From Vibrio tritonius (lineage in GTDB: Bacteria > Pseudomonadota > Gammaproteobacteria > Enterobacterales > Vibrionaceae), in assembly GCF_001547935.1 (NCBI RefSeq), contig NZ_AP014635.1:2046001-2110000 (forward strand): 64,000 nt of DNA, written 5' to 3'. A program made the position numbers and the translations under genes. Positions 1-64,000 of this stretch are shown here, piece after piece (position 1 is the first letter of the stretch; each line of letters starts with the position of its first letter). The notes under the pieces are model-generated. The model ran no database searches. It was not told where the DNA came from and was given only the letters and a program-made list of their open reading frames with translations.

Positions 1-55
1 GGTCATACCTGCTGTAGCTCATTCGCCTGCCACTTCATGTCCTTGTCAGTTATCA

Positions 56-655
56 TCAAACTAAATCGCTAACTGATATTTCTTTACCAAAATGTTGAAT
101 CACGTGCCGACTAAAGTATTGCTTCTGCTCAATAGTAAAGGCTCCGGTGGCTTCAGTAACAACATACGTGTTATAACCTAAGTCATGTGCTTGTCGAAGT
201 GTAGACTCGACACAAACGTGAGTAGCAAAGCCTATCAGTACAACATTATCTATCCCATTATTTCGTAGAAATATATCAAGATTACTCCCCGAAAATGCAC
301 TAGAACCGACGCTTTCGTTAATCAAGTGTTCGTTAGAAAGCGGTACAAAATCGGGATGTATTTCTCCCTGAAAGCCTAACCACGTTTTCTTTTCTGGAAT
401 GACATGCCGCATACCATACTTAGCTTTACCAAAAGCGAGATAGTTCATATCTGGTTGTAATGTCACATGAATAATGAAGAATCCCTTTTCTCGAGCTAAT
501 GAGAGTACAGTTTTTGAATGCAAAATAGCGTCTTCAAATTGTGCCAGATCCACAACCATATTATTACGTAAATACCCTTGTTTACTCACCCATTCATTTT
601 GGTATTCAATCAACACCAAGGCTGTCTTTTCCGGGAATAAGTGGAATTCATCCAT
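56..655 (-). CDS. Isochorismatase-family cysteine hydrolase
   Basis: The 199-residue protein has the alpha/beta fold layout of the isochorismatase/nicotinamidase superfamily, which hydrolyses amides or vinyl ethers through an Asp-Lys-Cys triad. The nucleophile is visible in the GFATHVCVEST segment. The usual catalytic Asp in the first strand (xxxIDxQ) is replaced by Glu in LIEYQNEW, and the Lys normally found before the SAF motif is not obvious (ESVGSSAF). The substrate is therefore uncertain. The ATG follows AAGGAA at a good distance. It lies 71 bp downstream of the Crp/Fnr-type gene on the same strand and may be cotranscribed with it. The family call is secure, the specific function is not. 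Confidence 0.8.
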   Translation of the reverse strand: MDEFHLFPEKTALVLIEYQNEWVSKQGYLRNNMVVDLAQFEDAILHSKTVLSLAREKGFFIIHVTLQPDMNYLAFGKAKYGMRHVIPEKKTWLGFQGEIHPDFVPLSNEHLINESVGSSAFSGSNLDIFLRNNGIDNVVLIGFATHVCVESTLRQAHDLGYNTYVVTEATGAFTIEQKQYFSRHVIQHFGKEISVSDLV

Positions 656-726
656 GTCTACGTTCCTTACTCAATTATTTTGAGGAAGAGAGTAAGACAG
701 CGCGAAATGTAATTCCTTATCAAATG

Positions 727-1296
727 TTAAGAACGGGGCTTCAGACGAGAATAGGTTACCGGACTCATGCCCAGATAACTGGCTATGTGGTAATCGTTAA
801 TCCTGTTTATTACTTGTGGCTCATTGTCAATAATGTTACGTATCAACTGATTTTTATTGAGCGTAAGGAATCGATGTTCCCGCCGAATTTTTGTATCTAC
901 CAACCATTCAAGGTAGGTTAAATAAAAAGGTTGCCAAATATTCATAGCCACCAAATACTGTTTAAACTCAGTAAAAGGCATATGCAATACCAATGATGAC
1001 TCGCAAGTAATAATCCCAAACAGACTAGACTGATTACGTGCAACCGGAGCGACTGGAAATACGATATTATCTTCAAAAAAGAACAACTTATTACTTTCTT
1101 CACCTTCAGGCGTTAAATAATAGCAACGAACTGCTCCCTGCTTAACAATCAGCACCTTGTCAAATTGGTCACCAATATTCAATATAGTTTGATCTTTATC
1201 TAACGTACTAGGACGAAAGCAGGAAACAAGATGATTAAGCTGAGCAGCGGTCATTCCTAAATCGGTTAACACTACTCTATATTTGGGATACCCCAT
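727..1296 (-). CDS. Crp/Fnr-type cyclic-nucleotide-binding-domain regulator
   Basis: This is a 189-residue protein. The N-terminal and middle parts look like a cNMP-binding jelly roll (VLIVKQGAVRCYYLTPEGEE is a typical beta-roll stretch). The C-terminus carries a short helix-turn-helix of the Crp/Fnr type (IASYLGMSPVTYSRLK). There is no Fnr-style cysteine cluster at the N-terminus, so an iron-sulfur oxygen sensor is unlikely. The ATG at 1296 is preceded by AAAGG at about 8 bases. The neighbour downstream is the isochorismatase-family gene, which it may control. The ligand is unknown. Confidence 0.8.
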   Translation of the reverse strand: MGYPKYRVVLTDLGMTAAQLNHLVSCFRPSTLDKDQTILNIGDQFDKVLIVKQGAVRCYYLTPEGEESNKLFFFEDNIVFPVAPVARNQSSLFGIITCESSLVLHMPFTEFKQYLVAMNIWQPFYLTYLEWLVDTKIRREHRFLTLNKNQLIRNIIDNEPQVINRINDYHIASYLGMSPVTYSRLKPRS

Positions 1297-1394
1297 AACT
1301 AACCTTTAAGAGAGGAACACAAAATTGGACATAAGATAAAATAACACATGATCTCATTTCAAAAATGTCATGAGCAAGAATTCTAACTCGTTTC

Positions 1395-1447
1395 GGGGCA
1401 GCTTCGAGCTAGGCGACGTCAATCTGGTACGCCCATGGTCACAAACG
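1395..1447. repeat. Diverged 53-nt repeat, copy A
   Basis: This stretch begins ggggca and ends aaacg. It aligns over its whole 53 bases with 2179-2231, sharing ggggca, ttcg, tcaatctg, atgg and aaacg blocks. It sits upstream of the Crp/Fnr gene start. Flanking arms actcgttt and aaacgagt could pair. I do not recognise the element. Confidence 0.4.
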
Positions 1448-1489
1448 AGTCGAAACCAATTATATTCAGTTCTGTTACGACATTTCGAC

Positions 1490-2083
1490 TTATGGTTCTG
1501 AAGCTACTACGCGTTCATTCTTTCTTATGTACGTTAAATGATTAGAGTAAAACTCATGTTCTCCACAACCATGTTGCAGTGCTTTCTTATATATAGAAGC
1601 TACAAAGATATCTGCTAGACTGAAATCGGCACCCACTGCATAACCAGACTGTTTACATAAGCTAGAACTTAAAGTATCAAGGCTCTTTATTATCCAATCA
1701 CCACGGAGTCTTTGCTTTTCAACCTCATCAAGTTGTGGACGTAGAAACTTAAGTACTTTTCTATTTTGAGGAGAATGAATACTCGAATTAACATATTCAC
1801 AAATACACCTAATGCGGGTCTTTTCGTTTAGATTTCTACTTAGTAACGGACATCTATCAAATCGTTCATCTAAGTATTCAGCAATAGCCATCGACTCAGA
1901 AAAAATAAAACCGTCAACTGATATAGACGGTACGTAACCAAATGGGTTTATAGCGAGGTAAGTTGTAGATAATTCATCTGAACTGACCTCAACTCTTTGG
2001 TATGGAATAGATTTGAAATTGAGCACCCATTCCACTCTTTCTGAGCTGTTTGAACCTTTGGCGCTGTAAAGAAAAATTTCCAT
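1490..2083 (-). CDS. Glutathione S-transferase family protein
   Basis: The 197-residue protein has a thioredoxin-like N-terminal domain with the zeta-class-like SNSSERVEWVLNFKSIPY segment, a conserved cis-Pro region (NPFGYVPSI) and the glutathione gamma-Glu contact SES (FSESMAIAEYLDE). An all-helical C-terminal domain ends with the usual FSLADIF motif. The family conjugates or isomerises electrophiles with glutathione in the cytoplasm, and maleylacetoacetate isomerase is the closest named relative. The substrate cannot be told. The start is supported by AGGAG upstream. It is a single gene flanked by noncoding DNA on both sides. Confidence 0.85.
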   Translation of the reverse strand: MEIFLYSAKGSNSSERVEWVLNFKSIPYQRVEVSSDELSTTYLAINPFGYVPSISVDGFIFSESMAIAEYLDERFDRCPLLSRNLNEKTRIRCICEYVNSSIHSPQNRKVLKFLRPQLDEVEKQRLRGDWIIKSLDTLSSSLCKQSGYAVGADFSLADIFVASIYKKALQHGCGEHEFYSNHLTYIRKNERVVASEP

Positions 2084-2424
2084 ATTTTCTCCTACTAATA
2101 AAAGATGTAGATATTTTATCTCATACTTAATGCATTAAATTCAGAGAATCGTTTAACATGCGAGATCTAGCAAGGTTTGGGGCATTTTCGTGCCAGCTAA
2201 GATCAATCTGACACGTTGATGGACAGAAACGCTTTAGGTCAATTGCTCTAATTAGTATCTGTCGATTAGGAAAAGTATGTTGAGGCCTTAGGCGTTTGTA
2301 AAGTTTCCGTTTGCTGAACGAACTCCTAAAATACGATTTAGGACGTCCTCGATCGTGTTTTAGGTCTCGTAATATCTAGCCTTGACGCATATTAGCTCCA
2401 CTAACTTCAATTGGAGCTAACCCC
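2084..2424. other. Noncoding gap with repeat copy and hairpin
   Basis: This 341-bp gap holds the second copy of the 53-nt repeat (2179-2231). It also holds an inverted repeat at 2325-2364 with 13-nt arms (CCTAAAATACGAT against ATCGTGTTTTAGG, one mismatch) and a 14-nt loop. There is no T-run after either arm, so it is not an obvious terminator. Promoters for the divergent GST and hydrolase genes must lie here, but none stands out. Confidence 0.5.
2179..2231. repeat. Diverged 53-nt repeat, copy B
   Basis: This is the partner of 1395-1447. Within it, cgtgccag and ctgacacg form an imperfect inverted repeat. The relation is a manual alignment only. Confidence 0.4.
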
Positions 2425-3441
2425 ATGAAATGGGCAAATTTATTGTTTACATCCTTACTTTTTCTTTCTAGTAATGCCATCGCCTCTGGTGTCGGGTTCA
2501 CTCAAATCACCTTAACAGACGATCCTAAACGACCTCTAAATACTGCTATTTGGTATCCCACTCAAGAGGTTTCAAATACAACCTTGATTGGTGATAACCC
2601 TGCCTTCGTCGGTACGAAAATTATCAAAGACGCTCAGATCCAATCTAGCACTTTCCCTGTGGTGCTGTTATCGCATGGCTACCGAGGAAATTGGCGGAAT
2701 CAAAACTGGTTAGCGACCGAAATTGCTAAGCGTGGCTATATAGTGGCGGCTGCTGACCACCCTGGAACCACCACCTTCGACCACTCTCTAAAACAAGCAG
2801 CAAAGTGGTGGGAACGACCTCGCGATATGTCGCGAATTCTCGATCACTTGTTAACCTCAGCGCGATGGAAGCAGCATGTGAATGCCGACAATGTCACCGC
2901 GATTGGTCATTCATTAGGTGGCTGGACTGTGATGCAATTGGCCGGAGCTAAAGTTGACAGGCAAACCTTCAAATCTCGTTGTTTGATATACCCGAACCCA
3001 CGAACTTGTGGTCTTGCTGAAGAGTTAGGGCTAGCGAAAGTGCAAGCTCATGAACCAAGCAGCAAAGATCTTTCAGATCCGAGAATCAAACGTGTGGTTA
3101 CTCTTGATTTGGGGCTTGCTGGTAGCTTTTCAATTAACAGCTTAAATGACATCACAGTGCCGACTCTAATTCTAGCTGCAGGAATTGATATAGGGGATCT
3201 ACCACAAGCATTAGAATCTGGTTACATTGCCGAACACATACCTCTTTATTCAAGACGGTACAAGGTCTATGAAAACGCAACACATTTTAGCTTCATTCAA
3301 GACTGTAAACAGGGAGCCGAAGTAATACTTGAAGATGAAGTGCCGGGTGATGGTATTATTTGTAAAGATGGTGTAGGCACATCACGCGAAGAACTGCATC
3401 AACTGATATTAAATGATATTGTCAGTTTTCTAAATCGATAA
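2425..3441 (+). CDS. Secreted alpha/beta hydrolase (dienelactone-hydrolase-like)
   Basis: The 338-residue protein has a signal peptide (MKWANLLFTSLLFLSSNAIASG), so it is probably periplasmic. The nucleophile elbow GHSLGGW is complete, and it is preceded by the typical VVLLSHGYRGNW oxyanion region. A late His in ATHFSF fits the triad. The domain order matches the predicted dienelactone hydrolase group (COG4188). Four cysteines in the second half could form disulfides. It converges on the AraC-type gene 17 bp downstream. The natural substrate is unknown; esterase or lipase-like activity is the family expectation. Confidence 0.85.
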   Translation: MKWANLLFTSLLFLSSNAIASGVGFTQITLTDDPKRPLNTAIWYPTQEVSNTTLIGDNPAFVGTKIIKDAQIQSSTFPVVLLSHGYRGNWRNQNWLATEIAKRGYIVAAADHPGTTTFDHSLKQAAKWWERPRDMSRILDHLLTSARWKQHVNADNVTAIGHSLGGWTVMQLAGAKVDRQTFKSRCLIYPNPRTCGLAEELGLAKVQAHEPSSKDLSDPRIKRVVTLDLGLAGSFSINSLNDITVPTLILAAGIDIGDLPQALESGYIAEHIPLYSRRYKVYENATHFSFIQDCKQGAEVILEDEVPGDGIICKDGVGTSREELHQLILNDIVSFLNR

Positions 3442-3458
3442 ATGGGAAGATATTACAC

Positions 3459-4529
3459 TCAATCTAACACTGGCGGCGAACTTCGAAACTCACTCGGAGT
3501 TTGCCCCGTTACCCTTGAAAATTCGCGATTGAAATTAGACTTAGTGTGAAAACCTGAACTAAGGAAGACTTCTGTTATCGACTCGTCATTTTGCTTAAGT
3601 AAGGTCTTAGCGTGCTCAATTCGATACGTATTGATCACCTTAGAAATATTCTGATTGTAAGCTTGATTAACCGCTGACGATATTTTACGAGCCGGAATAC
3701 CTAACTTTCTCGCCAGTTTGTTAAGATATAAATCTGGGTCCCTGAATATTTGCTTTTCTCTCATTAAGTTATCGAACTTAGTAATGATTTGCGTTACTTC
3801 TTCCACTTGATCTTCATCTAAGCCACCCGCTAATTTAATTGGCCTATCGACGTCGTCAAGATAGTAACCTGACGTTGAAGATACAACCTGCGCTTTAGAG
3901 TGCTTTTCGTTGGGAGGTGTACTTATACTTACCACCATCACAGAGACCACAATTGCAGGAATAAAGACAAGGTATCCCATCGACAATATCAGGTTGCTAT
4001 GCTGGGCGTCTAACAACAAGATATCGTAAGAGAGCACACTATCAACTAAAGCGGAAAACAGAAGAAATCCACCTGCAAGTCGTTCAGCAACGATCACCCT
4101 CGGTACATCGGTTAACCGGACTTTTTCTGGCGTACTAAACGATGACTTCAATAACAAACTACCGTAGGCGAAATATAATGAGTTGACCAGTATATCAACG
4201 AGTCCAACCCAGATATGCCCATACAATAATGAGCCAATCAGAACAGTGATAGGACCAAACCAATGTAATTTTAAGTTTGGTTTATTCTTATGTTCCCCCG
4301 AAAAGCAGAGCCAAGCCACCACTGGTACACTCGCACCGAGAATAGGCTGCAGGAAACGAAACAACGCAATATCTAGTGTCCACCGTAACCCCACTATAGT
4401 GATCATTAATGCACACAGAATGGTAAACCAAAATGACTTCTGACTAGTTTGTGGATATTTGTATCGAAGTAACACTCCAGTCATCAATAACAACAATGCA
4501 GCGATAAATGGTAAAGGAATGGCGAGCAT
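3459..4529 (-). CDS. Membrane-bound AraC-family transcriptional regulator
   Basis: The first ~200 residues are a chain of about seven hydrophobic segments, typical of the integral membrane sensor domain seen in some AraC regulators. A linker follows, then an AraC/XylS DNA-binding domain with two helix-turn-helices at the C-terminus (ISKVINTYRIEHAKTLL and FHTKSNFNREFSRVTGQTPSEF). I place the start at the ATG at 4529; one codon upstream is a TTG that is less likely. Such proteins sense an envelope or small-molecule signal and bind DNA from the membrane. The target is unknown; the adjacent hydrolase gene is convergent, not divergent. Confidence 0.85.
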   Translation of the reverse strand: MLAIPLPFIAALLLLMTGVLLRYKYPQTSQKSFWFTILCALMITIVGLRWTLDIALFRFLQPILGASVPVVAWLCFSGEHKNKPNLKLHWFGPITVLIGSLLYGHIWVGLVDILVNSLYFAYGSLLLKSSFSTPEKVRLTDVPRVIVAERLAGGFLLFSALVDSVLSYDILLLDAQHSNLILSMGYLVFIPAIVVSVMVVSISTPPNEKHSKAQVVSSTSGYYLDDVDRPIKLAGGLDEDQVEEVTQIITKFDNLMREKQIFRDPDLYLNKLARKLGIPARKISSAVNQAYNQNISKVINTYRIEHAKTLLKQNDESITEVFLSSGFHTKSNFNREFSRVTGQTPSEFRSSPPVLD

Positions 4530-4776
4530 CAAAAATCCGTATAAATTCGATCAAAGACCAATAAAATAAATTACTTAATTATAAAATTCACTGAACAATC
4601 TACATGAAAAATGTTGAATATCAATCTAGATAAAATAACTTTTTATAGGTCTATATGTACATTAACTGAGTATGGATAGCTTTTACTTCAGCTAAATATG
4701 GGACAACACTGAGCTAACTGTACTAGTTAGCTCAATGATACCGATGCTAAATATTTCTTTTTTAGCACCTATATAT

Positions 4777-6267
4777 TTAAATGCTTTCGGCAAATCCAGA
4801 TTGCTTCGTCTTAGCTATATCAGTGATAGCACCAAGCTCCATTGCATCTTTAAACTCAGCTTGCTTGCGTAATGCTTTGGTTTCATTGAAGTCCTGTGCT
4901 ACTGCAGTTTCAATGAATTCAGCATCATCAATATCGAAATTTATAACAGCTTGTTTGATATCAGAAAGGTCTACTTGGAAAAACTCTTTACGACGGTTCA
5001 CCATGTTCAGGCGGTTACTATCGAATACTCGATGCAACTCTTTCTCAAGAGAAGGCGCGTCATTGGTGTGAATCATGGCATGAACATCAAAACTGAATGG
5101 TACTGAAGCGTCACCCAATTCCCTCACACGATCCATTGGTTCGAGTCTGCGGGTCATACCAATCTTATAAACGTTTTCTCCAAACGAGCCAATATTGCTA
5201 ATAACGTAAACGTGACCTTGCTTGGTTTGCTCTGCCATACTTTGTACTCTTTGATGTTTTTGCTCCGCTACTTCAAGGTCAGCCTGTAGCTGTGCAATCT
5301 GCTCTTCCAGGTTACTACGGGCTTCATCATTCGCTGACTCAAGCTGTTTTCGGGCGGTTACAAGAGCTTTAGAGAATCGGGCTTCTTCTTTGATAGCTTC
5401 TTGTTCTGCTTTCTTGATCTCGGCTTCAACCTTGGCTTCTTCACGCATTTGAGCCTTAATTTCAGCCTGCTCTTCTTTCTCTCGTTGTTTCTTCTCTTTG
5501 TACTCGTGAGTCAGGCGAAGTTCCTCAATTTTAAATTGAAGATACTTATTTGAAATGATAATCATGTTGGACTCGTTAAGTTTATTAATTGCTTCAAAGG
5601 CCTTATTGATTCTGGCTTCCATCTTGGTGGCATTTTTCCATGTACAGTTTGCGATGGCGGCTTCACATTCATTGTTGAACGCGCGAGCTGTAAGTCTAAT
5701 GCCTCGATCAGTCATCTTCTTACCTTCGACTTTTGAGTTACCTACCGTCCACTCAGTAGTGCAGTAAATAGCTCCTGAGGTATTCTTCAGACGAAGAAGG
5801 CCTTTTTGACGTTCCTTACACTCGCGGATTTTCTCTTTAAATTGCTCTGAAGTGTCAAAGTCAAAGTGCGATTCATAGAAGCCTAGCTCTAGCAACTCAA
5901 TGTCATCATCATAAATGCCAATATGATGGATGAGTGAGTCATATATGCCTTTCTTCTCTCTATAACTCGCTTGGATCTGCTCAATATCATTTGTGATCTT
6001 GAGAAAAACTGCATTAGCTTCATCTTGGCGTAATTTGGATGCTTGGTTTCGAGCATTGATCTCTTCATCTAGGTTAATGATTCCAGAGTATTTCTTCTCG
6101 TAATCAGAAAGTGCTTGAGAAGTTTTTGCGGTTTCTTGTTTGGAATCTTCGAGTTCTCGCTTTATGGATTTCAGTCGAGCAATAAAGATAAAAAGCAGCA
6201 CAACTAATAGTGCAGAGCTCACTATAAATGGTAGCGTTGGTAAATTATCGAATGCAGATTGAGGCAT
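4777..6267 (-). CDS. Membrane-anchored coiled-coil DUF4041 / GIY-YIG (Mug113-like) protein
   Basis: The 496-residue protein has a single N-terminal transmembrane helix at about residues 13-30 and a coiled coil to about 110. The DUF4041 region spans roughly 110-250, followed by a long Glu/Lys-rich coiled coil (255-345). A T5orf172/Mug113 GIY-YIG-type domain lies at about 350-435 (HVYVIS, YKIGMTRR, and the catalytic-type Glu in LEKELH). GIY-YIG domains are usually nucleases, but this membrane-tethered architecture has no established role that I know. A GGAG element precedes the ATG. It is monocistronic, with AT-rich flanks on both sides, consistent with an accessory gene. Confidence 0.85.
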   Translation of the reverse strand: MPQSAFDNLPTLPFIVSSALLVVLLFIFIARLKSIKRELEDSKQETAKTSQALSDYEKKYSGIINLDEEINARNQASKLRQDEANAVFLKITNDIEQIQASYREKKGIYDSLIHHIGIYDDDIELLELGFYESHFDFDTSEQFKEKIRECKERQKGLLRLKNTSGAIYCTTEWTVGNSKVEGKKMTDRGIRLTARAFNNECEAAIANCTWKNATKMEARINKAFEAINKLNESNMIIISNKYLQFKIEELRLTHEYKEKKQREKEEQAEIKAQMREEAKVEAEIKKAEQEAIKEEARFSKALVTARKQLESANDEARSNLEEQIAQLQADLEVAEQKHQRVQSMAEQTKQGHVYVISNIGSFGENVYKIGMTRRLEPMDRVRELGDASVPFSFDVHAMIHTNDAPSLEKELHRVFDSNRLNMVNRRKEFFQVDLSDIKQAVINFDIDDAEFIETAVAQDFNETKALRKQAEFKDAMELGAITDIAKTKQSGFAESI

Positions 6268-6541
6268 TATTACTCCTTTTTAATAAAATTTATGGCGTAA
6301 TGTCGCAGGGTAATTCGGAGGTGTTATCTCTCTTTACACAATTGTATTTTTAATGGTTAGAAAACAAGAGATAAGGCAATAAGGTTATATCTTGCGTATT
6401 ACCACTCATTACTTTTTTGTATGTCAAAAATCGATGCCTATCTAAAGCGCCCTTAAAACTGAAACAAATTTCGGAACACAAACAATCCCTCCACCCCATA
6501 CCAACCAACCAAAATCTTCAACCTTAATCTCTTCACTTAAA

Positions 6542-7399
6542 CTAACTTTCCCGCTTACCTTCCCTTCGAATTGATCGTGCAGCAATTAAATCAAACAGCA
6601 CGTTTGAGCTGAGCCAGCGGATAGATAACGTATCGATTTGCGAAGCGTATTTAGGCATAACGCTAAGACCATCGCGTTTTAACTTCGGCACAATGCTGCT
6701 TTGCTGCATGTGGCGTTTTGAGTAACGAACTCGGCGGCGCAAGTAGAGTTTGATGTCCTGCCAGTGCCATGGGTTGAGCGGTTCGTAGTTAAATACGGCG
6801 TCGGTACACACGCCAATATTCTCTAATGGTGTATCTTTGCCACTGCACAAATCGGTGGCGGTAAGAAAGCCCAACATGCTGTCATCCCCTATTAGCCCCG
6901 TAGGTAAACGAACATTGTTCGCCACAATTCGCTGAATATAGGTCGGAGAAAGCAGGTAGAGATTGCCGGTAAATTGATGCTCACGCAGCAGCGTACTGCG
7001 CCACGCTTGCGCGCTACGCCCTTTAAGACAAGGGAAACTAGACACCGCCAAAAAGTGCGGATTGTTTAAGTGGTAATCCACCAGTTGAGCGATAGCCAAT
7101 TCGGCAAAAGTCAGGTCGCCATCGGCAAACACCGCAATTGACTCGCCATCATAATATTGATGAACGAAGGTGTTCCACGCGTTGGATTTATCCCCCAGAG
7201 TAATTTCAATCGGATAAACATTGAGGTATCGCTTGGCAAATTCACTAACAACGCTAAGGGTGTGATCACGACAGCCATTGATCATCACATAAACCTGCAC
7301 GGGATACTCGCCGCAACAGGTCAATAAACTGTTGAGCGAATCGGCAATGGTCGACTGCAAATTGTACGCAAATACACAAATTTGAATATTAGGCTTCAT
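6542..7399 (-). CDS. Family 2 glycosyltransferase
   Basis: The 285-residue protein starts with the GT-A nucleotide-binding strand (IQICVFAYNLQSTIADSLNSLL) and carries the metal-binding DxD-like motif in VFADGDLTF. It should transfer a sugar from an NDP-sugar to a lipid-linked or glycan acceptor at the cytoplasmic face. Its ATG overlaps the stop of the O-ligase gene (ATGA), so the two are translationally coupled. It is the last gene of the minus-strand glycan cluster. No membrane segment is evident. Donor and linkage cannot be inferred. Confidence 0.85.
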   Translation of the reverse strand: MKPNIQICVFAYNLQSTIADSLNSLLTCCGEYPVQVYVMINGCRDHTLSVVSEFAKRYLNVYPIEITLGDKSNAWNTFVHQYYDGESIAVFADGDLTFAELAIAQLVDYHLNNPHFLAVSSFPCLKGRSAQAWRSTLLREHQFTGNLYLLSPTYIQRIVANNVRLPTGLIGDDSMLGFLTATDLCSGKDTPLENIGVCTDAVFNYEPLNPWHWQDIKLYLRRRVRYSKRHMQQSSIVPKLKRDGLSVMPKYASQIDTLSIRWLSSNVLFDLIAARSIRREGKRES

Positions 7400-8742
7400 G
7401 ATGCCCCCCCATTAGCCACTAACACCGATTGATTCTTTGCTCGGGGGGATTTTTTCTCATTGGCAACGCTTCGCTTCATTACTTGGTCAAGGCACACCAC
7501 CATCGCCAAAATCGCGTAAAACATTTCCAAGTAAGCAAGAGAAAGCGCAGCTCCCGATACACAGTAAGCCATGAGTGAGATTTTTGTCATACCCGCCAGT
7601 AAGCAAGGCCAACTTTCTTTACCCTCATGCCTTCGAAAATAACGTTCAATGGATGAGAGACGGATAAATGTCAAAGAGATAAAAAGCAAAAACCAAAATA
7701 GCCCCAGAAATCCTTGGTCACCTAACACTTGGAAGTAGATACTATGAGCGGCCCACCCCTTATCACCCGGCGGAGGGGTAGGAATAAAATCGAACTTATC
7801 AATATCCACGGCCAATATCCGCCACATGTAACTCACCTGTGGGCCTTTAAATCCCCCGCCAATGAGCGGACGCTCAAGGGCCATTAAGGTATGAATTTTC
7901 CACGAATTGATTCGAGTGGTAAACGAGGCACTTGCCATGGCATTGTCGATGGATGCCATTCGGTTGTACCAACTCTGTGGCAAAAAGCTATATGCTAGAA
8001 TCGCAGCAAAAACGAGAATAAAGACAGTGCGGAGTTTATGACGACTTTTGAGCCAGAAGTACCCCAAAATAATGATTAGCCCAATCAAGCCGCCACGAGA
8101 GAAAGTGCCCGTTACCGCAAGGATACACATGATCAACATCAGGCGGAGACCAAACTTAATGAGCTTCTCTTTGGTTTCCCCAATGAGATAAATAATAAAT
8201 GGGATGGTCATACACATGGCCACCGCCATATGGTTGTTATCAGATAGAATATTACCAGAAGGACCTTTAATTCTATGTCCACCAGCAGAGGCAATAAATT
8301 TTAAGCCTTCGACAAACCCCATAAAACCTATCGAAAGAACAATCATCCACAAGAATAAACGAAAGTGGTGCCTATCTCTTAATATTAAACTAATAAATAC
8401 AAACAGTAGAATTGCCTTAAAAAATTCCGACAAATCTGTTTTAACCATAACATCCGGTGCCATTGCAAAGATGCTTGTTATACAAGTATGAATAAAAAAC
8501 AAGATAACAAATATAAAAATGGGATTGACTTTAAATTTAGACTTATGAGTAGAAAAGATAAACCCAATAATGGTTACTGCAGCAAACACACTGTTATAAC
8601 TAATATGTGAGGCAAAACCATATAACCAGTGTACTGGCACAAATAATCCGCTCCACAGCCATAAACAAACCGCAATATAGGGCCGGCGTAAAGCAAACAC
8701 GAGCAATATCAGAAAAGCGGAGAAAAAAACCAGATCACGCAT
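7396..8742 (-). CDS. Exosortase-A-associated O-antigen ligase/polymerase-like membrane protein
   Basis: The 448-residue protein has about ten or more hydrophobic segments and a large periplasmic loop after residue ~270, the plan of the Wzy/WaaL (PF04932) superfamily. The N-terminus (MRDLVFFSAFLILLVFALRRP, then SHISYNSVFAAVTIIGFIFS) resembles the putative O-glycosylation ligase subfamily found with exosortase A systems (TIGR03097, from memory). It would polymerise polysaccharide units or ligate glycan to a carrier at the periplasmic face. It begins directly after the stop of the 31-codon gene upstream and overlaps the downstream GT2 gene. The subfamily assignment is by eye. Confidence 0.82.
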   Translation of the reverse strand: MRDLVFFSAFLILLVFALRRPYIAVCLWLWSGLFVPVHWLYGFASHISYNSVFAAVTIIGFIFSTHKSKFKVNPIFIFVILFFIHTCITSIFAMAPDVMVKTDLSEFFKAILLFVFISLILRDRHHFRLFLWMIVLSIGFMGFVEGLKFIASAGGHRIKGPSGNILSDNNHMAVAMCMTIPFIIYLIGETKEKLIKFGLRLMLIMCILAVTGTFSRGGLIGLIIILGYFWLKSRHKLRTVFILVFAAILAYSFLPQSWYNRMASIDNAMASASFTTRINSWKIHTLMALERPLIGGGFKGPQVSYMWRILAVDIDKFDFIPTPPPGDKGWAAHSIYFQVLGDQGFLGLFWFLLFISLTFIRLSSIERYFRRHEGKESWPCLLAGMTKISLMAYCVSGAALSLAYLEMFYAILAMVVCLDQVMKRSVANEKKSPRAKNQSVLVANGGAS

Positions 8743-8838
8743 TTATTCGCCCTTGCTCTGCTTATCAACATCAAGTGACTGTTTGACAATATAAATAAGC
8801 AGGCCCAAACACCCCGTAAAAAGTAACCCTTCAATCAC
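8743..8838 (-). CDS. 31-residue single-span membrane peptide (translationally coupled)
   Basis: This small frame starts with GTG at 8838, overlapping the stop of the GT4 gene as GTGA. It ends with TAA at 8743-8745, directly abutting the ATG of the O-ligase gene (TAAATG). The product begins MIEGLLFTGCLGLLIYIVKQ and continues with a charged tail rich in Asp, Lys and Gln. That gives one hydrophobic helix of about 15 residues followed by a polar end. Exact tiling between two operon genes and the membrane-peptide composition support translation. No homologue comes to mind. It may be an accessory subunit of the ligase/polymerase (inference). Confidence 0.6.
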   Translation of the reverse strand: MIEGLLFTGCLGLLIYIVKQSLDVDKQSKGE

Positions 8839-9968
8839 TGTGCTTGCCTCTCTAGGTATAGGGCTTGGTATGCCGCTACCATATCGCGCTGGCTAAAGTT
8901 CTGCTCGATTTGCTGACGCGCTTTTTGCCCCATGGTTTCACGTAGCTGTTGAGAGCTGTACAGCTTGATCAGCCCGTTCACGTAGCCGTCATGATCACCA
9001 CTGGCGACCGCTAGTCCCGTCTCATTGTCTATAATCACTTCACCAATCCCCCCTACTTTGGTCACCAAATGGGGAATCGACATCGACATTGATTCGATCA
9101 AAGTCATCGGGATACCTTCCGCAAAGGATGACATAAGAAAAACATCAAACTCTTTATAATAATCAATTACTTCTGTTTTAGAACCGGTAAAAAACACTCG
9201 TTCTTTCAACCAGTAATCACCACGAACAAAGCCCTCTAACTGCGTTTTGTCTGGTCCATCCCCCACAATCAACAAGACACTATCCTGAGCAAAATCTCTG
9301 TTTTTTTCACACGCATCGCGAAATGCTTCGAGCAAAAAGGGTTGGTTTTTTATCTGATGTAACCGCGCCACATGCCCAAACACACATTTGTTGTGGCAAA
9401 AGGGTAAATGATGTTGGGCATCGCTCGTAGATTTCACGTAATGCTGGGTATCTACCCCATTGATAATCAGTGACACTTTGTTCTGCGGAACCCCTACCTC
9501 ATCGATCAGCCATTGGTGCAAATCGGCAGACACTGCCACCATATGATGAATAACATGACTGGAAAGGCGTCTTAACCAACGGTATTTTTTCACTGTACCA
9601 TTTGGGTCATAGCTATCACGGCCATGCTCTGCATGAATTCGCTGTGGCACTCGAGCTAACCAAGCCACCCACTGGTATTCAATTGTGCCTAAATTATACG
9701 TATGGATCACATCTGGATGTAATTTATTAAGTAATTTGTAAAGTTTAAAATAGACAGCAATATCATTCCCTTCTTTTTTATTTAAAGAAAAACACTCTAT
9801 TGGAATATCTATCTCAGAATAAAAATCACCTATTTTTGTCAATGAGACAATTACATGACAAAAATTATCACTTTTGAGATTATTTATACAATTTACGATA
9901 ATCCTTTCCAAGCCACCCACATCGAAACTATATACTAGATGGCAAATACATATTTTTTTCTTAGCCAT
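8835..9968 (-). CDS. Family 4 glycosyltransferase (GT-B fold)
   Basis: The 377-residue protein has the two Rossmann domains of the GT4 family. The N-terminal acceptor domain starts YSFDVGGLERIIVN, a typical GGLExxV motif. The C-terminal donor domain has VFGHVARLHQIKNQPFLLEAF, the E-x7-E type signature in FLMSSFAEGIPMTLIESMSMSIPHL and the closing GGIGEVI motif. It transfers a sugar from a nucleotide sugar with retention in building the polysaccharide repeat. It is the first gene of the short minus-strand unit GT4, 31-aa peptide, O-ligase, GT2, divergent from hddA across an AT-rich 153-bp promoter gap. Confidence 0.9.
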   Translation of the reverse strand: MAKKKICICHLVYSFDVGGLERIIVNCINNLKSDNFCHVIVSLTKIGDFYSEIDIPIECFSLNKKEGNDIAVYFKLYKLLNKLHPDVIHTYNLGTIEYQWVAWLARVPQRIHAEHGRDSYDPNGTVKKYRWLRRLSSHVIHHMVAVSADLHQWLIDEVGVPQNKVSLIINGVDTQHYVKSTSDAQHHLPFCHNKCVFGHVARLHQIKNQPFLLEAFRDACEKNRDFAQDSVLLIVGDGPDKTQLEGFVRGDYWLKERVFFTGSKTEVIDYYKEFDVFLMSSFAEGIPMTLIESMSMSIPHLVTKVGGIGEVIIDNETGLAVASGDHDGYVNGLIKLYSSQQLRETMGQKARQQIEQNFSQRDMVAAYQALYLERQAQ

Positions 9969-10121
9969 AGTGTGATTATAAAATTAACAATAAGAACCTT
10001 ATCAAAATAAGGTTTGAATAAGATTACTTTAATTCAATTATCTCTATAGTAGAAATGAAATTTGTATTTTTTCAATCGAATAAAATAATTTTTCAATAGA
10101 CTGTGAAAAAGGTGTGTCAAT

Positions 10122-11150
10122 ATGATTGTTAGATCGCGATCTCCTCTACGTCTTGGATTGGCTGGCGGCGGAACCGACATTTCGCCTTATTGTGATACCT
10201 ATGGTGGCTCTGTATTAAACGCAACCATAGATATGTACGCCAACTGCACCATTGAGCTGGTTCCTGAACACGACGGAATTACCTTTATCGCGCAAGATAT
10301 CCATCAGCAATATCACACACCTTTAGCGGCACGCATTCCACTGTCTGGGGAATTACTACTGCATAAAGCCGTCTATAACCGAATCGTACGAGACTTTAAC
10401 GACAATCAACCGATTGCCATGAAACTTTACACGTTTTCTGATGCACCTCCCGGCTGTGGCTTAGGTTCATCGTCAACCATGGTGGTCACTATTCTTAGTG
10501 CCTTTAAAGAGTTACTGAAACTTCCTCTCAGTGAATATGATGTAGCGAAAATGGCGTATGACATTGAAAGAATTGATTGCGGCTTTTCAGGCGGTAAGCA
10601 AGACCAATACGCGACCACCTTTGGCGGTTTCAATTATATGGAGTTTTATGAATGTGACCGCGTTATTGTCAACCCACTTCGAATTCGAGATAGCATCATC
10701 AATGAATTAGAAAGTCAGATGGTTTTATATTTCACTGGTGTTTCTCGCTCTTCTGCGAAGATCATTGATGAACAAATTAAAGAGACTCAATCTCCCCACA
10801 GCGCTTCGCTAGAAGCAATGCACCAAGTAAAGCACCTATCGTATGCGATGAAAGAGTGTTTATTGAAATCGGATATTGATGGTATGTCATCACTTTTCAA
10901 AGAAGCATGGCTAGCAAAAAAAGGCATGTCGAGCTCCATCTCAACAGCCAGTATTGATGAAATAGAAGACCGCGTACTAACAGCTGGCGCAAAATCAATG
11001 AAGATCACAGGGGCTGGTGGTGGTGGCTTTATGATGCTGTTTGTTGACCCGATTCATCGCCTTGAAGTTGAGCACACCCTGAAAACATTAGATGGTCGAA
11101 TTCAGCCATTCCATTTCACTCAGCAAGGCACACAATCATGGACGGTGTAA
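10122..11150 (+). CDS. hddA: GHMP-family sugar kinase, D-glycero-D-manno-heptose 7-phosphate kinase-like
   Basis: The 342-residue protein has the three GHMP kinase motifs: the N-terminal PLRLGLAGGGTDISPY, the ATP loop PPGCGLGSSSTMVV near residue 110 and the C-terminal ITGAGGGGFMMLF. Its closest named relatives phosphorylate heptose 7-phosphate at C1 on the route to GDP-D-glycero-alpha-D-manno-heptose, used in capsules, S-layer glycans and O-antigens. A matching nucleotidyltransferase gene follows 46 bp downstream, which strengthens the heptose reading. The isomerase and phosphatase for the pathway are not in the window. L-fucose kinase-like activity is the alternative. Confidence 0.8.
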   Translation: MIVRSRSPLRLGLAGGGTDISPYCDTYGGSVLNATIDMYANCTIELVPEHDGITFIAQDIHQQYHTPLAARIPLSGELLLHKAVYNRIVRDFNDNQPIAMKLYTFSDAPPGCGLGSSSTMVVTILSAFKELLKLPLSEYDVAKMAYDIERIDCGFSGGKQDQYATTFGGFNYMEFYECDRVIVNPLRIRDSIINELESQMVLYFTGVSRSSAKIIDEQIKETQSPHSASLEAMHQVKHLSYAMKECLLKSDIDGMSSLFKEAWLAKKGMSSSISTASIDEIEDRVLTAGAKSMKITGAGGGGFMMLFVDPIHRLEVEHTLKTLDGRIQPFHFTQQGTQSWTV

Positions 11151-11196
11151 TCCACTCAGTTGTTCAATGGGTTAACCATTTAACGGGAGGCGTTTA

Positions 11197-11952
11197 ATGG
11201 TTTCATCACATACTGCCACAGCCATTATTTTGTGTGGCGGCATGGGAACTCGCCTGCACGCCATCACCAAAGATCAAACCGCTAAACCTATGGTCGAAGT
11301 GGCTGGCAGGCCGTTTTTGCAATATTTACTCGATTATTTAATTCAGCAAGGGATATCTCAGGTCGTTCTTGCCGTAGGACATCACAAATACATCATCATG
11401 GATTACTTTGGTGAACGATACGAGTCTCTTACCATTCGCTATTCAATCGAAACCAACCCTTTAGGTACGGGCGGCGCCTTAAAACAAGCTATGCAAAATC
11501 CAGCAGTGCAGCAGTCTGAATTGGCATTAGTGCTAAATGGCGATAGTTTTATTGGTTTCGATTTGCAAGATATGATTAAACAACTGACGCAACATAATGC
11601 TGATTTAGTAATGGCACTCCGGGAGATGGACAATACAGGTCGGTATGGCCGTGTCACCGTAGACCGTAATAGCAAACTCACCGCTTTTGAAGAAAAAAAA
11701 GGTGGCCAACCGGGTACTATCAATAGTGGTGTGTATCTTATGCGCACTTCTCTACGCGAACGCTTTCCCGTTCAACCTAGTTTCTCATTTGAAACCGACT
11801 TTCTCGAAGTTCAAATCAGGAAAGCCGCTTTTTATGGATACCTTAGTGGCAGCTATTTTATTGATATAGGAACACCAAGCGATTATAAACAAGCTCAAAC
11901 CGACTTTGTGAACAAGATAAACACGCAGCAAACATGCCCCACGCTCACTTAG
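11197..11952 (+). CDS. hddC: Sugar-1-phosphate nucleotidyltransferase, HddC-like
   Basis: The 251-residue protein has the NTP_transferase signature AIILCGGMGTRLHAITKDQTAKPMVEV split by the usual spacing, the substrate-site GTGGALKQA and the metal-site Asp in LNGDSF. It should make NDP-activated sugar, and next to the kinase GDP-D-glycero-D-manno-heptose is the likely product. The ATG at 11197 lies after GGGAGG, a strong ribosome binding site. Its last 8 bases overlap the 3' end of the convergent pyruvyltransferase-like gene. UDP or dTDP specificity cannot be excluded by eye. Confidence 0.8.
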   Translation: MVSSHTATAIILCGGMGTRLHAITKDQTAKPMVEVAGRPFLQYLLDYLIQQGISQVVLAVGHHKYIIMDYFGERYESLTIRYSIETNPLGTGGALKQAMQNPAVQQSELALVLNGDSFIGFDLQDMIKQLTQHNADLVMALREMDNTGRYGRVTVDRNSKLTAFEEKKGGQPGTINSGVYLMRTSLRERFPVQPSFSFETDFLEVQIRKAAFYGYLSGSYFIDIGTPSDYKQAQTDFVNKINTQQTCPTLT

Positions 11953-12805
11953 TCACACTTGAAAAAAAGCTCTCATAACAATCGGTCACACGCCCGAGAT
12001 TACTTTTAAACACAGCATCTGTGCTAAGTTGTGGCTTGCCATGTTTGATGATTTTCTTCAGTTGTAAACGCACGTTTTTTTCTTTTACACTCGTAATAAG
12101 ACGTTTGCTTATACGATGATCTGAAGATGGCCACAAGCTCATCAACTTCGTTGGTTGGTATTCAAGGCCAATGGTACTGCACCAATCATTCCATTTAAAC
12201 GTATTGATCTTTTCTGCACTGCTCACCGCAATCCAAGGAATGCGCAGCGCGTCTGCAACAATAGCACCATGCATCGCTTCTACCATTACCCACTGGCAGG
12301 AGAGTAAATCGTCCATCACTTCTTGGTATGACCGTCGTGGGTCAATGTACTTAAGTCCTAAATCTTGGCACACACGCTCCCAAAGCCGGTTAGCAACCCC
12401 ATGATGCGGCACATACCCCACTCTGCCTTCAGTCACGTTATAAATGTTGTCTTTATTCGCAAGAAGAATCGCGGGATCGGTCATCACCTGATGACTCTCT
12501 AACCCTAGCTTTTTAGCCGTTAAATGCCCTCGAACGAATTTGACATCCCATTTTTCATTGATCAACGCAGGTTGCCCATACCCATACCCCGCGCCCAATA
12601 CGATTTTTTTCCCTCGCGCAGGAACGAGCTCGTTCAAAATGGTACCAATGGCAACCACAAGGGTGTCGTTCTCACTAACGTCATATTGTCTATCAACATT
12701 GAGAAAAACATTGCCCTGAAATTGGTTTCCGAGACGATGTTGAATCAAGACTTCATTTAAATCATCTCCGAAATTCCCCGGAGACACTCGATATATTTTG
12801 ACCAT
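11945..12805 (-). CDS. Polysaccharide pyruvyl transferase family protein
   Basis: The 286-residue protein matches the short form of the polysaccharide pyruvyl transferase family (PF04230). It has an N-terminal NFGDDLNEVLI motif, a central VVAIGTIL strand, the RVGYVPHHG region and MVEAMHGAIVADALRIPWIAV, which carries the His of the conserved MHG motif. Enzymes of this family add pyruvate ketals from PEP to exopolysaccharide sugars, and some members are glycosyltransferase-like. It is the last gene of the long minus-strand operon that starts at the FemAB-like gene, and it converges on hddC with an 8-bp overlap. Confidence 0.85.
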   Translation of the reverse strand: MVKIYRVSPGNFGDDLNEVLIQHRLGNQFQGNVFLNVDRQYDVSENDTLVVAIGTILNELVPARGKKIVLGAGYGYGQPALINEKWDVKFVRGHLTAKKLGLESHQVMTDPAILLANKDNIYNVTEGRVGYVPHHGVANRLWERVCQDLGLKYIDPRRSYQEVMDDLLSCQWVMVEAMHGAIVADALRIPWIAVSSAEKINTFKWNDWCSTIGLEYQPTKLMSLWPSSDHRISKRLITSVKEKNVRLQLKKIIKHGKPQLSTDAVFKSNLGRVTDCYESFFSSVTK

Positions 12806-12841
12806 GCTAAATACCTATTCTGCCAAGACAATCATGGTTGG

Positions 12842-14323
12842 TTAAGACTGCACGCGATGCTGAAACGCTATCAACATCGGGCGAATGAACGTTTTATATA
12901 AGAAGTCATACTCATCACTAAATGGCTTAACATAATAGATGAGCAGCAAAGTCGAGCCACAATACACCAGCGCTCCTCCCACAATATTGATAGCCAAATT
13001 AACTAACACAATAGAGCTGATAGTGAATGATTGGGCTAGAGACAAAACCAGCAGCATGCAAGATGAACTCAATAAAATCGGCGTCAATAACAGCACCGTT
13101 TTAAACAAGGAAAGCGCCATGATACGGTTCAATACCCAAAATAAGATGAGTAGCATTAAATAGGCAATGTACATACGGTAGAAGGCAAAATCGTAAAGAT
13201 TGACCGACGATATCGCGACAATAATAATGAGAAAAACAATGGACGTAACTGCTTCATAGTAAAACTGCTTTTTCACTTCGCCCAACAAAGTAAACACATC
13301 GGTGAGTACCCCAACTAACATCCCAGAAAAGGTCATAACCAAAAAGGCTTGAAATAGAGGAATGGCCTCAACCCATTGTGGACCAAATACCGCGGGAACA
13401 ATACTATCCGCTAGGTAGCTTCCACCAAATACGATTGGCAGATAAAGAGAGCACAACACCACTATCGATTTATAAACCTTATCTAACAGTTGCTTCCTAT
13501 CATGCACATAACCAGAAAGACTGGGATAAAGCACCTTGTTGATTGGTGTGATAACAAACTGTTGCGCCGTTACTGAGGCTTCATTCGCAAAGTTATATAA
13601 CCCCAGCTCTGCCACTGAATAGAACTTCGCGATGATGATTTTATCAAAGGCCACTTTGATATAATTGATCACCCCTTTTAACAGCACCCATTTGGAAAAT
13701 TGCCACTGCTCGCCCATGTTGCTCAGAACAAAGGTTAGCTTTCTTCGAACAATGAATTGGCTACCAAGGGAATACAACCCATTGTAAACCAGCGTGCCTA
13801 TCACCACCGCCCAGTAAGTCTGAAAAACAAGCGCAATAACCACCGATGTTGTACTCGATATTGACTTAGTGACGATTTCTAAAATGGAAAGCTGACCATA
13901 ATCCAGATTTTTCACCTTAAGATTGATAGCAGGACTCTGTAAACCAATAAAAATGACGCCTAACGACATAACCTTTAACACTAACGCCATTTCTGGTATC
14001 TGCATGTAGTCTGCCGCGATACCTGAAAACAGAAAAATCAAAATGGCAATGGCGAGGCGTGAGAGAAAGTTAATGGTCCAAGCAGCATTAATATCATGCT
14101 CGGAAATGTCACTTTTACGAATTAAATATTGATTACTTCCAACATTCGCCAGAACATTAAAGAAGCCTTGCACAATATAGCAGCCAGCCAAAATACCAAA
14201 GTCATACTTGCTCAAGTTACGCGCCAAAATAATGATACTGACCGCGGACAGAAAGCGAGAGTACCAAGAAACCAAAAGCAGCAAGAGCGATGCCTTTAAT
14301 ATTTTCTGTGTTATTCCAGCCAT
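12842..14323 (-). CDS. Wzx-type oligosaccharide flippase 1
   Basis: This integral membrane protein of about 490 residues has some twelve to fourteen hydrophobic helices, of the polysaccharide/MOP exporter superfamily (MATE-like). Typical segments are RFLSAVSIIILARNLSKYDFGILAG near the N-terminus and the SVAELGLYNFANEASVTAQQFV repeat in the middle. It should flip lipid-linked glycan units to the periplasmic face. The open frame extends up to 14377, but that would overlap the upstream GT8 gene deeply. The ATG at 14323, just after the GT8 stop, or the ATG at 14347 are better starts. It belongs to the long minus-strand operon. Confidence 0.87.
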   Translation of the reverse strand: MAGITQKILKASLLLLLVSWYSRFLSAVSIIILARNLSKYDFGILAGCYIVQGFFNVLANVGSNQYLIRKSDISEHDINAAWTINFLSRLAIAILIFLFSGIAADYMQIPEMALVLKVMSLGVIFIGLQSPAINLKVKNLDYGQLSILEIVTKSISSTTSVVIALVFQTYWAVVIGTLVYNGLYSLGSQFIVRRKLTFVLSNMGEQWQFSKWVLLKGVINYIKVAFDKIIIAKFYSVAELGLYNFANEASVTAQQFVITPINKVLYPSLSGYVHDRKQLLDKVYKSIVVLCSLYLPIVFGGSYLADSIVPAVFGPQWVEAIPLFQAFLVMTFSGMLVGVLTDVFTLLGEVKKQFYYEAVTSIVFLIIIVAISSVNLYDFAFYRMYIAYLMLLILFWVLNRIMALSLFKTVLLLTPILLSSSCMLLVLSLAQSFTISSIVLVNLAINIVGGALVYCGSTLLLIYYVKPFSDEYDFLYKTFIRPMLIAFQHRVQS

Positions 14324-14330
14324 TCTCGTT

Positions 14331-15236
14331 TTAAATCCCTTTAACATCAGAGAGCTGCACAAAGCTCTCCTTGCCAAGCAATATCCTTAAATGCTTTTTA
14401 AGTAACGTATAGAGCGACTTATCCTGTGGGGTAAAATCGCGCCAAGGCGTGAGCGCTAAGTATTCAAAATACTTGCGTTGATAAGGATGATTACAAGAGT
14501 AAAACCAAGGTCTAGCCAAACCATTAAAATGGACAATTTTCGCTTCGTGGCGAATACGAACCAACTCATCGTGCCCCAATTGTTGATACTCTGAACGGCG
14601 AAAATACGGCGTTATCACATTATAGGTCGAGTCTAAAGTCATGCGATTTTGATAGAGCACCCCATTAAGAGCGTCCTGATCAGGGTTTGTTGCAATCTCC
14701 TTATTTTCAATAAGAAAATTCAAAATATCATCACGGCAGTGCTCTTTCCGCCAGCGAGGTATATTGAAGAGCAACACACCGGAATTAAAATAACCATACT
14801 CAAGTGGTAAATGACATCGATGGTGGCAATCAGCAAAGGGAATATCGACGGCACCAATCACAAAATCATCAAAGTTACGGTTGAATAATTCATCAATGGT
14901 ATCGACCACGAGCGTATCCACATCCAGATAAAGCACCCGTTCAACATCTTCAGCAACAAATTCATCAACCCAAAGGCGCAGATAGATGTTTTTTCGATAC
15001 GCACCAATTTGAGGGAACGGTTCAAGCTTTTTCTCGTCAAAATCGACTAATTTCAGTGTGCCGTTAGGAAAGTTAAGCACGCATTGCTCAAGCTTTTCTC
15101 TCGCTTGCTGACTCAACCCCATCACAGCCACAGTGATTTCAAATTCCGTTTGAGGGTTGTTTTTCAGCAAAGAAACAATACAAACACCGCAATGCTGAGC
15201 AAAGTTTTCATCGGTCGTTAATAAGATATGATTCAT
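14331..15236 (-). CDS. Family 8 glycosyltransferase
   Basis: The 301-residue protein starts with the GT8 pattern MNHILLTTDENFAQHCGVCIVSLLKNNP. The DxD metal site is in VLYLDVDTLVV, followed by FNSGVLLFNIPRWR and the late His in VHFNGLARPW that also binds metal. Family members transfer glucose, galactose or galacturonate with retention of configuration; bacterial ones act on LPS core or polysaccharide. It is cytoplasmic with no membrane span. It sits between a GT2 gene and a flippase gene in the same operon, with tight spacing. Confidence 0.9.
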   Translation of the reverse strand: MNHILLTTDENFAQHCGVCIVSLLKNNPQTEFEITVAVMGLSQQAREKLEQCVLNFPNGTLKLVDFDEKKLEPFPQIGAYRKNIYLRLWVDEFVAEDVERVLYLDVDTLVVDTIDELFNRNFDDFVIGAVDIPFADCHHRCHLPLEYGYFNSGVLLFNIPRWRKEHCRDDILNFLIENKEIATNPDQDALNGVLYQNRMTLDSTYNVITPYFRRSEYQQLGHDELVRIRHEAKIVHFNGLARPWFYSCNHPYQRKYFEYLALTPWRDFTPQDKSLYTLLKKHLRILLGKESFVQLSDVKGI

Positions 15237-15273
15237 TGTGCTCCCTTCTTCTCTCTATTGCTGTCGCCGATAT

Positions 15274-16284
15274 TTATTTACGCCAAACCGTCTGACACCA
15301 AATTTTTAGCATGCCTGCAGAAAGCTTCCATCCAAGTGATTGTTTTGCCATACGATATGCCAACGCATAATTCTCCTGATTCATCGCCCATTCAGCGATA
15401 CGCCCAGCAGCATAGCTACCATGAGTGGTAGCAAATTGGAGGAGCCGTGGATCGCGGTTTTCTATCAACATCTTGTCGAAGATATAGAGCCGCGACAGTT
15501 GTTTGTGGCAATCACTCATTTGGGTTGTCACGTTTTCTTCAAGGCATGGATTGGGAATATGATGACGACTAACGACTCGGTCGTAATACATCAAGTTATC
15601 AACATGCCCAATGAAACGATGAAACAGTTCGAAATCTTCTTCGTAATCCAATCCTTGACAAAATCCACCAACCCGTTGGATTAGCTTGGTTTGATAAAGC
15701 GTGATATTAAGATGGGGAAAACCACCATGCTCATAGAAATACTGCGGCATAACGTTATAAAAGTGCTCGGTATCGAGCGGTTTTGCCTTGGCAAGCAGTT
15801 GCGCTCGGGTAAACCAATGCTCACTTTGTAGTGAACCATCAGCACGCATTGCCTGTTGATCAGCAAATAATATTGCTGGTTGGCATTGGCTCAACACCGT
15901 ACTTATCGCGGATAAATAATGCTCATCCGTCCACTCATCATCATCATCGCAAAAAGTGACATAGTCACCTTTCGCGTAAGCAAGACCAATATTGCGCGCT
16001 ACAGAAGGCCCAACACCGACAGAGTGTTGTGAACACAAGTCTACATAATCGATACGATGTTCAATAGAACTAAACAGTTCTTTATAACGAGCTTGGTTTT
16101 TAAGCGAAGAACCATTATTCACAACAATCATCTGCGTTGCTTCAAGCGATTGTTCTAAAACTCGACAGACGGCTCGATAGGCTAAATCAGGTCGATTACA
16201 CGTCGCGATAATGACCGAAATCACCAGTGATTTTGACGATATTTGCGCCGGCCTAACGGTCGGTTTCTGCATCACTTGTTCCAC
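15274..16284 (-). CDS. Family 2 glycosyltransferase
   Basis: The 336-residue protein carries the GT-A start VISVIIATCNRPDLAYRAVCRVLEQ, the NxGS region (VVNNGSS), and VARNIGLAYAKGDYVTFCDDDDEW with the metal-binding DDDD. It should add one sugar to the lipid-linked repeat. Its exact start is uncertain by a few codons because there are Met codons at positions 1 and 5. It lies in the long minus-strand operon between the WalW-like deacetylase and the GT8 gene. The C-terminal ~80 residues are helical and not conserved in obvious motifs. Confidence 0.88.
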   Translation of the reverse strand: MEQVMQKPTVRPAQISSKSLVISVIIATCNRPDLAYRAVCRVLEQSLEATQMIVVNNGSSLKNQARYKELFSSIEHRIDYVDLCSQHSVGVGPSVARNIGLAYAKGDYVTFCDDDDEWTDEHYLSAISTVLSQCQPAILFADQQAMRADGSLQSEHWFTRAQLLAKAKPLDTEHFYNVMPQYFYEHGGFPHLNITLYQTKLIQRVGGFCQGLDYEEDFELFHRFIGHVDNLMYYDRVVSRHHIPNPCLEENVTTQMSDCHKQLSRLYIFDKMLIENRDPRLLQFATTHGSYAAGRIAEWAMNQENYALAYRMAKQSLGWKLSAGMLKIWCQTVWRK

Positions 16285-16343
16285 CGTATATCCCCCTTGA
16301 ACGTCGTTCTCCTTGAGAACTTAGTTCTTTATTCTCTTCGAAC

Positions 16344-17309
16344 TCAACCGCGCGAATCAGACGTTATCAACATCGACGGTAAAACCGTCTTGCCACAAAA
16401 TTCACTGGTAAACATGACCAAATAGGTTTCAATTGTCTGGACAAACCGAGCAACATCTTCATCTGATCGAGTGTATGGTGTTAAGCCCTGTTTCGTTGTT
16501 GGTGAATGAAAGGACATAATAAAATCCTGCTGCCCTACCGCCAATTGAGCCTGAGTTAGCTGTGCCATTTGTTTGGCGGTAAACCCTTCAGGTGACAAGC
16601 GATAACGCTTCACCCGCAGAAACTTACTGGCCAGACGAAACCAACGGTGTTGTTGAATCCAAGTGAATGTCTCTGGCCGACGATTAAGGTAATCACGTAG
16701 CGGCGGCAGCACAGCCAATATCGAGCTGGTGTGCGGTAAATAGGTGAGCTCATTTTGTTCAAAACGACGATTAGAGTAACGGCTAAAATCAGGCCCTTGC
16801 TGATGGCGAAAATCACAGTAAGCGCTGATACTGAGGTCCACTTGATACCCTAACGCTTTGATGATCTTTGGCGTATTTGGCCCTACCCCATAGCGCCCCG
16901 CTAAATAGGTTTTAGGTCGCACACCTGAGACTTGTTCAATCGTTTCAGTCAGCACCTTGAGTTTTTCATATTCAATGTCATAGCTAAGGTTGCCAGGATA
17001 AGAAGCCTCGTTGGCCACTTCATCTCGGCCATCTTCAAAGGGAGGGTTAACCCAAGGATGTAAATGCGTGGCAAATTCAATGCTCTGCCCATGCTGGGCG
17101 CGGTAGCGATTTACGACCTTTTGTCCGCCCATACTGGTAATAAAGGGATAATCCATTGCTAACGTAATTTTACCGCCCAGTTCAATAATACGGTCCATTA
17201 CGCTTATCAAATGGTCAGCGTGAGTAACATCCATATTTGAACGATAGAATCCTCCATCCCAATCAAACTCTTCCTCTGCGTGAATCACAATCACTAATTG
17301 GCGGCTCAT
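16344..17309 (-). CDS. WalW-like polysaccharide deacetylase-fold protein
   Basis: The 321-residue protein has the NodB-like barrel start LVIVIHAEEEFDWDGGF, with an acidic metal or catalytic position. The metal-type histidines are in FATHLHPW, and the closing FIMSFHSPTT also fits. This pattern corresponds to the WalW group found in exopolysaccharide loci. Deacetylation of an N-acetyl sugar in the glycan is the family expectation, but activity of WalW proteins is not well established to my knowledge. There is no signal peptide, so a cytoplasmic role on the lipid-linked precursor is possible. Its start overlaps the stop of the upstream fusion gene (ATGA). Confidence 0.75.
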   Translation of the reverse strand: MSRQLVIVIHAEEEFDWDGGFYRSNMDVTHADHLISVMDRIIELGGKITLAMDYPFITSMGGQKVVNRYRAQHGQSIEFATHLHPWVNPPFEDGRDEVANEASYPGNLSYDIEYEKLKVLTETIEQVSGVRPKTYLAGRYGVGPNTPKIIKALGYQVDLSISAYCDFRHQQGPDFSRYSNRRFEQNELTYLPHTSSILAVLPPLRDYLNRRPETFTWIQQHRWFRLASKFLRVKRYRLSPEGFTAKQMAQLTQAQLAVGQQDFIMSFHSPTTKQGLTPYTRSDEDVARFVQTIETYLVMFTSEFCGKTVLPSMLITSDSRG

Positions 17310-19075
17310 GAGTGTACTGCTCCTTTGTAGACTTTAAGTAACCCTGAAACCGAGTTAGATATTTCTGTATAACATTCAACGACCCCCTCCATTCCTCGTC
17401 CATAAGGATCATCAATGGTAGAAGCGTGAGGAAATTGATCATCCAGTAAGTCAGCGGCACAGAAGGCGTGGTTCACTTGATAATAGGCTCTAAGCTTGCC
17501 TCGGTTTTGCTGATCAAAATAGATAACGATGTCTGTCTCGTTTAGGTCGTACTGACTTAACCACTTAGACTGATGATGAGAAAGATCTTCTCCAAGCTCT
17601 AACGCCGCTTGAAAAGCCGAATCGGGGCAAGCACGCTGCTCAATAAGATGGAATCCAAAAGAATCCCAAGCTAAGGGAATATCTTGCTGCGTAGCTGACT
17701 CTTGAAAGCAAACTGCAGCAAAGGGACTACGCATAATATTGCCATAACAAACAAACAGAATTCGTCGCTTAGGGTTGTGTTTAAATAACCGAGTTAGAAC
17801 TCTGTTGGTGCGCCAGCGGCGCAGTTGAATGAACCAAGGTAACTTAGCTAACTTCGATAGAAAAAAGGCGTTGAACAAACCCAACATTTCAGCATAAAAA
17901 GGGCCTAAGTCATTGAGCATAAATGTATCAATTGTTTCTCTAGGTGTAAGGCTGTTCACTAATTGAAATAAGCGTTTGATTAGATGCTTTCTTGCAGACC
18001 AAGACGATGAAGTCGCATTTAGCTGCTCATACTCCCTTTTCATTTCATAGATGTCTGCAGTTAAGGCACGGGCTAAAACTGGTCGATAATGGTTATATTT
18101 TTTCTCTGGCTTTTGGCGAGTCACCAAATAATCTGCGTACAGGCGAGGAAAATCGACATGAGCATAAATCGCTAACGGGAGTGATCCCCAAAAGCGAGCA
18201 TTGACTTCGACTAAGATCCATTGTTCTTTCTCACCGCGGCGAAATTCAAACATCGCCACTCCGGTTAAGTTCGTCGCTCTACATATACGCTGCGTTGCAG
18301 CCAATAACTCTTCGTCTAAAGGAATGCTTTGTCGATAAGAGCTTCCCCCGCCAGAACTGGGTTCTGCAACTCGGATATGGGCAAATGCAGCATAAACGTC
18401 TCCTTCTATCGCAAATACCGAAAGCCCTTCGCCTCTACCGGAAAAAAAAGCCTCAATCAAAAACTCACGCTGGTTATCCACCCCCAAGCAATAATCATTA
18501 AACTCGCTTTCATTGTGAATAATCGCCACTTTTTGTCTTTGACTCAGTTTAGTTTCTTCAAACGACTGTAAAGGCTTAATCACAAATGGGAGACCATAGA
18601 GCTGGTGTAAATGAGTAAAGCTTGCCTGTTCAAGGCATTCGGTATGACCCTGGGCAACAGAGACATCGCAATTGATCGCAACTTGTTTGGTCTTCCATTT
18701 GTCAAACAGGCAATCCAAGGCCTCTTGATTAGCGATAGCCAACTGAGTATGAGCAGGCAGACGACTTTTCGCTGACCACAAAGGGTAAATAGCTCGCTCA
18801 TCACAAGGAATAATGAGATCAAATTGATAACGTTCAATCAAGGCCAATACGCTGCTTAGCCAATCTTCCGCCGTGAGCGCTTGATAGTTATAGTACTTGG
18901 CCGTTGTCACATACTTACTTGCCAGTGCAGGACTGGTTTGATCGTAGCAAACCACATGAACTTCATAACCTGCACGGCCTAGCGACCGAACAACCGACAG
19001 AAAACTGCGAGTATCTTCTCCTAATACCAAAGCGGATACTCGATTTTCTGTGATACTTTGCTGCATACTAATCAC
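17306..19075 (-). CDS. ATP-grasp ligase fused to low-molecular-weight protein tyrosine phosphatase
   Basis: The 589-residue protein has two domains. Residues ~12-330 form a carbamoyl-phosphate-synthase-like ATP-grasp ligase: a pre-ATP-grasp Rossmann start (ALVLGEDTRSFLSVVRSLG), an ATP-binding Lys in PFVIKPL (~167) and the metal/ATP motif ILVEVNARFWGS (~287-298). Residues ~437-589 form a Wzb-like LMW phosphatase with the C-x5-R loop CYGNIMRS (Cys443, Arg449) and the general-acid Asp in DDPY (Asp556). The usual second loop cysteine is Met. ATP-grasp enzymes join a carboxylate to an amine or thiol; Wzb-type phosphatases dephosphorylate Wzc-type kinases. The fusion suggests aminoacylation of a glycan coupled to export control, which is inference. 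Confidence 0.88.
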   Translation of the reverse strand: MISMQQSITENRVSALVLGEDTRSFLSVVRSLGRAGYEVHVVCYDQTSPALASKYVTTAKYYNYQALTAEDWLSSVLALIERYQFDLIIPCDERAIYPLWSAKSRLPAHTQLAIANQEALDCLFDKWKTKQVAINCDVSVAQGHTECLEQASFTHLHQLYGLPFVIKPLQSFEETKLSQRQKVAIIHNESEFNDYCLGVDNQREFLIEAFFSGRGEGLSVFAIEGDVYAAFAHIRVAEPSSGGGSSYRQSIPLDEELLAATQRICRATNLTGVAMFEFRRGEKEQWILVEVNARFWGSLPLAIYAHVDFPRLYADYLVTRQKPEKKYNHYRPVLARALTADIYEMKREYEQLNATSSSWSARKHLIKRLFQLVNSLTPRETIDTFMLNDLGPFYAEMLGLFNAFFLSKLAKLPWFIQLRRWRTNRVLTRLFKHNPKRRILFVCYGNIMRSPFAAVCFQESATQQDIPLAWDSFGFHLIEQRACPDSAFQAALELGEDLSHHQSKWLSQYDLNETDIVIYFDQQNRGKLRAYYQVNHAFCAADLLDDQFPHASTIDDPYGRGMEGVVECYTEISNSVSGLLKVYKGAVHS

Positions 19076-19130
19076 TCGCTTCTCATTTTAAAATTGAACA
19101 TTAGCGGTAAAAACAACCATCACATAAAAC

Positions 19131-20618
19131 CTATTGCGCCCCCCACCGGTGACGTAAAACAGCACTGGTTATTAAACCCAACAAATAATCGTATTCAGGC
19201 ACCTTCTTCCTAGCTAAAGCCATCAGCCCTCCCATAAAAGAGGCAAAAACCAATACACCAACCACGACCAACACCAACAAATTAATCACCGGTATTGATG
19301 CAAGCATTGGTTTTATTTCAGAAAGAACCGCACACATAATGGCGCTAGGAATCACAGGTAATAACATCACAGGTATCACTCTGCTAAGCGGTACGCATAA
19401 CACTCTTTTGTAAACAAGCAACAATAAACCTATAAACAACACCATGAGCACAGTCCGCATTAAGGTGTAGGTTGCTAGTAAAGTGATATGTTGTTGATAG
19501 AGGATGAAAAAACTGCTGGCTATTGCCACAATCATCACCACATCCATCCATACCAAATAACGCAGTTTGTCTAAGTGAGTCAGTAAATTTTGCAGTGCTA
19601 TGTTTAACGGCATAGAGAGCATGAGAAAGCTCAGTAACCCCAATACAGGGGCTGCCGCCATCCACCTCTCTCCCATAACCACAAGCACAATATTGTCCTG
19701 CAGTGCATAGATACCAAACATAGAGGGCACCACCAATAAATAGGCTAACGCCAAATAACGAGTGAGTTGATCCGTTAGCGCCGGTTTGTTATCGATCAGT
19801 TGGGTGAGTCCGGCATAGAATGAACGGGTTGCTGGCGCAATCATTTCTGAAAATGGCAGCCAAGCAAACTCTTGACTCACTCGAAATAAACCGACCGAAT
19901 TCACAGGTAAAAAACGACCAAGCAAAAACGCATCCACTCTTGAACGCAAATAGCCTGTTGTGGTTGATAGAAGCATCCACTTGGAAAAATTCCACTGTTT
20001 TGACCACTGTTGTCTCGACCACCGAGGCCGGTATGGGTGAATCCAATATGAGCCGATAACCGAAATCATCTCACTAAGCAATACGCCAATCATCAGTGCC
20101 CAGTAGTTCTTCAATACAATAGCCAAACCGATAGTGATAGGAAATACGATCAATTTCACTAACACTGACAGTTTCGTTAATGGGCGATAGTTTAATTCAC
20201 GTTCAAAATGAACGATGCCTATATTTTTAAACGCTCCAATAAAAGGAATAACGCTACACGCTAATAATACATTTCTTAATATAGGTTCATGCATAAAATC
20301 AGCGATATAAGATGATAATATTGCAATAATAACGCCACAAAAAAACTTGAGAGTAATATTCAAAGACCAAGCACTATTGAGTAGTTCATCGGTGCAATTT
20401 TGAGACTTTATGACATATTTATCTGACCCAACCTCAGATAACATCACAAATAAGGCCATAACAATATTTGCTAAAGTGGCCACACCAAAATCGACTGGAC
20501 TCAATATTCGGATTAATATCAAGGTACTGATCACACCAATAAAGCGTGTAATCCATTTCGATACCAAATTCCATAAGTATCCAATGGCTATTTTTCTATT
20601 GACACTTTCAATCATCAT
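19131..20618 (-). CDS. Wzx-type oligosaccharide flippase 2
   Basis: The 495-residue protein has about fourteen hydrophobic helices and the MOP superfamily start (WLVSKW-like aromatic region, then LILIRILSPVDFGVATLANIV split around residue 40). The central NSVGLFRVSQEFAWLPFSEM repeat matches RfbX/WzxC-type exporters. It should translocate lipid-linked glycan. It resembles the other flippase of this cluster in layout but is clearly divergent in sequence, so two glycans or two branches may be exported. It lies directly downstream of the FemAB-like gene and 55 bp upstream of the ATP-grasp fusion gene. Confidence 0.88.
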   Translation of the reverse strand: MMIESVNRKIAIGYLWNLVSKWITRFIGVISTLILIRILSPVDFGVATLANIVMALFVMLSEVGSDKYVIKSQNCTDELLNSAWSLNITLKFFCGVIIAILSSYIADFMHEPILRNVLLACSVIPFIGAFKNIGIVHFERELNYRPLTKLSVLVKLIVFPITIGLAIVLKNYWALMIGVLLSEMISVIGSYWIHPYRPRWSRQQWSKQWNFSKWMLLSTTTGYLRSRVDAFLLGRFLPVNSVGLFRVSQEFAWLPFSEMIAPATRSFYAGLTQLIDNKPALTDQLTRYLALAYLLVVPSMFGIYALQDNIVLVVMGERWMAAAPVLGLLSFLMLSMPLNIALQNLLTHLDKLRYLVWMDVVMIVAIASSFFILYQQHITLLATYTLMRTVLMVLFIGLLLLVYKRVLCVPLSRVIPVMLLPVIPSAIMCAVLSEIKPMLASIPVINLLVLVVVGVLVFASFMGGLMALARKKVPEYDYLLGLITSAVLRHRWGAQ

Positions 20619-20648
20619 CTTCGACCATCAGAACCAGAGCACCATTAT

Positions 20649-21755
20649 TTAAAATCGATGTTTCATTTTTCTAGCAAAGCTTTCCATGCTTAAAAAGATA
20701 TTTGGGTTACTGTAATGAGAAACCACTAAGTTGCCTTCTTGATTGGAGAACGTCGACTTGTATCGCGCTTTCCCCCCCATAAAGTCATAAGCACAAGCAC
20801 CATCATCCATGGCCTGATTTATCAACAAATAGTGAGAAACTAAGCCAGGTTTAAAATGCGTGCTTTTATGGCAATAGTTCAGCGCGCCTAAATAGAAATA
20901 GACCACGCCACGGTAATAGAAGTTATAAATAATACCGATTGTCTCAGCACCCGCAGTGATGTGATAGAGCTCTATCTCTCCAGTTGCCATCCCTTTTTGG
21001 ATCAGCTTTTCATGAAATGCTAAAAATAGAGGATTAGCCATGCCGCTACCATTGGCACCACTTCCCCACCGTGCAATGTGGAGCGGTTTAGCCATCTTCA
21101 ATAACGCTAACCCTTCATCCAACGTTTGGGCTTTTCTCACCACAACATCGCCTATCTTTTGGTATTCTCGCAAACTGCGCGTTATGCTGTAACGAGCATT
21201 ACGTGACAAATACTGAGATAGTGTCAGTTTGCTTTCTCTTAACTCATTCAAATTGAGAAAATAATTATTGGTTTCCCATACCGTTCTTTCTGTTAAGCCT
21301 AAGGTACTTAATGTGTGAAATTTGTCCGCAAGACTGGCACCGACAATGAACACATCATGAATGTCAATCCAACTGAGAACGCTTGCGCACATGGCCTCTC
21401 GAATTGCATTATGTTCTTGGTCAGCTATCAAAAAATCATTGTATTCAATCCATATTTGGTCTTCTTGCTGCGACCCCGTGCGATGCAAAAAGTGCTGTTT
21501 GCGCCACCACCGGCTCGACAACATGTGACGTTTGGTAACCACAATACCCAAACCGACTGTTTGACCATCTAGCTTGGCTTCAATGAGCGTGAACTCTTTC
21601 ACAAAGCAGTCAAGCCAAGTGCCAATCCATAGCCAACTTAAGAAAAAATTAGCCGAAGAACGACTTTCCAAATCGAGCCACGCACGAGCCAACCACGCTC
21701 TATCCGGATTTTTGTACCACTCAACTTGTACACCAAAGCGATCACTAAGGAGCAT
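20649..21755 (-). CDS. FemAB-like GNAT acyltransferase
   Basis: The 368-residue protein fits the Acetyltransf_6 (BioF2-like/FemAB-type double GNAT) family. A weakly conserved N-terminal half is followed by LSRNARYSITRSLREYQKIGDV, a GVVYFYLGALN core and a closing YDFMGGKARYKSTFSNQEGN motif that is characteristic of this family in polysaccharide clusters. Members transfer acyl or aminoacyl groups to sugars or peptides; in exosortase loci FemAB-like proteins are common companions. The ATG is preceded by AAGGAT. It is the first gene of the long minus-strand operon (to 11945), so the operon promoter should lie in the gap up to 22273. Confidence 0.8.
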   Translation of the reverse strand: MLLSDRFGVQVEWYKNPDRAWLARAWLDLESRSSANFFLSWLWIGTWLDCFVKEFTLIEAKLDGQTVGLGIVVTKRHMLSSRWWRKQHFLHRTGSQQEDQIWIEYNDFLIADQEHNAIREAMCASVLSWIDIHDVFIVGASLADKFHTLSTLGLTERTVWETNNYFLNLNELRESKLTLSQYLSRNARYSITRSLREYQKIGDVVVRKAQTLDEGLALLKMAKPLHIARWGSGANGSGMANPLFLAFHEKLIQKGMATGEIELYHITAGAETIGIIYNFYYRGVVYFYLGALNYCHKSTHFKPGLVSHYLLINQAMDDGACAYDFMGGKARYKSTFSNQEGNLVVSHYSNPNIFLSMESFARKMKHRF

Positions 21756-22273
21756 GACTTATCCTTTCGTTATTACCCGCCACGCTCCATCTCATTGCCG
21801 AGAGGTTTGACGCACGCTTCACCGTCTCACCAATGAGATAATGAAAAAATAATCCCTAATGGGTGACGATATCAATACTATATACCCAAATATCGAAACA
21901 ATAACAGCGTAAGTATTTAAAGTGGTTGAATAATTAAAAAAATATCAGAAATATCAATCTTTGAAATCCTTTATAATAAATACCATAGAAATAATTGATT
22001 TATCTTCTCAAAAATAAGACATGGTTTAATAAAAACATTACAGCACTGAAATTTTAACCGAGTTATTATGGTATATCTGTGAAATTTATATCGATAAAAA
22101 TAATATTAAACAAATGCATTATCTTCATTTTTAACGATAAAAATTCATACTTTTAGAACACAGTTAAATACATTTTTGGTTTTTATTGTTTTTTGACTTA
22201 TTACCTAAAGAGCGTAAAACTGACTATCACCGCCAAAGATGTTATGGATATTCACTTAAAAGCAGGGAATTGT
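21756..22273. promoter_or_regulatory. Divergent promoter region of the glycan operon and prsT
   Basis: This 518-bp AT-rich gap separates the minus-strand glycan operon from the plus-strand prsT operon and must contain both promoters. I searched both strands for GG-N10-GC sigma-54 sites and found only a poor one near 21805 (no CAC after the GG). No clear sigma-70 hexamer pair stands out among the many AT runs. Confidence 0.5.
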
Positions 22274-25072
22274 ATGTTCCAGCATAAGCCTAACATGATT
22301 AGAGCCTTACTTCGCTCTAGTCTCGCATCATCTTTTCTGTTGCTTGCGGGTATAAGCTACGCAGACGACTACATCAATAGTGCCCAAATTTATCTCAGCA
22401 AAAACGACTTCAATTCTGCGACGATTGAACTGAAAAATGCGATTCAGTCGTCCCCTAAAGATGCCACTCCACGCTTGATGCTCGGCAAATTGTATCTGCA
22501 ACACGGCAACTTTCCCGCCGCTGAGCAGGAATTATCGCGCTCATTACAATTGGGTGCCTCGAAAGCACAAGTGCTTCCCCTACTCGCTAGAACACTGGTA
22601 GCAATGGGCCGTAATGACGATGCCGCCGAACTAGTTAGTGAATCAACAGTATCAGAACCGAGTGCCAAAGCGGATTTAATCGGCTTACAGGCGATTGCTG
22701 AGTTAAATTTGCGCCGCGAAGAGAATGCCAACAAGTTGATAGCCGATGCCAGAAAATCCGTCGACAGTAAGATATTAAATCAATCGGTCTATTTTAATTT
22801 GGCCCAAGTACGTCAATTGAATGCCCAAAACAAAACAATTGAAGCGCAAACACTGCTCGACCACACCCTAAAAATCGACGAAAACAACAGTGACATATGG
22901 CTCCTTAAAGGTCATATGGCTCTGGCTCAGAAAGAGTTTGAACAAGCCACTCAGGATTATAAAAAGGCTTACTCAATATCGCCTTCCGCCAATTTTTATT
23001 CTATTTTTGTTGCCAACGCGCTCGTGCTTTCTAAACAGTTTGAGGAAGCAACCCCGTATGTAGACAGAATCTTAAAAGCCATTCCTAATTATCCCGTTGC
23101 CAACGAGCTGAAAGCCACGATTCTCTACTCCGAAAAAAATTATGAAGGGGCAAAAGATGCAGCAGAAAAAGCCATCAATAATGGTTCGAACAACGCAGCA
23201 ACCCTATTGATTTCAGCCGTATCGTCCTATCAACTCAAACTTTATGAACAGGCGAACCGCCGCCTAAAACAAGTGTTACCCAGATTACCGGCTAACCACT
23301 TTGCAAATCGCCTTTATATCGTGACCTTGATGAAACTGGGCTACATCAACCAAGCGGTTGAGAAGATGGAGAGCATGGATACGGCCAGTGAAGAAAACAG
23401 TAACTTCTTATCCCAAATGGGTTTGACGTTATCCAAATTGGGACGCAACGATGATGCCCTCTCCTTGGCGACCAAGGCCTACGACAGTACTAAAAGTGCC
23501 AGCAACGAGTTGATGCTCGGCATGGTTAAGCTAGCCGATAACGATGAAAGTGGTTTAAAAGAGTTACAATCCGCCATTGCCGAACAGCCCGATCAGCGCA
23601 AAGCCGCAATCGGCGCTGCCTATTACTATCTGCAACTGGGCAAATTGGACGATGCTAAAGCCGTTGCTGATAAATGGTTAACCAAAGACGCCAAAGATGT
23701 CGATGCGCTTGGTTTACTAGGTCAAATCTCTATGGTTAAAAAAGAGTACCCTGAAGCTGAAAAGACTTTTCGTACCATTCTTTCTATTTCTCCTGATCTT
23801 CCCAGAGTGCAAGAGTTACTTGCTCGCACGTTGTTTTTACAGAAGAAATATCAAGGCGCTTATGATCTCGCCTATAAAGTGAAGCAAAACATCCCAAACA
23901 GTATCCCAGCCATTCAAATTCTGTTTGCCAGTGCGCAAAAACTTAACAAGATGGACGATGTGCTTGGCCTTATCGAAAAGCAAATCAACGCCAATCCAAC
24001 GGATATAGCACTCCTCCATCAGAAAGCTTTTGCACTGATCACTGAAGGGAAAAATGAGTCTGCGTTAACACTATTGGAAAACATTCCGAATGAATCCAAA
24101 ACAGGCGAAACATGGTCGTTGATTGGTAACTTGTACGCTCTAAAACGCTCGTGGATTGATGCCGATCGTGCTTATCAACATTGGTTGAAGCTTTCTCCTA
24201 ATAACGTCAATGCTTACCTTCGCTCTTTGCAAGTGTATGAAGAGTGGAAAAAATACCCAAGGGGTGTGACGCTGGCAGAAAAAGCTCTAAGTCAATTTCC
24301 TGAAGATACTCGTTTTGTGATCATCAAGGCTAACATGCAGCTCAAATCAGGTGACTCAAAGTTAGCGCAACAAACTCTCGATACGTTGCCTGAAGCAGCA
24401 AAAAATTCAGTGTACGCGCTGACCTTACAAGAATCGATTTACGCGGCTAACCGTGATTTGAAACGTGCCCTACCACTGCAAGAAAAAATTCATCAGATGG
24501 TTCCGGGACTGACCACGGCGCGTGAACTCGCCTCATTGTATGAAGCAGCAGGTCAGCGGGATAAAGCGATAAAATTCTTGGAACAAGAGATAGCAACACA
24601 TTCGAAGAAAGCACGTCCACTCCAAATTCTTCTGGCTGACATTCAAAGTAGAGCTAATCCGGATAAGGCCATTGATGAATACTTACAGATCATTAAGCGT
24701 GAACCATCAAACGTCATTGCGTTAAACAACATTACTTGGCTTTACCTTGATAAAGGCGATTTTGGCCAAGCATGTAAGTTTTCAGGTCAGGCTTATAAGA
24801 TTGCGCAGCAAGAGCCCGTCATTGCTGATACACATGGTTACTGCTTGTTGAAATCTGGTGACGTCACCAACGCGCTGCCAATTTTGTCTCAAGCCTATGA
24901 AGCAACCAAAACACGCAATAATGCCGAAATTGCTCTGCATTACGCAGAGGGCCTAATTAAAAGTAAACAAAAATCACAAGCACAAACTCTGTTAAACACT
25001 ATTCAAATCCCCGCTAACAGCAAACTGGCTGCAGATAAAAGCAACTTAGTTCAACTGGTTAAGAGTATTTGA
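22274..25072 (+). CDS. prsT: PrsT-like PEP-CTERM system TPR lipoprotein-type protein
   Basis: The 932-residue protein (from the ATG at 22274) has a signal peptide ending near GISYADD. After it come about twenty tetratricopeptide repeats, many with the W-LG-Y-A-F-P pattern (for example TPRLMLGKLYLQHGNFPAAEQ). Length and repeat content match the PEP-CTERM/XrtA system TPR protein PrsT (TIGR02917). It should be a periplasmic or outer-membrane scaffold for exopolysaccharide or protein export. An upstream TTG at 22193 opens a longer frame but would bury the signal peptide, whereas AGGGA precedes the chosen ATG. Protease and VanZ-like genes follow on the same strand. Confidence 0.87.
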   Translation: MFQHKPNMIRALLRSSLASSFLLLAGISYADDYINSAQIYLSKNDFNSATIELKNAIQSSPKDATPRLMLGKLYLQHGNFPAAEQELSRSLQLGASKAQVLPLLARTLVAMGRNDDAAELVSESTVSEPSAKADLIGLQAIAELNLRREENANKLIADARKSVDSKILNQSVYFNLAQVRQLNAQNKTIEAQTLLDHTLKIDENNSDIWLLKGHMALAQKEFEQATQDYKKAYSISPSANFYSIFVANALVLSKQFEEATPYVDRILKAIPNYPVANELKATILYSEKNYEGAKDAAEKAINNGSNNAATLLISAVSSYQLKLYEQANRRLKQVLPRLPANHFANRLYIVTLMKLGYINQAVEKMESMDTASEENSNFLSQMGLTLSKLGRNDDALSLATKAYDSTKSASNELMLGMVKLADNDESGLKELQSAIAEQPDQRKAAIGAAYYYLQLGKLDDAKAVADKWLTKDAKDVDALGLLGQISMVKKEYPEAEKTFRTILSISPDLPRVQELLARTLFLQKKYQGAYDLAYKVKQNIPNSIPAIQILFASAQKLNKMDDVLGLIEKQINANPTDIALLHQKAFALITEGKNESALTLLENIPNESKTGETWSLIGNLYALKRSWIDADRAYQHWLKLSPNNVNAYLRSLQVYEEWKKYPRGVTLAEKALSQFPEDTRFVIIKANMQLKSGDSKLAQQTLDTLPEAAKNSVYALTLQESIYAANRDLKRALPLQEKIHQMVPGLTTARELASLYEAAGQRDKAIKFLEQEIATHSKKARPLQILLADIQSRANPDKAIDEYLQIIKREPSNVIALNNITWLYLDKGDFGQACKFSGQAYKIAQQEPVIADTHGYCLLKSGDVTNALPILSQAYEATKTRNNAEIALHYAEGLIKSKQKSQAQTLLNTIQIPANSKLAADKSNLVQLVKSI

Positions 25073-25079
25073 TAAGTAG

Positions 25080-25113
25080 CGAAAGTCAGTAAGTTCTTTC
25101 GAGTTTACTGACT
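25080..25113 (+). other. Hairpin after prsT
   Basis: Arms agtcagtaa and tttactgact can pair around a short loop, nine bases after the prsT stop. No T-run follows, so this may attenuate or process the message before the protease gene rather than terminate fully. Confidence 0.4.
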
Positions 25114-25162
25114 TCCATTCCCAGAACAGGTTATACAAAAGTAAACATGGAGCGTTCAACCT

Positions 25163-25945
25163 ATGGGAAATCCAACGATAAAATCTCTGTTCAAAGCATT
25201 GTTATCGTGCGGCCTACTGTGGTTATGCTGGGCTCACTTTAGCTATGCCTCTCTTCCCGATACGATTGATAAAGTTCGCCCCTCGATTGTGGGCGTGGGC
25301 ACGTATAGTCGTTTATCTGACCAACACTCTCGCTACCTTGGCACCGGATTTATCATTCAGGACGGTCGCTATGTGGTTACCAATGCCCATGTCATTCCTG
25401 AGCTGCTCAATAAGGAGATTAAAGAGCGGCTTGTGGTCTACATTGGCCGAGGTTCTCATCCTCACATGCGAAATGCCGTGGTGATCGCCATTGATCCCAT
25501 ATACGATATTGCGATTTTAAAAATTCCCGGCCCAGCGCTGCCAGCATTGACGCTCTCAGAACATAACGTGCGTGAAGGTGAAGATATCGCCTTTACCGGT
25601 TATCCTATCGGCGCAGTGTTAGGGCTCTACCCTGTCACACACCACGGCATACTATCGTGCATTACTCCGGTTGTCGTGCCAGCGAGAACCACTAAAGAAC
25701 TGACGGTTAAGCAGATAAAACAGCTGAGAAACCCCTACATGGTGTATCAGCTTGATGCCACAGCCTATCCTGGAAACAGTGGCAGCCCGGTTTATCTTCC
25801 TGAAACCGGCGAAGTAATTGCTATCGTCAACAAGGTGCTAGTCAAGGCGACTAAGGAAGCGGCGTTAACCAACCCAAGTGCGATTACCTATGCCATCCCG
25901 ATTCAACACCTCAAGAATTTGTTAAGTGAAGTACGCAACAAATAG
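25163..25945 (+). CDS. Secreted trypsin-like serine protease (S1C type, no PDZ)
   Basis: The 260-residue protein has an N-terminal signal peptide (hydrophobic LLSCGLLWLCWAHFSYAS) and a complete chymotrypsin-fold triad: His76 in VVTNAHVI, Asp115 in DIAIL and Ser206 in GNSGSP. It resembles the protease domain of HtrA/DegP, but the chain stops after the domain, so there is no PDZ module for substrate capture. It should act in the periplasm. The position between prsT and a VanZ-like gene suggests processing of PEP-CTERM or export proteins, which is inference. The gene starts 90 bp after prsT. Confidence 0.88.
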   Translation: MGNPTIKSLFKALLSCGLLWLCWAHFSYASLPDTIDKVRPSIVGVGTYSRLSDQHSRYLGTGFIIQDGRYVVTNAHVIPELLNKEIKERLVVYIGRGSHPHMRNAVVIAIDPIYDIAILKIPGPALPALTLSEHNVREGEDIAFTGYPIGAVLGLYPVTHHGILSCITPVVVPARTTKELTVKQIKQLRNPYMVYQLDATAYPGNSGSPVYLPETGEVIAIVNKVLVKATKEAALTNPSAITYAIPIQHLKNLLSEVRNK

Positions 25946-25959
25946 CAAGGATGACTGAA

Positions 25960-26358
25960 ATGCAACAAAGGGTTAAAAAGGTCGCGTTAGTCGGTTATAC
26001 CGCTTTGATTGGCTATGTTTCTCTCGCAAAGGATTCATCACCAGACCGTGTGCTTCCCGATCTCAATAGCTATGGCGTAACGGATCTCGACAAAATGGCC
26101 CACCTTGGGGCGTATACCCTATTTGCAGTGATTGCTATTTTGGCGTTGGGCTTGAAGTCGCTAAAATCCATCGCCATATGCGCGGCTATCATCGCTGTAT
26201 ACAGTGGCGTACTGGAGGGGCTGCAAACATTCGTGCCATTACGAGAAACCTCTTGGCTCGATTTCTTTGCTAATAACATTGGGATTATATTGGGGTCACT
26301 ACTTATGCAGTGGTGGCTTTATTCCCCAAAGGCAGAACGAAATAAATGGCGTAATTGA
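25960..26358 (+). CDS. VanZ-like membrane protein
   Basis: The protein of about 132 residues has four hydrophobic helices and the VanZ-family signature: DKMAHLGAYTLFA in the second helix region and a late EGLQTFVPLRETSWLDFFANNIG with conserved Glu, Asp and Asn. The role of VanZ-like proteins outside teicoplanin resistance is poorly known; they are often found in exopolysaccharide and exosortase loci. The frame opens at an ATG at 25951, but AAGGA sits at the right distance only for the ATG at 25960. It follows the protease gene by about 14 bp and should be in one operon with prsT. Confidence 0.82.
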   Translation: MQQRVKKVALVGYTALIGYVSLAKDSSPDRVLPDLNSYGVTDLDKMAHLGAYTLFAVIAILALGLKSLKSIAICAAIIAVYSGVLEGLQTFVPLRETSWLDFFANNIGIILGSLLMQWWLYSPKAERNKWRN

Positions 26359-26382
26359 AAAATTTACCCATGCTCAAACACA

Positions 26383-26409
26383 CGCGGTGAGGTATTCAAC
26401 CTCACCGCG
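26383..26409. terminator. Hairpin between convergent vanZ-like and ThiF-like genes
   Basis: A perfect 10-bp stem (CGCGGTGAGG with CCTCACCGCG) has a 7-nt loop and is followed by cttcattt. It lies between convergent genes and is a plausible terminator for the prsT operon, although the T-run is interrupted. Confidence 0.6.
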
Positions 26410-26471
26410 CTTCATTTAAACAGCTTTTATTCATATCGCTAGTCACGTCATATCGTCAGTCTTATGCGATG

Positions 26472-27365
26472 CTATTGAGTAATGCTCTTGAGCAAAGCCG
26501 CCTTTTGGTCGGAGAATTTGCGCGCAGCTAAGAAGCGTTTTAAACGTTGCAATGGACCTCGGTTCCCCCAATGCAATTTGCCTTTACGATACAGACACCG
26601 ATAAGAATCGAACTGCATGAAATAGGGGGCGGCCATCGGCTGGCGTTTATTAAGCAGAATGATCAGAACCTCTGAAGTCAGAAGGCCTGTGGCAATATTA
26701 CAAGCGCAGGCCAGTGATGGACCAGCATGGTCGGAGGAATCGACTTTACTGGTGTCCATATACCGCCAATGTGTTCCGCGTGGCGCAACGCCGACAGTAA
26801 AAGCAATCAACTGCTCGAACAGATCCATATCGTCATTGATATCAAAATATTCATCAAAACTCATGCTATCTGGTGTAAACACATTCATAGTGCCAGAAAA
26901 TCCTAATGGAGCTGCGAATACCACCGGTTTACCTAGTCTACGGGCGGTACGATAAAGCATACGCCTTGCTGACATCGAAAAAAAATCGATCGCATCAACA
27001 ATCACATCCGCGTTAGCGACGAAGTCCTCAACATTATCTTGAGTGATTCCTTGAGCAAACATTTTGATATCAACGCTGGGATGAATGTCTTTCGCCATTT
27101 CCGCCATCACCTCCACTTTAGGGCGGTCAGCCGTAGAGGACATAGCTCCGATTTGCCGATTCACATTTTTAATACTAAATTCATCAAAATCAGCCAGATT
27201 GAACGCTCCAATCCCCATACGTACTAGGTCAATGAATTCTCGACCACCTAAACCACCACACCCTGCAACTGCAACTCTCGAATGTTGTAACTTATCTTGT
27301 TCTTGCTCTGTCACCAAACCAATGTTCCGTGTCACTGCCAATCTGTAATATTCTTGACTATCCAT
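26472..27365 (-). CDS. ThiF/E1-like adenylyltransferase
   Basis: The 297-residue protein has the ThiF/MoeB/E1 fold. The nucleotide loop is VAVAGCGGLGG near residue 32, then FNLADFDEFSIKNVNRQ with the conserved Asp and Arg, and DVIVDAIDFF. The zinc-binding CxxC pairs of MoeB are absent and no clear catalytic Cys for thioester transfer is visible. It may only adenylate its substrate. Family members activate the carboxyl end of a protein or small molecule. It lies 62 bp downstream of a FeeM-type acyltransferase gene on the same strand, so the pair probably acts on one substrate. No sulfur-carrier protein is encoded nearby. Confidence 0.85.
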   Translation of the reverse strand: MDSQEYYRLAVTRNIGLVTEQEQDKLQHSRVAVAGCGGLGGREFIDLVRMGIGAFNLADFDEFSIKNVNRQIGAMSSTADRPKVEVMAEMAKDIHPSVDIKMFAQGITQDNVEDFVANADVIVDAIDFFSMSARRMLYRTARRLGKPVVFAAPLGFSGTMNVFTPDSMSFDEYFDINDDMDLFEQLIAFTVGVAPRGTHWRYMDTSKVDSSDHAGPSLACACNIATGLLTSEVLIILLNKRQPMAAPYFMQFDSYRCLYRKGKLHWGNRGPLQRLKRFLAARKFSDQKAALLKSITQ

Positions 27366-27427
27366 TCTTTTTACCTTTTCACTATGTCATACGTACTGCC
27401 TGAAGTCTGTTCAACTATCTGGTCAGC

Positions 27428-28342
27428 CTAAAAAGGAAATTCTTGATCTAACCTTTGGTATTCATCACGAAGAAGTGACAAGTCTTTCTCATCTAGAGAA
27501 CGAATGTAGTCTGTGCGCTCTGCAAGAAAGTACTGCAACAGTTCAGAGGAGAGCGGCCGCCCTTCGCCTTTTTTACGGTTGTAGTTTTCCGTAAAAAAGA
27601 AGCGGTGCAGGTCTGCATCAAACTCACGTCCGGAATAAAATTCTTCTGCTTTACTATTCGCTTGAGCAATATTTAAACGGTGACCTTGCACTCTACGCTT
27701 GTAGGCTGCGGAATACGGGACTAGCTCACCCAACGGTTCAAATAGGCAAATCTTCTGGTAAAAACGACAGTGCCGTTCAGCCACTGAACAACATAAATCG
27801 GTGACTCCTTTTAATTCAGCAAATTGAAATAATAATTTGAACAGGTGAAGGAATACTTTGTATTTGGTGTAATTAGGGTTAAGTGCAAAGGCTGTTACTT
27901 CAGCCACTTTGCCGCCTTCTTCTCTAATATTGTTGATTTGATCACCACAAAATTCTTCCATTGGAAGTCCCATGGGACTATCAAAAATAATCGAAACGGT
28001 CCCTACCACATTAGTGGATTCCTTAAAGTGACTTGGTGTTCCCATCTCCAATTCATCGTGGAAATTGGCAATAAAGATCCTAGTGTCAGGTAGTAAGTGA
28101 TATTTGGTAAACCTAATTCCTTGTTGGTTATCTTTTTGCAATCCAGCTTCAACGTAGTTGTCCCACACCAAAGTAAATGCTCGTTCAATTTCTTCTTTAT
28201 CCACCGCTATTTTATAGGTCACCGCCCTTGAACTTTGATCGATATCGCTACCCTCTTTTGCGATACGCACTTCCTTACGCCTCTCCACAGGCACTGTTCT
28301 GCCATTCAATTTAGTGAGTGGGGCCTTTTCTATGATCGCCAT
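27428..28342 (-). CDS. PEP-CTERM/exosortase-associated acyltransferase (FeeM / N-acyl amino acid synthase-like)
   Basis: The 304-residue protein has a GNAT core resembling N-acyl amino acid synthases and LuxI-type autoinducer synthases. The segments are RFTKYHLLPDTRIFIANF, VVGTVSIIFDSPMGLPMEE, a KVAEVTAFALNPNYTK strand and CCSVAERHCRFYQKICLFEPLG. From memory it matches the exosortase-system-associated acyltransferase family (TIGR03694). The expected reaction moves a long acyl chain from acyl-ACP to an amine. It is the first gene of a two-gene operon with the ThiF-like enzyme. A roughly 1-kb AT-rich noncoding stretch separates it from the divergent PEP-CTERM gene. Confidence 0.75.
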   Translation of the reverse strand: MAIIEKAPLTKLNGRTVPVERRKEVRIAKEGSDIDQSSRAVTYKIAVDKEEIERAFTLVWDNYVEAGLQKDNQQGIRFTKYHLLPDTRIFIANFHDELEMGTPSHFKESTNVVGTVSIIFDSPMGLPMEEFCGDQINNIREEGGKVAEVTAFALNPNYTKYKVFLHLFKLLFQFAELKGVTDLCCSVAERHCRFYQKICLFEPLGELVPYSAAYKRRVQGHRLNIAQANSKAEEFYSGREFDADLHRFFFTENYNRKKGEGRPLSSELLQYFLAERTDYIRSLDEKDLSLLRDEYQRLDQEFPF

Positions 28343-29376
28343 GTGTTCGCCTCCGATCTAGCATGAGTGCCAAGTGACTTGAGTTTGGTGATTATTCGAG
28401 TTTTCGCATACAAAATGCACAGAAACTCGTCTCCAATATGAACGGTAGCGTATATTTTTTGAAATAACGGCTTAAAAATAGAAAAGAATAAAAATAATTT
28501 ACTTAAGTTTTAAATAAAAGAAATATTACATCATATCGCTTTAAAAACTGCTAAAAAGAATTATATAAAATCAAGTAAAACCCTTACTAGCTCAATTAAC
28601 CCAACGTTGAATTTATGAAAAATCACAATGTTAAAATCTAGATATCGATATTTTTTACAAAAATAAAAAACATTAATAATAAAAAAGATATTATAAATAA
28701 CTGTTTTTATTGATTTTCAACCACACAAACAAATTTCTAAATACAAAAGTTAATTTTTCATCAAGCCATATGTCAGTCTATTTTACACTTTTGCAAAATC
28801 AGTATTCTATATAACATATCACGCAAACTAATTATTTGAAAAACAATAGTATTATTTTTAAAAAGACAAACACAATATTAATGTCGACGTAGCGATTATT
28901 AAATAACGACCCTGTATACCCAACACCTACTCCGACTCGCCAAAATCTAAAGTACCCCCTTTTATTTATGTTACGCAAAGTCAATAAAAACACGTCTATT
29001 TTATTTACATTAACTCTATAGTTATATTACTTTCAATTAGTTATATAACTAGATTAGTAATTTACCGCATTAGTGTCAGATTGTTTTACAACGTAACACA
29101 TAGCGTATTAGATTATTTAATCTATATATTTCATACACTTGTAGTGACAAACATAACATATTAATCATTCTGTTATTTTAAGTGACTAAATTTATTACAA
29201 TATCAGGCTGCACACATATACACCAGATGACACCAATTTATACACCTAAATGCTCGCACGTCATTTATCATCATATAAGTCAATATAAGCAATTAAATTA
29301 CCTAGCAAAATAAAGTTGGCATTATCAATGCTTTATAAGTCTTGGTAACAAACCTTAACGGACAAAGGTAAATAAA
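28343..29376. other. 1-kb very AT-rich noncoding region upstream of the PEP-CTERM gene
   Basis: No frame of 60 codons or more crosses this stretch. It is much richer in A and T than its surroundings, with many A- and T-tracts and short repeats such as gttatatta and gttatataac near 29022-29050. This composition is typical of H-NS-silenced or heavily regulated intergenic DNA. A sigma-54 type promoter lies at its right end (29316-29333). No RNA gene or terminator is recognisable. Confidence 0.6.
29316..29333 (+). promoter_or_regulatory. Sigma-54 (RpoN) promoter of the PEP-CTERM gene
   Basis: The sequence ttggcattatcaatgctt matches the -24/-12 consensus TGGCAC-N5-TTGC. The invariant GG (29318-29319) and GC (29330-29331) are separated by exactly 10 bases. 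It lies 43 bp before the ATG at 29377. The window also encodes a sigma-54 activator, PrsR, making this the obvious target. Confidence 0.75.
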
Positions 29377-30315
29377 ATGAAACTATTTAAAAAGCTAGGT
29401 CAATTGCTGATGCTCTGTTTATTTATCGGGGTATCAACTCAGGCTTATTCGTCTACACTCGACCTCACCAACATGGTATGGGGTATTGACTATGATCACG
29501 ATGGCAACCCCGACAACACGACGACTTATACGAACGACCTTATGGGGTTCTTTGGGTACACTCTAGTTGAGTTTGATAGTCCATCCACTGCAGGAACTCT
29601 CAGTGACGGAGATACGTTCACAGACTACAACTACCTAAAAGATACCACCTCAGGAAGTGGTATTTACACTACAAATACCATGACAGGTAAACTGGCTGAC
29701 ACGACTGGTACTAGCATTGTTTATAGTACCGCTGAATTTGATGCTGGTTCCACAATGACTTGGTACGACGCCAATAATAGTAATGCGAGCATTTTGACTT
29801 TAGATGTTTATGAGGGCAGTTCAACACTAAAGTTGGATGATGGCATATTAACCATTGATCAAATTAAATTACTGTTATCAGTAACATCTGTTGCAGAAGA
29901 TTATTTCTATGTAAAAGTTAATGATAAGTGGGTAGATTTATACGATATCCTTAATGGCGATAGTTACAGCGAAATTTATCTTTACGTTTTAGTCTCTTCT
30001 GACGTTCCCTCCTCAATTGAAGATGCGGATACCCTTACTGATTATGTTAATGATCAAACAGGAAGTGATTTAGACAATTTGGATGGCTATCTAACGGATA
30101 CAGCAGAAACCACAGAGGTAGATTTGTCACAAGCTGCAGAAAATAACGGCAATGGCGGCTATAGCTATATGATAGTTAACAACGGTACTTCAATTGTTAG
30201 AAAACGTGTACCAGAACCAGGCATGCTCTCTCTAATGGGTCTGGCATTCTTAGGTTTAGCTGGCTTACAACGCCGTCGTAAAATGCAAAGTGGCACAAAT
30301 ACTAAGCTTAACTAA
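29377..30315 (+). CDS. PEP-CTERM sorting-domain surface protein
   Basis: The 312-residue protein has a signal peptide (to about residue 26). An acidic body rich in Thr, Ser, Asp and Asn contains a DYDHDGNPDN calcium-loop-like segment (39-48). At the end is a PEP-CTERM tail: VPEP at 278-281, a hydrophobic helix (283-297) and RRR at 299-301. Eleven further residues follow the arginines, which is longer than usual. The family is cleaved by an exosortase and sent to the surface or matrix. The body has no family I recognise. A sigma-54 promoter precedes it, and the cognate kinase and activator genes follow. Confidence 0.88.
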   Translation: MKLFKKLGQLLMLCLFIGVSTQAYSSTLDLTNMVWGIDYDHDGNPDNTTTYTNDLMGFFGYTLVEFDSPSTAGTLSDGDTFTDYNYLKDTTSGSGIYTTNTMTGKLADTTGTSIVYSTAEFDAGSTMTWYDANNSNASILTLDVYEGSSTLKLDDGILTIDQIKLLLSVTSVAEDYFYVKVNDKWVDLYDILNGDSYSEIYLYVLVSSDVPSSIEDADTLTDYVNDQTGSDLDNLDGYLTDTAETTEVDLSQAAENNGNGGYSYMIVNNGTSIVRKRVPEPGMLSLMGLAFLGLAGLQRRRKMQSGTNTKLN

Positions 30316-30337
30316 GTTATTATCTTCGTCCTAGATG

Positions 30338-30376
30338 GCGACTTCCTATACAGCAATGCCTTGTGTAGGAAGTCAC
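30338..30376 (+). terminator. Hairpin after the PEP-CTERM gene
   Basis: Arms gacttcctataca and tgtgtaggaagtc (one mismatch) form a long stem 23 bases after the stop. The following bases, acctctaata, are not a clean T-run, so termination may be partial or the structure may stabilise the message. Confidence 0.5.
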
Positions 30377-30560
30377 CTCTAATAGGCGCTTCTGTTACCT
30401 TCTCTGGTTATCAATTCCATCACTCCGTGTTTTATCGTCAATCCCGATTCTTACTTTTTAGATCAACAGCAAATCGAACATTTAGCGCGATACTCTTTAC
30501 AGAAACTGCTCAATAATAGAGTTAAACTTTGCTGCATAAAATGACGAGCATTAGGGAATT

Positions 30561-32612
30561 ATGTCGAATTTATTATTGAATGCCACTGGCTATGGCATTG
30601 TGGCTCTTGGTTTTCTCTTTCTATTTATTCTGTTACTCGCAGCCAAACAAAAAACACTCCAACGCAGCCTATTACTGATTGCGTCCTTGACCAGTGCCAT
30701 TTGGGCGTGCGTGGCCGCGTTAGCGATACATCCCGTTGTTGAGCTAGTGTTATTACCTATCGAAACTCTACGTAATATCAGTTGGTTGCTGCTTATTATG
30801 GGTACGCTGACCGTGCAAACCCAATGGCATCATTTCCTCCGTGACGACCCTATGGTCAAACGCACTTTAGCCGCACTGTCATTCGTGCTGATCATTGAGC
30901 TATCGAGTACGCTGCTTTTTTGGCTTCCTTTTCGTTATTTATTACTGATTCATCTTGGCGAATCGGCAGTCGGTTTGTGGTTTATCGAACAACTTTATCG
31001 CCGCACTGATAAACAAGATCGTTGGACCATAAAGCCTATCACGCTTGGCTTGGGTATGACTTTCGCCTACGATTTTGCGCTGTATGCAAACGGGGCACTG
31101 ACCAACAGCATCGATAATGGTTTTCTGCTGGCTCGAGGATGGATCACTATCGTCACAATCCCACTAATTGCCATGACCGCAAGACGTATAAAAAATTGGT
31201 CCACTCGGATATACGTTTCAAGGGATGTTGTTTACAGCAGCACATTGCTAACGATTGCTGGTGGTTATTTGCTTTTGATGGCTGTGGCAGGATATTACAT
31301 TCGCTATTTAGGAGAGAATTGGGGGAGCGTAGCCCAATACGTGTTTTTTGCCCTTAGCGCACTACTTCTTGCTAGTCTATTTACTTCCGAATCACTCCGA
31401 CGCAAATTAAAAGTTTTTATCATCAAGCACTTTTATGCCAATAAATACGAGTATCGTGAAGAGTGGATGAAATTTGCCGCCATTTTGGAACAAAACGTCC
31501 ATGAGCCTTACCAGATCGCGCTAGACGCCATTATTCAGCCGTTTGATTGTGAAGCAGGACTTTTAGTGAGGGTAAATGGCGATAAGTTCACTAACAAAAC
31601 CAGTTATAACCTCAAAGCAGGCTACCCAGAGAAGGATGAAGTTCTGTTACCTTTGGCTAAAGCTGCTATAGAGCATCAATGGATCATTGATATTAAGCAG
31701 CTTACTAATCACGATACGAATACCCCTTTTACTTATGACCACCAGCAAGTTTCGACCATCCGCACTTTTGATTATATAGTGCCGATCATTAACCACAGTG
31801 GTGACAGCCATGTCTGCTTCATTTCAAAACCTCACGCGACGGAGTCGATCAATTGGGAAGACCGCGACCTTATGTTTGCAATCAGTAAACAGCTTGCCGT
31901 ATATCTCAACTTGTATCATACCAATCAAATTTTGGCGGAAAACCAACAGTTTGATGCATTTAATCGCATGTCGGCATTTCTCGCTCATGACTTAAAAAAT
32001 GTACTGGCACAATTACAGCTTCTTGCCAAAAATGCCCAAAAACATAAACATAATCCCGAATTTATTGAGGACGCATTTGATACTGTAGATTCTGCGGTCG
32101 AAAGACTGAGCAAAGTAGTTAATCACCTGAAAAAAAAGGAGATGACATCCCATACTGGCGAAACATTTGCTGTCGATACCTTAGTAAAGATGAGCTGCCA
32201 TGAACGAGAAAATACGTTGCCTCCTCCTCAGTTTAACGGTTCTAGCACGCAAACATTTACAATGAATACGGATAAAGAACGTTTTCGCAATATGATATTG
32301 CACCTCATTCAAAATGCCCAAGATGCAACCGATGACGATGGTGTAGTCCAAGTCACTACATCAATAAAAGACAACTACTACACCATTGAGATTAAGGACA
32401 ATGGATGCGGCATGACTGATCACTTTATTGAAACACGTTTATTTAAGCCCTTTGATACAACCAAAGGTAACTCTGGAATGGGGATTGGCGCTTATGACGC
32501 TCGTAAATTCATCGAGCAGTTGGGTGGCTTTATTGATGTAAAATCAAAAGAAGGACAAGGCTCTCGCTTCATTTTATATATTCCACTAAGTTTGCAATGT
32601 TCATCGTCTTAA
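30561..32612 (+). CDS. prsK: PEP-CTERM system sensor histidine kinase PrsK
   Basis: The 683-residue protein begins with about eight transmembrane helices (residues ~5-280). A GAF-like sensor region follows (~310-450) and then a kinase core. The H-box is FLAHDLKNVLAQL with His476, and the ATPase has an N-box LIQNAQDATDDDG, a G1 box DNGCGMTDHF and a G2 box GMGIGAYDARKF. The architecture is that of the XrtA/PEP-CTERM kinase PrsK (TIGR02916), whose partner is the sigma-54 activator PrsR. In known loci prsK and prsR are adjacent; here prsR lies 871 bp downstream. The start follows AGGGA. Confidence 0.9.
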   Translation: MSNLLLNATGYGIVALGFLFLFILLLAAKQKTLQRSLLLIASLTSAIWACVAALAIHPVVELVLLPIETLRNISWLLLIMGTLTVQTQWHHFLRDDPMVKRTLAALSFVLIIELSSTLLFWLPFRYLLLIHLGESAVGLWFIEQLYRRTDKQDRWTIKPITLGLGMTFAYDFALYANGALTNSIDNGFLLARGWITIVTIPLIAMTARRIKNWSTRIYVSRDVVYSSTLLTIAGGYLLLMAVAGYYIRYLGENWGSVAQYVFFALSALLLASLFTSESLRRKLKVFIIKHFYANKYEYREEWMKFAAILEQNVHEPYQIALDAIIQPFDCEAGLLVRVNGDKFTNKTSYNLKAGYPEKDEVLLPLAKAAIEHQWIIDIKQLTNHDTNTPFTYDHQQVSTIRTFDYIVPIINHSGDSHVCFISKPHATESINWEDRDLMFAISKQLAVYLNLYHTNQILAENQQFDAFNRMSAFLAHDLKNVLAQLQLLAKNAQKHKHNPEFIEDAFDTVDSAVERLSKVVNHLKKKEMTSHTGETFAVDTLVKMSCHERENTLPPPQFNGSSTQTFTMNTDKERFRNMILHLIQNAQDATDDDGVVQVTTSIKDNYYTIEIKDNGCGMTDHFIETRLFKPFDTTKGNSGMGIGAYDARKFIEQLGGFIDVKSKEGQGSRFILYIPLSLQCSSS

Positions 32613-33483
32613 ATTTAAGAACAATGACATAAAATCTAGCGCACTCCTACCACAAGCTTCTCTTTTTAAAGTCAGCGTTATAGCCTATTACAATCAAGAA
32701 ATTAGTGGTTTATTTATCAAAAAAATATATTTTTCAATGTGACGATGTTCTTTTTTAATCATTAATAAAAACATGTTACACCACCATTGATACTATAATC
32801 ACACGATACAAAAGGAAAGTTAGCTTAAATTACAACAGGTCAAAGGTAATTATTTGTTCAGTGATATGGGTAAGAACCATTCCAATTAAAAATTTCAATA
32901 TACCCAAATGACTTACCGCTCTGATTCCCACTGACTTTGCTAACGATGGAAAATAGGATCCCAGCGGATGAGTCTGTGTTCAGTATTTGCCCAAAAGACT
33001 CAAGTTTAAAACTGTTATTTAACATTGGTAGCAAAATAAAAATAGCTAATATTTCAAACGTTATTATTGATAGGTGACTTCATTACAATGTATTGCGTTA
33101 TACCCAAATGACCTCAAGATGCAGACTTCAGAGCTTCATCAACGAGCACAGGTCAAGCTCAATGACGGCAGGAATGGTCATTCCCTTTCAACGTCATTGG
33201 GCGCAGAAATGGGCTTGTTGATGAGCTCCCAAGGGGCGAGTTGTATTCGCTCCTATGCTGCGTTACCGATTTTCTACGTAGATTACTAGGTATTCAAATC
33301 GGTGCCTTGCCTATAAGCGAATACATTCTCGCTGAAACCGCATCTTGAGGTTACTTGGGTATATCTTTGCGACCTATTAAAACTAACAAAAACCAATTAT
33401 ACAAAAGCAGATTAGCCGGATGCCTCCCCAAAACATGTAATAGGCCATCACTGCTCACTGTAAACAAAAAGGCACCATTCTTA
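32613..33483. other. 871-bp noncoding stretch between prsK and prsR
   Basis: This gap is made largely of repeats. A block at about 32899-33002 starts tatacccaaatgactta and shares tctgtgttcagtatttgcc with the 34860-34972 element. A 265-bp terminal-inverted-repeat element lies at 33099-33363. The rest is AT-rich. The frame that opens at 33355 inside the element is the upstream extension of prsR and is not a likely start. Confidence 0.6.
33099..33363. repeat. 265-bp MITE-like element with 24-bp terminal inverted repeats
   Basis: The left end tatacccaaatgacctcaag (through atgc) and the right end, whose reverse complement is tatacccaagtaacctcaag (through atgc), match at 22 of 24 bases. Inside are further paired arms: gagcttcatcaac with gttgatgagctc, caatgac with gtcattg, cgag-tattcgct with agcgaata-ctcg, and accgattt with aaatcggt. 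The whole can fold into a branched structure. It has no coding capacity for a transposase. The end sequence recurs at 41041-41094, 41211-41248 and 45159-45204. I recognise it as a common intergenic repeat type in vibrios (memory). Confidence 0.75.
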
Positions 33484-34833
33484 ATGGAAACACTACTTAT
33501 TATTGAAGATGATCGTGGTATCCAGAATCAACTAAAATGGGCATTTGATGACTACACTGTAATTCCAGCCCACGACAGAGACTCGGCATTAATTGCCTTG
33601 CGTCGCTATGAGCCTAAGGTCGTTGCTTTAGATTTAGGTCTTCCTCCAGATCCGGACAATAGCAGTGAGGGATTTAAGATCTTGCAGGAGATTCTATCCA
33701 TAGCGCCAAAAACTAAAATTATTGTCATGACAGGTAACGATGAAAAAGACTCGGCTCACCAAGCGATAAAAATGGGTGCTATTGATTTTCATCACAAACC
33801 TCTCAATGAGTCCGATCTATCCGTCATCATCAATCGGGCTATGTTTATTGCTAATTTAGAGATAGAAAATGAAACACTGAAAAAACACTCGCTCGAACAT
33901 AACGGCTTTATCGGTCACAGTCCAAAGATTCAGCGTGTTTGCGAATTGATTGAACGCATCGCGCCGACTGATGTTAGCACGCTTTTACTGGGCGAAAGCG
34001 GCACGGGTAAAGAAGTACTTGCTCGTTCAATACATGAATCAAGCGATCGTAAAGACCAACCATTTATCGCGATTAACTGTGCCTCAATACCCGAGAACTT
34101 ACTCGAAAGTGAACTGTTTGGTTACGAACGGGGCGCTTTTACTGGTGCAGTAAAGATGACGAAAGGTAAAGTAGAATGCGCCGAAGGTGGCACTCTATTT
34201 TTGGACGAAATTGGCGATATGCCCTTAGCATTGCAAGCCAAAATCTTACGTTTTTTACAAGAAAAAGTTATTACCCGTATTGGCGGTCGACAAGAGATCT
34301 CCGTTAACGTTCGCATTGTCTGCGCAACCCACCAAAATTTGCCAGAGATGGTGACTGAAAAATCATTTCGTGAAGACTTGTTTTATCGTATCAGTGAAAT
34401 GACTATCAATATTCCACCGCTGCGAGAACGTGATGAAGACATCATCTTAATTGCACGTGCTGCGCTACAAAAAAACTGTGAACAAATGGGTAAGCAGATC
34501 AATGGCTTTACTGAAGATGCAATCCAAGCACTGATGCAATATCCATGGCCTGGTAATGTCCGCGAACTACAAAACCGAGTAAAAAGTGCCTGTATTATGG
34601 CCGATGGAAAAAACATTACTGTGCAAGATTTGGCGCTACCCATCACACAAGACACACCAACATTAGACATTAATTTAAAACATGTTCGCGAAGCAGCAGA
34701 GAAACAAGCGATCTGTCGAGCGCTATCAATGAGTGATGGCAACATGTCTAATACTGCTGGACTGCTAGGCATCACTCGGCCCACTTTATATGCGCTACTG
34801 GATAAATTCTCTCTTCGTAAAAAGAGTGAGTAG
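33484..34833 (+). CDS. prsR: PEP-CTERM system sigma-54 response regulator PrsR
   Basis: The 449-residue protein (from METLLIIEDD) has a receiver domain with phospho-acceptor Asp50 and an AAA+ sigma-54 activation domain. The latter has Walker A GESGTGKE (170-177), the sigma-54 contact loop GAFTGA (217-222) and Walker B GGTLFLDEIGD. A Fis-type helix-turn-helix closes the chain (SNTAGLLGITRPTLYALL). This is the PrsR layout of PEP-CTERM loci (TIGR02915). It should activate RpoN promoters such as that at 29316. The frame extends upstream to 33355 inside a repeat element, but length and family start favour 33484. Confidence 0.9.
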   Translation: METLLIIEDDRGIQNQLKWAFDDYTVIPAHDRDSALIALRRYEPKVVALDLGLPPDPDNSSEGFKILQEILSIAPKTKIIVMTGNDEKDSAHQAIKMGAIDFHHKPLNESDLSVIINRAMFIANLEIENETLKKHSLEHNGFIGHSPKIQRVCELIERIAPTDVSTLLLGESGTGKEVLARSIHESSDRKDQPFIAINCASIPENLLESELFGYERGAFTGAVKMTKGKVECAEGGTLFLDEIGDMPLALQAKILRFLQEKVITRIGGRQEISVNVRIVCATHQNLPEMVTEKSFREDLFYRISEMTINIPPLRERDEDIILIARAALQKNCEQMGKQINGFTEDAIQALMQYPWPGNVRELQNRVKSACIMADGKNITVQDLALPITQDTPTLDINLKHVREAAEKQAICRALSMSDGNMSNTAGLLGITRPTLYALLDKFSLRKKSE

Positions 34834-34859
34834 TAAGAGGTGAATAGCTACCAATAATA

Positions 34860-34972
34860 GTAAGTCAATCGACAAGCACAATGATGATAGGAATGGCAAA
34901 GTGGAGCCCCATGGATTGGTTTATGTGGCTCTGTATTCAGCATTTACCTAAATGAATGACTTACATTTAGGC
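34860..34972. repeat. Short inverted-repeat-bounded intergenic element
   Basis: Ends agtaagtca and tgacttac are inverted. The segment tctgtattcagcatttacctaaa (34930-34952, 23 bases) matches 32973-32995 at 19 of 23 positions. It lies between prsR and the MMPL gene and is related to the block at 32899-33002. It is an unrecognised Vibrio-type intergenic repeat. Confidence 0.45.
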
Positions 34973-35021
34973 ACAACTAGTTAGCGATTTTTTCTGACGA
35001 TTATTAGGGTAAACGGAGGAA

Positions 35022-37385
35022 ATGATGCATCAACACGATAAAGGACGGCTATTGCGGCCTGATGTTTGGTTACAGCGCCTAGTGTCTACACCGCTCATTT
35101 CTCTTGGTGTGATTGGCTTGTTGATCATCATTGCTTCCATTGGCATTAAAGATTTGCAGTTTCGAGGCGATTACAACATCTTCTTCGATAAAGGTAACGA
35201 GCAACTGCTCTCCTTTGAACGCATTCAAGCGGAATTTGCAAAAACCGATAATTTAGCGATTTTGGTGGCACCCGATAATGGCAATGTATTTACTCCCAAG
35301 ATCCTGACTCTCATTCAAGACCTTACTGAAGCCGCATGGCAAACGCCCTACTCTAGCCGAGTCGACTCACTGACCAACTACCAACACACTCAAGCAAATG
35401 CCGACGATATTGTTGTGCATGATTTAGTGGAAAGAGGAATACCTTTCACTGCCAAGACAATTGAAAATATTCGTCAAGTTGCCCTTAATGCACCAGAAAC
35501 ACGCAACGCCATTGTGTCACAAAATGGCGATATCGCTGTAGTTAACATCACAGTACAACTGCCTGAAAAAAATAAAACAGCAGAGATCGCCGAGGTATAT
35601 CAATTTGTCACTCAAACGATTTCTCAGTTAAAAGCGAACTATCCGGACGTGCAGTTTTATCGCGCGGGTTTAGTTGCAATGAATTACGCCTTGATGCAAT
35701 CGGCACAACAAGACATTACTCATTTGGTGCCAGGAATGTTTTTGGTGATTTTAGCTGTATTAGTCATTCTGCTGCGATCTGCTCTGAGTGTGTTTGCCAC
35801 TCTGATTTGTATCATTGCTGCAGTCACTTCCACAGTGGGGCTTGCGGGTTGGTTAGGACAGTCCATCAATGTCGCGACAGTCAATATTCCCACGCTGATC
35901 TTAACCTTATCGGTGGCCGACTGCGTCCATATTATCGCGACGATGCGTCATCAGATGCAATTAGGGCAAGGTAAGTCTGCAGCCATTGTGCATAGCATGA
36001 AGATGGATGTGATGCCTGTTATCATTACATCGGTCACAACCGCAGTTGGCTTTTTTATGATGAATATGTCCGACTCTCCGGTCCTGAGAACTTTCGGTAA
36101 TCTTGCCGCAATTGGCGTACTGATCGCTTGTTTATTTTCGCTTACATTATTACCAGTGTTACTCCAATTGCTGCCGATTAAAATTGGCTCAAGAACCACT
36201 TCACAAAGCACGCTCTTTATCGACAAAATTGCCGACGTCGTTGTGAAATATAAACTTATGCTCCTTATCGCATCCTCAATGGCAATTGTTGGAGGCGCAT
36301 TCTTGATCCCTTCTAACACCATCAATGATGATTCAGTTAAATATTTTAATAAAGGCAATGACTTTCGCCAAGTCGCTGACTTTATGCAGGAACATATTAG
36401 TGGAATGGGAACGATTAGTGTCGTGGTCAACTCAGGACAAGACCAAGGTATTGTTGACCCTGAGTTTCTCAATACGGTTGACGATTTCACAGCATGGTTG
36501 AGACAACAACCAGAGGTCGACCATGTCGCTTCGCTAACTGATATTTTAAAACGCTTGAACAAAAACATGCATGGTGATGATGCCAACTATTATCGCTTAC
36601 CAACAAACCGAGAACTTTCCGCACAATATTTGTTGATGTATGAGATGTCGTTACCTTACGGCTTGGATTTAAATAACCAGATCAACGTGGCGAAATCGGC
36701 GATTAAAGTACAAGTGACCACGGAAAATTTAGGTAGTCAGCAATTCATTGACTTAGAAAAACGCATCAATCTTTGGTTTGAACAACACAATCCTAACAAC
36801 AAAATACACAACATTGCTCAATCAAGCCCTTCACTTATGTTCGCTCATATTGGTGCAAAAAATATGCGTAGCATGCTGATTTCATTACCCATTAGCTTAA
36901 TTATGATCTCTGGATTGCTGGTGTTAGCTCTGCGCTCATTCAAACTTGGTTTGTACAGTATCATTCCAAATATGGCTCCGGCACTGATTGGCTTTGGTCT
37001 ATGGGCTTTAATATCAGGCGAGATTAATTTGGCTTTGTCTGTGGTCGCCTCCCTGACTCTGGGGATTGTGGTAGATGACTGCGTTCATTTCCTCACCAAG
37101 TACCAGTTGGCTCGTAAACAAGGTCAGTCGGCAGAAGACGCAGTCCGCTTTGCATTCCATAATGTCGGGCGGGCACTTTGGATTACGAGCGTCGTATTGA
37201 TCGCTGGATTTTATGTTCTCACTCTGTCGACATTCCGTCTTAATTCAGACATGGGGATATTAAGTACCCTAATCATCTTTTTAGCTCTGGTGATCGATTT
37301 TGTTTTTCTCCCCAGTTGCCTCATGTTTTTTGATAAGAAACCAACGACGAATACTGTTCATGTTGTCAAACCCATACAGAAATAA
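35022..37385 (+). CDS. MMPL/RND-family membrane transporter
   Basis: The 787-residue protein has the duplicated RND plan. There is one helix near residue 30, a periplasmic domain (~50-230) and a block of five or six helices (~235-390). A second isolated helix (~415) precedes a second periplasmic domain (~430-620) and a final helix block. Charged residues in helices (VADCVH and its repeat VVDDCVHFLTKY) resemble the proton relay of MMPL/HpnN-like lipid exporters. Energised by protons, it would lift a lipid or hydrophobic molecule out of the inner membrane. GGAGG precedes the ATG. A LolA-like protein and an outer-membrane barrel follow in the same operon. Confidence 0.88.
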   Translation: MMHQHDKGRLLRPDVWLQRLVSTPLISLGVIGLLIIIASIGIKDLQFRGDYNIFFDKGNEQLLSFERIQAEFAKTDNLAILVAPDNGNVFTPKILTLIQDLTEAAWQTPYSSRVDSLTNYQHTQANADDIVVHDLVERGIPFTAKTIENIRQVALNAPETRNAIVSQNGDIAVVNITVQLPEKNKTAEIAEVYQFVTQTISQLKANYPDVQFYRAGLVAMNYALMQSAQQDITHLVPGMFLVILAVLVILLRSALSVFATLICIIAAVTSTVGLAGWLGQSINVATVNIPTLILTLSVADCVHIIATMRHQMQLGQGKSAAIVHSMKMDVMPVIITSVTTAVGFFMMNMSDSPVLRTFGNLAAIGVLIACLFSLTLLPVLLQLLPIKIGSRTTSQSTLFIDKIADVVVKYKLMLLIASSMAIVGGAFLIPSNTINDDSVKYFNKGNDFRQVADFMQEHISGMGTISVVVNSGQDQGIVDPEFLNTVDDFTAWLRQQPEVDHVASLTDILKRLNKNMHGDDANYYRLPTNRELSAQYLLMYEMSLPYGLDLNNQINVAKSAIKVQVTTENLGSQQFIDLEKRINLWFEQHNPNNKIHNIAQSSPSLMFAHIGAKNMRSMLISLPISLIMISGLLVLALRSFKLGLYSIIPNMAPALIGFGLWALISGEINLALSVVASLTLGIVVDDCVHFLTKYQLARKQGQSAEDAVRFAFHNVGRALWITSVVLIAGFYVLTLSTFRLNSDMGILSTLIIFLALVIDFVFLPSCLMFFDKKPTTNTVHVVKPIQK

Positions 37386-37417
37386 CGGCGCGATACCAGT
37401 GACTAAGGAGTCTTAAA

Positions 37418-38251
37418 ATGAAACCTGTGGACACACCATACTCCACTGCGATTTGGCCTAACAAAGGTTGGGTTACGGCCATTCTATGCACGCTTGCTTT
37501 CTTCAACAGTGTTTGCAATTTCGCTTATGCGTCCAACTCAGATAGAGGGATCGCAATTGCCACCGAACGTAAGGCGCGCGACAAGGGATGGCAAGACAGT
37601 ACTGCCGATGTCGAAATGATTCTGAAGAATGCTCAAGGAGATCAAAGCATTCGAATCATGCGCACAAAGACACTAGAGGTCAACAATGATGGAGATAAAG
37701 GATTAACCATCTTTGATGAACCTAGAGATGTAAAAGGCACCGTATTTCTCTCCCATTCCCACATAAAAGGGAGTGATGACCAATGGCTCTATCTGCCCGC
37801 TTTAAAACGAGTTAAACGGATCGCATCACAAAACAAATCAGGTCCATTTATGGGCAGCGAATTCTCTTATGAAGATTTAAGTTCTTTTGAAATTGGGAAA
37901 TACACCTTTACCTATCTGCGCGATGAATCTGTTAATGGTACGCCTTGCTTTGTCGTCGAACAGATTCCGATTGATCGTCAATCCGGCTACACCAAAATCA
38001 TTGCCTGGATAGATAAAATCGAATATCGCCCAATGAAAACTGAATACTATGATAGAAAAAAGGCGTTATTAAAAACATTAACCCTATCCAACTACCAGAT
38101 GTACTTAGATAAGTACTGGCGCGCTTTAACCCTTGAAATGGTGAATCACCAAACCGGTAAGAGCACCCAACTCATTACTCACAATATTCAATTTAAAACG
38201 GGGTTAGCTGCACGAGACTTTAATCAAAATATTATGACTCGGATGAGATGA
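37418..38251 (+). CDS. LolA-like outer-membrane lipoprotein-sorting protein
   Basis: The 277-residue protein has a signal sequence in its first ~40 residues (hydrophobic ILCTLAFFNSVCNFAYAS). Its beta-sheet pattern matches the LolA-like family (PF17131; COG2834), including DQWLYLPALKRVKRIAS, then GSEFSYEDLSSFEIGKYTFTYL and FVVEQIPIDRQSGYTKI. Proteins of this fold carry acylated molecules through the periplasm. The coupling to an MMPL pump 32 bp upstream and a barrel gene (4-bp ATGA overlap downstream) points to a lipid shuttle between membranes. The cargo is not known. Confidence 0.87.
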   Translation: MKPVDTPYSTAIWPNKGWVTAILCTLAFFNSVCNFAYASNSDRGIAIATERKARDKGWQDSTADVEMILKNAQGDQSIRIMRTKTLEVNNDGDKGLTIFDEPRDVKGTVFLSHSHIKGSDDQWLYLPALKRVKRIASQNKSGPFMGSEFSYEDLSSFEIGKYTFTYLRDESVNGTPCFVVEQIPIDRQSGYTKIIAWIDKIEYRPMKTEYYDRKKALLKTLTLSNYQMYLDKYWRALTLEMVNHQTGKSTQLITHNIQFKTGLAARDFNQNIMTRMR

Positions 38252-39471
38252 AAGCTATGCAACACTGTAAGCTCACATCCGCTATAAAAACCGCTCTCTT
38301 AAGCAGTTCACTTTTTTTTCTCTATCAACCGGTATGGGTTATGGCCACCCCATTACTTCATCCTGATATGAGAGGACAAACTGCCTTAGAATATCGGCAA
38401 TTTTTTCAAACGGGTGTCGATGGGCAACGTAATGGCCAGATCTCGATAGCGATTGAGCCGCAGTTTTACTGGGATATTGGTGATACGCAGTCGAGCATCA
38501 CTTTTACCCCATTTTATCGTTACGATGAAATGGATAGTGAACGAACTCATGGTGATATTCGGGAACTGTTTTATCTCAACTATTGGGGTGATTATGAAAT
38601 TAGAGCTGGCATCAACAAAGTGTTCTGGGGGGTGACAGAGGCGGAGCATTTGGTGGATGTGATAAACCAAATTGATTCCGTTGAAGCAATCGATGGAGAA
38701 GACAAACTAGGACAACCTATGTTGCAGCTCACCTCGATTAAAGATTGGGGGGTTACCGAACTCTATTTGTTACCTTATTTTCGCGAACGGACCTTTGCAG
38801 GCCATAATGGACGACTAAGAACGGTAGTCCCCATAGATACAGACCACGCTCAATTTGAATCCTCTGCTAAGCAGAATCATGTAGATGTTGCCGCGCGTTA
38901 CACCAATACTTTTGGCGATTGGGACCTAGGATTAAGCTATTTACAAGGAACAGATAGAGAGCCCTATTTAATTCCTGCAGGTACAAAAATTATTCCCTAT
39001 TACGCCCAGATGAAACACGCAGGTCTTAGTGTACAAGGCACGAAAGGAAACTGGCTATGGAAACTGGAAGCCAGCTATAAAGATAGCTACCAAACCTATA
39101 CTGCAACCGATATAGGCTTTGAATACACCCTATTTGGTATAGGCGGTTCGAATTATGACTTGGGCCTGTTAAGTGAATATCTCTATGATTCCAGAGGCCC
39201 TGCAACTCTAGCCGTTGGACAAAATGACCTGTTTTCGGCTGTACGTTTATCACTTAATGACGAGGCAAGTACTCAAGTGCTCTTGGGAGTAACCCAAGAT
39301 TTAGACGATAGTGACATCCGTTTATTAAAAATCGAAGCCTCGAAACGTTTAAATAATGCTTTGAAACTTAATCTAGATGCCTGGGTAAGTCATAACCACA
39401 CTCCGACGGACTCGCTCTACTCCATCCGCCGAGACGACTTCGTTAAACTAACGCTTGAATACTACTTTTAA
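38248..39471 (+). CDS. Outer-membrane beta-barrel protein of the MMPL/LolA-like operon
   Basis: The 407-residue protein has a signal peptide (to about MATP, residue 34). A long series of alternating amphipathic strands with aromatic girdles follows, and it ends in LTLEYYF, the terminal Phe typical of BAM-inserted barrels. It lacks TonB-box or plug features. It resembles the DUF1302-like barrels that accompany MMPL pumps and LolA-like proteins. It probably forms the outer-membrane end of an export path. The start overlaps the upstream gene by four bases, and a closer Met (MQH, four codons in) is possible. A PL6-like gene converges 37 bp downstream. Confidence 0.8.
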   Translation: MKAMQHCKLTSAIKTALLSSSLFFLYQPVWVMATPLLHPDMRGQTALEYRQFFQTGVDGQRNGQISIAIEPQFYWDIGDTQSSITFTPFYRYDEMDSERTHGDIRELFYLNYWGDYEIRAGINKVFWGVTEAEHLVDVINQIDSVEAIDGEDKLGQPMLQLTSIKDWGVTELYLLPYFRERTFAGHNGRLRTVVPIDTDHAQFESSAKQNHVDVAARYTNTFGDWDLGLSYLQGTDREPYLIPAGTKIIPYYAQMKHAGLSVQGTKGNWLWKLEASYKDSYQTYTATDIGFEYTLFGIGGSNYDLGLLSEYLYDSRGPATLAVGQNDLFSAVRLSLNDEASTQVLLGVTQDLDDSDIRLLKIEASKRLNNALKLNLDAWVSHNHTPTDSLYSIRRDDFVKLTLEYYF

Positions 39472-39508
39472 ATCTTTCATATGCTGCTTCTCTAAGTGAG
39501 CAGAGCGA

Positions 39509-40984
39509 CTACTTCGTTGGATAAAAACACCCCGAACTATTTTGAAAAGCCCCAACAAACTTCTGCTTATGCGCAATATCGTCACCACAAAAATCTGCAA
39601 CTTTTTCATTATCCTGTAATGGATAAGGAGTGGCACCTTTAGAGAGGTCGATCGCCTGATCAACATAGGTAAAGTTGCCCGTTTCTGGAGAAACAAACAG
39701 ATTATTTAGCGCTTCCTTGTTGGTAAAAAAGCCTCGTGGATAAATTCTATTCCCTGATTGGGAAATGATTTTGGCATCGTCTCGCACCCGTAAGTGACCA
39801 CTAAAAATATTATTGACTATCATCGCACTGCTTTCAGCGAAACGCAGATCGACACCAGTGGTGTTATACAATGTGTTGTTGTTGATAAGCGTATCTCTTC
39901 CTGCATTTAAGTAGATTCCAACATCGCTGCAATGAAAGACAATATTATTACGAATAATGAGCCTATTGGTTTGATAAGTCACACCATCGCGGCTATTTAC
40001 CATTCCCCCGCCACCCGCGGAAATACCGATTGACGAGCCTGCATAGTGCCGTTGCGAAGTATTACACATCACCAAGTTGTCTTCGATGATGCCATTGTTA
40101 GCCCCCCCTTTCATAAAAACACCGTAACTTACCTTATTTCCTCCATTCTTAATAAAATCTCGAATGATATTATGAGAAACAAGCCAACTATTGGCATGGT
40201 CAATATTAATTGGGGTTACTGAGTATTTTGTTTCGCGAGGCTTTGTAGAATAAAAGTGGTTATATAAAACTTTTCCATGATCGGGATACATCCCTGAATT
40301 ACCATTGACTTTTATTGCTGCATTAAAGTCAACAAACTCATTATTTACAATTTGAACATTATTCGCTTCACCTACTATATGGATAGCATGTTCACAAAAG
40401 CTATGATTCGAGCATTGACCTATAAACTTAAACCCAGTCAATGTCCAAAAAGGACGAGAAATATAAAAACCTTCAAGTGATGTCATGAGTAACCTAACTT
40501 TACCCGGATGCTCTGCCTTTAATACAATAGGATTGTATTTTGTTGGTTCATCATTGCTGGTTTCAAATCGTTTGCCTTGCAGAACGTAATCTCCATCAGC
40601 AACCACAATTGTGGTCCCTGGTTTAGCAAAGCGAACTGCATCAATTAATTCATTAGAATTAACGACATAAAAGCTTTTTTTGGGTTCTACACCAACACTT
40701 GGTGGTGATGCATAGTCTGGTCCTACCGTTGGCCATTGTTGTCGGTCAAAGGGCTTCCAGTAATAAACCGGGGTATCTAACATATTGCCAATAGACATAA
40801 AAACATCGCCCACAGAACGTGTCGATGTGTGAGCCGTCAATTTACCCGCAACTTTAAAAAAGACTCCGGGAACAGTTTGGCCGTCAAAAAGCGCATGACT
40901 AAAAGAATAAACTGAGTACAGAAGCCCAACATTTAATACTAAACCGCAAAAAATAAAATACCGTTTGAAGAACTTCAACAGCAT
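39509..40984 (-). CDS. PL6-like polysaccharide lyase, membrane-anchored right-handed beta-helix
   Basis: The protein of about 491 residues has an N-terminal transmembrane or uncleaved signal segment (residues ~5-30). A parallel beta-helix follows, in the style of chondroitinase B/alginate lyase family PL6: repeated N-N-x-x and ISxN turns (VQIVNNEFVDFNAAIKVNG, NGIIEDNLVMCNTS, LIIRNNIVFHC, TLINNNTLYN). Lys and Arg in YSTKPRETKY and GVFMKGG are candidate catalytic residues. It may trim the polysaccharide made by the adjacent cluster during release. AAGGAT lies before the ATG at 40984, which I prefer to the upstream Met codon at 41005. Confidence 0.8.
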   Translation of the reverse strand: MLLKFFKRYFIFCGLVLNVGLLYSVYSFSHALFDGQTVPGVFFKVAGKLTAHTSTRSVGDVFMSIGNMLDTPVYYWKPFDRQQWPTVGPDYASPPSVGVEPKKSFYVVNSNELIDAVRFAKPGTTIVVADGDYVLQGKRFETSNDEPTKYNPIVLKAEHPGKVRLLMTSLEGFYISRPFWTLTGFKFIGQCSNHSFCEHAIHIVGEANNVQIVNNEFVDFNAAIKVNGNSGMYPDHGKVLYNHFYSTKPRETKYSVTPINIDHANSWLVSHNIIRDFIKNGGNKVSYGVFMKGGANNGIIEDNLVMCNTSQRHYAGSSIGISAGGGGMVNSRDGVTYQTNRLIIRNNIVFHCSDVGIYLNAGRDTLINNNTLYNTTGVDLRFAESSAMIVNNIFSGHLRVRDDAKIISQSGNRIYPRGFFTNKEALNNLFVSPETGNFTYVDQAIDLSKGATPYPLQDNEKVADFCGDDIAHKQKFVGAFQNSSGCFYPTK

Positions 40985-41040
40985 AACTTCTATCCTTATA
41001 ATCACCCTTTAAGGGAAAAATAACTGTCTGGCTATATACC

Positions 41041-41094
41041 TATACCCAAGTAACCTCAAGATGCAGAACAACAGTTTGAGGTTACTTGGGTATA
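41041..41094. repeat. Solo hairpin formed by the MITE-like terminal repeats
   Basis: Left arm tatacccaagtaacctcaa and right arm ttgaggttacttgggtata pair perfectly over 19 bp around a 16-nt loop. The arms equal the ends of the 33099-33363 element, so this looks like an internally deleted copy. It lies just upstream of the PL6-like gene start. Confidence 0.75.
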
Positions 41095-41210
41095 ATATTT
41101 ATAATACATAGCTGAGATTGCTTTTCCTGACTATTTTCACAAATCTTTCGTAAAATGAATTCAATTCTCTAAAATAAGAAACAACGCTATTTGAAGTGTT
41201 CACATCCCCC

Positions 41211-41248
41211 CGAGTAACCTCAATATATCCCCAAGTGACCTCAATATA
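41211..41248. repeat. Two direct half copies of the MITE-like end
   Basis: cgagtaacctcaatata (41211-41227) and caagtgacctcaatata (41232-41248) are direct repeats with a 21-bp period. They share the taacctcaa core of the terminal inverted repeat. Confidence 0.5.
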
Positions 41249-41353
41249 GCGAGTTGGCTGTTCCCCATTACGCTCCAATTCTGTAAATCAGGCAGATGAA
41301 GATAAGCAAACCATAAGTGAGTACGTCTCTAACCATTAAAGCCTCTAGATCCG

Positions 41354-41382
41354 TTGCTAAGTGTTGGCTGCAGTGGTCTAAT
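41354..41382 (+). promoter_or_regulatory. Candidate sigma-70 promoter of sbcB
   Basis: ttgcta (41354-41359) and tctaat (41377-41382) are separated by 17 bases, 34 bases before the sbcB ATG. Both hexamers match the consensus at four of six positions or better. Confidence 0.4.
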
Positions 41383-41416
41383 AGCGGGGAATCATAGATA
41401 ATTTTGGTAATTAAAC

Positions 41417-42841
41417 ATGCAACAGCAACACCAGCCTACTTTCTTTTTCTTTGACTATGAGACTTGGGGTACTAGCCCAGCCAAAGACAGGCCAAGTCAG
41501 TTTGCTGGCATTCGTACCGATGCAGACTTCAATATCATCGGGGATCCTTTGGTCATGTACTGTCGATTACCAAGCGATTATCTACCAGGACCAGAAGCTG
41601 CCTTGATAACTGGCATCACACCACAAAAAGCCATGAGCCAAGGGGTGTCTGAGCCGGAATTCATTGGTCGAATTTATGAAGAATTGTCACGTCCTAACAC
41701 CACCAACCTAGGCTATAACAGTATTCGTTTTGATGACGAAGTCACTCGTTATACCTGTTATCGTAACTTCTTTGATCCATACGAATGGAGTTGGAAAAAC
41801 GGTAATTCTCGTTGGGATCTACTCGATGTATTACGTGCCTGCCACGCTCTCCGTCCCGAAGGGATTGAATGGCCAGAAAATGATGAAGGGTTCCCTAGTT
41901 TTAAGCTAGAACACCTCTCAAAAGCCAACGGTATTGAACACGATAACGCGCACGATGCCTTAGCCGATGTGATAGCGACCATTGAAATGGCGAAAAAGGT
42001 CAAAGCGGCGCAACCTAAATTGTTCGACTATTTCTTCAGCATGCGTAATAAACGCAAATTAACGGATCTGGTCGATATCGTTAATATGACGCCGCTAATG
42101 CACGTCTCTGGCATGCTCGGTCGTGAGTGCCAATACACCAGTTGGATTGTGCCTGTCGCATGGCACCCAACCAATCAAAATGCTGTGATTACGGTGGATC
42201 TGGCCAAAGACCCAACGCCGTTACTGGAACTCTCCGCTGAAGAATTGCAGACTCGTCTCTATACTCGTAAAGACGATCTTGCCGATGATGAACTGCCCGT
42301 TCCGGTCAAACTCGTGCATTTAAACAAATGCCCTATTTTAGCACCAGCGAAAACATTAACTGCAGAAAACGCCAAAGTGATTGGCATCGATCGTGAGCAA
42401 TGCTTGGCGAATTTGGCGACCTTGCGTGAACATCCAGCTATTCGAGAAAAGCTCATCAATCTGTTTAGTCAAGAACGTGAGTTTGCGAAAGATGAAGATG
42501 TGGATACGCAGTTATATCAGGGATTCTTCTCACCTGCCGATAAGGCCGCCATGGAAATCATCCGTGAAACAAATCCAGATCAATTGGCCTCATTAGAATT
42601 GGAATATAGTGATAAGCGCATTGAACCTTTGCTGTTTCGATACCGTGCTCGTCATTATCCTTGGACACTCAATGAAGCAGAACAACGTCGCTGGGCAAAT
42701 CACTGCCGCGAATATTTTGAAAGCCACATTGAGTCTTACATGCTCAATTTGGAAAATTTAGTCCATGAACATGAAAGCGATACTCAGAAAATCGCAATAT
42801 TAAAAGCCGTTTATCGGTACGTAGAACAACTCGCCTCTTAA
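41417..42841 (+). CDS. sbcB: Exodeoxyribonuclease I
   Basis: The 474-residue protein is full length against E. coli ExoI (about 475). The exonuclease motifs are present: Exo I TFFFFDYETWGTSP, Exo II LGYNSIRFDDEVTRY and Exo III HDALADVIATIEMA, with catalytic Asp/Glu residues. The SH3-like and C-terminal domains follow. It digests single-stranded DNA 3' to 5' and takes part in mismatch repair and recombination control, working with SSB in the cytoplasm. It is the first conserved chromosomal gene after the accessory region, transcribed with the LrgA/LrgB-like pair close downstream. Confidence 0.97.
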   Translation: MQQQHQPTFFFFDYETWGTSPAKDRPSQFAGIRTDADFNIIGDPLVMYCRLPSDYLPGPEAALITGITPQKAMSQGVSEPEFIGRIYEELSRPNTTNLGYNSIRFDDEVTRYTCYRNFFDPYEWSWKNGNSRWDLLDVLRACHALRPEGIEWPENDEGFPSFKLEHLSKANGIEHDNAHDALADVIATIEMAKKVKAAQPKLFDYFFSMRNKRKLTDLVDIVNMTPLMHVSGMLGRECQYTSWIVPVAWHPTNQNAVITVDLAKDPTPLLELSAEELQTRLYTRKDDLADDELPVPVKLVHLNKCPILAPAKTLTAENAKVIGIDREQCLANLATLREHPAIREKLINLFSQEREFAKDEDVDTQLYQGFFSPADKAAMEIIRETNPDQLASLELEYSDKRIEPLLFRYRARHYPWTLNEAEQRRWANHCREYFESHIESYMLNLENLVHEHESDTQKIAILKAVYRYVEQLAS

Positions 42842-42873
42842 TTTGGTTTGTCTTTCTTTTGATGTGACATTTT

Positions 42874-43296
42874 ATGATAAACACACTTCTAAAATATGTT
42901 GTTTCCTTCGCTTTAATCTTTATCTGTTTAGCGATCGGAAACTGGATACAGCAAATGCTGGGCGTTGCAATTCCTGGCAGTATCTTCGGTATGCTCCTAT
43001 TGTTTACGCTCCTTGCCAGCGGTTTCGCACCCGTTGACTGGGTTCGTCCAGGTGCTCATCTTTTTATCCGCTACATGATGTTGTTATTCGTACCAATCAG
43101 TGTTGGCTTAATGAACCACTTCGACATGCTATTAACCAATGCATGGGCAATTCTCGCCAGCGCAATCGGTGGCAGTGCAATTGTTATGGTATCTCTTGGC
43201 CTCATATTGGATCGTTTTTTAAACGCAGATAAAAAGCGCATTGACGTAAAAAAGAACATAAAAACAGACGCTAACGGCGTTAAGGGGAAAGCATAA
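42874..43296 (+). CDS. CidA/LrgA-family holin-like membrane protein
   Basis: The 140-residue protein has four hydrophobic helices and the LrgA/CidA motif ([18 protein letters not shown] near residue 35, [17 protein letters not shown] near 70). It corresponds to E. coli YohJ. The pair is thought to form holin/antiholin-like or metabolite-transport complexes. The C-terminal tail is Lys-rich. The stop overlaps the start of the LrgB partner (TAATG), so translation is coupled. In enterobacteria the same pair lies next to cdd, as here, which fits a role in nucleoside or pyruvate metabolism (inference). Confidence 0.9.
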
Positions 43297-43985
43297 TGTG
43301 GCTGGTTCTCACTTTGGTGGTCTTTTTTATTTGTCGCTGGCTTGCCACTAAAATTCATTCGCCGGTCGCCAACCCACTGCTCATGAGTATCGTGGCCTTG
43401 ATTGTTATTTTGATGGTATTTGGCATCGACTTTGATACCTATTATGCCGACAACATCTACATCAGCGATTTACTTGCCCCCGCAGTGGTCGCGTTAGCAT
43501 TCCCACTGTATGAACAGTTACCACAAATTCGTGCGAACTGGCGCATCATTATGCTGGCTTGTAGTATCGGCAGCTTAATGTCCATGGTGACTGCAAGCAT
43601 CATTGCGGTGGTCATGGGCACCAATTTAACCCTTATCGCATCACTTATGGCAAAATCGGTCACCACGCCTATTGCGATGGAAGTGGCGCGAAACTTAGGG
43701 GGAGAACCCTCTATCGCCGCGATTGTCGTCGTATTAGTTGGCTTATTTGGCGCAATTTTAGGTTACCCGATTTTCAAATTGCTCAATATTACTCACCCTA
43801 TCGCACGTGGCCTGACAATGGGGTCGGTATCGCACGCCCTAGGCACCGCAACCTGTGCCGAACGTGATGCCCAAGAAGGTGCATTTAGCTCACTGGCATT
43901 AGTTTTATGTGGGATTATTACATCGATCTTGGCGCCTATTGTATTTACGGCAGTAGTATGGCTTCACCACATTATCGCAGGATAA
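43296..43985 (+). CDS. LrgB/YohK-family membrane protein
   Basis: The 229-residue protein has about seven hydrophobic helices and the conserved LrgB core: KSVTTPIAMEVARNLGGEPSI near residue 125 and MGSVSHALGTATCAERDAQEGAFSSLA near 175. It is the partner of the LrgA-like protein encoded immediately upstream. The complex sits in the inner membrane; its molecular function (antiholin-like or small-metabolite export) remains debated. Between this gene and cdd lies 274 bp with CRP- and CytR-type sites that belong to cdd. Confidence 0.93.
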   Translation: MWLVLTLVVFFICRWLATKIHSPVANPLLMSIVALIVILMVFGIDFDTYYADNIYISDLLAPAVVALAFPLYEQLPQIRANWRIIMLACSIGSLMSMVTASIIAVVMGTNLTLIASLMAKSVTTPIAMEVARNLGGEPSIAAIVVVLVGLFGAILGYPIFKLLNITHPIARGLTMGSVSHALGTATCAERDAQEGAFSSLALVLCGIITSILAPIVFTAVVWLHHIIAG

Positions 43986-44113
43986 CTTGGGGTTCACGGA
44001 TGAAGAGAAATACTGTTTAAGATCAATAGTAGAGGTTTAGTCGGTATACAGGCGCAATTTGCACCCAAGTAAAGAAGCGGGTTGCTGAAAAGCTAATCCG
44101 CTTTATTTTATCA

Positions 44114-44164
44114 GTTGCATTGATGTAATCGATAACAAGTGTGATCTCACTCTCCTTATGTAAC
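44114..44164 (+). promoter_or_regulatory. Possible CytR recognition region of cdd
   Basis: GTTGCATT (44114-44121) matches the CytR octamer, and tatgtaac at 44157-44164 is an imperfect inverted octamer. cdd is CytR-regulated in E. coli. This is a pattern match only. Confidence 0.35.
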
Positions 44165-44188
44165 ATAATTAAATCGTTTCATTTTAAA

Positions 44189-44204
44189 TGTGATATTGAT
44201 CACA
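44189..44204 (+). promoter_or_regulatory. CRP-cAMP binding site upstream of cdd
   Basis: tgtgatattgatcaca is a perfect TGTGA-N6-TCACA palindrome located 56 bp before the cdd ATG. This fits catabolite-activated pyrimidine nucleoside use, as known for cdd in enterobacteria. Confidence 0.8.
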
Positions 44205-44259
44205 TCGTTATTTTGAGCGTCTCTTACACTACTATTCCATAAACAAACAAGGACAGCTT

Positions 44260-45153
44260 ATGAAAGGCCGTATTCAAGAGGCACTGAACAGCTTACCAAC
44301 GCAGATCGCTGAGTATCTGACGCCTATCGTGTTAGCTCAAGACTTTGACGCAACTATCTCTGCAGAACAATTCAGCCAACTTATTGACATAACGGGTTAT
44401 CAAGACGCTGATTTGCGAGTCTGTTTACTGCCATTAGCCGCGGCTTACGCCTATGTTCCTATTTCTAATTTTTATGTAGGGGCTTTGGTTCGTGGTTTAA
44501 GTGGTCGCCTCTACTTTGGTGCGAACATGGAATTCTATGGCGCTCAACTCGGTCAAACGATTCATGCAGAGCAAGCAGGTATTAGCCATGCATGGATGAA
44601 AGGTGAAGTGGGCATTATCGATGTAACAGTTAACCACACCCCTTGTGGTCATTGTCGTCAATTTATGAATGAGCTGACCACCGCGAAGACCATGAAAATC
44701 CAATTGCCTGCTCGTGTTGGCCAATCTTTGCAACACTATTTGCCAGAGTCATTTGGCCCAAGTGATCTTGATATCACAACTCTACTAATGGGAACGATCG
44801 ACCATAGTTACAGTAGTGACAGCGACAACGAGTTAGTTCAGTTGGGTGTACAAGCCCTCAATCGCAGCCACGCGCCTTACACCCAAAATTTCAGTGGTGT
44901 TAGCCTAGCGACCAGCACAGGCCATCGCTACAGCGGTGCATATGCAGAAAACGCGGCGTTTAACCCTAGCCTACCGCCACTGCAAGTCGCCCTAGTACAG
45001 CTACGCATGGGAGGCGATGAATTTTCGTCGATTACCCAAGCAGCGCTTGCCGAAATGGCCACTGCATCAATCAGTCATTTGGCCTGCACACAATCCACTC
45101 TCGATGCCATTAACCCTGATATCGAGTTAGATTACGCAGCGCTTTCGTCATAA
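44260..45153 (+). CDS. cdd: Cytidine deaminase
   Basis: The 297-residue protein is the two-domain dimeric type (E. coli Cdd about 294). The catalytic domain has HAEQAG with the zinc His and proton-shuttling Glu near residue 105, and PCGHC with the two zinc Cys near 128-132. The C-terminal half repeats the fold without zinc ligands ([18 protein letters not shown]). It hydrolyses cytidine and deoxycytidine to uridine and deoxyuridine in the cytoplasm. CRP- and CytR-type sites lie upstream. A long perfect hairpin begins six bases after the stop and probably ends or protects the transcript. Confidence 0.96.
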
Positions 45154-45158
45154 CATCC

Positions 45159-45204
45159 CCAAATAACCTCAAGATGTTGAATTCTGCATCTTGAGGTTAT
45201 TTGG
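45159..45204. repeat. Perfect 18-bp hairpin of the MITE-like family after cdd
   Basis: Arms ccaaataacctcaagatg and catcttgaggttatttgg pair perfectly around a 10-nt loop, six bases after the cdd stop. The sequence is the terminal repeat of the 33099-33363 element. It may serve as the cdd transcription or stability signal. Confidence 0.7.
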
Positions 45205-45408
45205 ATACAATTAGCGGCAACAGTGTGTTTGAGACACTATTGTCGCTGTTCAAAACCTCTTATCGACTATTCGCTTGATTTATCGTTAAGTTCTCTTTTT
45301 TTCTTATCACTTCACCGCATAATAGTTGTGCGATACGTTATGGTTCAATGACATAAAGGCGTCATTTATCCAGCGTAAAGTCATCGGCATTATTTCCATA
45401 GTAGCGGC

Positions 45409-45424
45409 ACGCAAACGTTTGCTT
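45409..45424 (+). promoter_or_regulatory. PurR operator of purT
   Basis: acgcaaacgtttgctt matches the PurR consensus ACGCAAACGTTTTCNT closely, with the central palindromic GCAAACGTTTGC intact. It lies 68 bp before the purT ATG and should repress purT when purines are plentiful. Confidence 0.8.
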
Positions 45425-45491
45425 TTCTGTTTTTTTTGCGTATCATTGCCGCAACTTCACAAAGTGATACAAACGTAATAAGGATTTCCGT

Positions 45492-46667
45492 ATGTTGGGG
45501 ACTGCTACCCGAGCAAATGCTACTCGTGTTTTACTTCTTGGTTCTGGTGAGCTAGGCAAAGAAGTGGCGATTGAATGTCAACGCCTAGGCCTAGAAGTGA
45601 TTGCCTGTGACCGATACGCTGATGCGCCCGCGATGCAAGTGGCACATCGCAGCTATGTGTTCAATATGCTTGATGGCGAAGAGCTACAAAAAGTCATTGA
45701 AGCAGAAAAACCACATTTTGTGGTCCCTGAAGTTGAAGCTATCGCAACCGCTAAATTGGTTGAATTGGAACAGCAAGGTCTTAACGTGGTGCCTACAGCG
45801 AATGCAACCCGTTTGACCATGAACCGTGAAGGCATTCGTCGCCTAGCAGCAGAAGAACTGTCTCTACCAACATCACCTTACCGTTTCGCTGATAGCTACG
45901 AAGACTTTGCAGCCGCTGTTGCAGAAGTCGGCATCCCTTGTGTGTGTAAACCTGTCATGAGTTCATCGGGTAAAGGCCAAAGCGTTATCAAAACCGAAGC
46001 AGATGTTGATAAAGCTTGGCAATACGCGCAAGAAGGTGGCCGTACCGGTGCAGGCCGAGTGATCGTTGAAGGCTTTATTGATTTTGATTACGAAATTACC
46101 CTACTAACAGTTCGTGCAGTTGATGGCGTGCATTTCTGCGCTCCTATCGGCCACCGCCAAGAAGATGGTGATTATCGTGAATCTTGGCAGCCGCAAGTGA
46201 TGTCTGAAAACGCCTTAAAAGCCGCAGAATATGTTGCAGAGCAAGTAGTTAATGCCCTAGGTGGTTACGGAATCTTTGGTGTAGAGCTGTTTGTTAAAGG
46301 CGACAAAGTTATTTTCAACGAAGTATCTCCTCGCCCGCACGACACTGGCTTAGTTACTCTTGTTTCTCAAGACATGTCGGAATTTGCGCTGCATGTTCGT
46401 GCCTTTACAGGCATGCCAATAGGCAAGATCACGCAATACGGCGCTTGTGCATCCGCAGCAATTCTCGGTCAAGGCACTTCACAGAATCTTGCGTTTTGTG
46501 GTTTAGAAGACGCTCTATCGCTCCCACAAACGCAAATTCGTTTGTTTGCTAAACCAGAAATCAACGGCCGCCGTCGCCTAGGCGTAGCGCTTGCTCGCGG
46601 TAAAGATACCCAACAAGCGGTTGATAAAGCCATTGATTGCGCAAAAGCGGTAAAAATCGAATACTAA
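45492..46667 (+). CDS. purT: Formate-dependent phosphoribosylglycinamide formyltransferase
   Basis: The 391-residue protein is full length for PurT. It is an ATP-grasp enzyme: the N-terminal Rossmann start [22 protein letters not shown], the substrate region [10 protein letters not shown], the ATP loop [13 protein letters not shown] near residue 155 and the metal site [13 protein letters not shown] near 280. It makes formyl-GAR from GAR, formate and ATP in purine synthesis, independent of folate. AAGGA lies just upstream of the ATG, and a PurR operator controls it. A strong terminator follows. Confidence 0.97.
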
Positions 46668-46698
46668 AACTCGATACATATGTTTTCATAAAAGTAAA

Positions 46699-46726
46699 AA
46701 GCACGTGAATCACGTGCTTTTTTTTT
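46699..46726. terminator. Bidirectional rho-independent terminator purT / tpm
   Basis: The inverted repeat agcacgtg / cacgtgct is followed by a run of eight or more T and preceded by an A-rich run. It can stop purT on the plus strand and tpm on the minus strand. Confidence 0.85.
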
Positions 46727-46731
46727 ACGAA

Positions 46732-47379
46732 CTAACTCTCGATCAACCAAACTGTTTCAGCAAATCTTGAAAGGCCTTTTTTGGCTCTTTGTGGTCCTTT
46801 TGCTGATTCCTCATTGCAATCAAGTAAAGTCACTTTTAAACCATCAAATAGTTCACAGATTTCCTGCTCAGCGACACTAAATGGTGGCCCAGCCAACTCC
46901 TCTTGTGGGTAATCTAAAGATACAAGCAACATCCGGCCGCCAGGCTTGAGTAATAGCTTAATACGTTCGGCATAAGCAACACGCATCTCTGGCGGTAAAG
47001 CAACTAATGCGGCGCGATCATAAATTAAATCCACTTTGTCGACTGGAGCAGTAAAAAAGTCTCCGGTATACAGTGAAAGCTCATCAAACTGATAGAGCTC
47101 ATGATGATTCCCTAATTGAGTCACTAACGGTGTATAAAAGTGTTCCGCGAAAAAAGCGCGCACCGCTATTTGGCTAAGCTCTACTCCAACGACCTCATTA
47201 TGGCGCTCTGCGAGCCATACTAAGTCCTCACTTTTACCGCACAAAGGTACCAGTACACTCTCTTCACGTTGAGGTTCTAGAACCGACCAGAACTGAGTTA
47301 ATAGCGGATTAACATCATGGAGGTGGAAGCCAATTTTATTGCTGGCCCATTTGTTGTGCCAAAATTCAGGGTCATTCAT
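46732..47379 (-). CDS. tpm: Thiopurine S-methyltransferase family protein
   Basis: The protein of about 215 residues starts [25 protein letters not shown] in two pieces, the typical TPMT N-terminus with WHxxW. A SAM-binding Rossmann fold follows: [28 protein letters not shown] and [18 protein letters not shown]. It methylates thiopurines and, in marine bacteria, selenium and tellurium oxyanions. The open frame extends to 47454, but the family start and a GAGAG element support 47379. Confidence 0.92.
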
Positions 47380-47692
47380 TGTGTTTCTCTCGCACGTCTT
47401 TGGAGGGCTCAGACTACCTGATTCCATTTTGTAAAGGTAGCCATTTTGTATCAAGCTTTGACACTTTTCGTTACATTCTCACTTGGGAACCAATTAGCTA
47501 CGTAACAGTCTGATTAAATGTAGCTTTTAATATTGCTCACGCCAATAGACTGTCAGATATAGGTCAAGAGGATTGTAATCGATTTAGTGAGCCCCATATC
47601 TTAAGAGCAACATACTCGAACTCCGAACGCCTTGGTGTCATAGAAACTTTTTGTTCCCATTCTGACCCAATAGCGTAAGCTAAGGAGAGTAA
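47380..47692. other. tpm-relV intergenic region
   Basis: This 313-bp divergent gap should hold both promoters. No operator, repeat or RNA gene stands out. AAGGAGAG directly precedes the relV ATG. Confidence 0.5.
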
Positions 47693-48466
47693 ATGAGCCT
47701 ATTATTACGCACCACCGCGATCATGCTGTTATTGTTCAGCCGTGCGCCTGCATTTGCAGCCACCTCTGTCGATACCAGCGCCAAGGAAGATCGTAGCGAA
47801 TCGCAAAATGAAATTAGCTCAAGTGTCTTTCGTCATAGTTTGAGTGGTCTTTACGGTATTCAAAGCAACAACACTCGAGTGATTCAACCCTATAACGACT
47901 TTACTGTGCTCTATAGTAAAGCTCACCAAGCACAACATGAATTGGAAAGTTTGTGTAAAAGTGCTGCTATGCAAACCACCACATCCGTGCATTTCTCCGG
48001 CGTGAAATCAGAGCAACGAGCTTTAGATAAAATTGATTCCGAGTTTAATGGTCAAGCAGAACGTATCACCGACCTTGCTCGCGCAACGATTGTTGCTGAC
48101 GATGTACCAAGCCTTGTGCGCGCCTACGAAGTTCTTAATCGACAAGCGACTATTGTAAAAGTAAAAAACCGCTTCAAACACCCAGCACCATCAGGTTACC
48201 GAGATTTGAACGTGTTAGTTCGTTTGCCAAAAACACAAATCATTGCAGAAGTCCAGTTGCACTTGAAAGACATCGCAGAAGTAAAGAATGGAGCAGAGCA
48301 TAGCATCTACGAACAAATTCAACAGATTGAACGCAAAGCATTAAACGAGGATAGAGCGCTCAGTTCTATGGAAATGGCGCAAATAGCGAGAGTGAGAAAA
48401 CAATCCCAGCAGCTTTATCAGCAAGCCTGGCAACCTTATATTACTACTCAGCTGCAGGCCGCTTAA
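47693..48466 (+). CDS. relV: Small alarmone synthetase RelV
   Basis: The 257-residue protein has a RelA/SpoT synthetase (RelA_SpoT) domain at about 90-195 with no HD hydrolase domain. The residues I recall as essential in V. cholerae RelV (Lys107, Asp129, Arg132, Leu150, Glu188) are all present here two positions earlier (Lys105, Asp127, Arg130, Leu148, Glu186). It makes (p)ppGpp from ATP and GTP/GDP. Oddly, the N-terminus looks like a signal peptide (LLLRTTAIMLLLFSRAPAFA), although the substrates are cytoplasmic. It is transcribed alone and converges on ihfA through a shared hairpin. Confidence 0.92.
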   Translation: MSLLLRTTAIMLLLFSRAPAFAATSVDTSAKEDRSESQNEISSSVFRHSLSGLYGIQSNNTRVIQPYNDFTVLYSKAHQAQHELESLCKSAAMQTTTSVHFSGVKSEQRALDKIDSEFNGQAERITDLARATIVADDVPSLVRAYEVLNRQATIVKVKNRFKHPAPSGYRDLNVLVRLPKTQIIAEVQLHLKDIAEVKNGAEHSIYEQIQQIERKALNEDRALSSMEMAQIARVRKQSQQLYQQAWQPYITTQLQAA

Positions 48467-48489
48467 CCTGAAATTCCCTATCAGAATAA

Positions 48490-48526
48490 AGCATATAGAC
48501 CATGTCTTAAAACATGGTCTTATGCT
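48490..48526. terminator. Hairpin between convergent relV and ihfA
   Basis: Nested arms agcata-agaccatgt and acatggtct-tatgct form a long stem. On the minus strand it is followed by TTTATT, and on the plus strand a T-run comes after a 7-base gap. A bidirectional terminator is likely. Confidence 0.65.
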
Positions 48527-48532
48527 CGGTCC

Positions 48533-48832
48533 TTATTTTTTGACGTCTTTTAAGTTCTCGACACGGGCTTTCAGTTTTTGCCCTGGGCGGAACGTTACGA
48601 CACGTCGTGCGGAGATAGGAATATCTTCCCCTGTTTTCGGATTACGACCTGGACGTTGATTCTTATCACGCAGATCGAAGTTACCGAAACCAGAGAGTTT
48701 TACCTGTTCGCCGCCTTCGAGTGCTCGACGAATTTCTTCGAAAAACACCTCAACCGTTTCCTTGGCATCGCGTTTGCTGAAACCTAATTTTTCAAACAGG
48801 CTTTCTGCCAAATCGGCCTTTGTGAGCGCCAT
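48533..48832 (-). CDS. ihfA: Integration host factor subunit alpha
   Basis: The 99-residue protein is of the HU/IHF family: [42 protein letters not shown] (in parts) and the DNA-intercalating arm [23 protein letters not shown] with the conserved Pro. IHF bends DNA and often assists sigma-54 activators, so it may also act at the PEP-CTERM promoter. The start is fixed by GAGGGAAG before the ATG at 48832; the longer frame to 48892 is not needed. It lies 466 bp after pheT, beyond a terminator, so it must have its own promoter. Confidence 0.97.
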
Positions 48833-49298
48833 AAAACTTCCCTCAAAGCTTAAGTTAATCTTGCTGTCTTGAAGACAGCGCCTTTGCAGCATTTTGCTAC
48901 TTTTTTGCCTAGCCGAATCAACAACATATCGGCCGCACCTGAAAAGTGTATGCCAAGCTCATGATTTTCGCCAACTTTTTTCAACGATGAAAATCGCACT
49001 CTGACAAAAACTAGACGCATATAATTTGAAAAAGACCAAAATTTGACGTCAAAACAGAGCTCATACGGTGCATTAACTAGATTATAATACTTAAAAATTA
49101 ATATTTTATAGTATTTTATATCATTTAATGGAAATGTAAAAATTTTCCCACCCAGATCAAATTTTTAAATTCTCTAAAAAATCATGATGTTAGTTTACCT
49201 CATTCTAACAAAAAGCGACTAGAAAGCGGCAAACTTGGCAAAAAAAAGAGGCTTCCATAGGAAGCCTCTTTTGCAAATTTGCGGTATAGCTAACAAAT
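48833..49298. other. ihfA-pheT intergenic region
   Basis: The 466-bp AT-rich region contains the pheT terminator (49241-49273) and must contain an ihfA promoter on the minus strand. ttgacgtcaaattt near 49045 (minus strand) is the best -35 candidate, but the -10 is ambiguous. Confidence 0.5.
49241..49273 (-). terminator. Terminator of pheT
   Basis: Stem gaggcttcc / ggaagcctc with a 3-nt loop is flanked by a seven-base A run that reads as U-run on the minus strand. It lies 26 bp after the pheT stop. Confidence 0.85.
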
Positions 49299-51686
49299 TT
49301 AGTCGCGTAGAGTTGCGCCAAATTGTTCGCCAATTGCGGCAACGATAGCATCAACAGAAGTAGAAATATCTGCTTCTTCGAGTGTGCGTTCTGTTGACTG
49401 TAGGATAAGAGCGATAGCAAGGCTCTTCTTACCTTCTTCAATACCTTTACCTACATAAACATCAAACAGGTCCGCTTCTTTAAGTAGCTCACCACCAGCT
49501 TGTTCACAGGCTTTAACAATCACATCCGCAGCCACTGCTTCATCCACCACTACCGCGATATCACGACGGTTTGCAGGGAACTTAGACAAAGAAACCGCTT
49601 CAGGAATCACGCGAGTCGCGATCGCATTCCATTCAATTTCAAATACGATAGTGCGACCATTCAAGCCGAATTTGCGCTCTAGCTCTGGGTGAACAGTGCC
49701 AATGACACCAACTTGCTTGCCATCAACAATGATTGCTGCAGATTGGCCAGGGTGCAATGCTGGATGTTTCACAGCAGCAAAACTGTAAGCACGACCGTTA
49801 GCCGTTAGGTCTAGAATGGCTTCTAGATCACCTTTAAGGTCAAAAAAGTCAACGGTTGTGGTAGTCAGGTTCCAGTGCTCATCGTTTACCGTACCAGAGA
49901 TCACGCCTGCTAGCATTGGTTCTTGGCGCATGCCGTTTTCTGCTGCTTGATCAGGAGTGAAACGCAGACCATACTCAAACAGACGTACACGTGGTTGTTG
50001 ACGTTTTTGGTTACGAACCACTGTATTTAGCAGACCTTGAATTAGGCTCAAACGCATCGCTGACATGTCAGCCGAAATTGGGTTTGGTAACACTAGAGGT
50101 TCAACATCTGGCACAATCAGTTTTTGTTGCTCAGGTTCAACGAAGCTGTAAGTAATTGCTTCGTGGTAACCACGGTCAACAAGCAAGTCACGTACACGTT
50201 TAAGCGGCATGTTTGCCTCTTTGTGTAGGTTCATACTCAAACCAGCAACTGGCGCTTGATTTGGAATATTGTCGTAACCGTAGATACGACCTACTTCTTC
50301 AATCAAATCTTGTTCGATTGCGATATCGAAACGCCAGCTAGGAGCTTTTGCAGTCCAACCTGACTCTGTCGATTCTACAGTCATACCCAGACGCTCAAGA
50401 ATTTCTACCACTTCTGCATCTTCAATATGGTGACCAAGTAGATCGTCCAATTTAGTGCGACGTAGAGAAACCACGTTTGCTTTTGGTAGGTTTGCTTCTG
50501 ATTCAGCCGTCACAACAGGACCTGCTTCACCACCACAGATCTCTAGCAATAGCGCAGTTGCACGTTCGATAGCAGACGCTTGCAATTCAAAGTCCACACC
50601 ACGTTCGAAACGCATTGATGAATCAGTGTGTAGACCGTATTCACGTGCGCGACCACGAATCGCAGCGGGAGTGAAGAATGCACACTCAAGTACCACGTCT
50701 TTTGTTTCAGAGCTCACACCTGAGTGTTCGCCACCGAAGATACCAGCAAGAGCCAGTGCTTTGTTGTGGTCAGCCACAACAAGAGTGCCGTCTTTAAGTT
50801 CTGCTTCAGTACCGTCAAGAAGCGTCAGTTTTTCGCCCGCTTCTGCTAGACGAACCACGATACCACCTTCAACCTGTGCAAGATCAAATGCGTGCATTGG
50901 TTGGCCTTGCTCAAGCATCACGTAGTTGGTCACGTCAACGATTGGATCGATTGAACGAATACCACAGCGGCGCAAGTTCTCTTGCATCCACATTGGTGTT
51001 GTCGCTGCAACGTTTACGTTCTTAACTACACGGCTTAAGTAACGAGGACACGCTTCTTCTGCTTTCACATCGATAGACACTTGGTCAGAGATGGTTGCAG
51101 CAACAGCTTCGCTTGCAGGAGCCGTTACGTCTGCGCGGTTTAGTACACCTACTTCACGAGCCATACCACGGATACTGAAACAGTCTGCACGGTTTGCTGT
51201 TAGGTCTACGTCTACAGTCACGTCATTCAGTTTTAGGAATTCGCGGAAATCAGTACCGATTACTGCATCTTCTGCCAACTCCATGATGCCGTCAGATTCT
51301 ACATCGATACCCAGTTCAGAGAATGAACACAGCATACCGTATGAAGGTTGACCACGTAGTTTCGCTTTCTTAATTTTGAAATCGCCTGGTAGCGTTGCGC
51401 CCACAGTAGCAACCGCTACTTTAAGACCTTGGCGGCAGTTTGGTGCACCACAAACGATATCAAGCAGTTCTTCTTCGCCCACGTCTACTTTTGTAACGCG
51501 TAGCTTGTCAGCGTCTGGGTGTTGTGCACATTCGACAACTTTACCCACTTTCACGCCGTTAAATTCGCCAGCCACAGGAAGAACGTCGTCTACCTCTAGA
51601 CCAGCCATAGTGATTTGATGAGTTAGCTCGTCAGTTGTTACCGCAGGGTTAACCCACTCACGAAGCCATGATTCACTGAATTTCAT
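49299..51686 (-). CDS. pheT: Phenylalanyl-tRNA synthetase beta subunit
   Basis: The 795-residue protein has the E. coli PheT length. The N-terminal tRNA-binding (EMAP-like) domain is at ~40-150 ([23 protein letters not shown] in part). The B3/4 editing domain is at ~210-390, B5 at ~405-475, the catalytic-like core at ~490-690 and the ferredoxin-fold anticodon domain at the end ([21 protein letters not shown]). It pairs with PheS to charge tRNA-Phe and edits Tyr-tRNA-Phe. It starts 30 bp after the pheS stop in the same operon. Confidence 0.97.
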
Positions 51687-51716
51687 AGTGTTTCTTTTCC
51701 CTCTTGGGGCCCCTGA

Positions 51717-52739
<1,023 letters not shown>

Positions 52740-52995
52740 TCAAAAGGAATTCCAAGGGTCCTGAATGGTTATTCATACAGGTACCCGCTAGATTGACCTT
52801 AGGGATTCTTGGGGTATTTCAAATAGCTTTACATACTACCGAAAGCCGCTGTTAAAGCCAAATGAAATGCACTGTTCAAAGCAAGTTCGCGTATTTGTTC
52901 ACCAAGTTTTCTTTTGACGAATTCAAATTGCTTTGACAAAGTGGGCTCAACTAACCAAGCAACTGGTTTTACGAGGTTTTCCTATTGGAGAAAAT

Positions 52996-53478
52996 ATGCA
53001 AGCACAGATAGTACCTATTGATTCACATCACGATGAGGCAATGTGCCACATTATCAAAACCGTGGGCGCGGAATTTGGCGCAATCGGCGACGGCTTTGGC
53101 CCATCCGATGCTGAAGTTTTGCACATGAGCCAGCACTATTCCGTTTCTGATCACAGTGGCTATTTTGTTATCGAACAAAACGGGGTTGTCCTCGGTGGCG
53201 GCGGAATTGCCCCATTTGCAGGCTCAACAGAACGCTGTGAGCTGAGAAAGGTCTTCTTGTCACCTCAAGCTCGTGGCCTAGGGATGGGAAGACAGTTGGT
53301 GGCGTATTGCCTTCAGTTTGCTCGAGAAATGGGATACGCGCACTGTTACCTCGACACCTTACATACCATGTCCGGTGCGATAGCCCTCTATGAAAAACTG
53401 GGATTTGAGCATCTTCCAGCACCATACTCCGGCACTGAGCATAATGGGTGTGATGTATGGATGGAGTGCCAGCTTTAA
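52996..53478 (+). CDS. GNAT-family N-acetyltransferase
   Basis: The protein of about 160 residues has the GNAT core: VLGGGGIAPFAGS, the acetyl-CoA loop LRKVFLSPQARGLGMGRQLVAYCL (motif A, in two parts) and the closing ALYEKLGFEHLPAPY. It transfers an acetyl group to an amine; substrate unknown. TTGGAG precedes the ATG at 52996. The frame extends upstream to 52933 without a good ribosome site. It is divergent from pheS and followed by the tRNA-Leu terminator of the opposite strand. Confidence 0.85.
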   Translation: MQAQIVPIDSHHDEAMCHIIKTVGAEFGAIGDGFGPSDAEVLHMSQHYSVSDHSGYFVIEQNGVVLGGGGIAPFAGSTERCELRKVFLSPQARGLGMGRQLVAYCLQFAREMGYAHCYLDTLHTMSGAIALYEKLGFEHLPAPYSGTEHNGCDVWMECQL

Positions 53479-53511
53479 CCACGCGGCTAGGTTTAATAAA
53501 GCGTAGCAACG

Positions 53512-53543
53512 AAAAAGCCCCGACGGTTAAGTCAGGGCTTTTT
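53512..53543 (-). terminator. Terminator of the tRNA-Leu unit
   Basis: On the minus strand the RNA forms agccctgac / gtcggggct, with one U-G wobble that only works on this strand, followed by a U-run. It resembles the terminators inside the 142-bp repeats. It may also stop the GNAT gene on the plus strand. Confidence 0.8.
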
Positions 53544-53573
53544 GAATTCGTTGTGTTTTACCGCACAAATAGA

Positions 53574-53660
53574 TGGTGCCCCGGGCCGGACTTGAACCGG
53601 CACAGCGCGAACGCCGAGGGATTTTAAATCCCTTGTGTCTACCAATTCCACCACCAGGGC
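53574..53660 (-). tRNA. tRNA-Leu (UAA), copy 2
   Basis: An 87-nt gene including encoded CCA. The anticodon stem GGGAT/ATCCC frames TTTAAAA, giving UAA, and the long variable arm is present. It is identical to the copy at 54423-54509. An AT-rich stretch upstream (53700-53770) could supply its own promoter. Confidence 0.95.
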
Positions 53661-53893
53661 AACGCAATTATGCGATGGGTAAGACACCATCTGTTCCAAC
53701 ACTTTCGTCGGGAACAGGTGTAATGTACCCTATTCTCTTAATAGATCAATAAAAATATTCGCAATTTCAATCAACTGAACAACAAGCCACCTTTTAGATC
53801 ATTTCAGACCCAACTTGCGAACACTTTACCACCAACCAAAAAATCCCACATCCCGACATAATATTAATCGTCATCAGATGATAAGGAAAAAGT

Positions 53894-54319
53894 CGACACA
53901 CGAGGTTCCCTTTTTATAGCCTTGGCGTGACCTCAACCTTGGCAAGGAACTCCGCCTAAATCAGCGCGGTGAATTTTGAAAGTACGCAGAAACAAAAAAG
54001 CCCTGACTGTTAAGTCAGAGCTTTCTTATTTGGAGCGACACACGAGGTTCCCTTTTTATAGCCTTGGCGTGACCTCAGCCTTGGCAAGGAACTCCGCCTA
54101 AATCAGCGCGGTGAACTTTTCATGTACGCAATAACAAAAAAGCCCCGACTGTTAAGTCAGAGCTTTCTTATTTGGAGCGACACACGAGGTTCCCTTTTTA
54201 TAGCCTTGGCGTGACCTCAACCTTGGCAAGGAACTCCGCCTAAATCAGCGCGGTGAACTTTTCATGTACGCAATAACAAAAAAGCCCCGACTGTTAAGTG
54301 AGGGCTTTCTTATTTGGAG
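53894..54319 (-). repeat. Three 142-bp tandem repeats derived from tRNA-Gly, each with a terminator
   Basis: Units start at 53894, 54036 and 54178, and the same phase (54320) opens the true tRNA-Gly at 54315-54390. On the minus strand each unit keeps the tRNA-Gly 3' end (ACCTCGTGTGTCGC, then TCCA in the second and third units) and the anticodon-loop stretch CCTTGCCAAGGTTGAGGTCACG. The T-arm is broken by CCAAGGCTATAAAAAGG and the 5' half is replaced. They cannot fold as tRNA. Each unit also carries a stem GCTCTGACT / AGTCAGGGC with a U-run (53994-54027, 54136-54169; the 54278-54311 version has one changed base). They look like degenerate copies from tandem duplication. Confidence 0.85.
54278..54311 (-). 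terminator. Terminator after tRNA-Gly copy 2
   Basis: Minus-strand stem and U-run a few bases after the CCA end of the tRNA at 54315-54390. This should end the Cys-Gly-Leu-Gly transcript before the degenerate repeats, unless read-through occurs. Confidence 0.75.
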
Positions 54320-54390
54320 CGACACACGAGGTTCGAACTCGTGACCTCAACCTTGGCAAGGTTGCGCTCTACCAACTGAGCTAGTGTCGC
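54315..54390 (-). tRNA. tRNA-Gly (GCC), copy 2
   Basis: A 76-nt gene with encoded CCA; the anticodon loop CTTGCCAAG gives GCC. The sequence equals the copy at 54592-54667. It is the parent-type sequence of the three degenerate repeats directly downstream on the minus strand. Confidence 0.96.
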
Positions 54391-54422
54391 ATGAAATACG
54401 AAATTTTGTATTTCGAAATAGA

Positions 54423-54509
54423 TGGTGCCCCGGGCCGGACTTGAACCGGCACAGCGCGAACGCCGAGGGATTTTAAATCCCTTGTGTCTACCAATTCCAC
54501 CACCAGGGC
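54423..54509 (-). tRNA. tRNA-Leu (UAA), copy 1
   Basis: An 87-nt gene with CCA, anticodon UAA and a long variable arm. It lies between the two tRNA-Gly genes in the cotranscribed array. Confidence 0.96.
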
Positions 54510-54591
54510 ACACAAAACTGGTTTGTGATGCCTTTACAGAAAGAGTAAAACACCATCTTGATACCGAACATGAGTTCCATATCTTAAAATT

Positions 54592-54667
54592 TGGAGCGAC
54601 ACACGAGGTTCGAACTCGTGACCTCAACCTTGGCAAGGTTGCGCTCTACCAACTGAGCTAGTGTCGC
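54592..54667 (-). tRNA. tRNA-Gly (GCC), copy 1
   Basis: A 76-nt gene with CCA and anticodon GCC. It starts three bases after the tRNA-Cys 3' end in transcription order. Confidence 0.96.
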
Positions 54668-54670
54668 AAA

Positions 54671-54744
54671 TGGAGGCGCGTCCCGGAGTCGAACCGAGGT
54701 CCACGGATTTGCAATCCGCTGCATGGCCACTCTGCCAACACGCC
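54671..54744 (-). tRNA. tRNA-Cys (GCA)
   Basis: A 74-nt gene with CCA. The acceptor stem GGCGTGT/ACGCGCC and anticodon loop ATTGCAAAT give GCA. It is first in the array, directly behind the promoter. Confidence 0.96.
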
Positions 54745-54799
54745 TCTGTAAGTTCAGAACCCAATCGGTTAACACCGTTGTTCCTGACTACGGGGATGC

Positions 54800-54827
54800 A
54801 TTCTACGGATTCGATGCAGCGAGTCAA
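54800..54827 (-). promoter_or_regulatory. Promoter of the tRNA array
   Basis: On the minus strand TTGACT (54827-54822) and TAGAAT (54805-54800) are 16 bases apart. A GC-rich discriminator (GCATCCCCG) follows, typical of stringently controlled stable-RNA promoters. It lies about 55 bp before tRNA-Cys. Confidence 0.75.
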
Positions 54828-54981
54828 CACTATTTTTTCCAATTTTGTATCGTTTGGCTATTTAACATTCAAACCGGGCTTTTTTGGCTAAATTAGATAC
54901 AAAAATATCGATTTTTCCGCGAGATAAATCACACCAAACAAGAAAATGCACTAAATACTCATTTCTAGCGCCATGAAATAG

Positions 54982-55012
54982 AAAAAGGCAGGAGATCCCT
55001 CCTGCCTTTTCT
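54982..55012 (-). terminator. Terminator of pgsA
   Basis: Stem ggcaggag / ctcctgcc is flanked by an A-run on the left (U-run on the minus strand), 20 bp after the pgsA stop. Confidence 0.85.
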
Positions 55013-55032
55013 TCGTTCGCTATTCGATGTGG

Positions 55033-55590
55033 CTACATGCTCTCTTCACTGAGCAAATCATCTTTTGCCGCCATCAAGTATTGCACCATCGACCAGTAAG
55101 TGAGTACGGTCGCAATGTAAATTGCTACGTAACCAACCCAAACCATCCAGTCGTCATAGTGCCAAATCAGCACCCAAAGTGAGAACATTTGAGTTAAAGT
55201 TTTAACCTTACCAATCCATGACACAGCAACACTGGCACGTTTGCCGATTTCAGCCATCCATTCACGCAATGCGGAAATGATAATTTCACGTGCGATCATG
55301 GTCACAGCGGGTATGGTAATCCAAATCGTGTGATAGTGCTCGGTGATAACAATCAATGCCGATGCTACCAGTACTTTATCGGCCACTGGGTCAATAAAAG
55401 CACCAAAACGGGAAGTTTGCCCCAGTTTGCGCGCTAACATTCCATCCAACCAATCGGTAAATCCAGCAACCCAGAAAACCATCGCGGCAGCAAATGGCGC
55501 CCAACTGAATGGAAGGTAAAATGTCACGACAAATACAGGTATTAGAAAAAGTCGTATTAAAGAAAGAATGTTTGGAATGTTAAAACGCAT
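55033..55590 (-). CDS. pgsA: CDP-diacylglycerol-glycerol-3-phosphate 3-phosphatidyltransferase
   Basis: The 185-residue integral membrane protein carries the CDP-alcohol phosphatidyltransferase motif DG-x2-AR-x8-G-x3-D-x3-[25 protein letters not shown] split across residues ~49-71. It makes phosphatidylglycerophosphate, the first committed step to phosphatidylglycerol and cardiolipin. The length matches E. coli PgsA (about 182). The order uvrY, uvrC, pgsA on one strand is the classical gamma-proteobacterial arrangement, and a terminator follows. Confidence 0.96.
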
Positions 55591-55636
55591 AATTATAAGC
55601 TCTTATCGACGGCGCGTTTATGGTGCGGCATTTTTC

Positions 55637-57466
55637 CTATTGTTTCAATGCCTGATAAATGTTTTCTGCCAAAGAATAACTGATTCCCGGCACTTTGGCG
55701 ATTTCTTCTACAGTTGCTCGCTTAAGTTCTTGTAATCCCCCCATATATTTTAACAATGCTTGGCGACGTTTCGGCCCAACACCTTCTATTCCTTCTAAAG
55801 AACTGGTACGGCGAGTTTTACCACGCTTGGCCCTATGACCTGCAATGGCATGATTGTGGCTTTCATCACGAATATGCTGAATCAAATGCAGCGCTGGCGC
55901 ATCACTTGGTAGATGCGACTCTTCTCCATCCGTTGTAATTAACGTTTCTAGCCCAGGCTTACGGGTCACCCCTTTTGCAATGCCAATTAAGCGTGGTCTT
56001 TTCGGCCAGTCACCCCAGCATTGCTGTAATATCTCATGGGCGCGATTGAGTTGCCCTTTACCACCATCAATAAAGATAATGTCAGGGATTTTATCGACAT
56101 CGAGTTGTTTAGAATAACGCCGCTCTAATACCTGCCCCATCGCGGCGTAGTCATCGCCACCAGTGATGCCAGTAATGTTGTAACGACGATACTCTTGTTT
56201 TACTGGCCCTTCCTGATTAAAGACCACACACGATGCAATCGTGCTTTCACCCATGGTATGGGAAATATCGAAACATTCCATACGGAGAATCGACTCCATA
56301 TCGAGCACCTCTTGCAACGCCTTAAAGCGCTGGCCAATGGTCATCTTATGGTTAATCTTGGTGGTAATCGCCGTGAGTGCATTGGTATTGGAGAGTTTTA
56401 AATACCGGCCTCGAATGCCATGAGGGTTTACATGGAAATGAATCTTACGACCTGCGACGTCTGTCAACGCGGCTTGCAATGCTTGAGTATCGTCAAACAA
56501 GCCTTCGTTCAAAATAATTCTCGTTGGAATAGTACGAGCTTCATTATGACTCAGATAGTATTGGGTCAAAAAGCTCTCAAACACCTCTTCACGGGAAGTA
56601 TTGTGTGGAATTTTAGGGAAATGACTCCGACTACCTAATATTTTCCCCTGACGAATCATCAAAATATGGACACAGGCAATACCATTTTCTTGCGCAAACC
56701 CCAAAACGTCCATATCTTCCATTGAATCATCAGAAACATACTGCTGCTCTTGCACACGGCGAATTGCGTGAATTTGATCTCGAAATTTCGCCGCCTGTTC
56801 AAATTTCAGCTGTGCACTTGCCTGTTCCATTTTGTGGATCAGCGTTTCCAACACTTGCTGATCTTTACCCTGCAAGAACAAGCGAACGTAATTGACCAGC
56901 TCTGCATAATCAGCATCGGAAATAACCGATGACACACAAGGCCCGGCACAACGGCCAATTTGATACATTAAGCACGGCCGAGTACGGTTACTGTAAACCG
57001 TATCTTCACACTGACGAACAGGAAATATTTTCTGAATTAAATGTAAGGTTTCCCGCACCGCTCCTGCATCAGGGTAAGGACCAAAGTACTCCCCTTTACG
57101 CTTTTTGGCGCCCCGGTGCATAGATAATCTTGGATGCTTGTGTCCACTAACAAAGATATACGGGTAGGTCTTATCATCGCGCAATAATACATTGTATTTG
57201 GGTAGGTATTGCTTGATGTAGTTATGTTCGAGAATCAAAGCTTCCGTTTCAGTATGGGTTACTGTCACGTCTATTTTGGCGATATTGCTCACCAAAGCTT
57301 TCGTCTTCTCACTGTCTATTTTTTTACGAAAATAGCTAGAAAGACGTTTTTTTAGGTCTTTTGCTTTACCAACATAAATAACAACAGCCTCGGCGTTATA
57401 CATACGATAAACGCCAGGCTGATGAGTCACAGATTTTAGAAAAGAGATGGAATCAAACTCAGGCAC
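55637..57466 (-). CDS. uvrC: UvrABC system protein C
   Basis: The 609-residue protein is full length. The N-terminal GIY-YIG nuclease domain is at ~15-95 ([25 protein letters not shown]), the UVR domain at ~200-235 and the RNase H-like endonuclease core at ~380-540 ([21 protein letters not shown]). A helix-hairpin-helix pair ends the chain ([17 protein letters not shown]). It makes both incisions in nucleotide excision repair. The start is GTG at 57466, overlapping the uvrY stop by one base (TAGTG), so translation is coupled. Confidence 0.97.
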
Positions 57467-58110
57467 TACAATTTCTCTGTATCCAGCATTCCATGTCGAA
57501 TAGCCAAGTGAGTCAGTTCAACGTCACCGCTGATGTCTAACTTAGCAAACAAACGGTAACGATAGCTGTTGACCGTTTTAGGACTCAGATTCAATTGTTC
57601 CGAAATATCGGTAACTTTCTGCCCTTTAGTGATCATCATCATGATCTGTAATTCACGTTCAGACAAATCAGCAAACGGATTTTCAGAGGCAGGCGAAAAT
57701 TGGCTTAAAGCCATTTGCTGTGCAATCTCTGGCGAGATATAACGTTGACCGCTGTTCACCATGCGAATGGCATTCACCATTTCGTCGGGTGCAGCTCCTT
57801 TTGTCAGATAGCCTGCCGCTCCAGCTTGCATGACTTTCGTCGGGAACGGATTCTCTGTATGAACGGTTAAAACGATGATTTTAACGTCTGGATTAACTCG
57901 TAAAATTTTCTTAGTCGCTTCTAAACCACCAATGCCCGGCATGTTCATATCCATTAGAACAACGTCGGCATGGTTACTACGACACCATTTTACGGCTTCT
58001 TCACCACTATCAGCTTCCCCTGCTATATTCATTCCACGGACGTCTTCAATAATACGTCGTATCCCTGTGCGCACCAGTTCGTGATCATCTACAAGGAAAA
58101 CACTTATCAA
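57466..58110 (-). CDS. uvrY: UvrY/GacA/VarA-type response regulator
   Basis: The protein of 214 residues has a receiver domain (acidic DD near residue 8, phospho-acceptor Asp in [14 protein letters not shown] near 54, Lys in YLTKG) and a LuxR-type HTH ([38 protein letters not shown] in pieces). It is the partner of the BarA/VarS kinase and drives Csr small RNAs; vibrio members are called VarA. The family N-terminus ([15 protein letters not shown]) and a GGAG at 8 bases place the start at a TTG at 58110 rather than at the upstream ATG at 58155. It forms an operon with uvrC. Confidence 0.94.
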
Positions 58111-58551
58111 ACTTGTATCTCCACGCTTATCTATCGGCTCTGCGCCACCTAGCAAGAAAGTGGTCAGCAGGATGGATGCTTAGTCAGTCATCATTATCTA
58201 ATCTTGCATTCTACGAATATGTGCTTAAACGCAAACTTTCGCAAGTACTTATTGGGCTCAATTATCTTAAAGAGAGAATTGATATTAACTTCAATTAGTT
58301 ACTTCTCACTTATTGAGAATTTTTTTTCAACTTTGCGGAGAGAAAAACAAGATATACAACAAATAACTCAAAGAAACACTAAGCTAACTCCATTGAATAC
58401 ACTAAAACGGACAAAATAACAAAGGTTACGCGATACTTTTCTTGAATATGATAGGAGAAAAGTCAAAAATGACGGCCAGTATCCATACTCAACATTTGCT
58501 ATGATTGATTGAGTATTTTTAAAATGAAACCCTCTTTAGCTTCTCTATGCA
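58111..58551. other. uvrY-polB divergent intergenic region
   Basis: This 441-bp AT-rich gap holds both promoters. A weak stem TTCTCA/TGAGAA followed by nine T lies at 58303-58328. No GGA-rich Csr-type RNA and no good LexA box (CTGT-N8-ACAG) upstream of polB were found. Confidence 0.5.
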
Positions 58552-60933
58552 ATGAAACGGAATAACCATTTGACCCTTCACTCCGGATTTCTCCTCACAC
58601 GCCAAGCTCGAGATCGACAAGGCCAAACCCAAATCGAACTGTGGCTAGCGACAGAGCACGGCCCGACGCAACTTTTGATCCGTGGTGAAAAACCGGTCTT
58701 TTTTATTCCTGCGGCAAAACAGCAAATAGCACAAGAATTAACAAGCCAAACATCGGGTTACATCGAGTTTCGCCCACTTGAACTCCAATCGTTTGATCAA
58801 GAGCCATTAGTAGCAGTCTACTGTGCAACTGTGCAGCATTCGTTACAAATAAAAAAACGCTTAGTGGATGCAGATATTTTAGTTTTAGAGGGAGACATAA
58901 AGCTAGCCGATCGCTATCTTATGGAGCGTTTCATTCAGGGAAGCCTTGAATTTACTGGGGATATTAAGCAATACGACCAACATATTCGAGTCGACAACGC
59001 CAAATGTCGCAAGGGTGAATATTTACCCACTTTAAAGGTCGTCTCCCTCGACTTGGAATGTTCCGAAAAAGGCATCCTATATTCAATTGGCTTAGACAGC
59101 CCGATGGACAGCCGCGTGATCATGATTGGTGAGCCACAAGATGCCGAAACACCAATCCAGTGGGTGACCGATGAAAAAGCCCTACTGGTTGCCTTGGTCG
59201 ATTGGTTTAACCAATTTGACCCCGACATCATCGTCGGTTGGAACGTCATTGATTTTGACTTTCGATTACTCCATCGCCGTGCACAATGGCATCAAATGAA
59301 GTTGATGCTAGGCAGAGGAAATCAAGCCAGCTATTTTCGGAGCGCAGAGCAAACTCAGCAAGGCTTTATTACCATTCCAGGCCGGGTGGTACTCGATGGA
59401 ATCGATACACTAAAAACAGCCACCTACCATTTTCGTTCTTGGTCGCTTGAATCGGTATCGCAGGAGTTACTTGGTGAAGGCAAAGCGATTCACAATGTGC
59501 ATGACCGCATGGACGAAATAAACCAAATGTATCGCCATGATAAACCATCACTCGCTAAGTACAATCTACAAGACTGTGTACTGGTAAATCGCATTTTCGC
59601 CCACACACACCTGCTTGAATTCGCCATCCAGCGTTCGCTGTTAACCGGGTTAGAGCTGGATCGCATCGGTGGTTCCGTGGCAGCGTTTACCAACCTCTAT
59701 CTGCCGCAGTTGCATCGTGCTGGCTATATCGCCCCTAATCTGCACTCGGAGAACTGGTTAGCAAGCCCCGGTGGCTACGTGATGGATTCAATTCCAGGCC
59801 TGTATGATTCGGTGCTCGTTTTAGATTTCAAAAGCCTTTATCCATCCATTATTCGCTCATTCTTGATCGATCCACTCGGGTTAATTGAAGGTTTGAAATT
59901 GGAAATAGGTCCGCAAGACAACCAAGCTGTGCCCGGTTTCCGCGGTGGGCAATTTCACCGTACTCGCCATTTTTTACCACAGATGATCGAACAGCTTTGG
60001 GATGCGCGCGACCAAGCAAAGCGTAATCAAGAAAAAGCGTTTTCGCAGGCGATCAAAATCATTATGAACTCATTTTATGGTGTTCTTGGCTCATCAGGTT
60101 GCCGCTTTTTCGATACGCGCTTAGCTTCAAGTATCACCATGCGCGGCCATGAAATCATGAAGCAAACCAAGCAATTAATTGAAACGCAAGGTTATCAAGT
60201 TATCTATGGCGACACCGACTCCACCTTTGTATCACTCGGTAAAGAACACACTCAAGCGCAAGCCGACCTTATCGGTAAGCAGTTAGTCGAACACATCAAT
60301 CAGTGGTGGAAAGAGCATTTAGCTCACACATACCGTCTCAATTCTATCTTGGAAATTGAGTACGAAACCCACTATCGCAAATTTCTTATGCCCACTATTC
60401 GTGGCGCTGAAACAGGTTCGAAAAAACGCTATGCTGGATTGATAGGCGAAGGTGACAATGAGCAGATGGTTTTCAAGGGGCTAGAGAGTGCACGTACTGA
60501 CTGGACGCCTCTCGCTCAACGTTTTCAGCAAGAGCTGTATCTTATGGTCTTTCATGGTGAAAGCCCCGATGAATATATTCGTCGCATTGTGGAGCAAACC
60601 CAAAATGGCGAACTGGATGGTGAGCTCACTTATCAAAAACGCCTAAGACGCCGTCTGAACGAATATCAAAAGAACATTCCACCACAAGTACGAGCAGCGA
60701 AAATGGCCGATGAAATCAATGAACGATTAGGTCGACCGCTGCAATATCAAAATAAAGGTACTATTGAATACGTGATTACAGTGAATGGGCCAGAGCCGAA
60801 GGAATACGCGCAAAGCCCACTGGATTATCAACACTACATTGATAAACAGTTGCGCCCGGTTGCTGATGCAATCTTACCTTTCATTGGTCTACAGTTTGAC
60901 CAAATGAACGCGCCACAGCTTGGGCTGTTTTAG
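58552..60933 (+). CDS. polB: DNA polymerase II
   Basis: The 793-residue protein belongs to family B. The exonuclease motifs include SLDLECSEKG (Exo I, Asp/Glu), VGWNVIDFDFRLLHRRA (Exo II) and YNLQDCVLV (Exo III). The polymerase motifs include LDFKSLYPSIIRSF (A), KIIMNSFYGVLGSS (B) and YGDTDSTFV (C), with both catalytic Asp groups. It replicates across lesions and restarts stalled forks, usually under SOS control, though no LexA box is clear here. Length is close to E. coli PolB (783). Confidence 0.97.
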   Translation: MKRNNHLTLHSGFLLTRQARDRQGQTQIELWLATEHGPTQLLIRGEKPVFFIPAAKQQIAQELTSQTSGYIEFRPLELQSFDQEPLVAVYCATVQHSLQIKKRLVDADILVLEGDIKLADRYLMERFIQGSLEFTGDIKQYDQHIRVDNAKCRKGEYLPTLKVVSLDLECSEKGILYSIGLDSPMDSRVIMIGEPQDAETPIQWVTDEKALLVALVDWFNQFDPDIIVGWNVIDFDFRLLHRRAQWHQMKLMLGRGNQASYFRSAEQTQQGFITIPGRVVLDGIDTLKTATYHFRSWSLESVSQELLGEGKAIHNVHDRMDEINQMYRHDKPSLAKYNLQDCVLVNRIFAHTHLLEFAIQRSLLTGLELDRIGGSVAAFTNLYLPQLHRAGYIAPNLHSENWLASPGGYVMDSIPGLYDSVLVLDFKSLYPSIIRSFLIDPLGLIEGLKLEIGPQDNQAVPGFRGGQFHRTRHFLPQMIEQLWDARDQAKRNQEKAFSQAIKIIMNSFYGVLGSSGCRFFDTRLASSITMRGHEIMKQTKQLIETQGYQVIYGDTDSTFVSLGKEHTQAQADLIGKQLVEHINQWWKEHLAHTYRLNSILEIEYETHYRKFLMPTIRGAETGSKKRYAGLIGEGDNEQMVFKGLESARTDWTPLAQRFQQELYLMVFHGESPDEYIRRIVEQTQNGELDGELTYQKRLRRRLNEYQKNIPPQVRAAKMADEINERLGRPLQYQNKGTIEYVITVNGPEPKEYAQSPLDYQHYIDKQLRPVADAILPFIGLQFDQMNAPQLGLF

Positions 60934-60943
60934 TACAAGCTTA

Positions 60944-61711
60944 TTACCCGATACGAAACTCGGTCTTTTCATACTGCTTAGCCAGCCAAGGTCCAAAACT
61001 ATCGATAAGACCAATTACCGAACGTTTAGGGATAAGCTTTCCTTTTAGTAAAATGCCTAAACGTTCCACTTCCACTTGTTTCTCGGGGTGATAACGTAAA
61101 AACTCAGCACCACACTTTATGGGATCGTCATACCACCGTTTATCACGATACATAACAAGTGAATAGGCTGCGCGCAAAAGCTTTTTGCCCACTTCGGTTT
61201 GAGCTCGAATCTGTTCTTCAGCTTGCTTTGCTTTGGCAATTTTTGCGCGATAATACGCCACACGGTAACCCACATCCATATTCCAATGTTTGGCGATTTC
61301 CCAGCTTGGCTCGTAATCACCAAAGCATTCACGCAAATCATCACCATAAACACAGAGACTGCAATGGCGCAGTAAAAATCCCCAAGAAAACAGGCTATCG
61401 AGCGAAGCCACCTCTTTCGCTAGAGCGGTCTTTACATTCACGTCAGTAATAAAGGCATAACTACGTTGAAAACGATACCGTATCGTATTGACTAACGTCG
61501 CTTTATTCTCTTCAAATGGTTGATGTGTCACCAAAATAATATCGACATTCGAACGACCCGGACGAGCACTACGCCGCGCTACGCTACCATAGATGTAGAT
61601 ACTATGTAGGTTGCTTCCCAGCCCCGCGCGAAAAAATTTCACAAGCTCCCCTACTGCGGGAGCATACTGAGATTGAAGAGGCTGTTCGGTTGATAACACA
61701 CGCAATGGCAT
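60944..61711 (-). CDS. Nucleotidyltransferase-domain protein
   Basis: The 255-residue protein has a Pol-beta-type nucleotidyltransferase fold at the N-terminus: YIYGSVARRSARPGRSNVDIILV, with the GS and D-x-D-like pattern (VDI). A helical C-terminal half contains many aromatic and basic residues. The fold transfers a nucleotide to a protein, RNA or antibiotic. No partner HEPN or antitoxin gene is adjacent, so an ordinary MNT-type toxin-antitoxin pair is unlikely. It is convergent with polB (11 bp apart). AGGAG precedes the ATG. Function unknown. Confidence 0.75.
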   Translation of the reverse strand: MPLRVLSTEQPLQSQYAPAVGELVKFFRAGLGSNLHSIYIYGSVARRSARPGRSNVDIILVTHQPFEENKATLVNTIRYRFQRSYAFITDVNVKTALAKEVASLDSLFSWGFLLRHCSLCVYGDDLRECFGDYEPSWEIAKHWNMDVGYRVAYYRAKIAKAKQAEEQIRAQTEVGKKLLRAAYSLVMYRDKRWYDDPIKCGAEFLRYHPEKQVEVERLGILLKGKLIPKRSVIGLIDSFGPWLAKQYEKTEFRIG

Positions 61712-61919
61712 AAAAAATCGTGCTCCTGTGGATAATGCGTCTCGAAGAAAACAGCGTTATGTTCCCCTATCACGGGATATGAATCAATATGTGTTATCAG
61801 CGAAAAGGCGTTCTTTGGCAAGAATTTCTGTTCTCGCTCATTTAGCGCTCATTAAGTACCTCAGTAACCTAAGATGCAATGTTCTGCACACAAATATTTT
61901 TTTCCCTCGCGACCTTCGC

Positions 61920-61925
61920 TATAAT
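61920..61925 (+). promoter_or_regulatory. -10 element upstream of efpL
   Basis: A perfect TATAAT lies 31 bp before the ATG. The -35 region is only a T-run, so the promoter may need an activator or rely on the -10. Confidence 0.45.
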
Positions 61926-61956
61926 GCAGCCACTTTATGTATGAAGGAATCTTTCC

Positions 61957-62523
61957 ATGCCAAAGGCAAGTGAATTAAAAAAAGGTTTTGCAATCGTTAC
62001 TGGCGGTAAAACTCTGCTTATTAAAGACATCGAAGTAACCACTCCAGGCGGTCGCGGCGGCTCAAAAATTTACAAACTACGTTGTACTGACCTAGCAACA
62101 GGTGCTCGCGTTGACGAACGTTTCAAATCTGACGATTTTCTAGATACCGTTGATATGAACAAGCGCTCTGTGTCATTCTCTTATGTTGATGGTGATGATC
62201 AAATCTTCATGGATAATGAAGACTACTCACAATTCACGTTCAAAACTGAAGAGATTCAAGAAGAACTATTGTTCATCACTGAAGACATCAAAGGCATGCA
62301 AGTTGTTCTCGTTGACGGCAAAGCAGTTGCCTTAGAACTACCAGCATCTGTTGAGATGGTAATCGAAGAAACTGACCCATCCATCAAAGGCGCTTCAGCT
62401 TCTGCACGTACGAAACCTGCACGTTTCGCAACAGGTCTTGTTGTTCAAGTTCCTGAGTACATCGCAACAGGTGAACGCGTAGTGATCAACACTACTGAAC
62501 GTAAATTCATGAGCCGAGCATAA
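61957..62523 (+). CDS. yeiP: Elongation factor P-like protein EfpL (YeiP)
   Basis: The 188-residue protein has the three-domain EF-P plan: KOW-like domain I (to ~65), OB domain II (~70-130) and OB domain III (to the end, ending ERVVINTTERKFMSRA). The tip loop TPGGRGGSK carries an Arg in the place where EF-P has its modified Lys, which is the mark of the EfpL/YeiP subfamily. It helps ribosomes through proline-rich and related stalling motifs. The next gene, yciU-type, starts seven bases after the stop. The name in recent literature is efpL. Confidence 0.93.
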   Translation: MPKASELKKGFAIVTGGKTLLIKDIEVTTPGGRGGSKIYKLRCTDLATGARVDERFKSDDFLDTVDMNKRSVSFSYVDGDDQIFMDNEDYSQFTFKTEEIQEELLFITEDIKGMQVVLVDGKAVALELPASVEMVIEETDPSIKGASASARTKPARFATGLVVQVPEYIATGERVVINTTERKFMSRA

Positions 62524-62530
62524 GAGACGA

Positions 62531-62851
62531 ATGACTGATTTAATTTCTTACGACGATATTATCGAAACTGCCTATGACATCTTTTTAGAGATGGCACCTG
62601 ATAACCTAGAGCCAGCAGACGTCATTCTGTTTACAGCCCAATTTGAAGATCGTGGCGCGGCAGAAGTGGTCGAAATTGGTGAAGATTGGGTGGAACATGT
62701 AGGTTTCGAAATCGACCAAGAAATTTATGCGGAAGTTCGCATAGGGCTAGTCAATGAAGAGAACGATGCGCTTGACGATGTGTTTGCGCGCCTACTTCTA
62801 AGCCGCGACCCAGATCAGAAATTCTGTCATATGCTTTGGAAGCGTGACTGA
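62531..62851 (+). CDS. HI1450/YciU-family double-stranded DNA mimic protein
   Basis: The 106-residue very acidic protein matches E. coli YciU and Haemophilus HI1450 (DUF440) across its length: YDIFLEMAPDNLEPADVILF, AQFEDRGAAEVVE and DVFARLLLSRDPDQKFCHMLW. The fold is thought to mimic DNA charge and bind HU-like proteins. It starts close behind efpL and is cotranscribed. A clean terminator follows. Confidence 0.92.
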   Translation: MTDLISYDDIIETAYDIFLEMAPDNLEPADVILFTAQFEDRGAAEVVEIGEDWVEHVGFEIDQEIYAEVRIGLVNEENDALDDVFARLLLSRDPDQKFCHMLWKRD

Positions 62852-62856
62852 TGTTC

Positions 62857-62886
62857 AAAAGCCAACCTCACGGTTGGCTTTTTTGT
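62857..62886 (+). terminator. Terminator of the efpL-yciU operon
   Basis: Stem aagccaacc / ggttggctt with a 4-nt loop is followed by six T, a few bases after the stop. The A-run on the left also lets it serve yqfB on the minus strand. Confidence 0.88.
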
Positions 62887-62905
62887 TGCGATACCTTAAC
62901 TGAAC

Positions 62906-63220
62906 TCAACGAGGGTTAACAATATGAAAAGTCAACACATACAGCTCTTCAACTCCAGGATAAATCTCATCAATTACCCGTTTTAATTCAGGTAACGTCA
63001 TATTTTCTTGCTGAGCATGAAATTCCGTAAGTTGTGAGAAACCGACCGGCTTAACCGACTCAATTTCAATGGTGCAGAAATAGCGATTGTCTTCAAACGT
63101 CGCCACTCGAACTACATCACCTGTTTGGTAGTCTTTCTCGCTATCGTCACGGATGGTGATAACCTTTTTACCCGCTACAATATCCGCTTCAAATCGTTCA
63201 AAAAATGTAATGTGCTTCAT
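62906..63220 (-). CDS. yqfB: ASCH-domain protein, N4-acetylcytidine amidohydrolase (YqfB)
   Basis: The 104-residue protein aligns by eye with E. coli YqfB over its whole length: ITFFERFEADIVAGKKVITIRD, YQTGDVVRVATFEDNRYFCTIEI and HAEQENMT-type HAQQENMTLPELKRVI. YqfB cleaves the acetyl group from N4-acetylcytidine nucleosides; the ITFF and KKVTIRD residues (Lys, Thr, Glu) form the site. It is convergent with the efpL-yciU operon and divergent from the DUF3581 gene. Confidence 0.93.
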   Translation of the reverse strand: MKHITFFERFEADIVAGKKVITIRDDSEKDYQTGDVVRVATFEDNRYFCTIEIESVKPVGFSQLTEFHAQQENMTLPELKRVIDEIYPGVEELYVLTFHIVNPR

Positions 63221-63538
63221 GATATTCGTATGCTTATCTTTTGCTTTGAGTTGCTATGTTAACGTGTTCTTGCCGCAGGCTCATGCATTTCTTTACATGA
63301 CGAAAAAATACAAGCTGGATCAGCTCTCCAGGCCGCCAACCCATATAACGTGACTATTCTTTTATTCAACAAAGAGAAAAATTGAATCATTCCATACAAA
63401 ATAACTACCTACAACTAACGAATAATTAACCTAACCGTATTAATTATTAGAGATCGATAGATTTATTTCACTGGATAGACCATTTATGGCAATTTGTCGG
63501 GTATAATGCCGCACGGTTTCGATGACGTAGCGTATATT
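63221..63538. promoter_or_regulatory. yqfB / DUF3581 divergent region with -10 element
   Basis: The 318-bp gap holds a consensus TATAAT at 63502-63507, 31 bp before the DUF3581 ATG; the -35 is weak (gaccat or accatt). Nothing else is recognisable. Confidence 0.5.
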
Positions 63539-64000
63539 ATGTTTCTAACTCCTTATTTTTCATCTCACGATGCTCAAATCCAGTTTACTCGCCAACAAGC
63601 GAGCCACTTTGCTAAAAAAGTAGCTGGTGACTTTAACCCAATTCATGACGAAGACAGCAAACGTTTCTGTGTTCCTGGTGATTTGTTGTTTGCGGTACTG
63701 CTTCAGCAGGAAGGCATCAGCCAAAAAATGCGTTTCGACTTTTCTGGTATGGTGAGCGATGGTGTACTTCTACACATCGATAATCGTAACGAGGAAGAAA
63801 GCGCTGTTGTTGACGCTGCTGGCAAAGAATATCTGCACCTAAACCGCTCTGGCGAAACCAGTCACAATGCTGATTTTATCGAACATGTTGTGACAAATTA
63901 CGTACGATTTTCTGGCAAAAATTTCCCACACATCATGGTTCCTCTAATGGAAGAGAAACAAATGATGATTAACTGCCAGCGCCCACTCGTCATTTACGAA
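63539..64000 (+). CDS. DUF3581 family protein (partial, runs off the right end)
   Basis: The frame opens with ATG at 63539-63541 and stays open for 154 codons to the edge of the window. The start, MFLTPYFSSHDAQIQFTRQQ, and the following HFAKKVAGDFNPIHDEDSKR segment resemble the hotdog/MaoC-like pattern of DUF3581, a family common in Vibrionales and related gamma-proteobacteria. The GDFNPIHxD motif is the hydratase-like site. Function is not established. The 3' end lies outside the window. Confidence 0.85.
   Translation, partial: MFLTPYFSSHDAQIQFTRQQASHFAKKVAGDFNPIHDEDSKRFCVPGDLLFAVLLQQEGISQKMRFDFSGMVSDGVLLHIDNRNEEESAVVDAAGKEYLHLNRSGETSHNADFIEHVVTNYVRFSGKNFPHIMVPLMEEKQMMINCQRPLVIYE

Follow-up and report, generated by a model that had tools for sequence, protein, structure and literature searches.

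The 64 kb window, i.e. the whole stretch of DNA analysed here, carries at 6542..41005 a block of genes that very probably belongs to a complete, conventional exosortase A/PEP-CTERM locus, of which it forms one half; the half with xrtA lies to the left of the window. A search of the whole genome with the exosortase profile PF09721 (E 0.001) returned a single match, at C1:2030361-2031104 on the same contig, and none within the window. The gene concerned (C1:2030322-2031752) is a 476-aa frame that scores 324.7 bits with TIGR03109 (cut-off 208) and is clearly an exosortase A. It lies to the left of the window, its end being 14.2 kb from the window edge and 20.8 kb from the block. Since this is the sole match in the genome, an exosortase in an overlooked frame of the window could be ruled out. 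A sequence-only reading of the window, which had seen no exosortase, was therefore right for the window and wrong for the genome. Its proposal of a sorting enzyme at a second locus came nearer to the truth, yet what it took for a second locus is the other half of this one, at a distance of about 15.7 kb. The exosortase seemed to be missing because the window stops short of it and the two halves are kept apart by other DNA; when a partner appears to be missing from a fixed window, the neighbouring sequence should be searched first.

The surroundings of xrtA are those of an XrtA-type polysaccharide locus. Ten further models of the XrtA system matched left of the window, nine of them above cut-off (TIGR03015, 03016, 03007, 03027, 03013, TIGR03006, 03019, 03087 and 03108), while TIGR03018 stayed slightly under it (227.4 versus 230.65). 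Eleven XrtA proteins were aligned, representing all of the 12 XrtA genomes except G158. AEACSGIR, N218, R221, D241-H242-L243 and Y245-G246-W247 are invariant in this alignment, as are C176, R221 and H242 in 11 of 11 proteins; particular conserved columns are presumably catalytic. A conserved Cys, Arg and His of exosortase are named in PMC1569441. The sequence-only reading had also considered an orphan or rewired system, in which the PEP-CTERM tail has another fate and a matching exosortase is missing. A 64 kb window devoid of an exosortase would fit such a system, but exosortase A with its family motif residues is encoded on the same contig, the tail is kept in 8 of 8 relatives' proteins, and PrsK at E 1e-60 was never found without an exosortase among 227 genomes, which leaves this explanation with hardly any likelihood. 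The locus is of an ordinary kind, and no new sorting fate need be invented.

Profile matches bore out the gene list of the earlier reading, which had placed PrsT, PrsK, PrsR, a PEP-CTERM protein, an O-ligase, an acyltransferase and a glycan cluster at 6.5-41 kb. On the minus strand, the block begins with a family 2 glycosyltransferase (6542..7399; PF00535), whose homologue in G103 abuts the XrtA half directly, followed by an exosortase A system O-ligase-like protein (7396..8742; TIGR03097, 383.3 bits, cut-off 188.1) and an stp2-like, XrtA-type glycosyltransferase (8835..9968; TIGR03088, 385.9 bits, slightly below the cut-off of 409.05). HddA/HddC-like genes for a heptose kinase-like and a nucleotidyltransferase-like protein follow on the plus strand (10122..11952), with both best models below cut-off (NF049969, 406 bits versus 600; NF049965, 207.5 bits versus 300). 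The minus-strand glycan genes at 11945..21755 encode a pyruvyl transferase-like protein, two Wzx-type flippases, GT8-like and GT2-like proteins, an ATP-grasp/LMW phosphatase protein, a GNAT protein and one protein without family (16344-17309), and their order is that of G123 and G103, except for one additional pyruvyl transferase-like match there. The TPR protein PrsT (22193..25072, plus strand; TIGR02917, 519.2 bits, cut-off 312.2) is adjoined by a trypsin-like (HtrA-like) protease and a VanZ-like protein (25163..26358, plus strand; PF13365, PF04892), as it also is in G123, G103, G139, G007 and G226.

The minus-strand interval 26472..28342 contains a ThiF-type adenylyltransferase (PRK08223; NF006077, 363.2 bits, cut-off 266) and, at 27428..28342, an acyltransferase of the FeeM-type N-acyl amino acid synthases (PF21926, 124.8 bits), for which the sole NCBIfam match at E 0.01 is the N-terminal part of NF011425, far below cut-off. 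Craig et al. 2011 reportedly linked N-acyl amino acid synthases to PEP-CTERM/exosortase; the feature shared with the present locus is a FeeM-type gene beside a PEP-CTERM gene. All on the plus strand, the PEP-CTERM gene (29377..30315) is followed by the histidine kinase PrsK (30561..32612; TIGR02916, 629.8 bits, cut-off 300) and the sigma-54 response regulator PrsR (33355..34833; TIGR02915, 676.9 bits, cut-off 502.6), the true start of which probably lies downstream of 33355 because the match begins at residue 47. PrsK, PrsR and PrsT thus each exceed the cut-off of their model. The remaining genes (35022..41005) encode an MMPL/RND-type transporter, a LolA-like protein and a protein without family (plus strand) and a beta-helix protein (minus strand); all four are also present near the locus in G123, G103, G139, G007 and G066.

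The PEP-CTERM protein scores 23.3 bits with PF07589 (cut-off 20.7), one of two proteins above cut-off in the genome, and combines a signal peptide, judged by eye, with the C-terminal tail VPEPGMLSLMGLAFLGLAGLQRRR, as read from the translation, which continues for 11 residues beyond RRR. PF07589 was run at E 10, disregarding matches below its cut-off, after TIGR02595 had given no match in the genome at E 0.001, as was the case for its controls. We call the protein PepA-like because of its position, tail and promoter only, its score with the PepA flocculation protein model NF033554 being 41.9 bits versus a cut-off of 80. In the eight relatives' proteins compared, 18-23 of the 23 residues of the sorting tail are conserved, whereas the body is 23-46% identical. 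Identity of the tail to that of G123, with a dS of 0.24, may partly be due to recent exchange.

The gene for the PepA-like protein is preceded by an intergenic region of 1,034 nt with a -24/-12 sequence pattern of the sigma-54 type (motif 2; 29316..29332) and, upstream of it, a predicted PrsR site (proximal motif 1; 29228..29244), a variant ending in TATACA rather than TTTACA. A second motif 1 copy is located 154 nt before the proximal one (29074..29090), and comparable copies 141-154 nt upstream were detected in 6 of 9 pepA-type genes. An additional copy at 28771..28787 (all on the plus strand) is perhaps a relic of a first pepA gene such as in G123 and G103, each of which has two pepA genes as compared to one in the window genome. 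The pair of motif 1 and motif 2, at a spacing of 71-73 nt, is present in all nine pepA-type genes examined, which come from seven genomes, the PEP-CTERM genes of G006, G078, G158, G161 and G220 not being among them. The first sigma-54 pattern matched six of the nine, a looser scan recovered the other three, with 10, 9 and 9 of 12 consensus positions, and the final single pattern, applied to all nine, allowed C as first base as needed for G226. Using patterns composed after the sites had been seen, and in an AT-rich region, the pair occurred once in the window genome and not at all in the backwards control. Motif 2 alone is weak evidence, because a second match is found in the window at 48762 and two or more matches occurred in 5 of 100 shuffles.

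From what is known of these protein families, PrsK would sense a signal and phosphorylate PrsR, which would then bind motif 1 upstream of pepA and activate the RpoN promoter. The signal peptide would export PepA, and the PEP-CTERM helix together with the Arg-rich end would hold it in the inner membrane until exosortase A cleaved and transferred it. Making and attaching the glycan would fall to the glycosyltransferases, the flippases and the O-ligase-like protein; PepA may join the XrtA-linked polysaccharide and, once released, enter the secreted matrix.

The separated halves of the locus were compared with stretches fetched from the other exosortase genomes (11 of 12, all except G158), in which genes cut at stretch borders appear as two pieces. 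About 15.7 kb including an IS66 element with its transposase lie between the halves in the window genome. In G103, both form one contiguous locus of about 47 kb with less than 60 bp between the flanking tblastn matches; the halves are also together in G139, G066 and G007 and, across contig ends, in G226, where HddA is cut at one end and HddC is near the other. In G123 a gap of about 6 kb intervenes, and in G078, where both halves are on one contig, about 700 kb lie between them. The latter arrangement, and a LysR gene of the intervening DNA that has a 95% identical counterpart in the gap of G123, could mean that the separation did not arise by insertion into an older contiguous locus and that the locus was acquired in two pieces or rearranged. 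The LysR gene does indicate that the intervening DNA is not wholly a recent insert of the window genome. However, G103 has the same gene order with adjacent halves, one intervening gene was not found in 4 of 4 relatives in a search without positive control, and another had only a 45% homologue, located elsewhere, in one of four relatives; we therefore consider this origin improbable.

It is also very unlikely that the half in the window is a remnant in decay, with genes that have been drifting since the separation broke the system. The transposase-bearing DNA between the halves, the single pepA and the leftover motif 1 copy might be taken as signs of decay, but PrsT, PrsK, PrsR, the O-ligase and XrtA are open frames with near end-to-end model matches, promoter pair and sorting tail are kept, and the distant halves in G078 imply that a split need not mean loss of the system. 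Moreover, dN/dS versus G123 is at most 0.27 in all genes for which it was computable, 22 of 31 (PrsT was not in this comparison), values that are rough because dS is below 1 in only 10 of the 31. Identity between G000 and G123 is 73% for XrtA and 98% for the next gene. Co-evolution of XrtA with PepA was considered and set aside: as dS is saturated in XrtA and amounts to 0.2-0.5 from the amidotransferase through GT2, recombined patches fit better than selection.

The distribution of the locus in the genus is patchy. An exosortase was detected in 13 of 227 genomes, in agreement with the earlier remark that such loci are uncommon in vibrios, and PrsK (E 1e-60, at most four candidates scored per genome) in 12, all among these 13. 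In G021 the exosortase is XrtO, next to TIGR02921, and belongs to a different system; it was set apart from the other 12. The suggested comparison of sbcB flanks placed sbcB beside the block in none of the 11 other carriers, and the same block is not found in all Vibrio species. These data support that the locus is non-core; for the genus, the XrtA system is shown to be accessory. Together with a comparable gene set on a Vibrio alfacsensis plasmid, they also favor the earlier idea of an acquired module, and the locus was probably acquired. More tentatively, and with low probability, the XrtA locus of the genus might be a horizontally spread mosaic cassette for surface display, its sorting tail and promoter staying constant and the PepA body that they carry changing fast; if so, related species would display different matrix proteins via the same machinery. 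When genome contigs were scanned with XrtA alone, the 18 stretches obtained included no relative, and an alignment-based scan yielded at least 575 relatives among at least 595 candidate stretches, of which 80 were kept.

The PEP-CTERM/EpsH (exosortase A) system of proteobacteria (PMC1569441) shares with the present locus EpsH/XrtA, PrsK, PrsR, PrsT and EPS genes, a PEP-CTERM operon of one gene preceded by a long intergenic stretch, and sigma-54 motif 2 with a sometimes repeated motif 1 at the described spacing. There is no difference in kind; the distance of about 45 kb between PrsK and xrtA is normal, because Prs genes are near or adjacent to EpsH in 3 of 13 genomes there. The pepA-prsT flocculation system of Aquincola tertiaricarbonis (PMC9850573) likewise has an RpoN-dependent pepA with a -24/-12 motif near prsT. 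In the window, where RpoN dependence is predicted, about 4.3 kb lie between the end of prsT and pepA, and prsT is accompanied by the protease and VanZ-like genes. By its record annotation, V. alfacsensis plasmid pYa108 (NZ_AP024168.1) shares prsT, prsK, prsR, xrtA, the O-ligase, XrtA-type EPS genes and a PEP-CTERM protein; its locus differs in being borne by a plasmid typed non-mobilizable and in gene order, and no FeeM-type gene is annotated in the stretches shown. A study of V. porteresiae from 2025 (PMC12625758) counts PEP-CTERM anchoring with exopolysaccharides among features called unreported in the genus and describes animal-associated vibrios as being without such anchoring. V. alfacsensis plasmids from two fishes carry prsK-type genes, which is at odds with the latter description.

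Family searches of the window recovered PrsT, PrsK, PrsR and an exosortase A O-ligase, all above their curated cut-offs, in agreement with the sequence-only reading, which had named these genes and seen no exosortase. The latter statement held for the 64-kb window, in which none was found with PF09721, but not for the genome: a whole-genome search detected a single PF09721 match, at C1:2030361-2031104 (C1 and C2 denote contigs 1 and 2), whereas the window occupies C1:2046001-2110000. The respective frame, C1:2030322-2031752 (4322-5752 of L003, the stretch left of the window), scores 324.7 bits as exosortase A (cut-off 208); 14.2 kb separate its end from the left edge of the window, and 20.8 kb from the block at window positions 6542-41005, which holds the prs and glycan genes. 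Canonical XrtA polysaccharide genes surround this exosortase frame, i.e. those for the ATPase, outer-membrane protein, chain-length determinant, export protein and sugar transferase, a tyrosine kinase scoring just below its cut-off, and furthermore the deacetylase, FemAB, stp1 and amidotransferase genes. Thus, what the window edge cut apart is a conventional exosortase A/PEP-CTERM/EPS system with other DNA between its halves. By family knowledge, the system would sense, cleave, transfer glycan and act in the matrix in vivo. In the window half, the PEP-CTERM protein (29377-30315) has a signal peptide by eye and the tail VPEPGMLSLMGLAFLGLAGLQRRR followed by 11 more residues, and the acyltransferase (27428-28342) is a FeeM-type N-acyl amino acid synthase adjoining a ThiF-type gene.

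Fetched stretches of relatives were compared with the window genome by tblastn. In relative G103 both halves form one locus of ~47 kb with less than 60 bp between the meeting matches; in G123, the relative with the most similar SbcB (93%), the gap measures ~6 kb. The window genome has ~15.7 kb between the halves (C1:2036861 to 2052542, with its genes at window 1-6267 and L003:10862-20000). This DNA carries an IS66 element and regulators, genes for a MatE-type transporter and an alpha/beta hydrolase, a DHDPS-type gene and a T5orf172 gene, whose DUF4041/T5orf172 product marks the end adjoining the glycan cluster. The DHDPS-type gene gave no match at E 1e-40 in four of four relatives, in a search run without positive control, and the sole homologue of the MatE gene (45%) is located elsewhere, in one of the four. 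One of the intervening genes, a LysR regulator, also resides in the G123 gap, with 95% identity, which disfavours a single recent insertion. The halves are together in G139, G066 and G007, and across contig ends in G226; in G078 they lie ~700 kb apart on the same contig. The separated halves are most simply read as the outcome of stepwise insertion into an older contiguous locus. Between xrtA and the amidotransferase gene, G123 and G103 (stretches L069, L068) have an additional membrane protein gene, which the window genome lacks; by eye, its product resembles an acyltransferase-3 (OafA-like) protein.

Exosortase was present in 13 of 227 genomes of the genus, taken to be Vibrio, and PrsK (E 1e-60) in 12, all among these 13. 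PrsK exceeded the model cut-off in 11 of the 12; the other, G006, yields a 267-aa frame only. There, PrsK lies in pieces (C3:129370-132321), and G006 is possibly a carrier with an inactive sensor. The G158 match contains one stop. The thirteenth genome, G021, has no PrsK match and carries an XrtO system: its exosortase O (TIGR04489, 599.5 bits; L086:5587-9748, a stretch of that genome) adjoins a TIGR02921 protein and cbb3 oxidase genes and is a different exosortase system within the genus. The comparison of sbcB flanks proposed earlier (1.5-kb flanks; E 1e-15, coverage 40%) detected lrgA and lrgB in 40/40 loci and block genes in 0/40; in another survey, 60 of 61 genomes had sbcB, and 30 loci including the window genome's own were fetched. 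In all 11 carriers other than the window genome, sbcB either is located on a different contig or lies 50 kb or more from the locus. A comparable set, xrtA included, is carried by a Vibrio alfacsensis plasmid, and the matches listed for related XrtA include Vibrio salinus, V. hannami, several Photobacterium, Colwellia and Glaciecola (best among those kept, 49% identical). Therefore, the system is an accessory trait of the genus that has probably been exchanged; this supports the suspicion that it is uncommon in vibrios and may be acquired, the transfer itself being our inference. Three plasmid records of fish-associated V. alfacsensis carry prsK-type genes, in conflict with a statement in PMC12625758 that PEP-CTERM anchoring is absent from animal-associated vibrios.

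When the window protein was compared with 8 pepA-type proteins from 6 relatives, 18-23 of the 23 residues from PEP onward matched, and 52/225 to 124/267 in the body. Two PEP-CTERM proteins exceed the Pfam cut-off in its own genome. The second (C2:664577-664630; 22.7 bits, cut-off 20.7) ends in VPEPPTLSLFLIGLLGLYQVRNKLKWRA, without the RRR run.

According to PMC1569441, motif 1 comprises 17 nt with a TTTACA end, repeated in some cases, and precedes the sigma-54 motif 2 by a spacer averaging 62.8 nt (range 32-92), motif 2 lying on average 71 nt before the start codon. At the window pepA, motif 2 (29316-29332) lies 44 nt before the start; 71 nt separate it from the end of a motif 1 variant further upstream, the predicted PrsR site. 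One pair pattern fits nine of nine pepA-type genes from 7 genomes, with a spacing of 71-73 nt (G226 has C instead of the first T in motif 2). It occurs once in the own genome, with 0 in the backwards control and no site at the second PEP-CTERM protein; a sister pattern with TGTCA gave 0. Motif 2 alone matched twice in the window (0.37 expected; two or more in 5/100 shuffles) and is not specific, and motif 1 alone matched three times (0.34 expected; three reached in 0/100 shuffles), always within the 1,034-nt pepA intergenic region; the sites were already known when the patterns were written, and the region is AT-rich. At 6/9 pepA-type genes, the proximal motif 1 is accompanied by another copy 141-154 nt further upstream. 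The window's third copy (28771-28787) may have been left behind by a lost pepA gene, since it lies about as far from the FeeM gene as does, in G123, the motif belonging to the first of its two pepA genes. Aquincola pepA, whose transcription depends on RpoN1 according to PMC9850573, has the same kind of promoter.

Relative to G123, the genes from the amidotransferase through GT2, like the protease and VanZ-like genes, have a dS of 0.2-0.5; in 21 of 31 genes dS is >1 or saturated. For pepA, dS is 0.24 in the tail but saturated in the body. Such a pattern points to recombination inside the locus. Accordingly, we do not attribute the lower XrtA identity with G123 to selection, and recent exchange may account for part of the perfect tail match to one G123 protein. 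Elsewhere in the window, a tRNA cluster (53574-54744) with two Leu(TAA), two Gly(GCC) and Cys genes suggests a tandem duplication.
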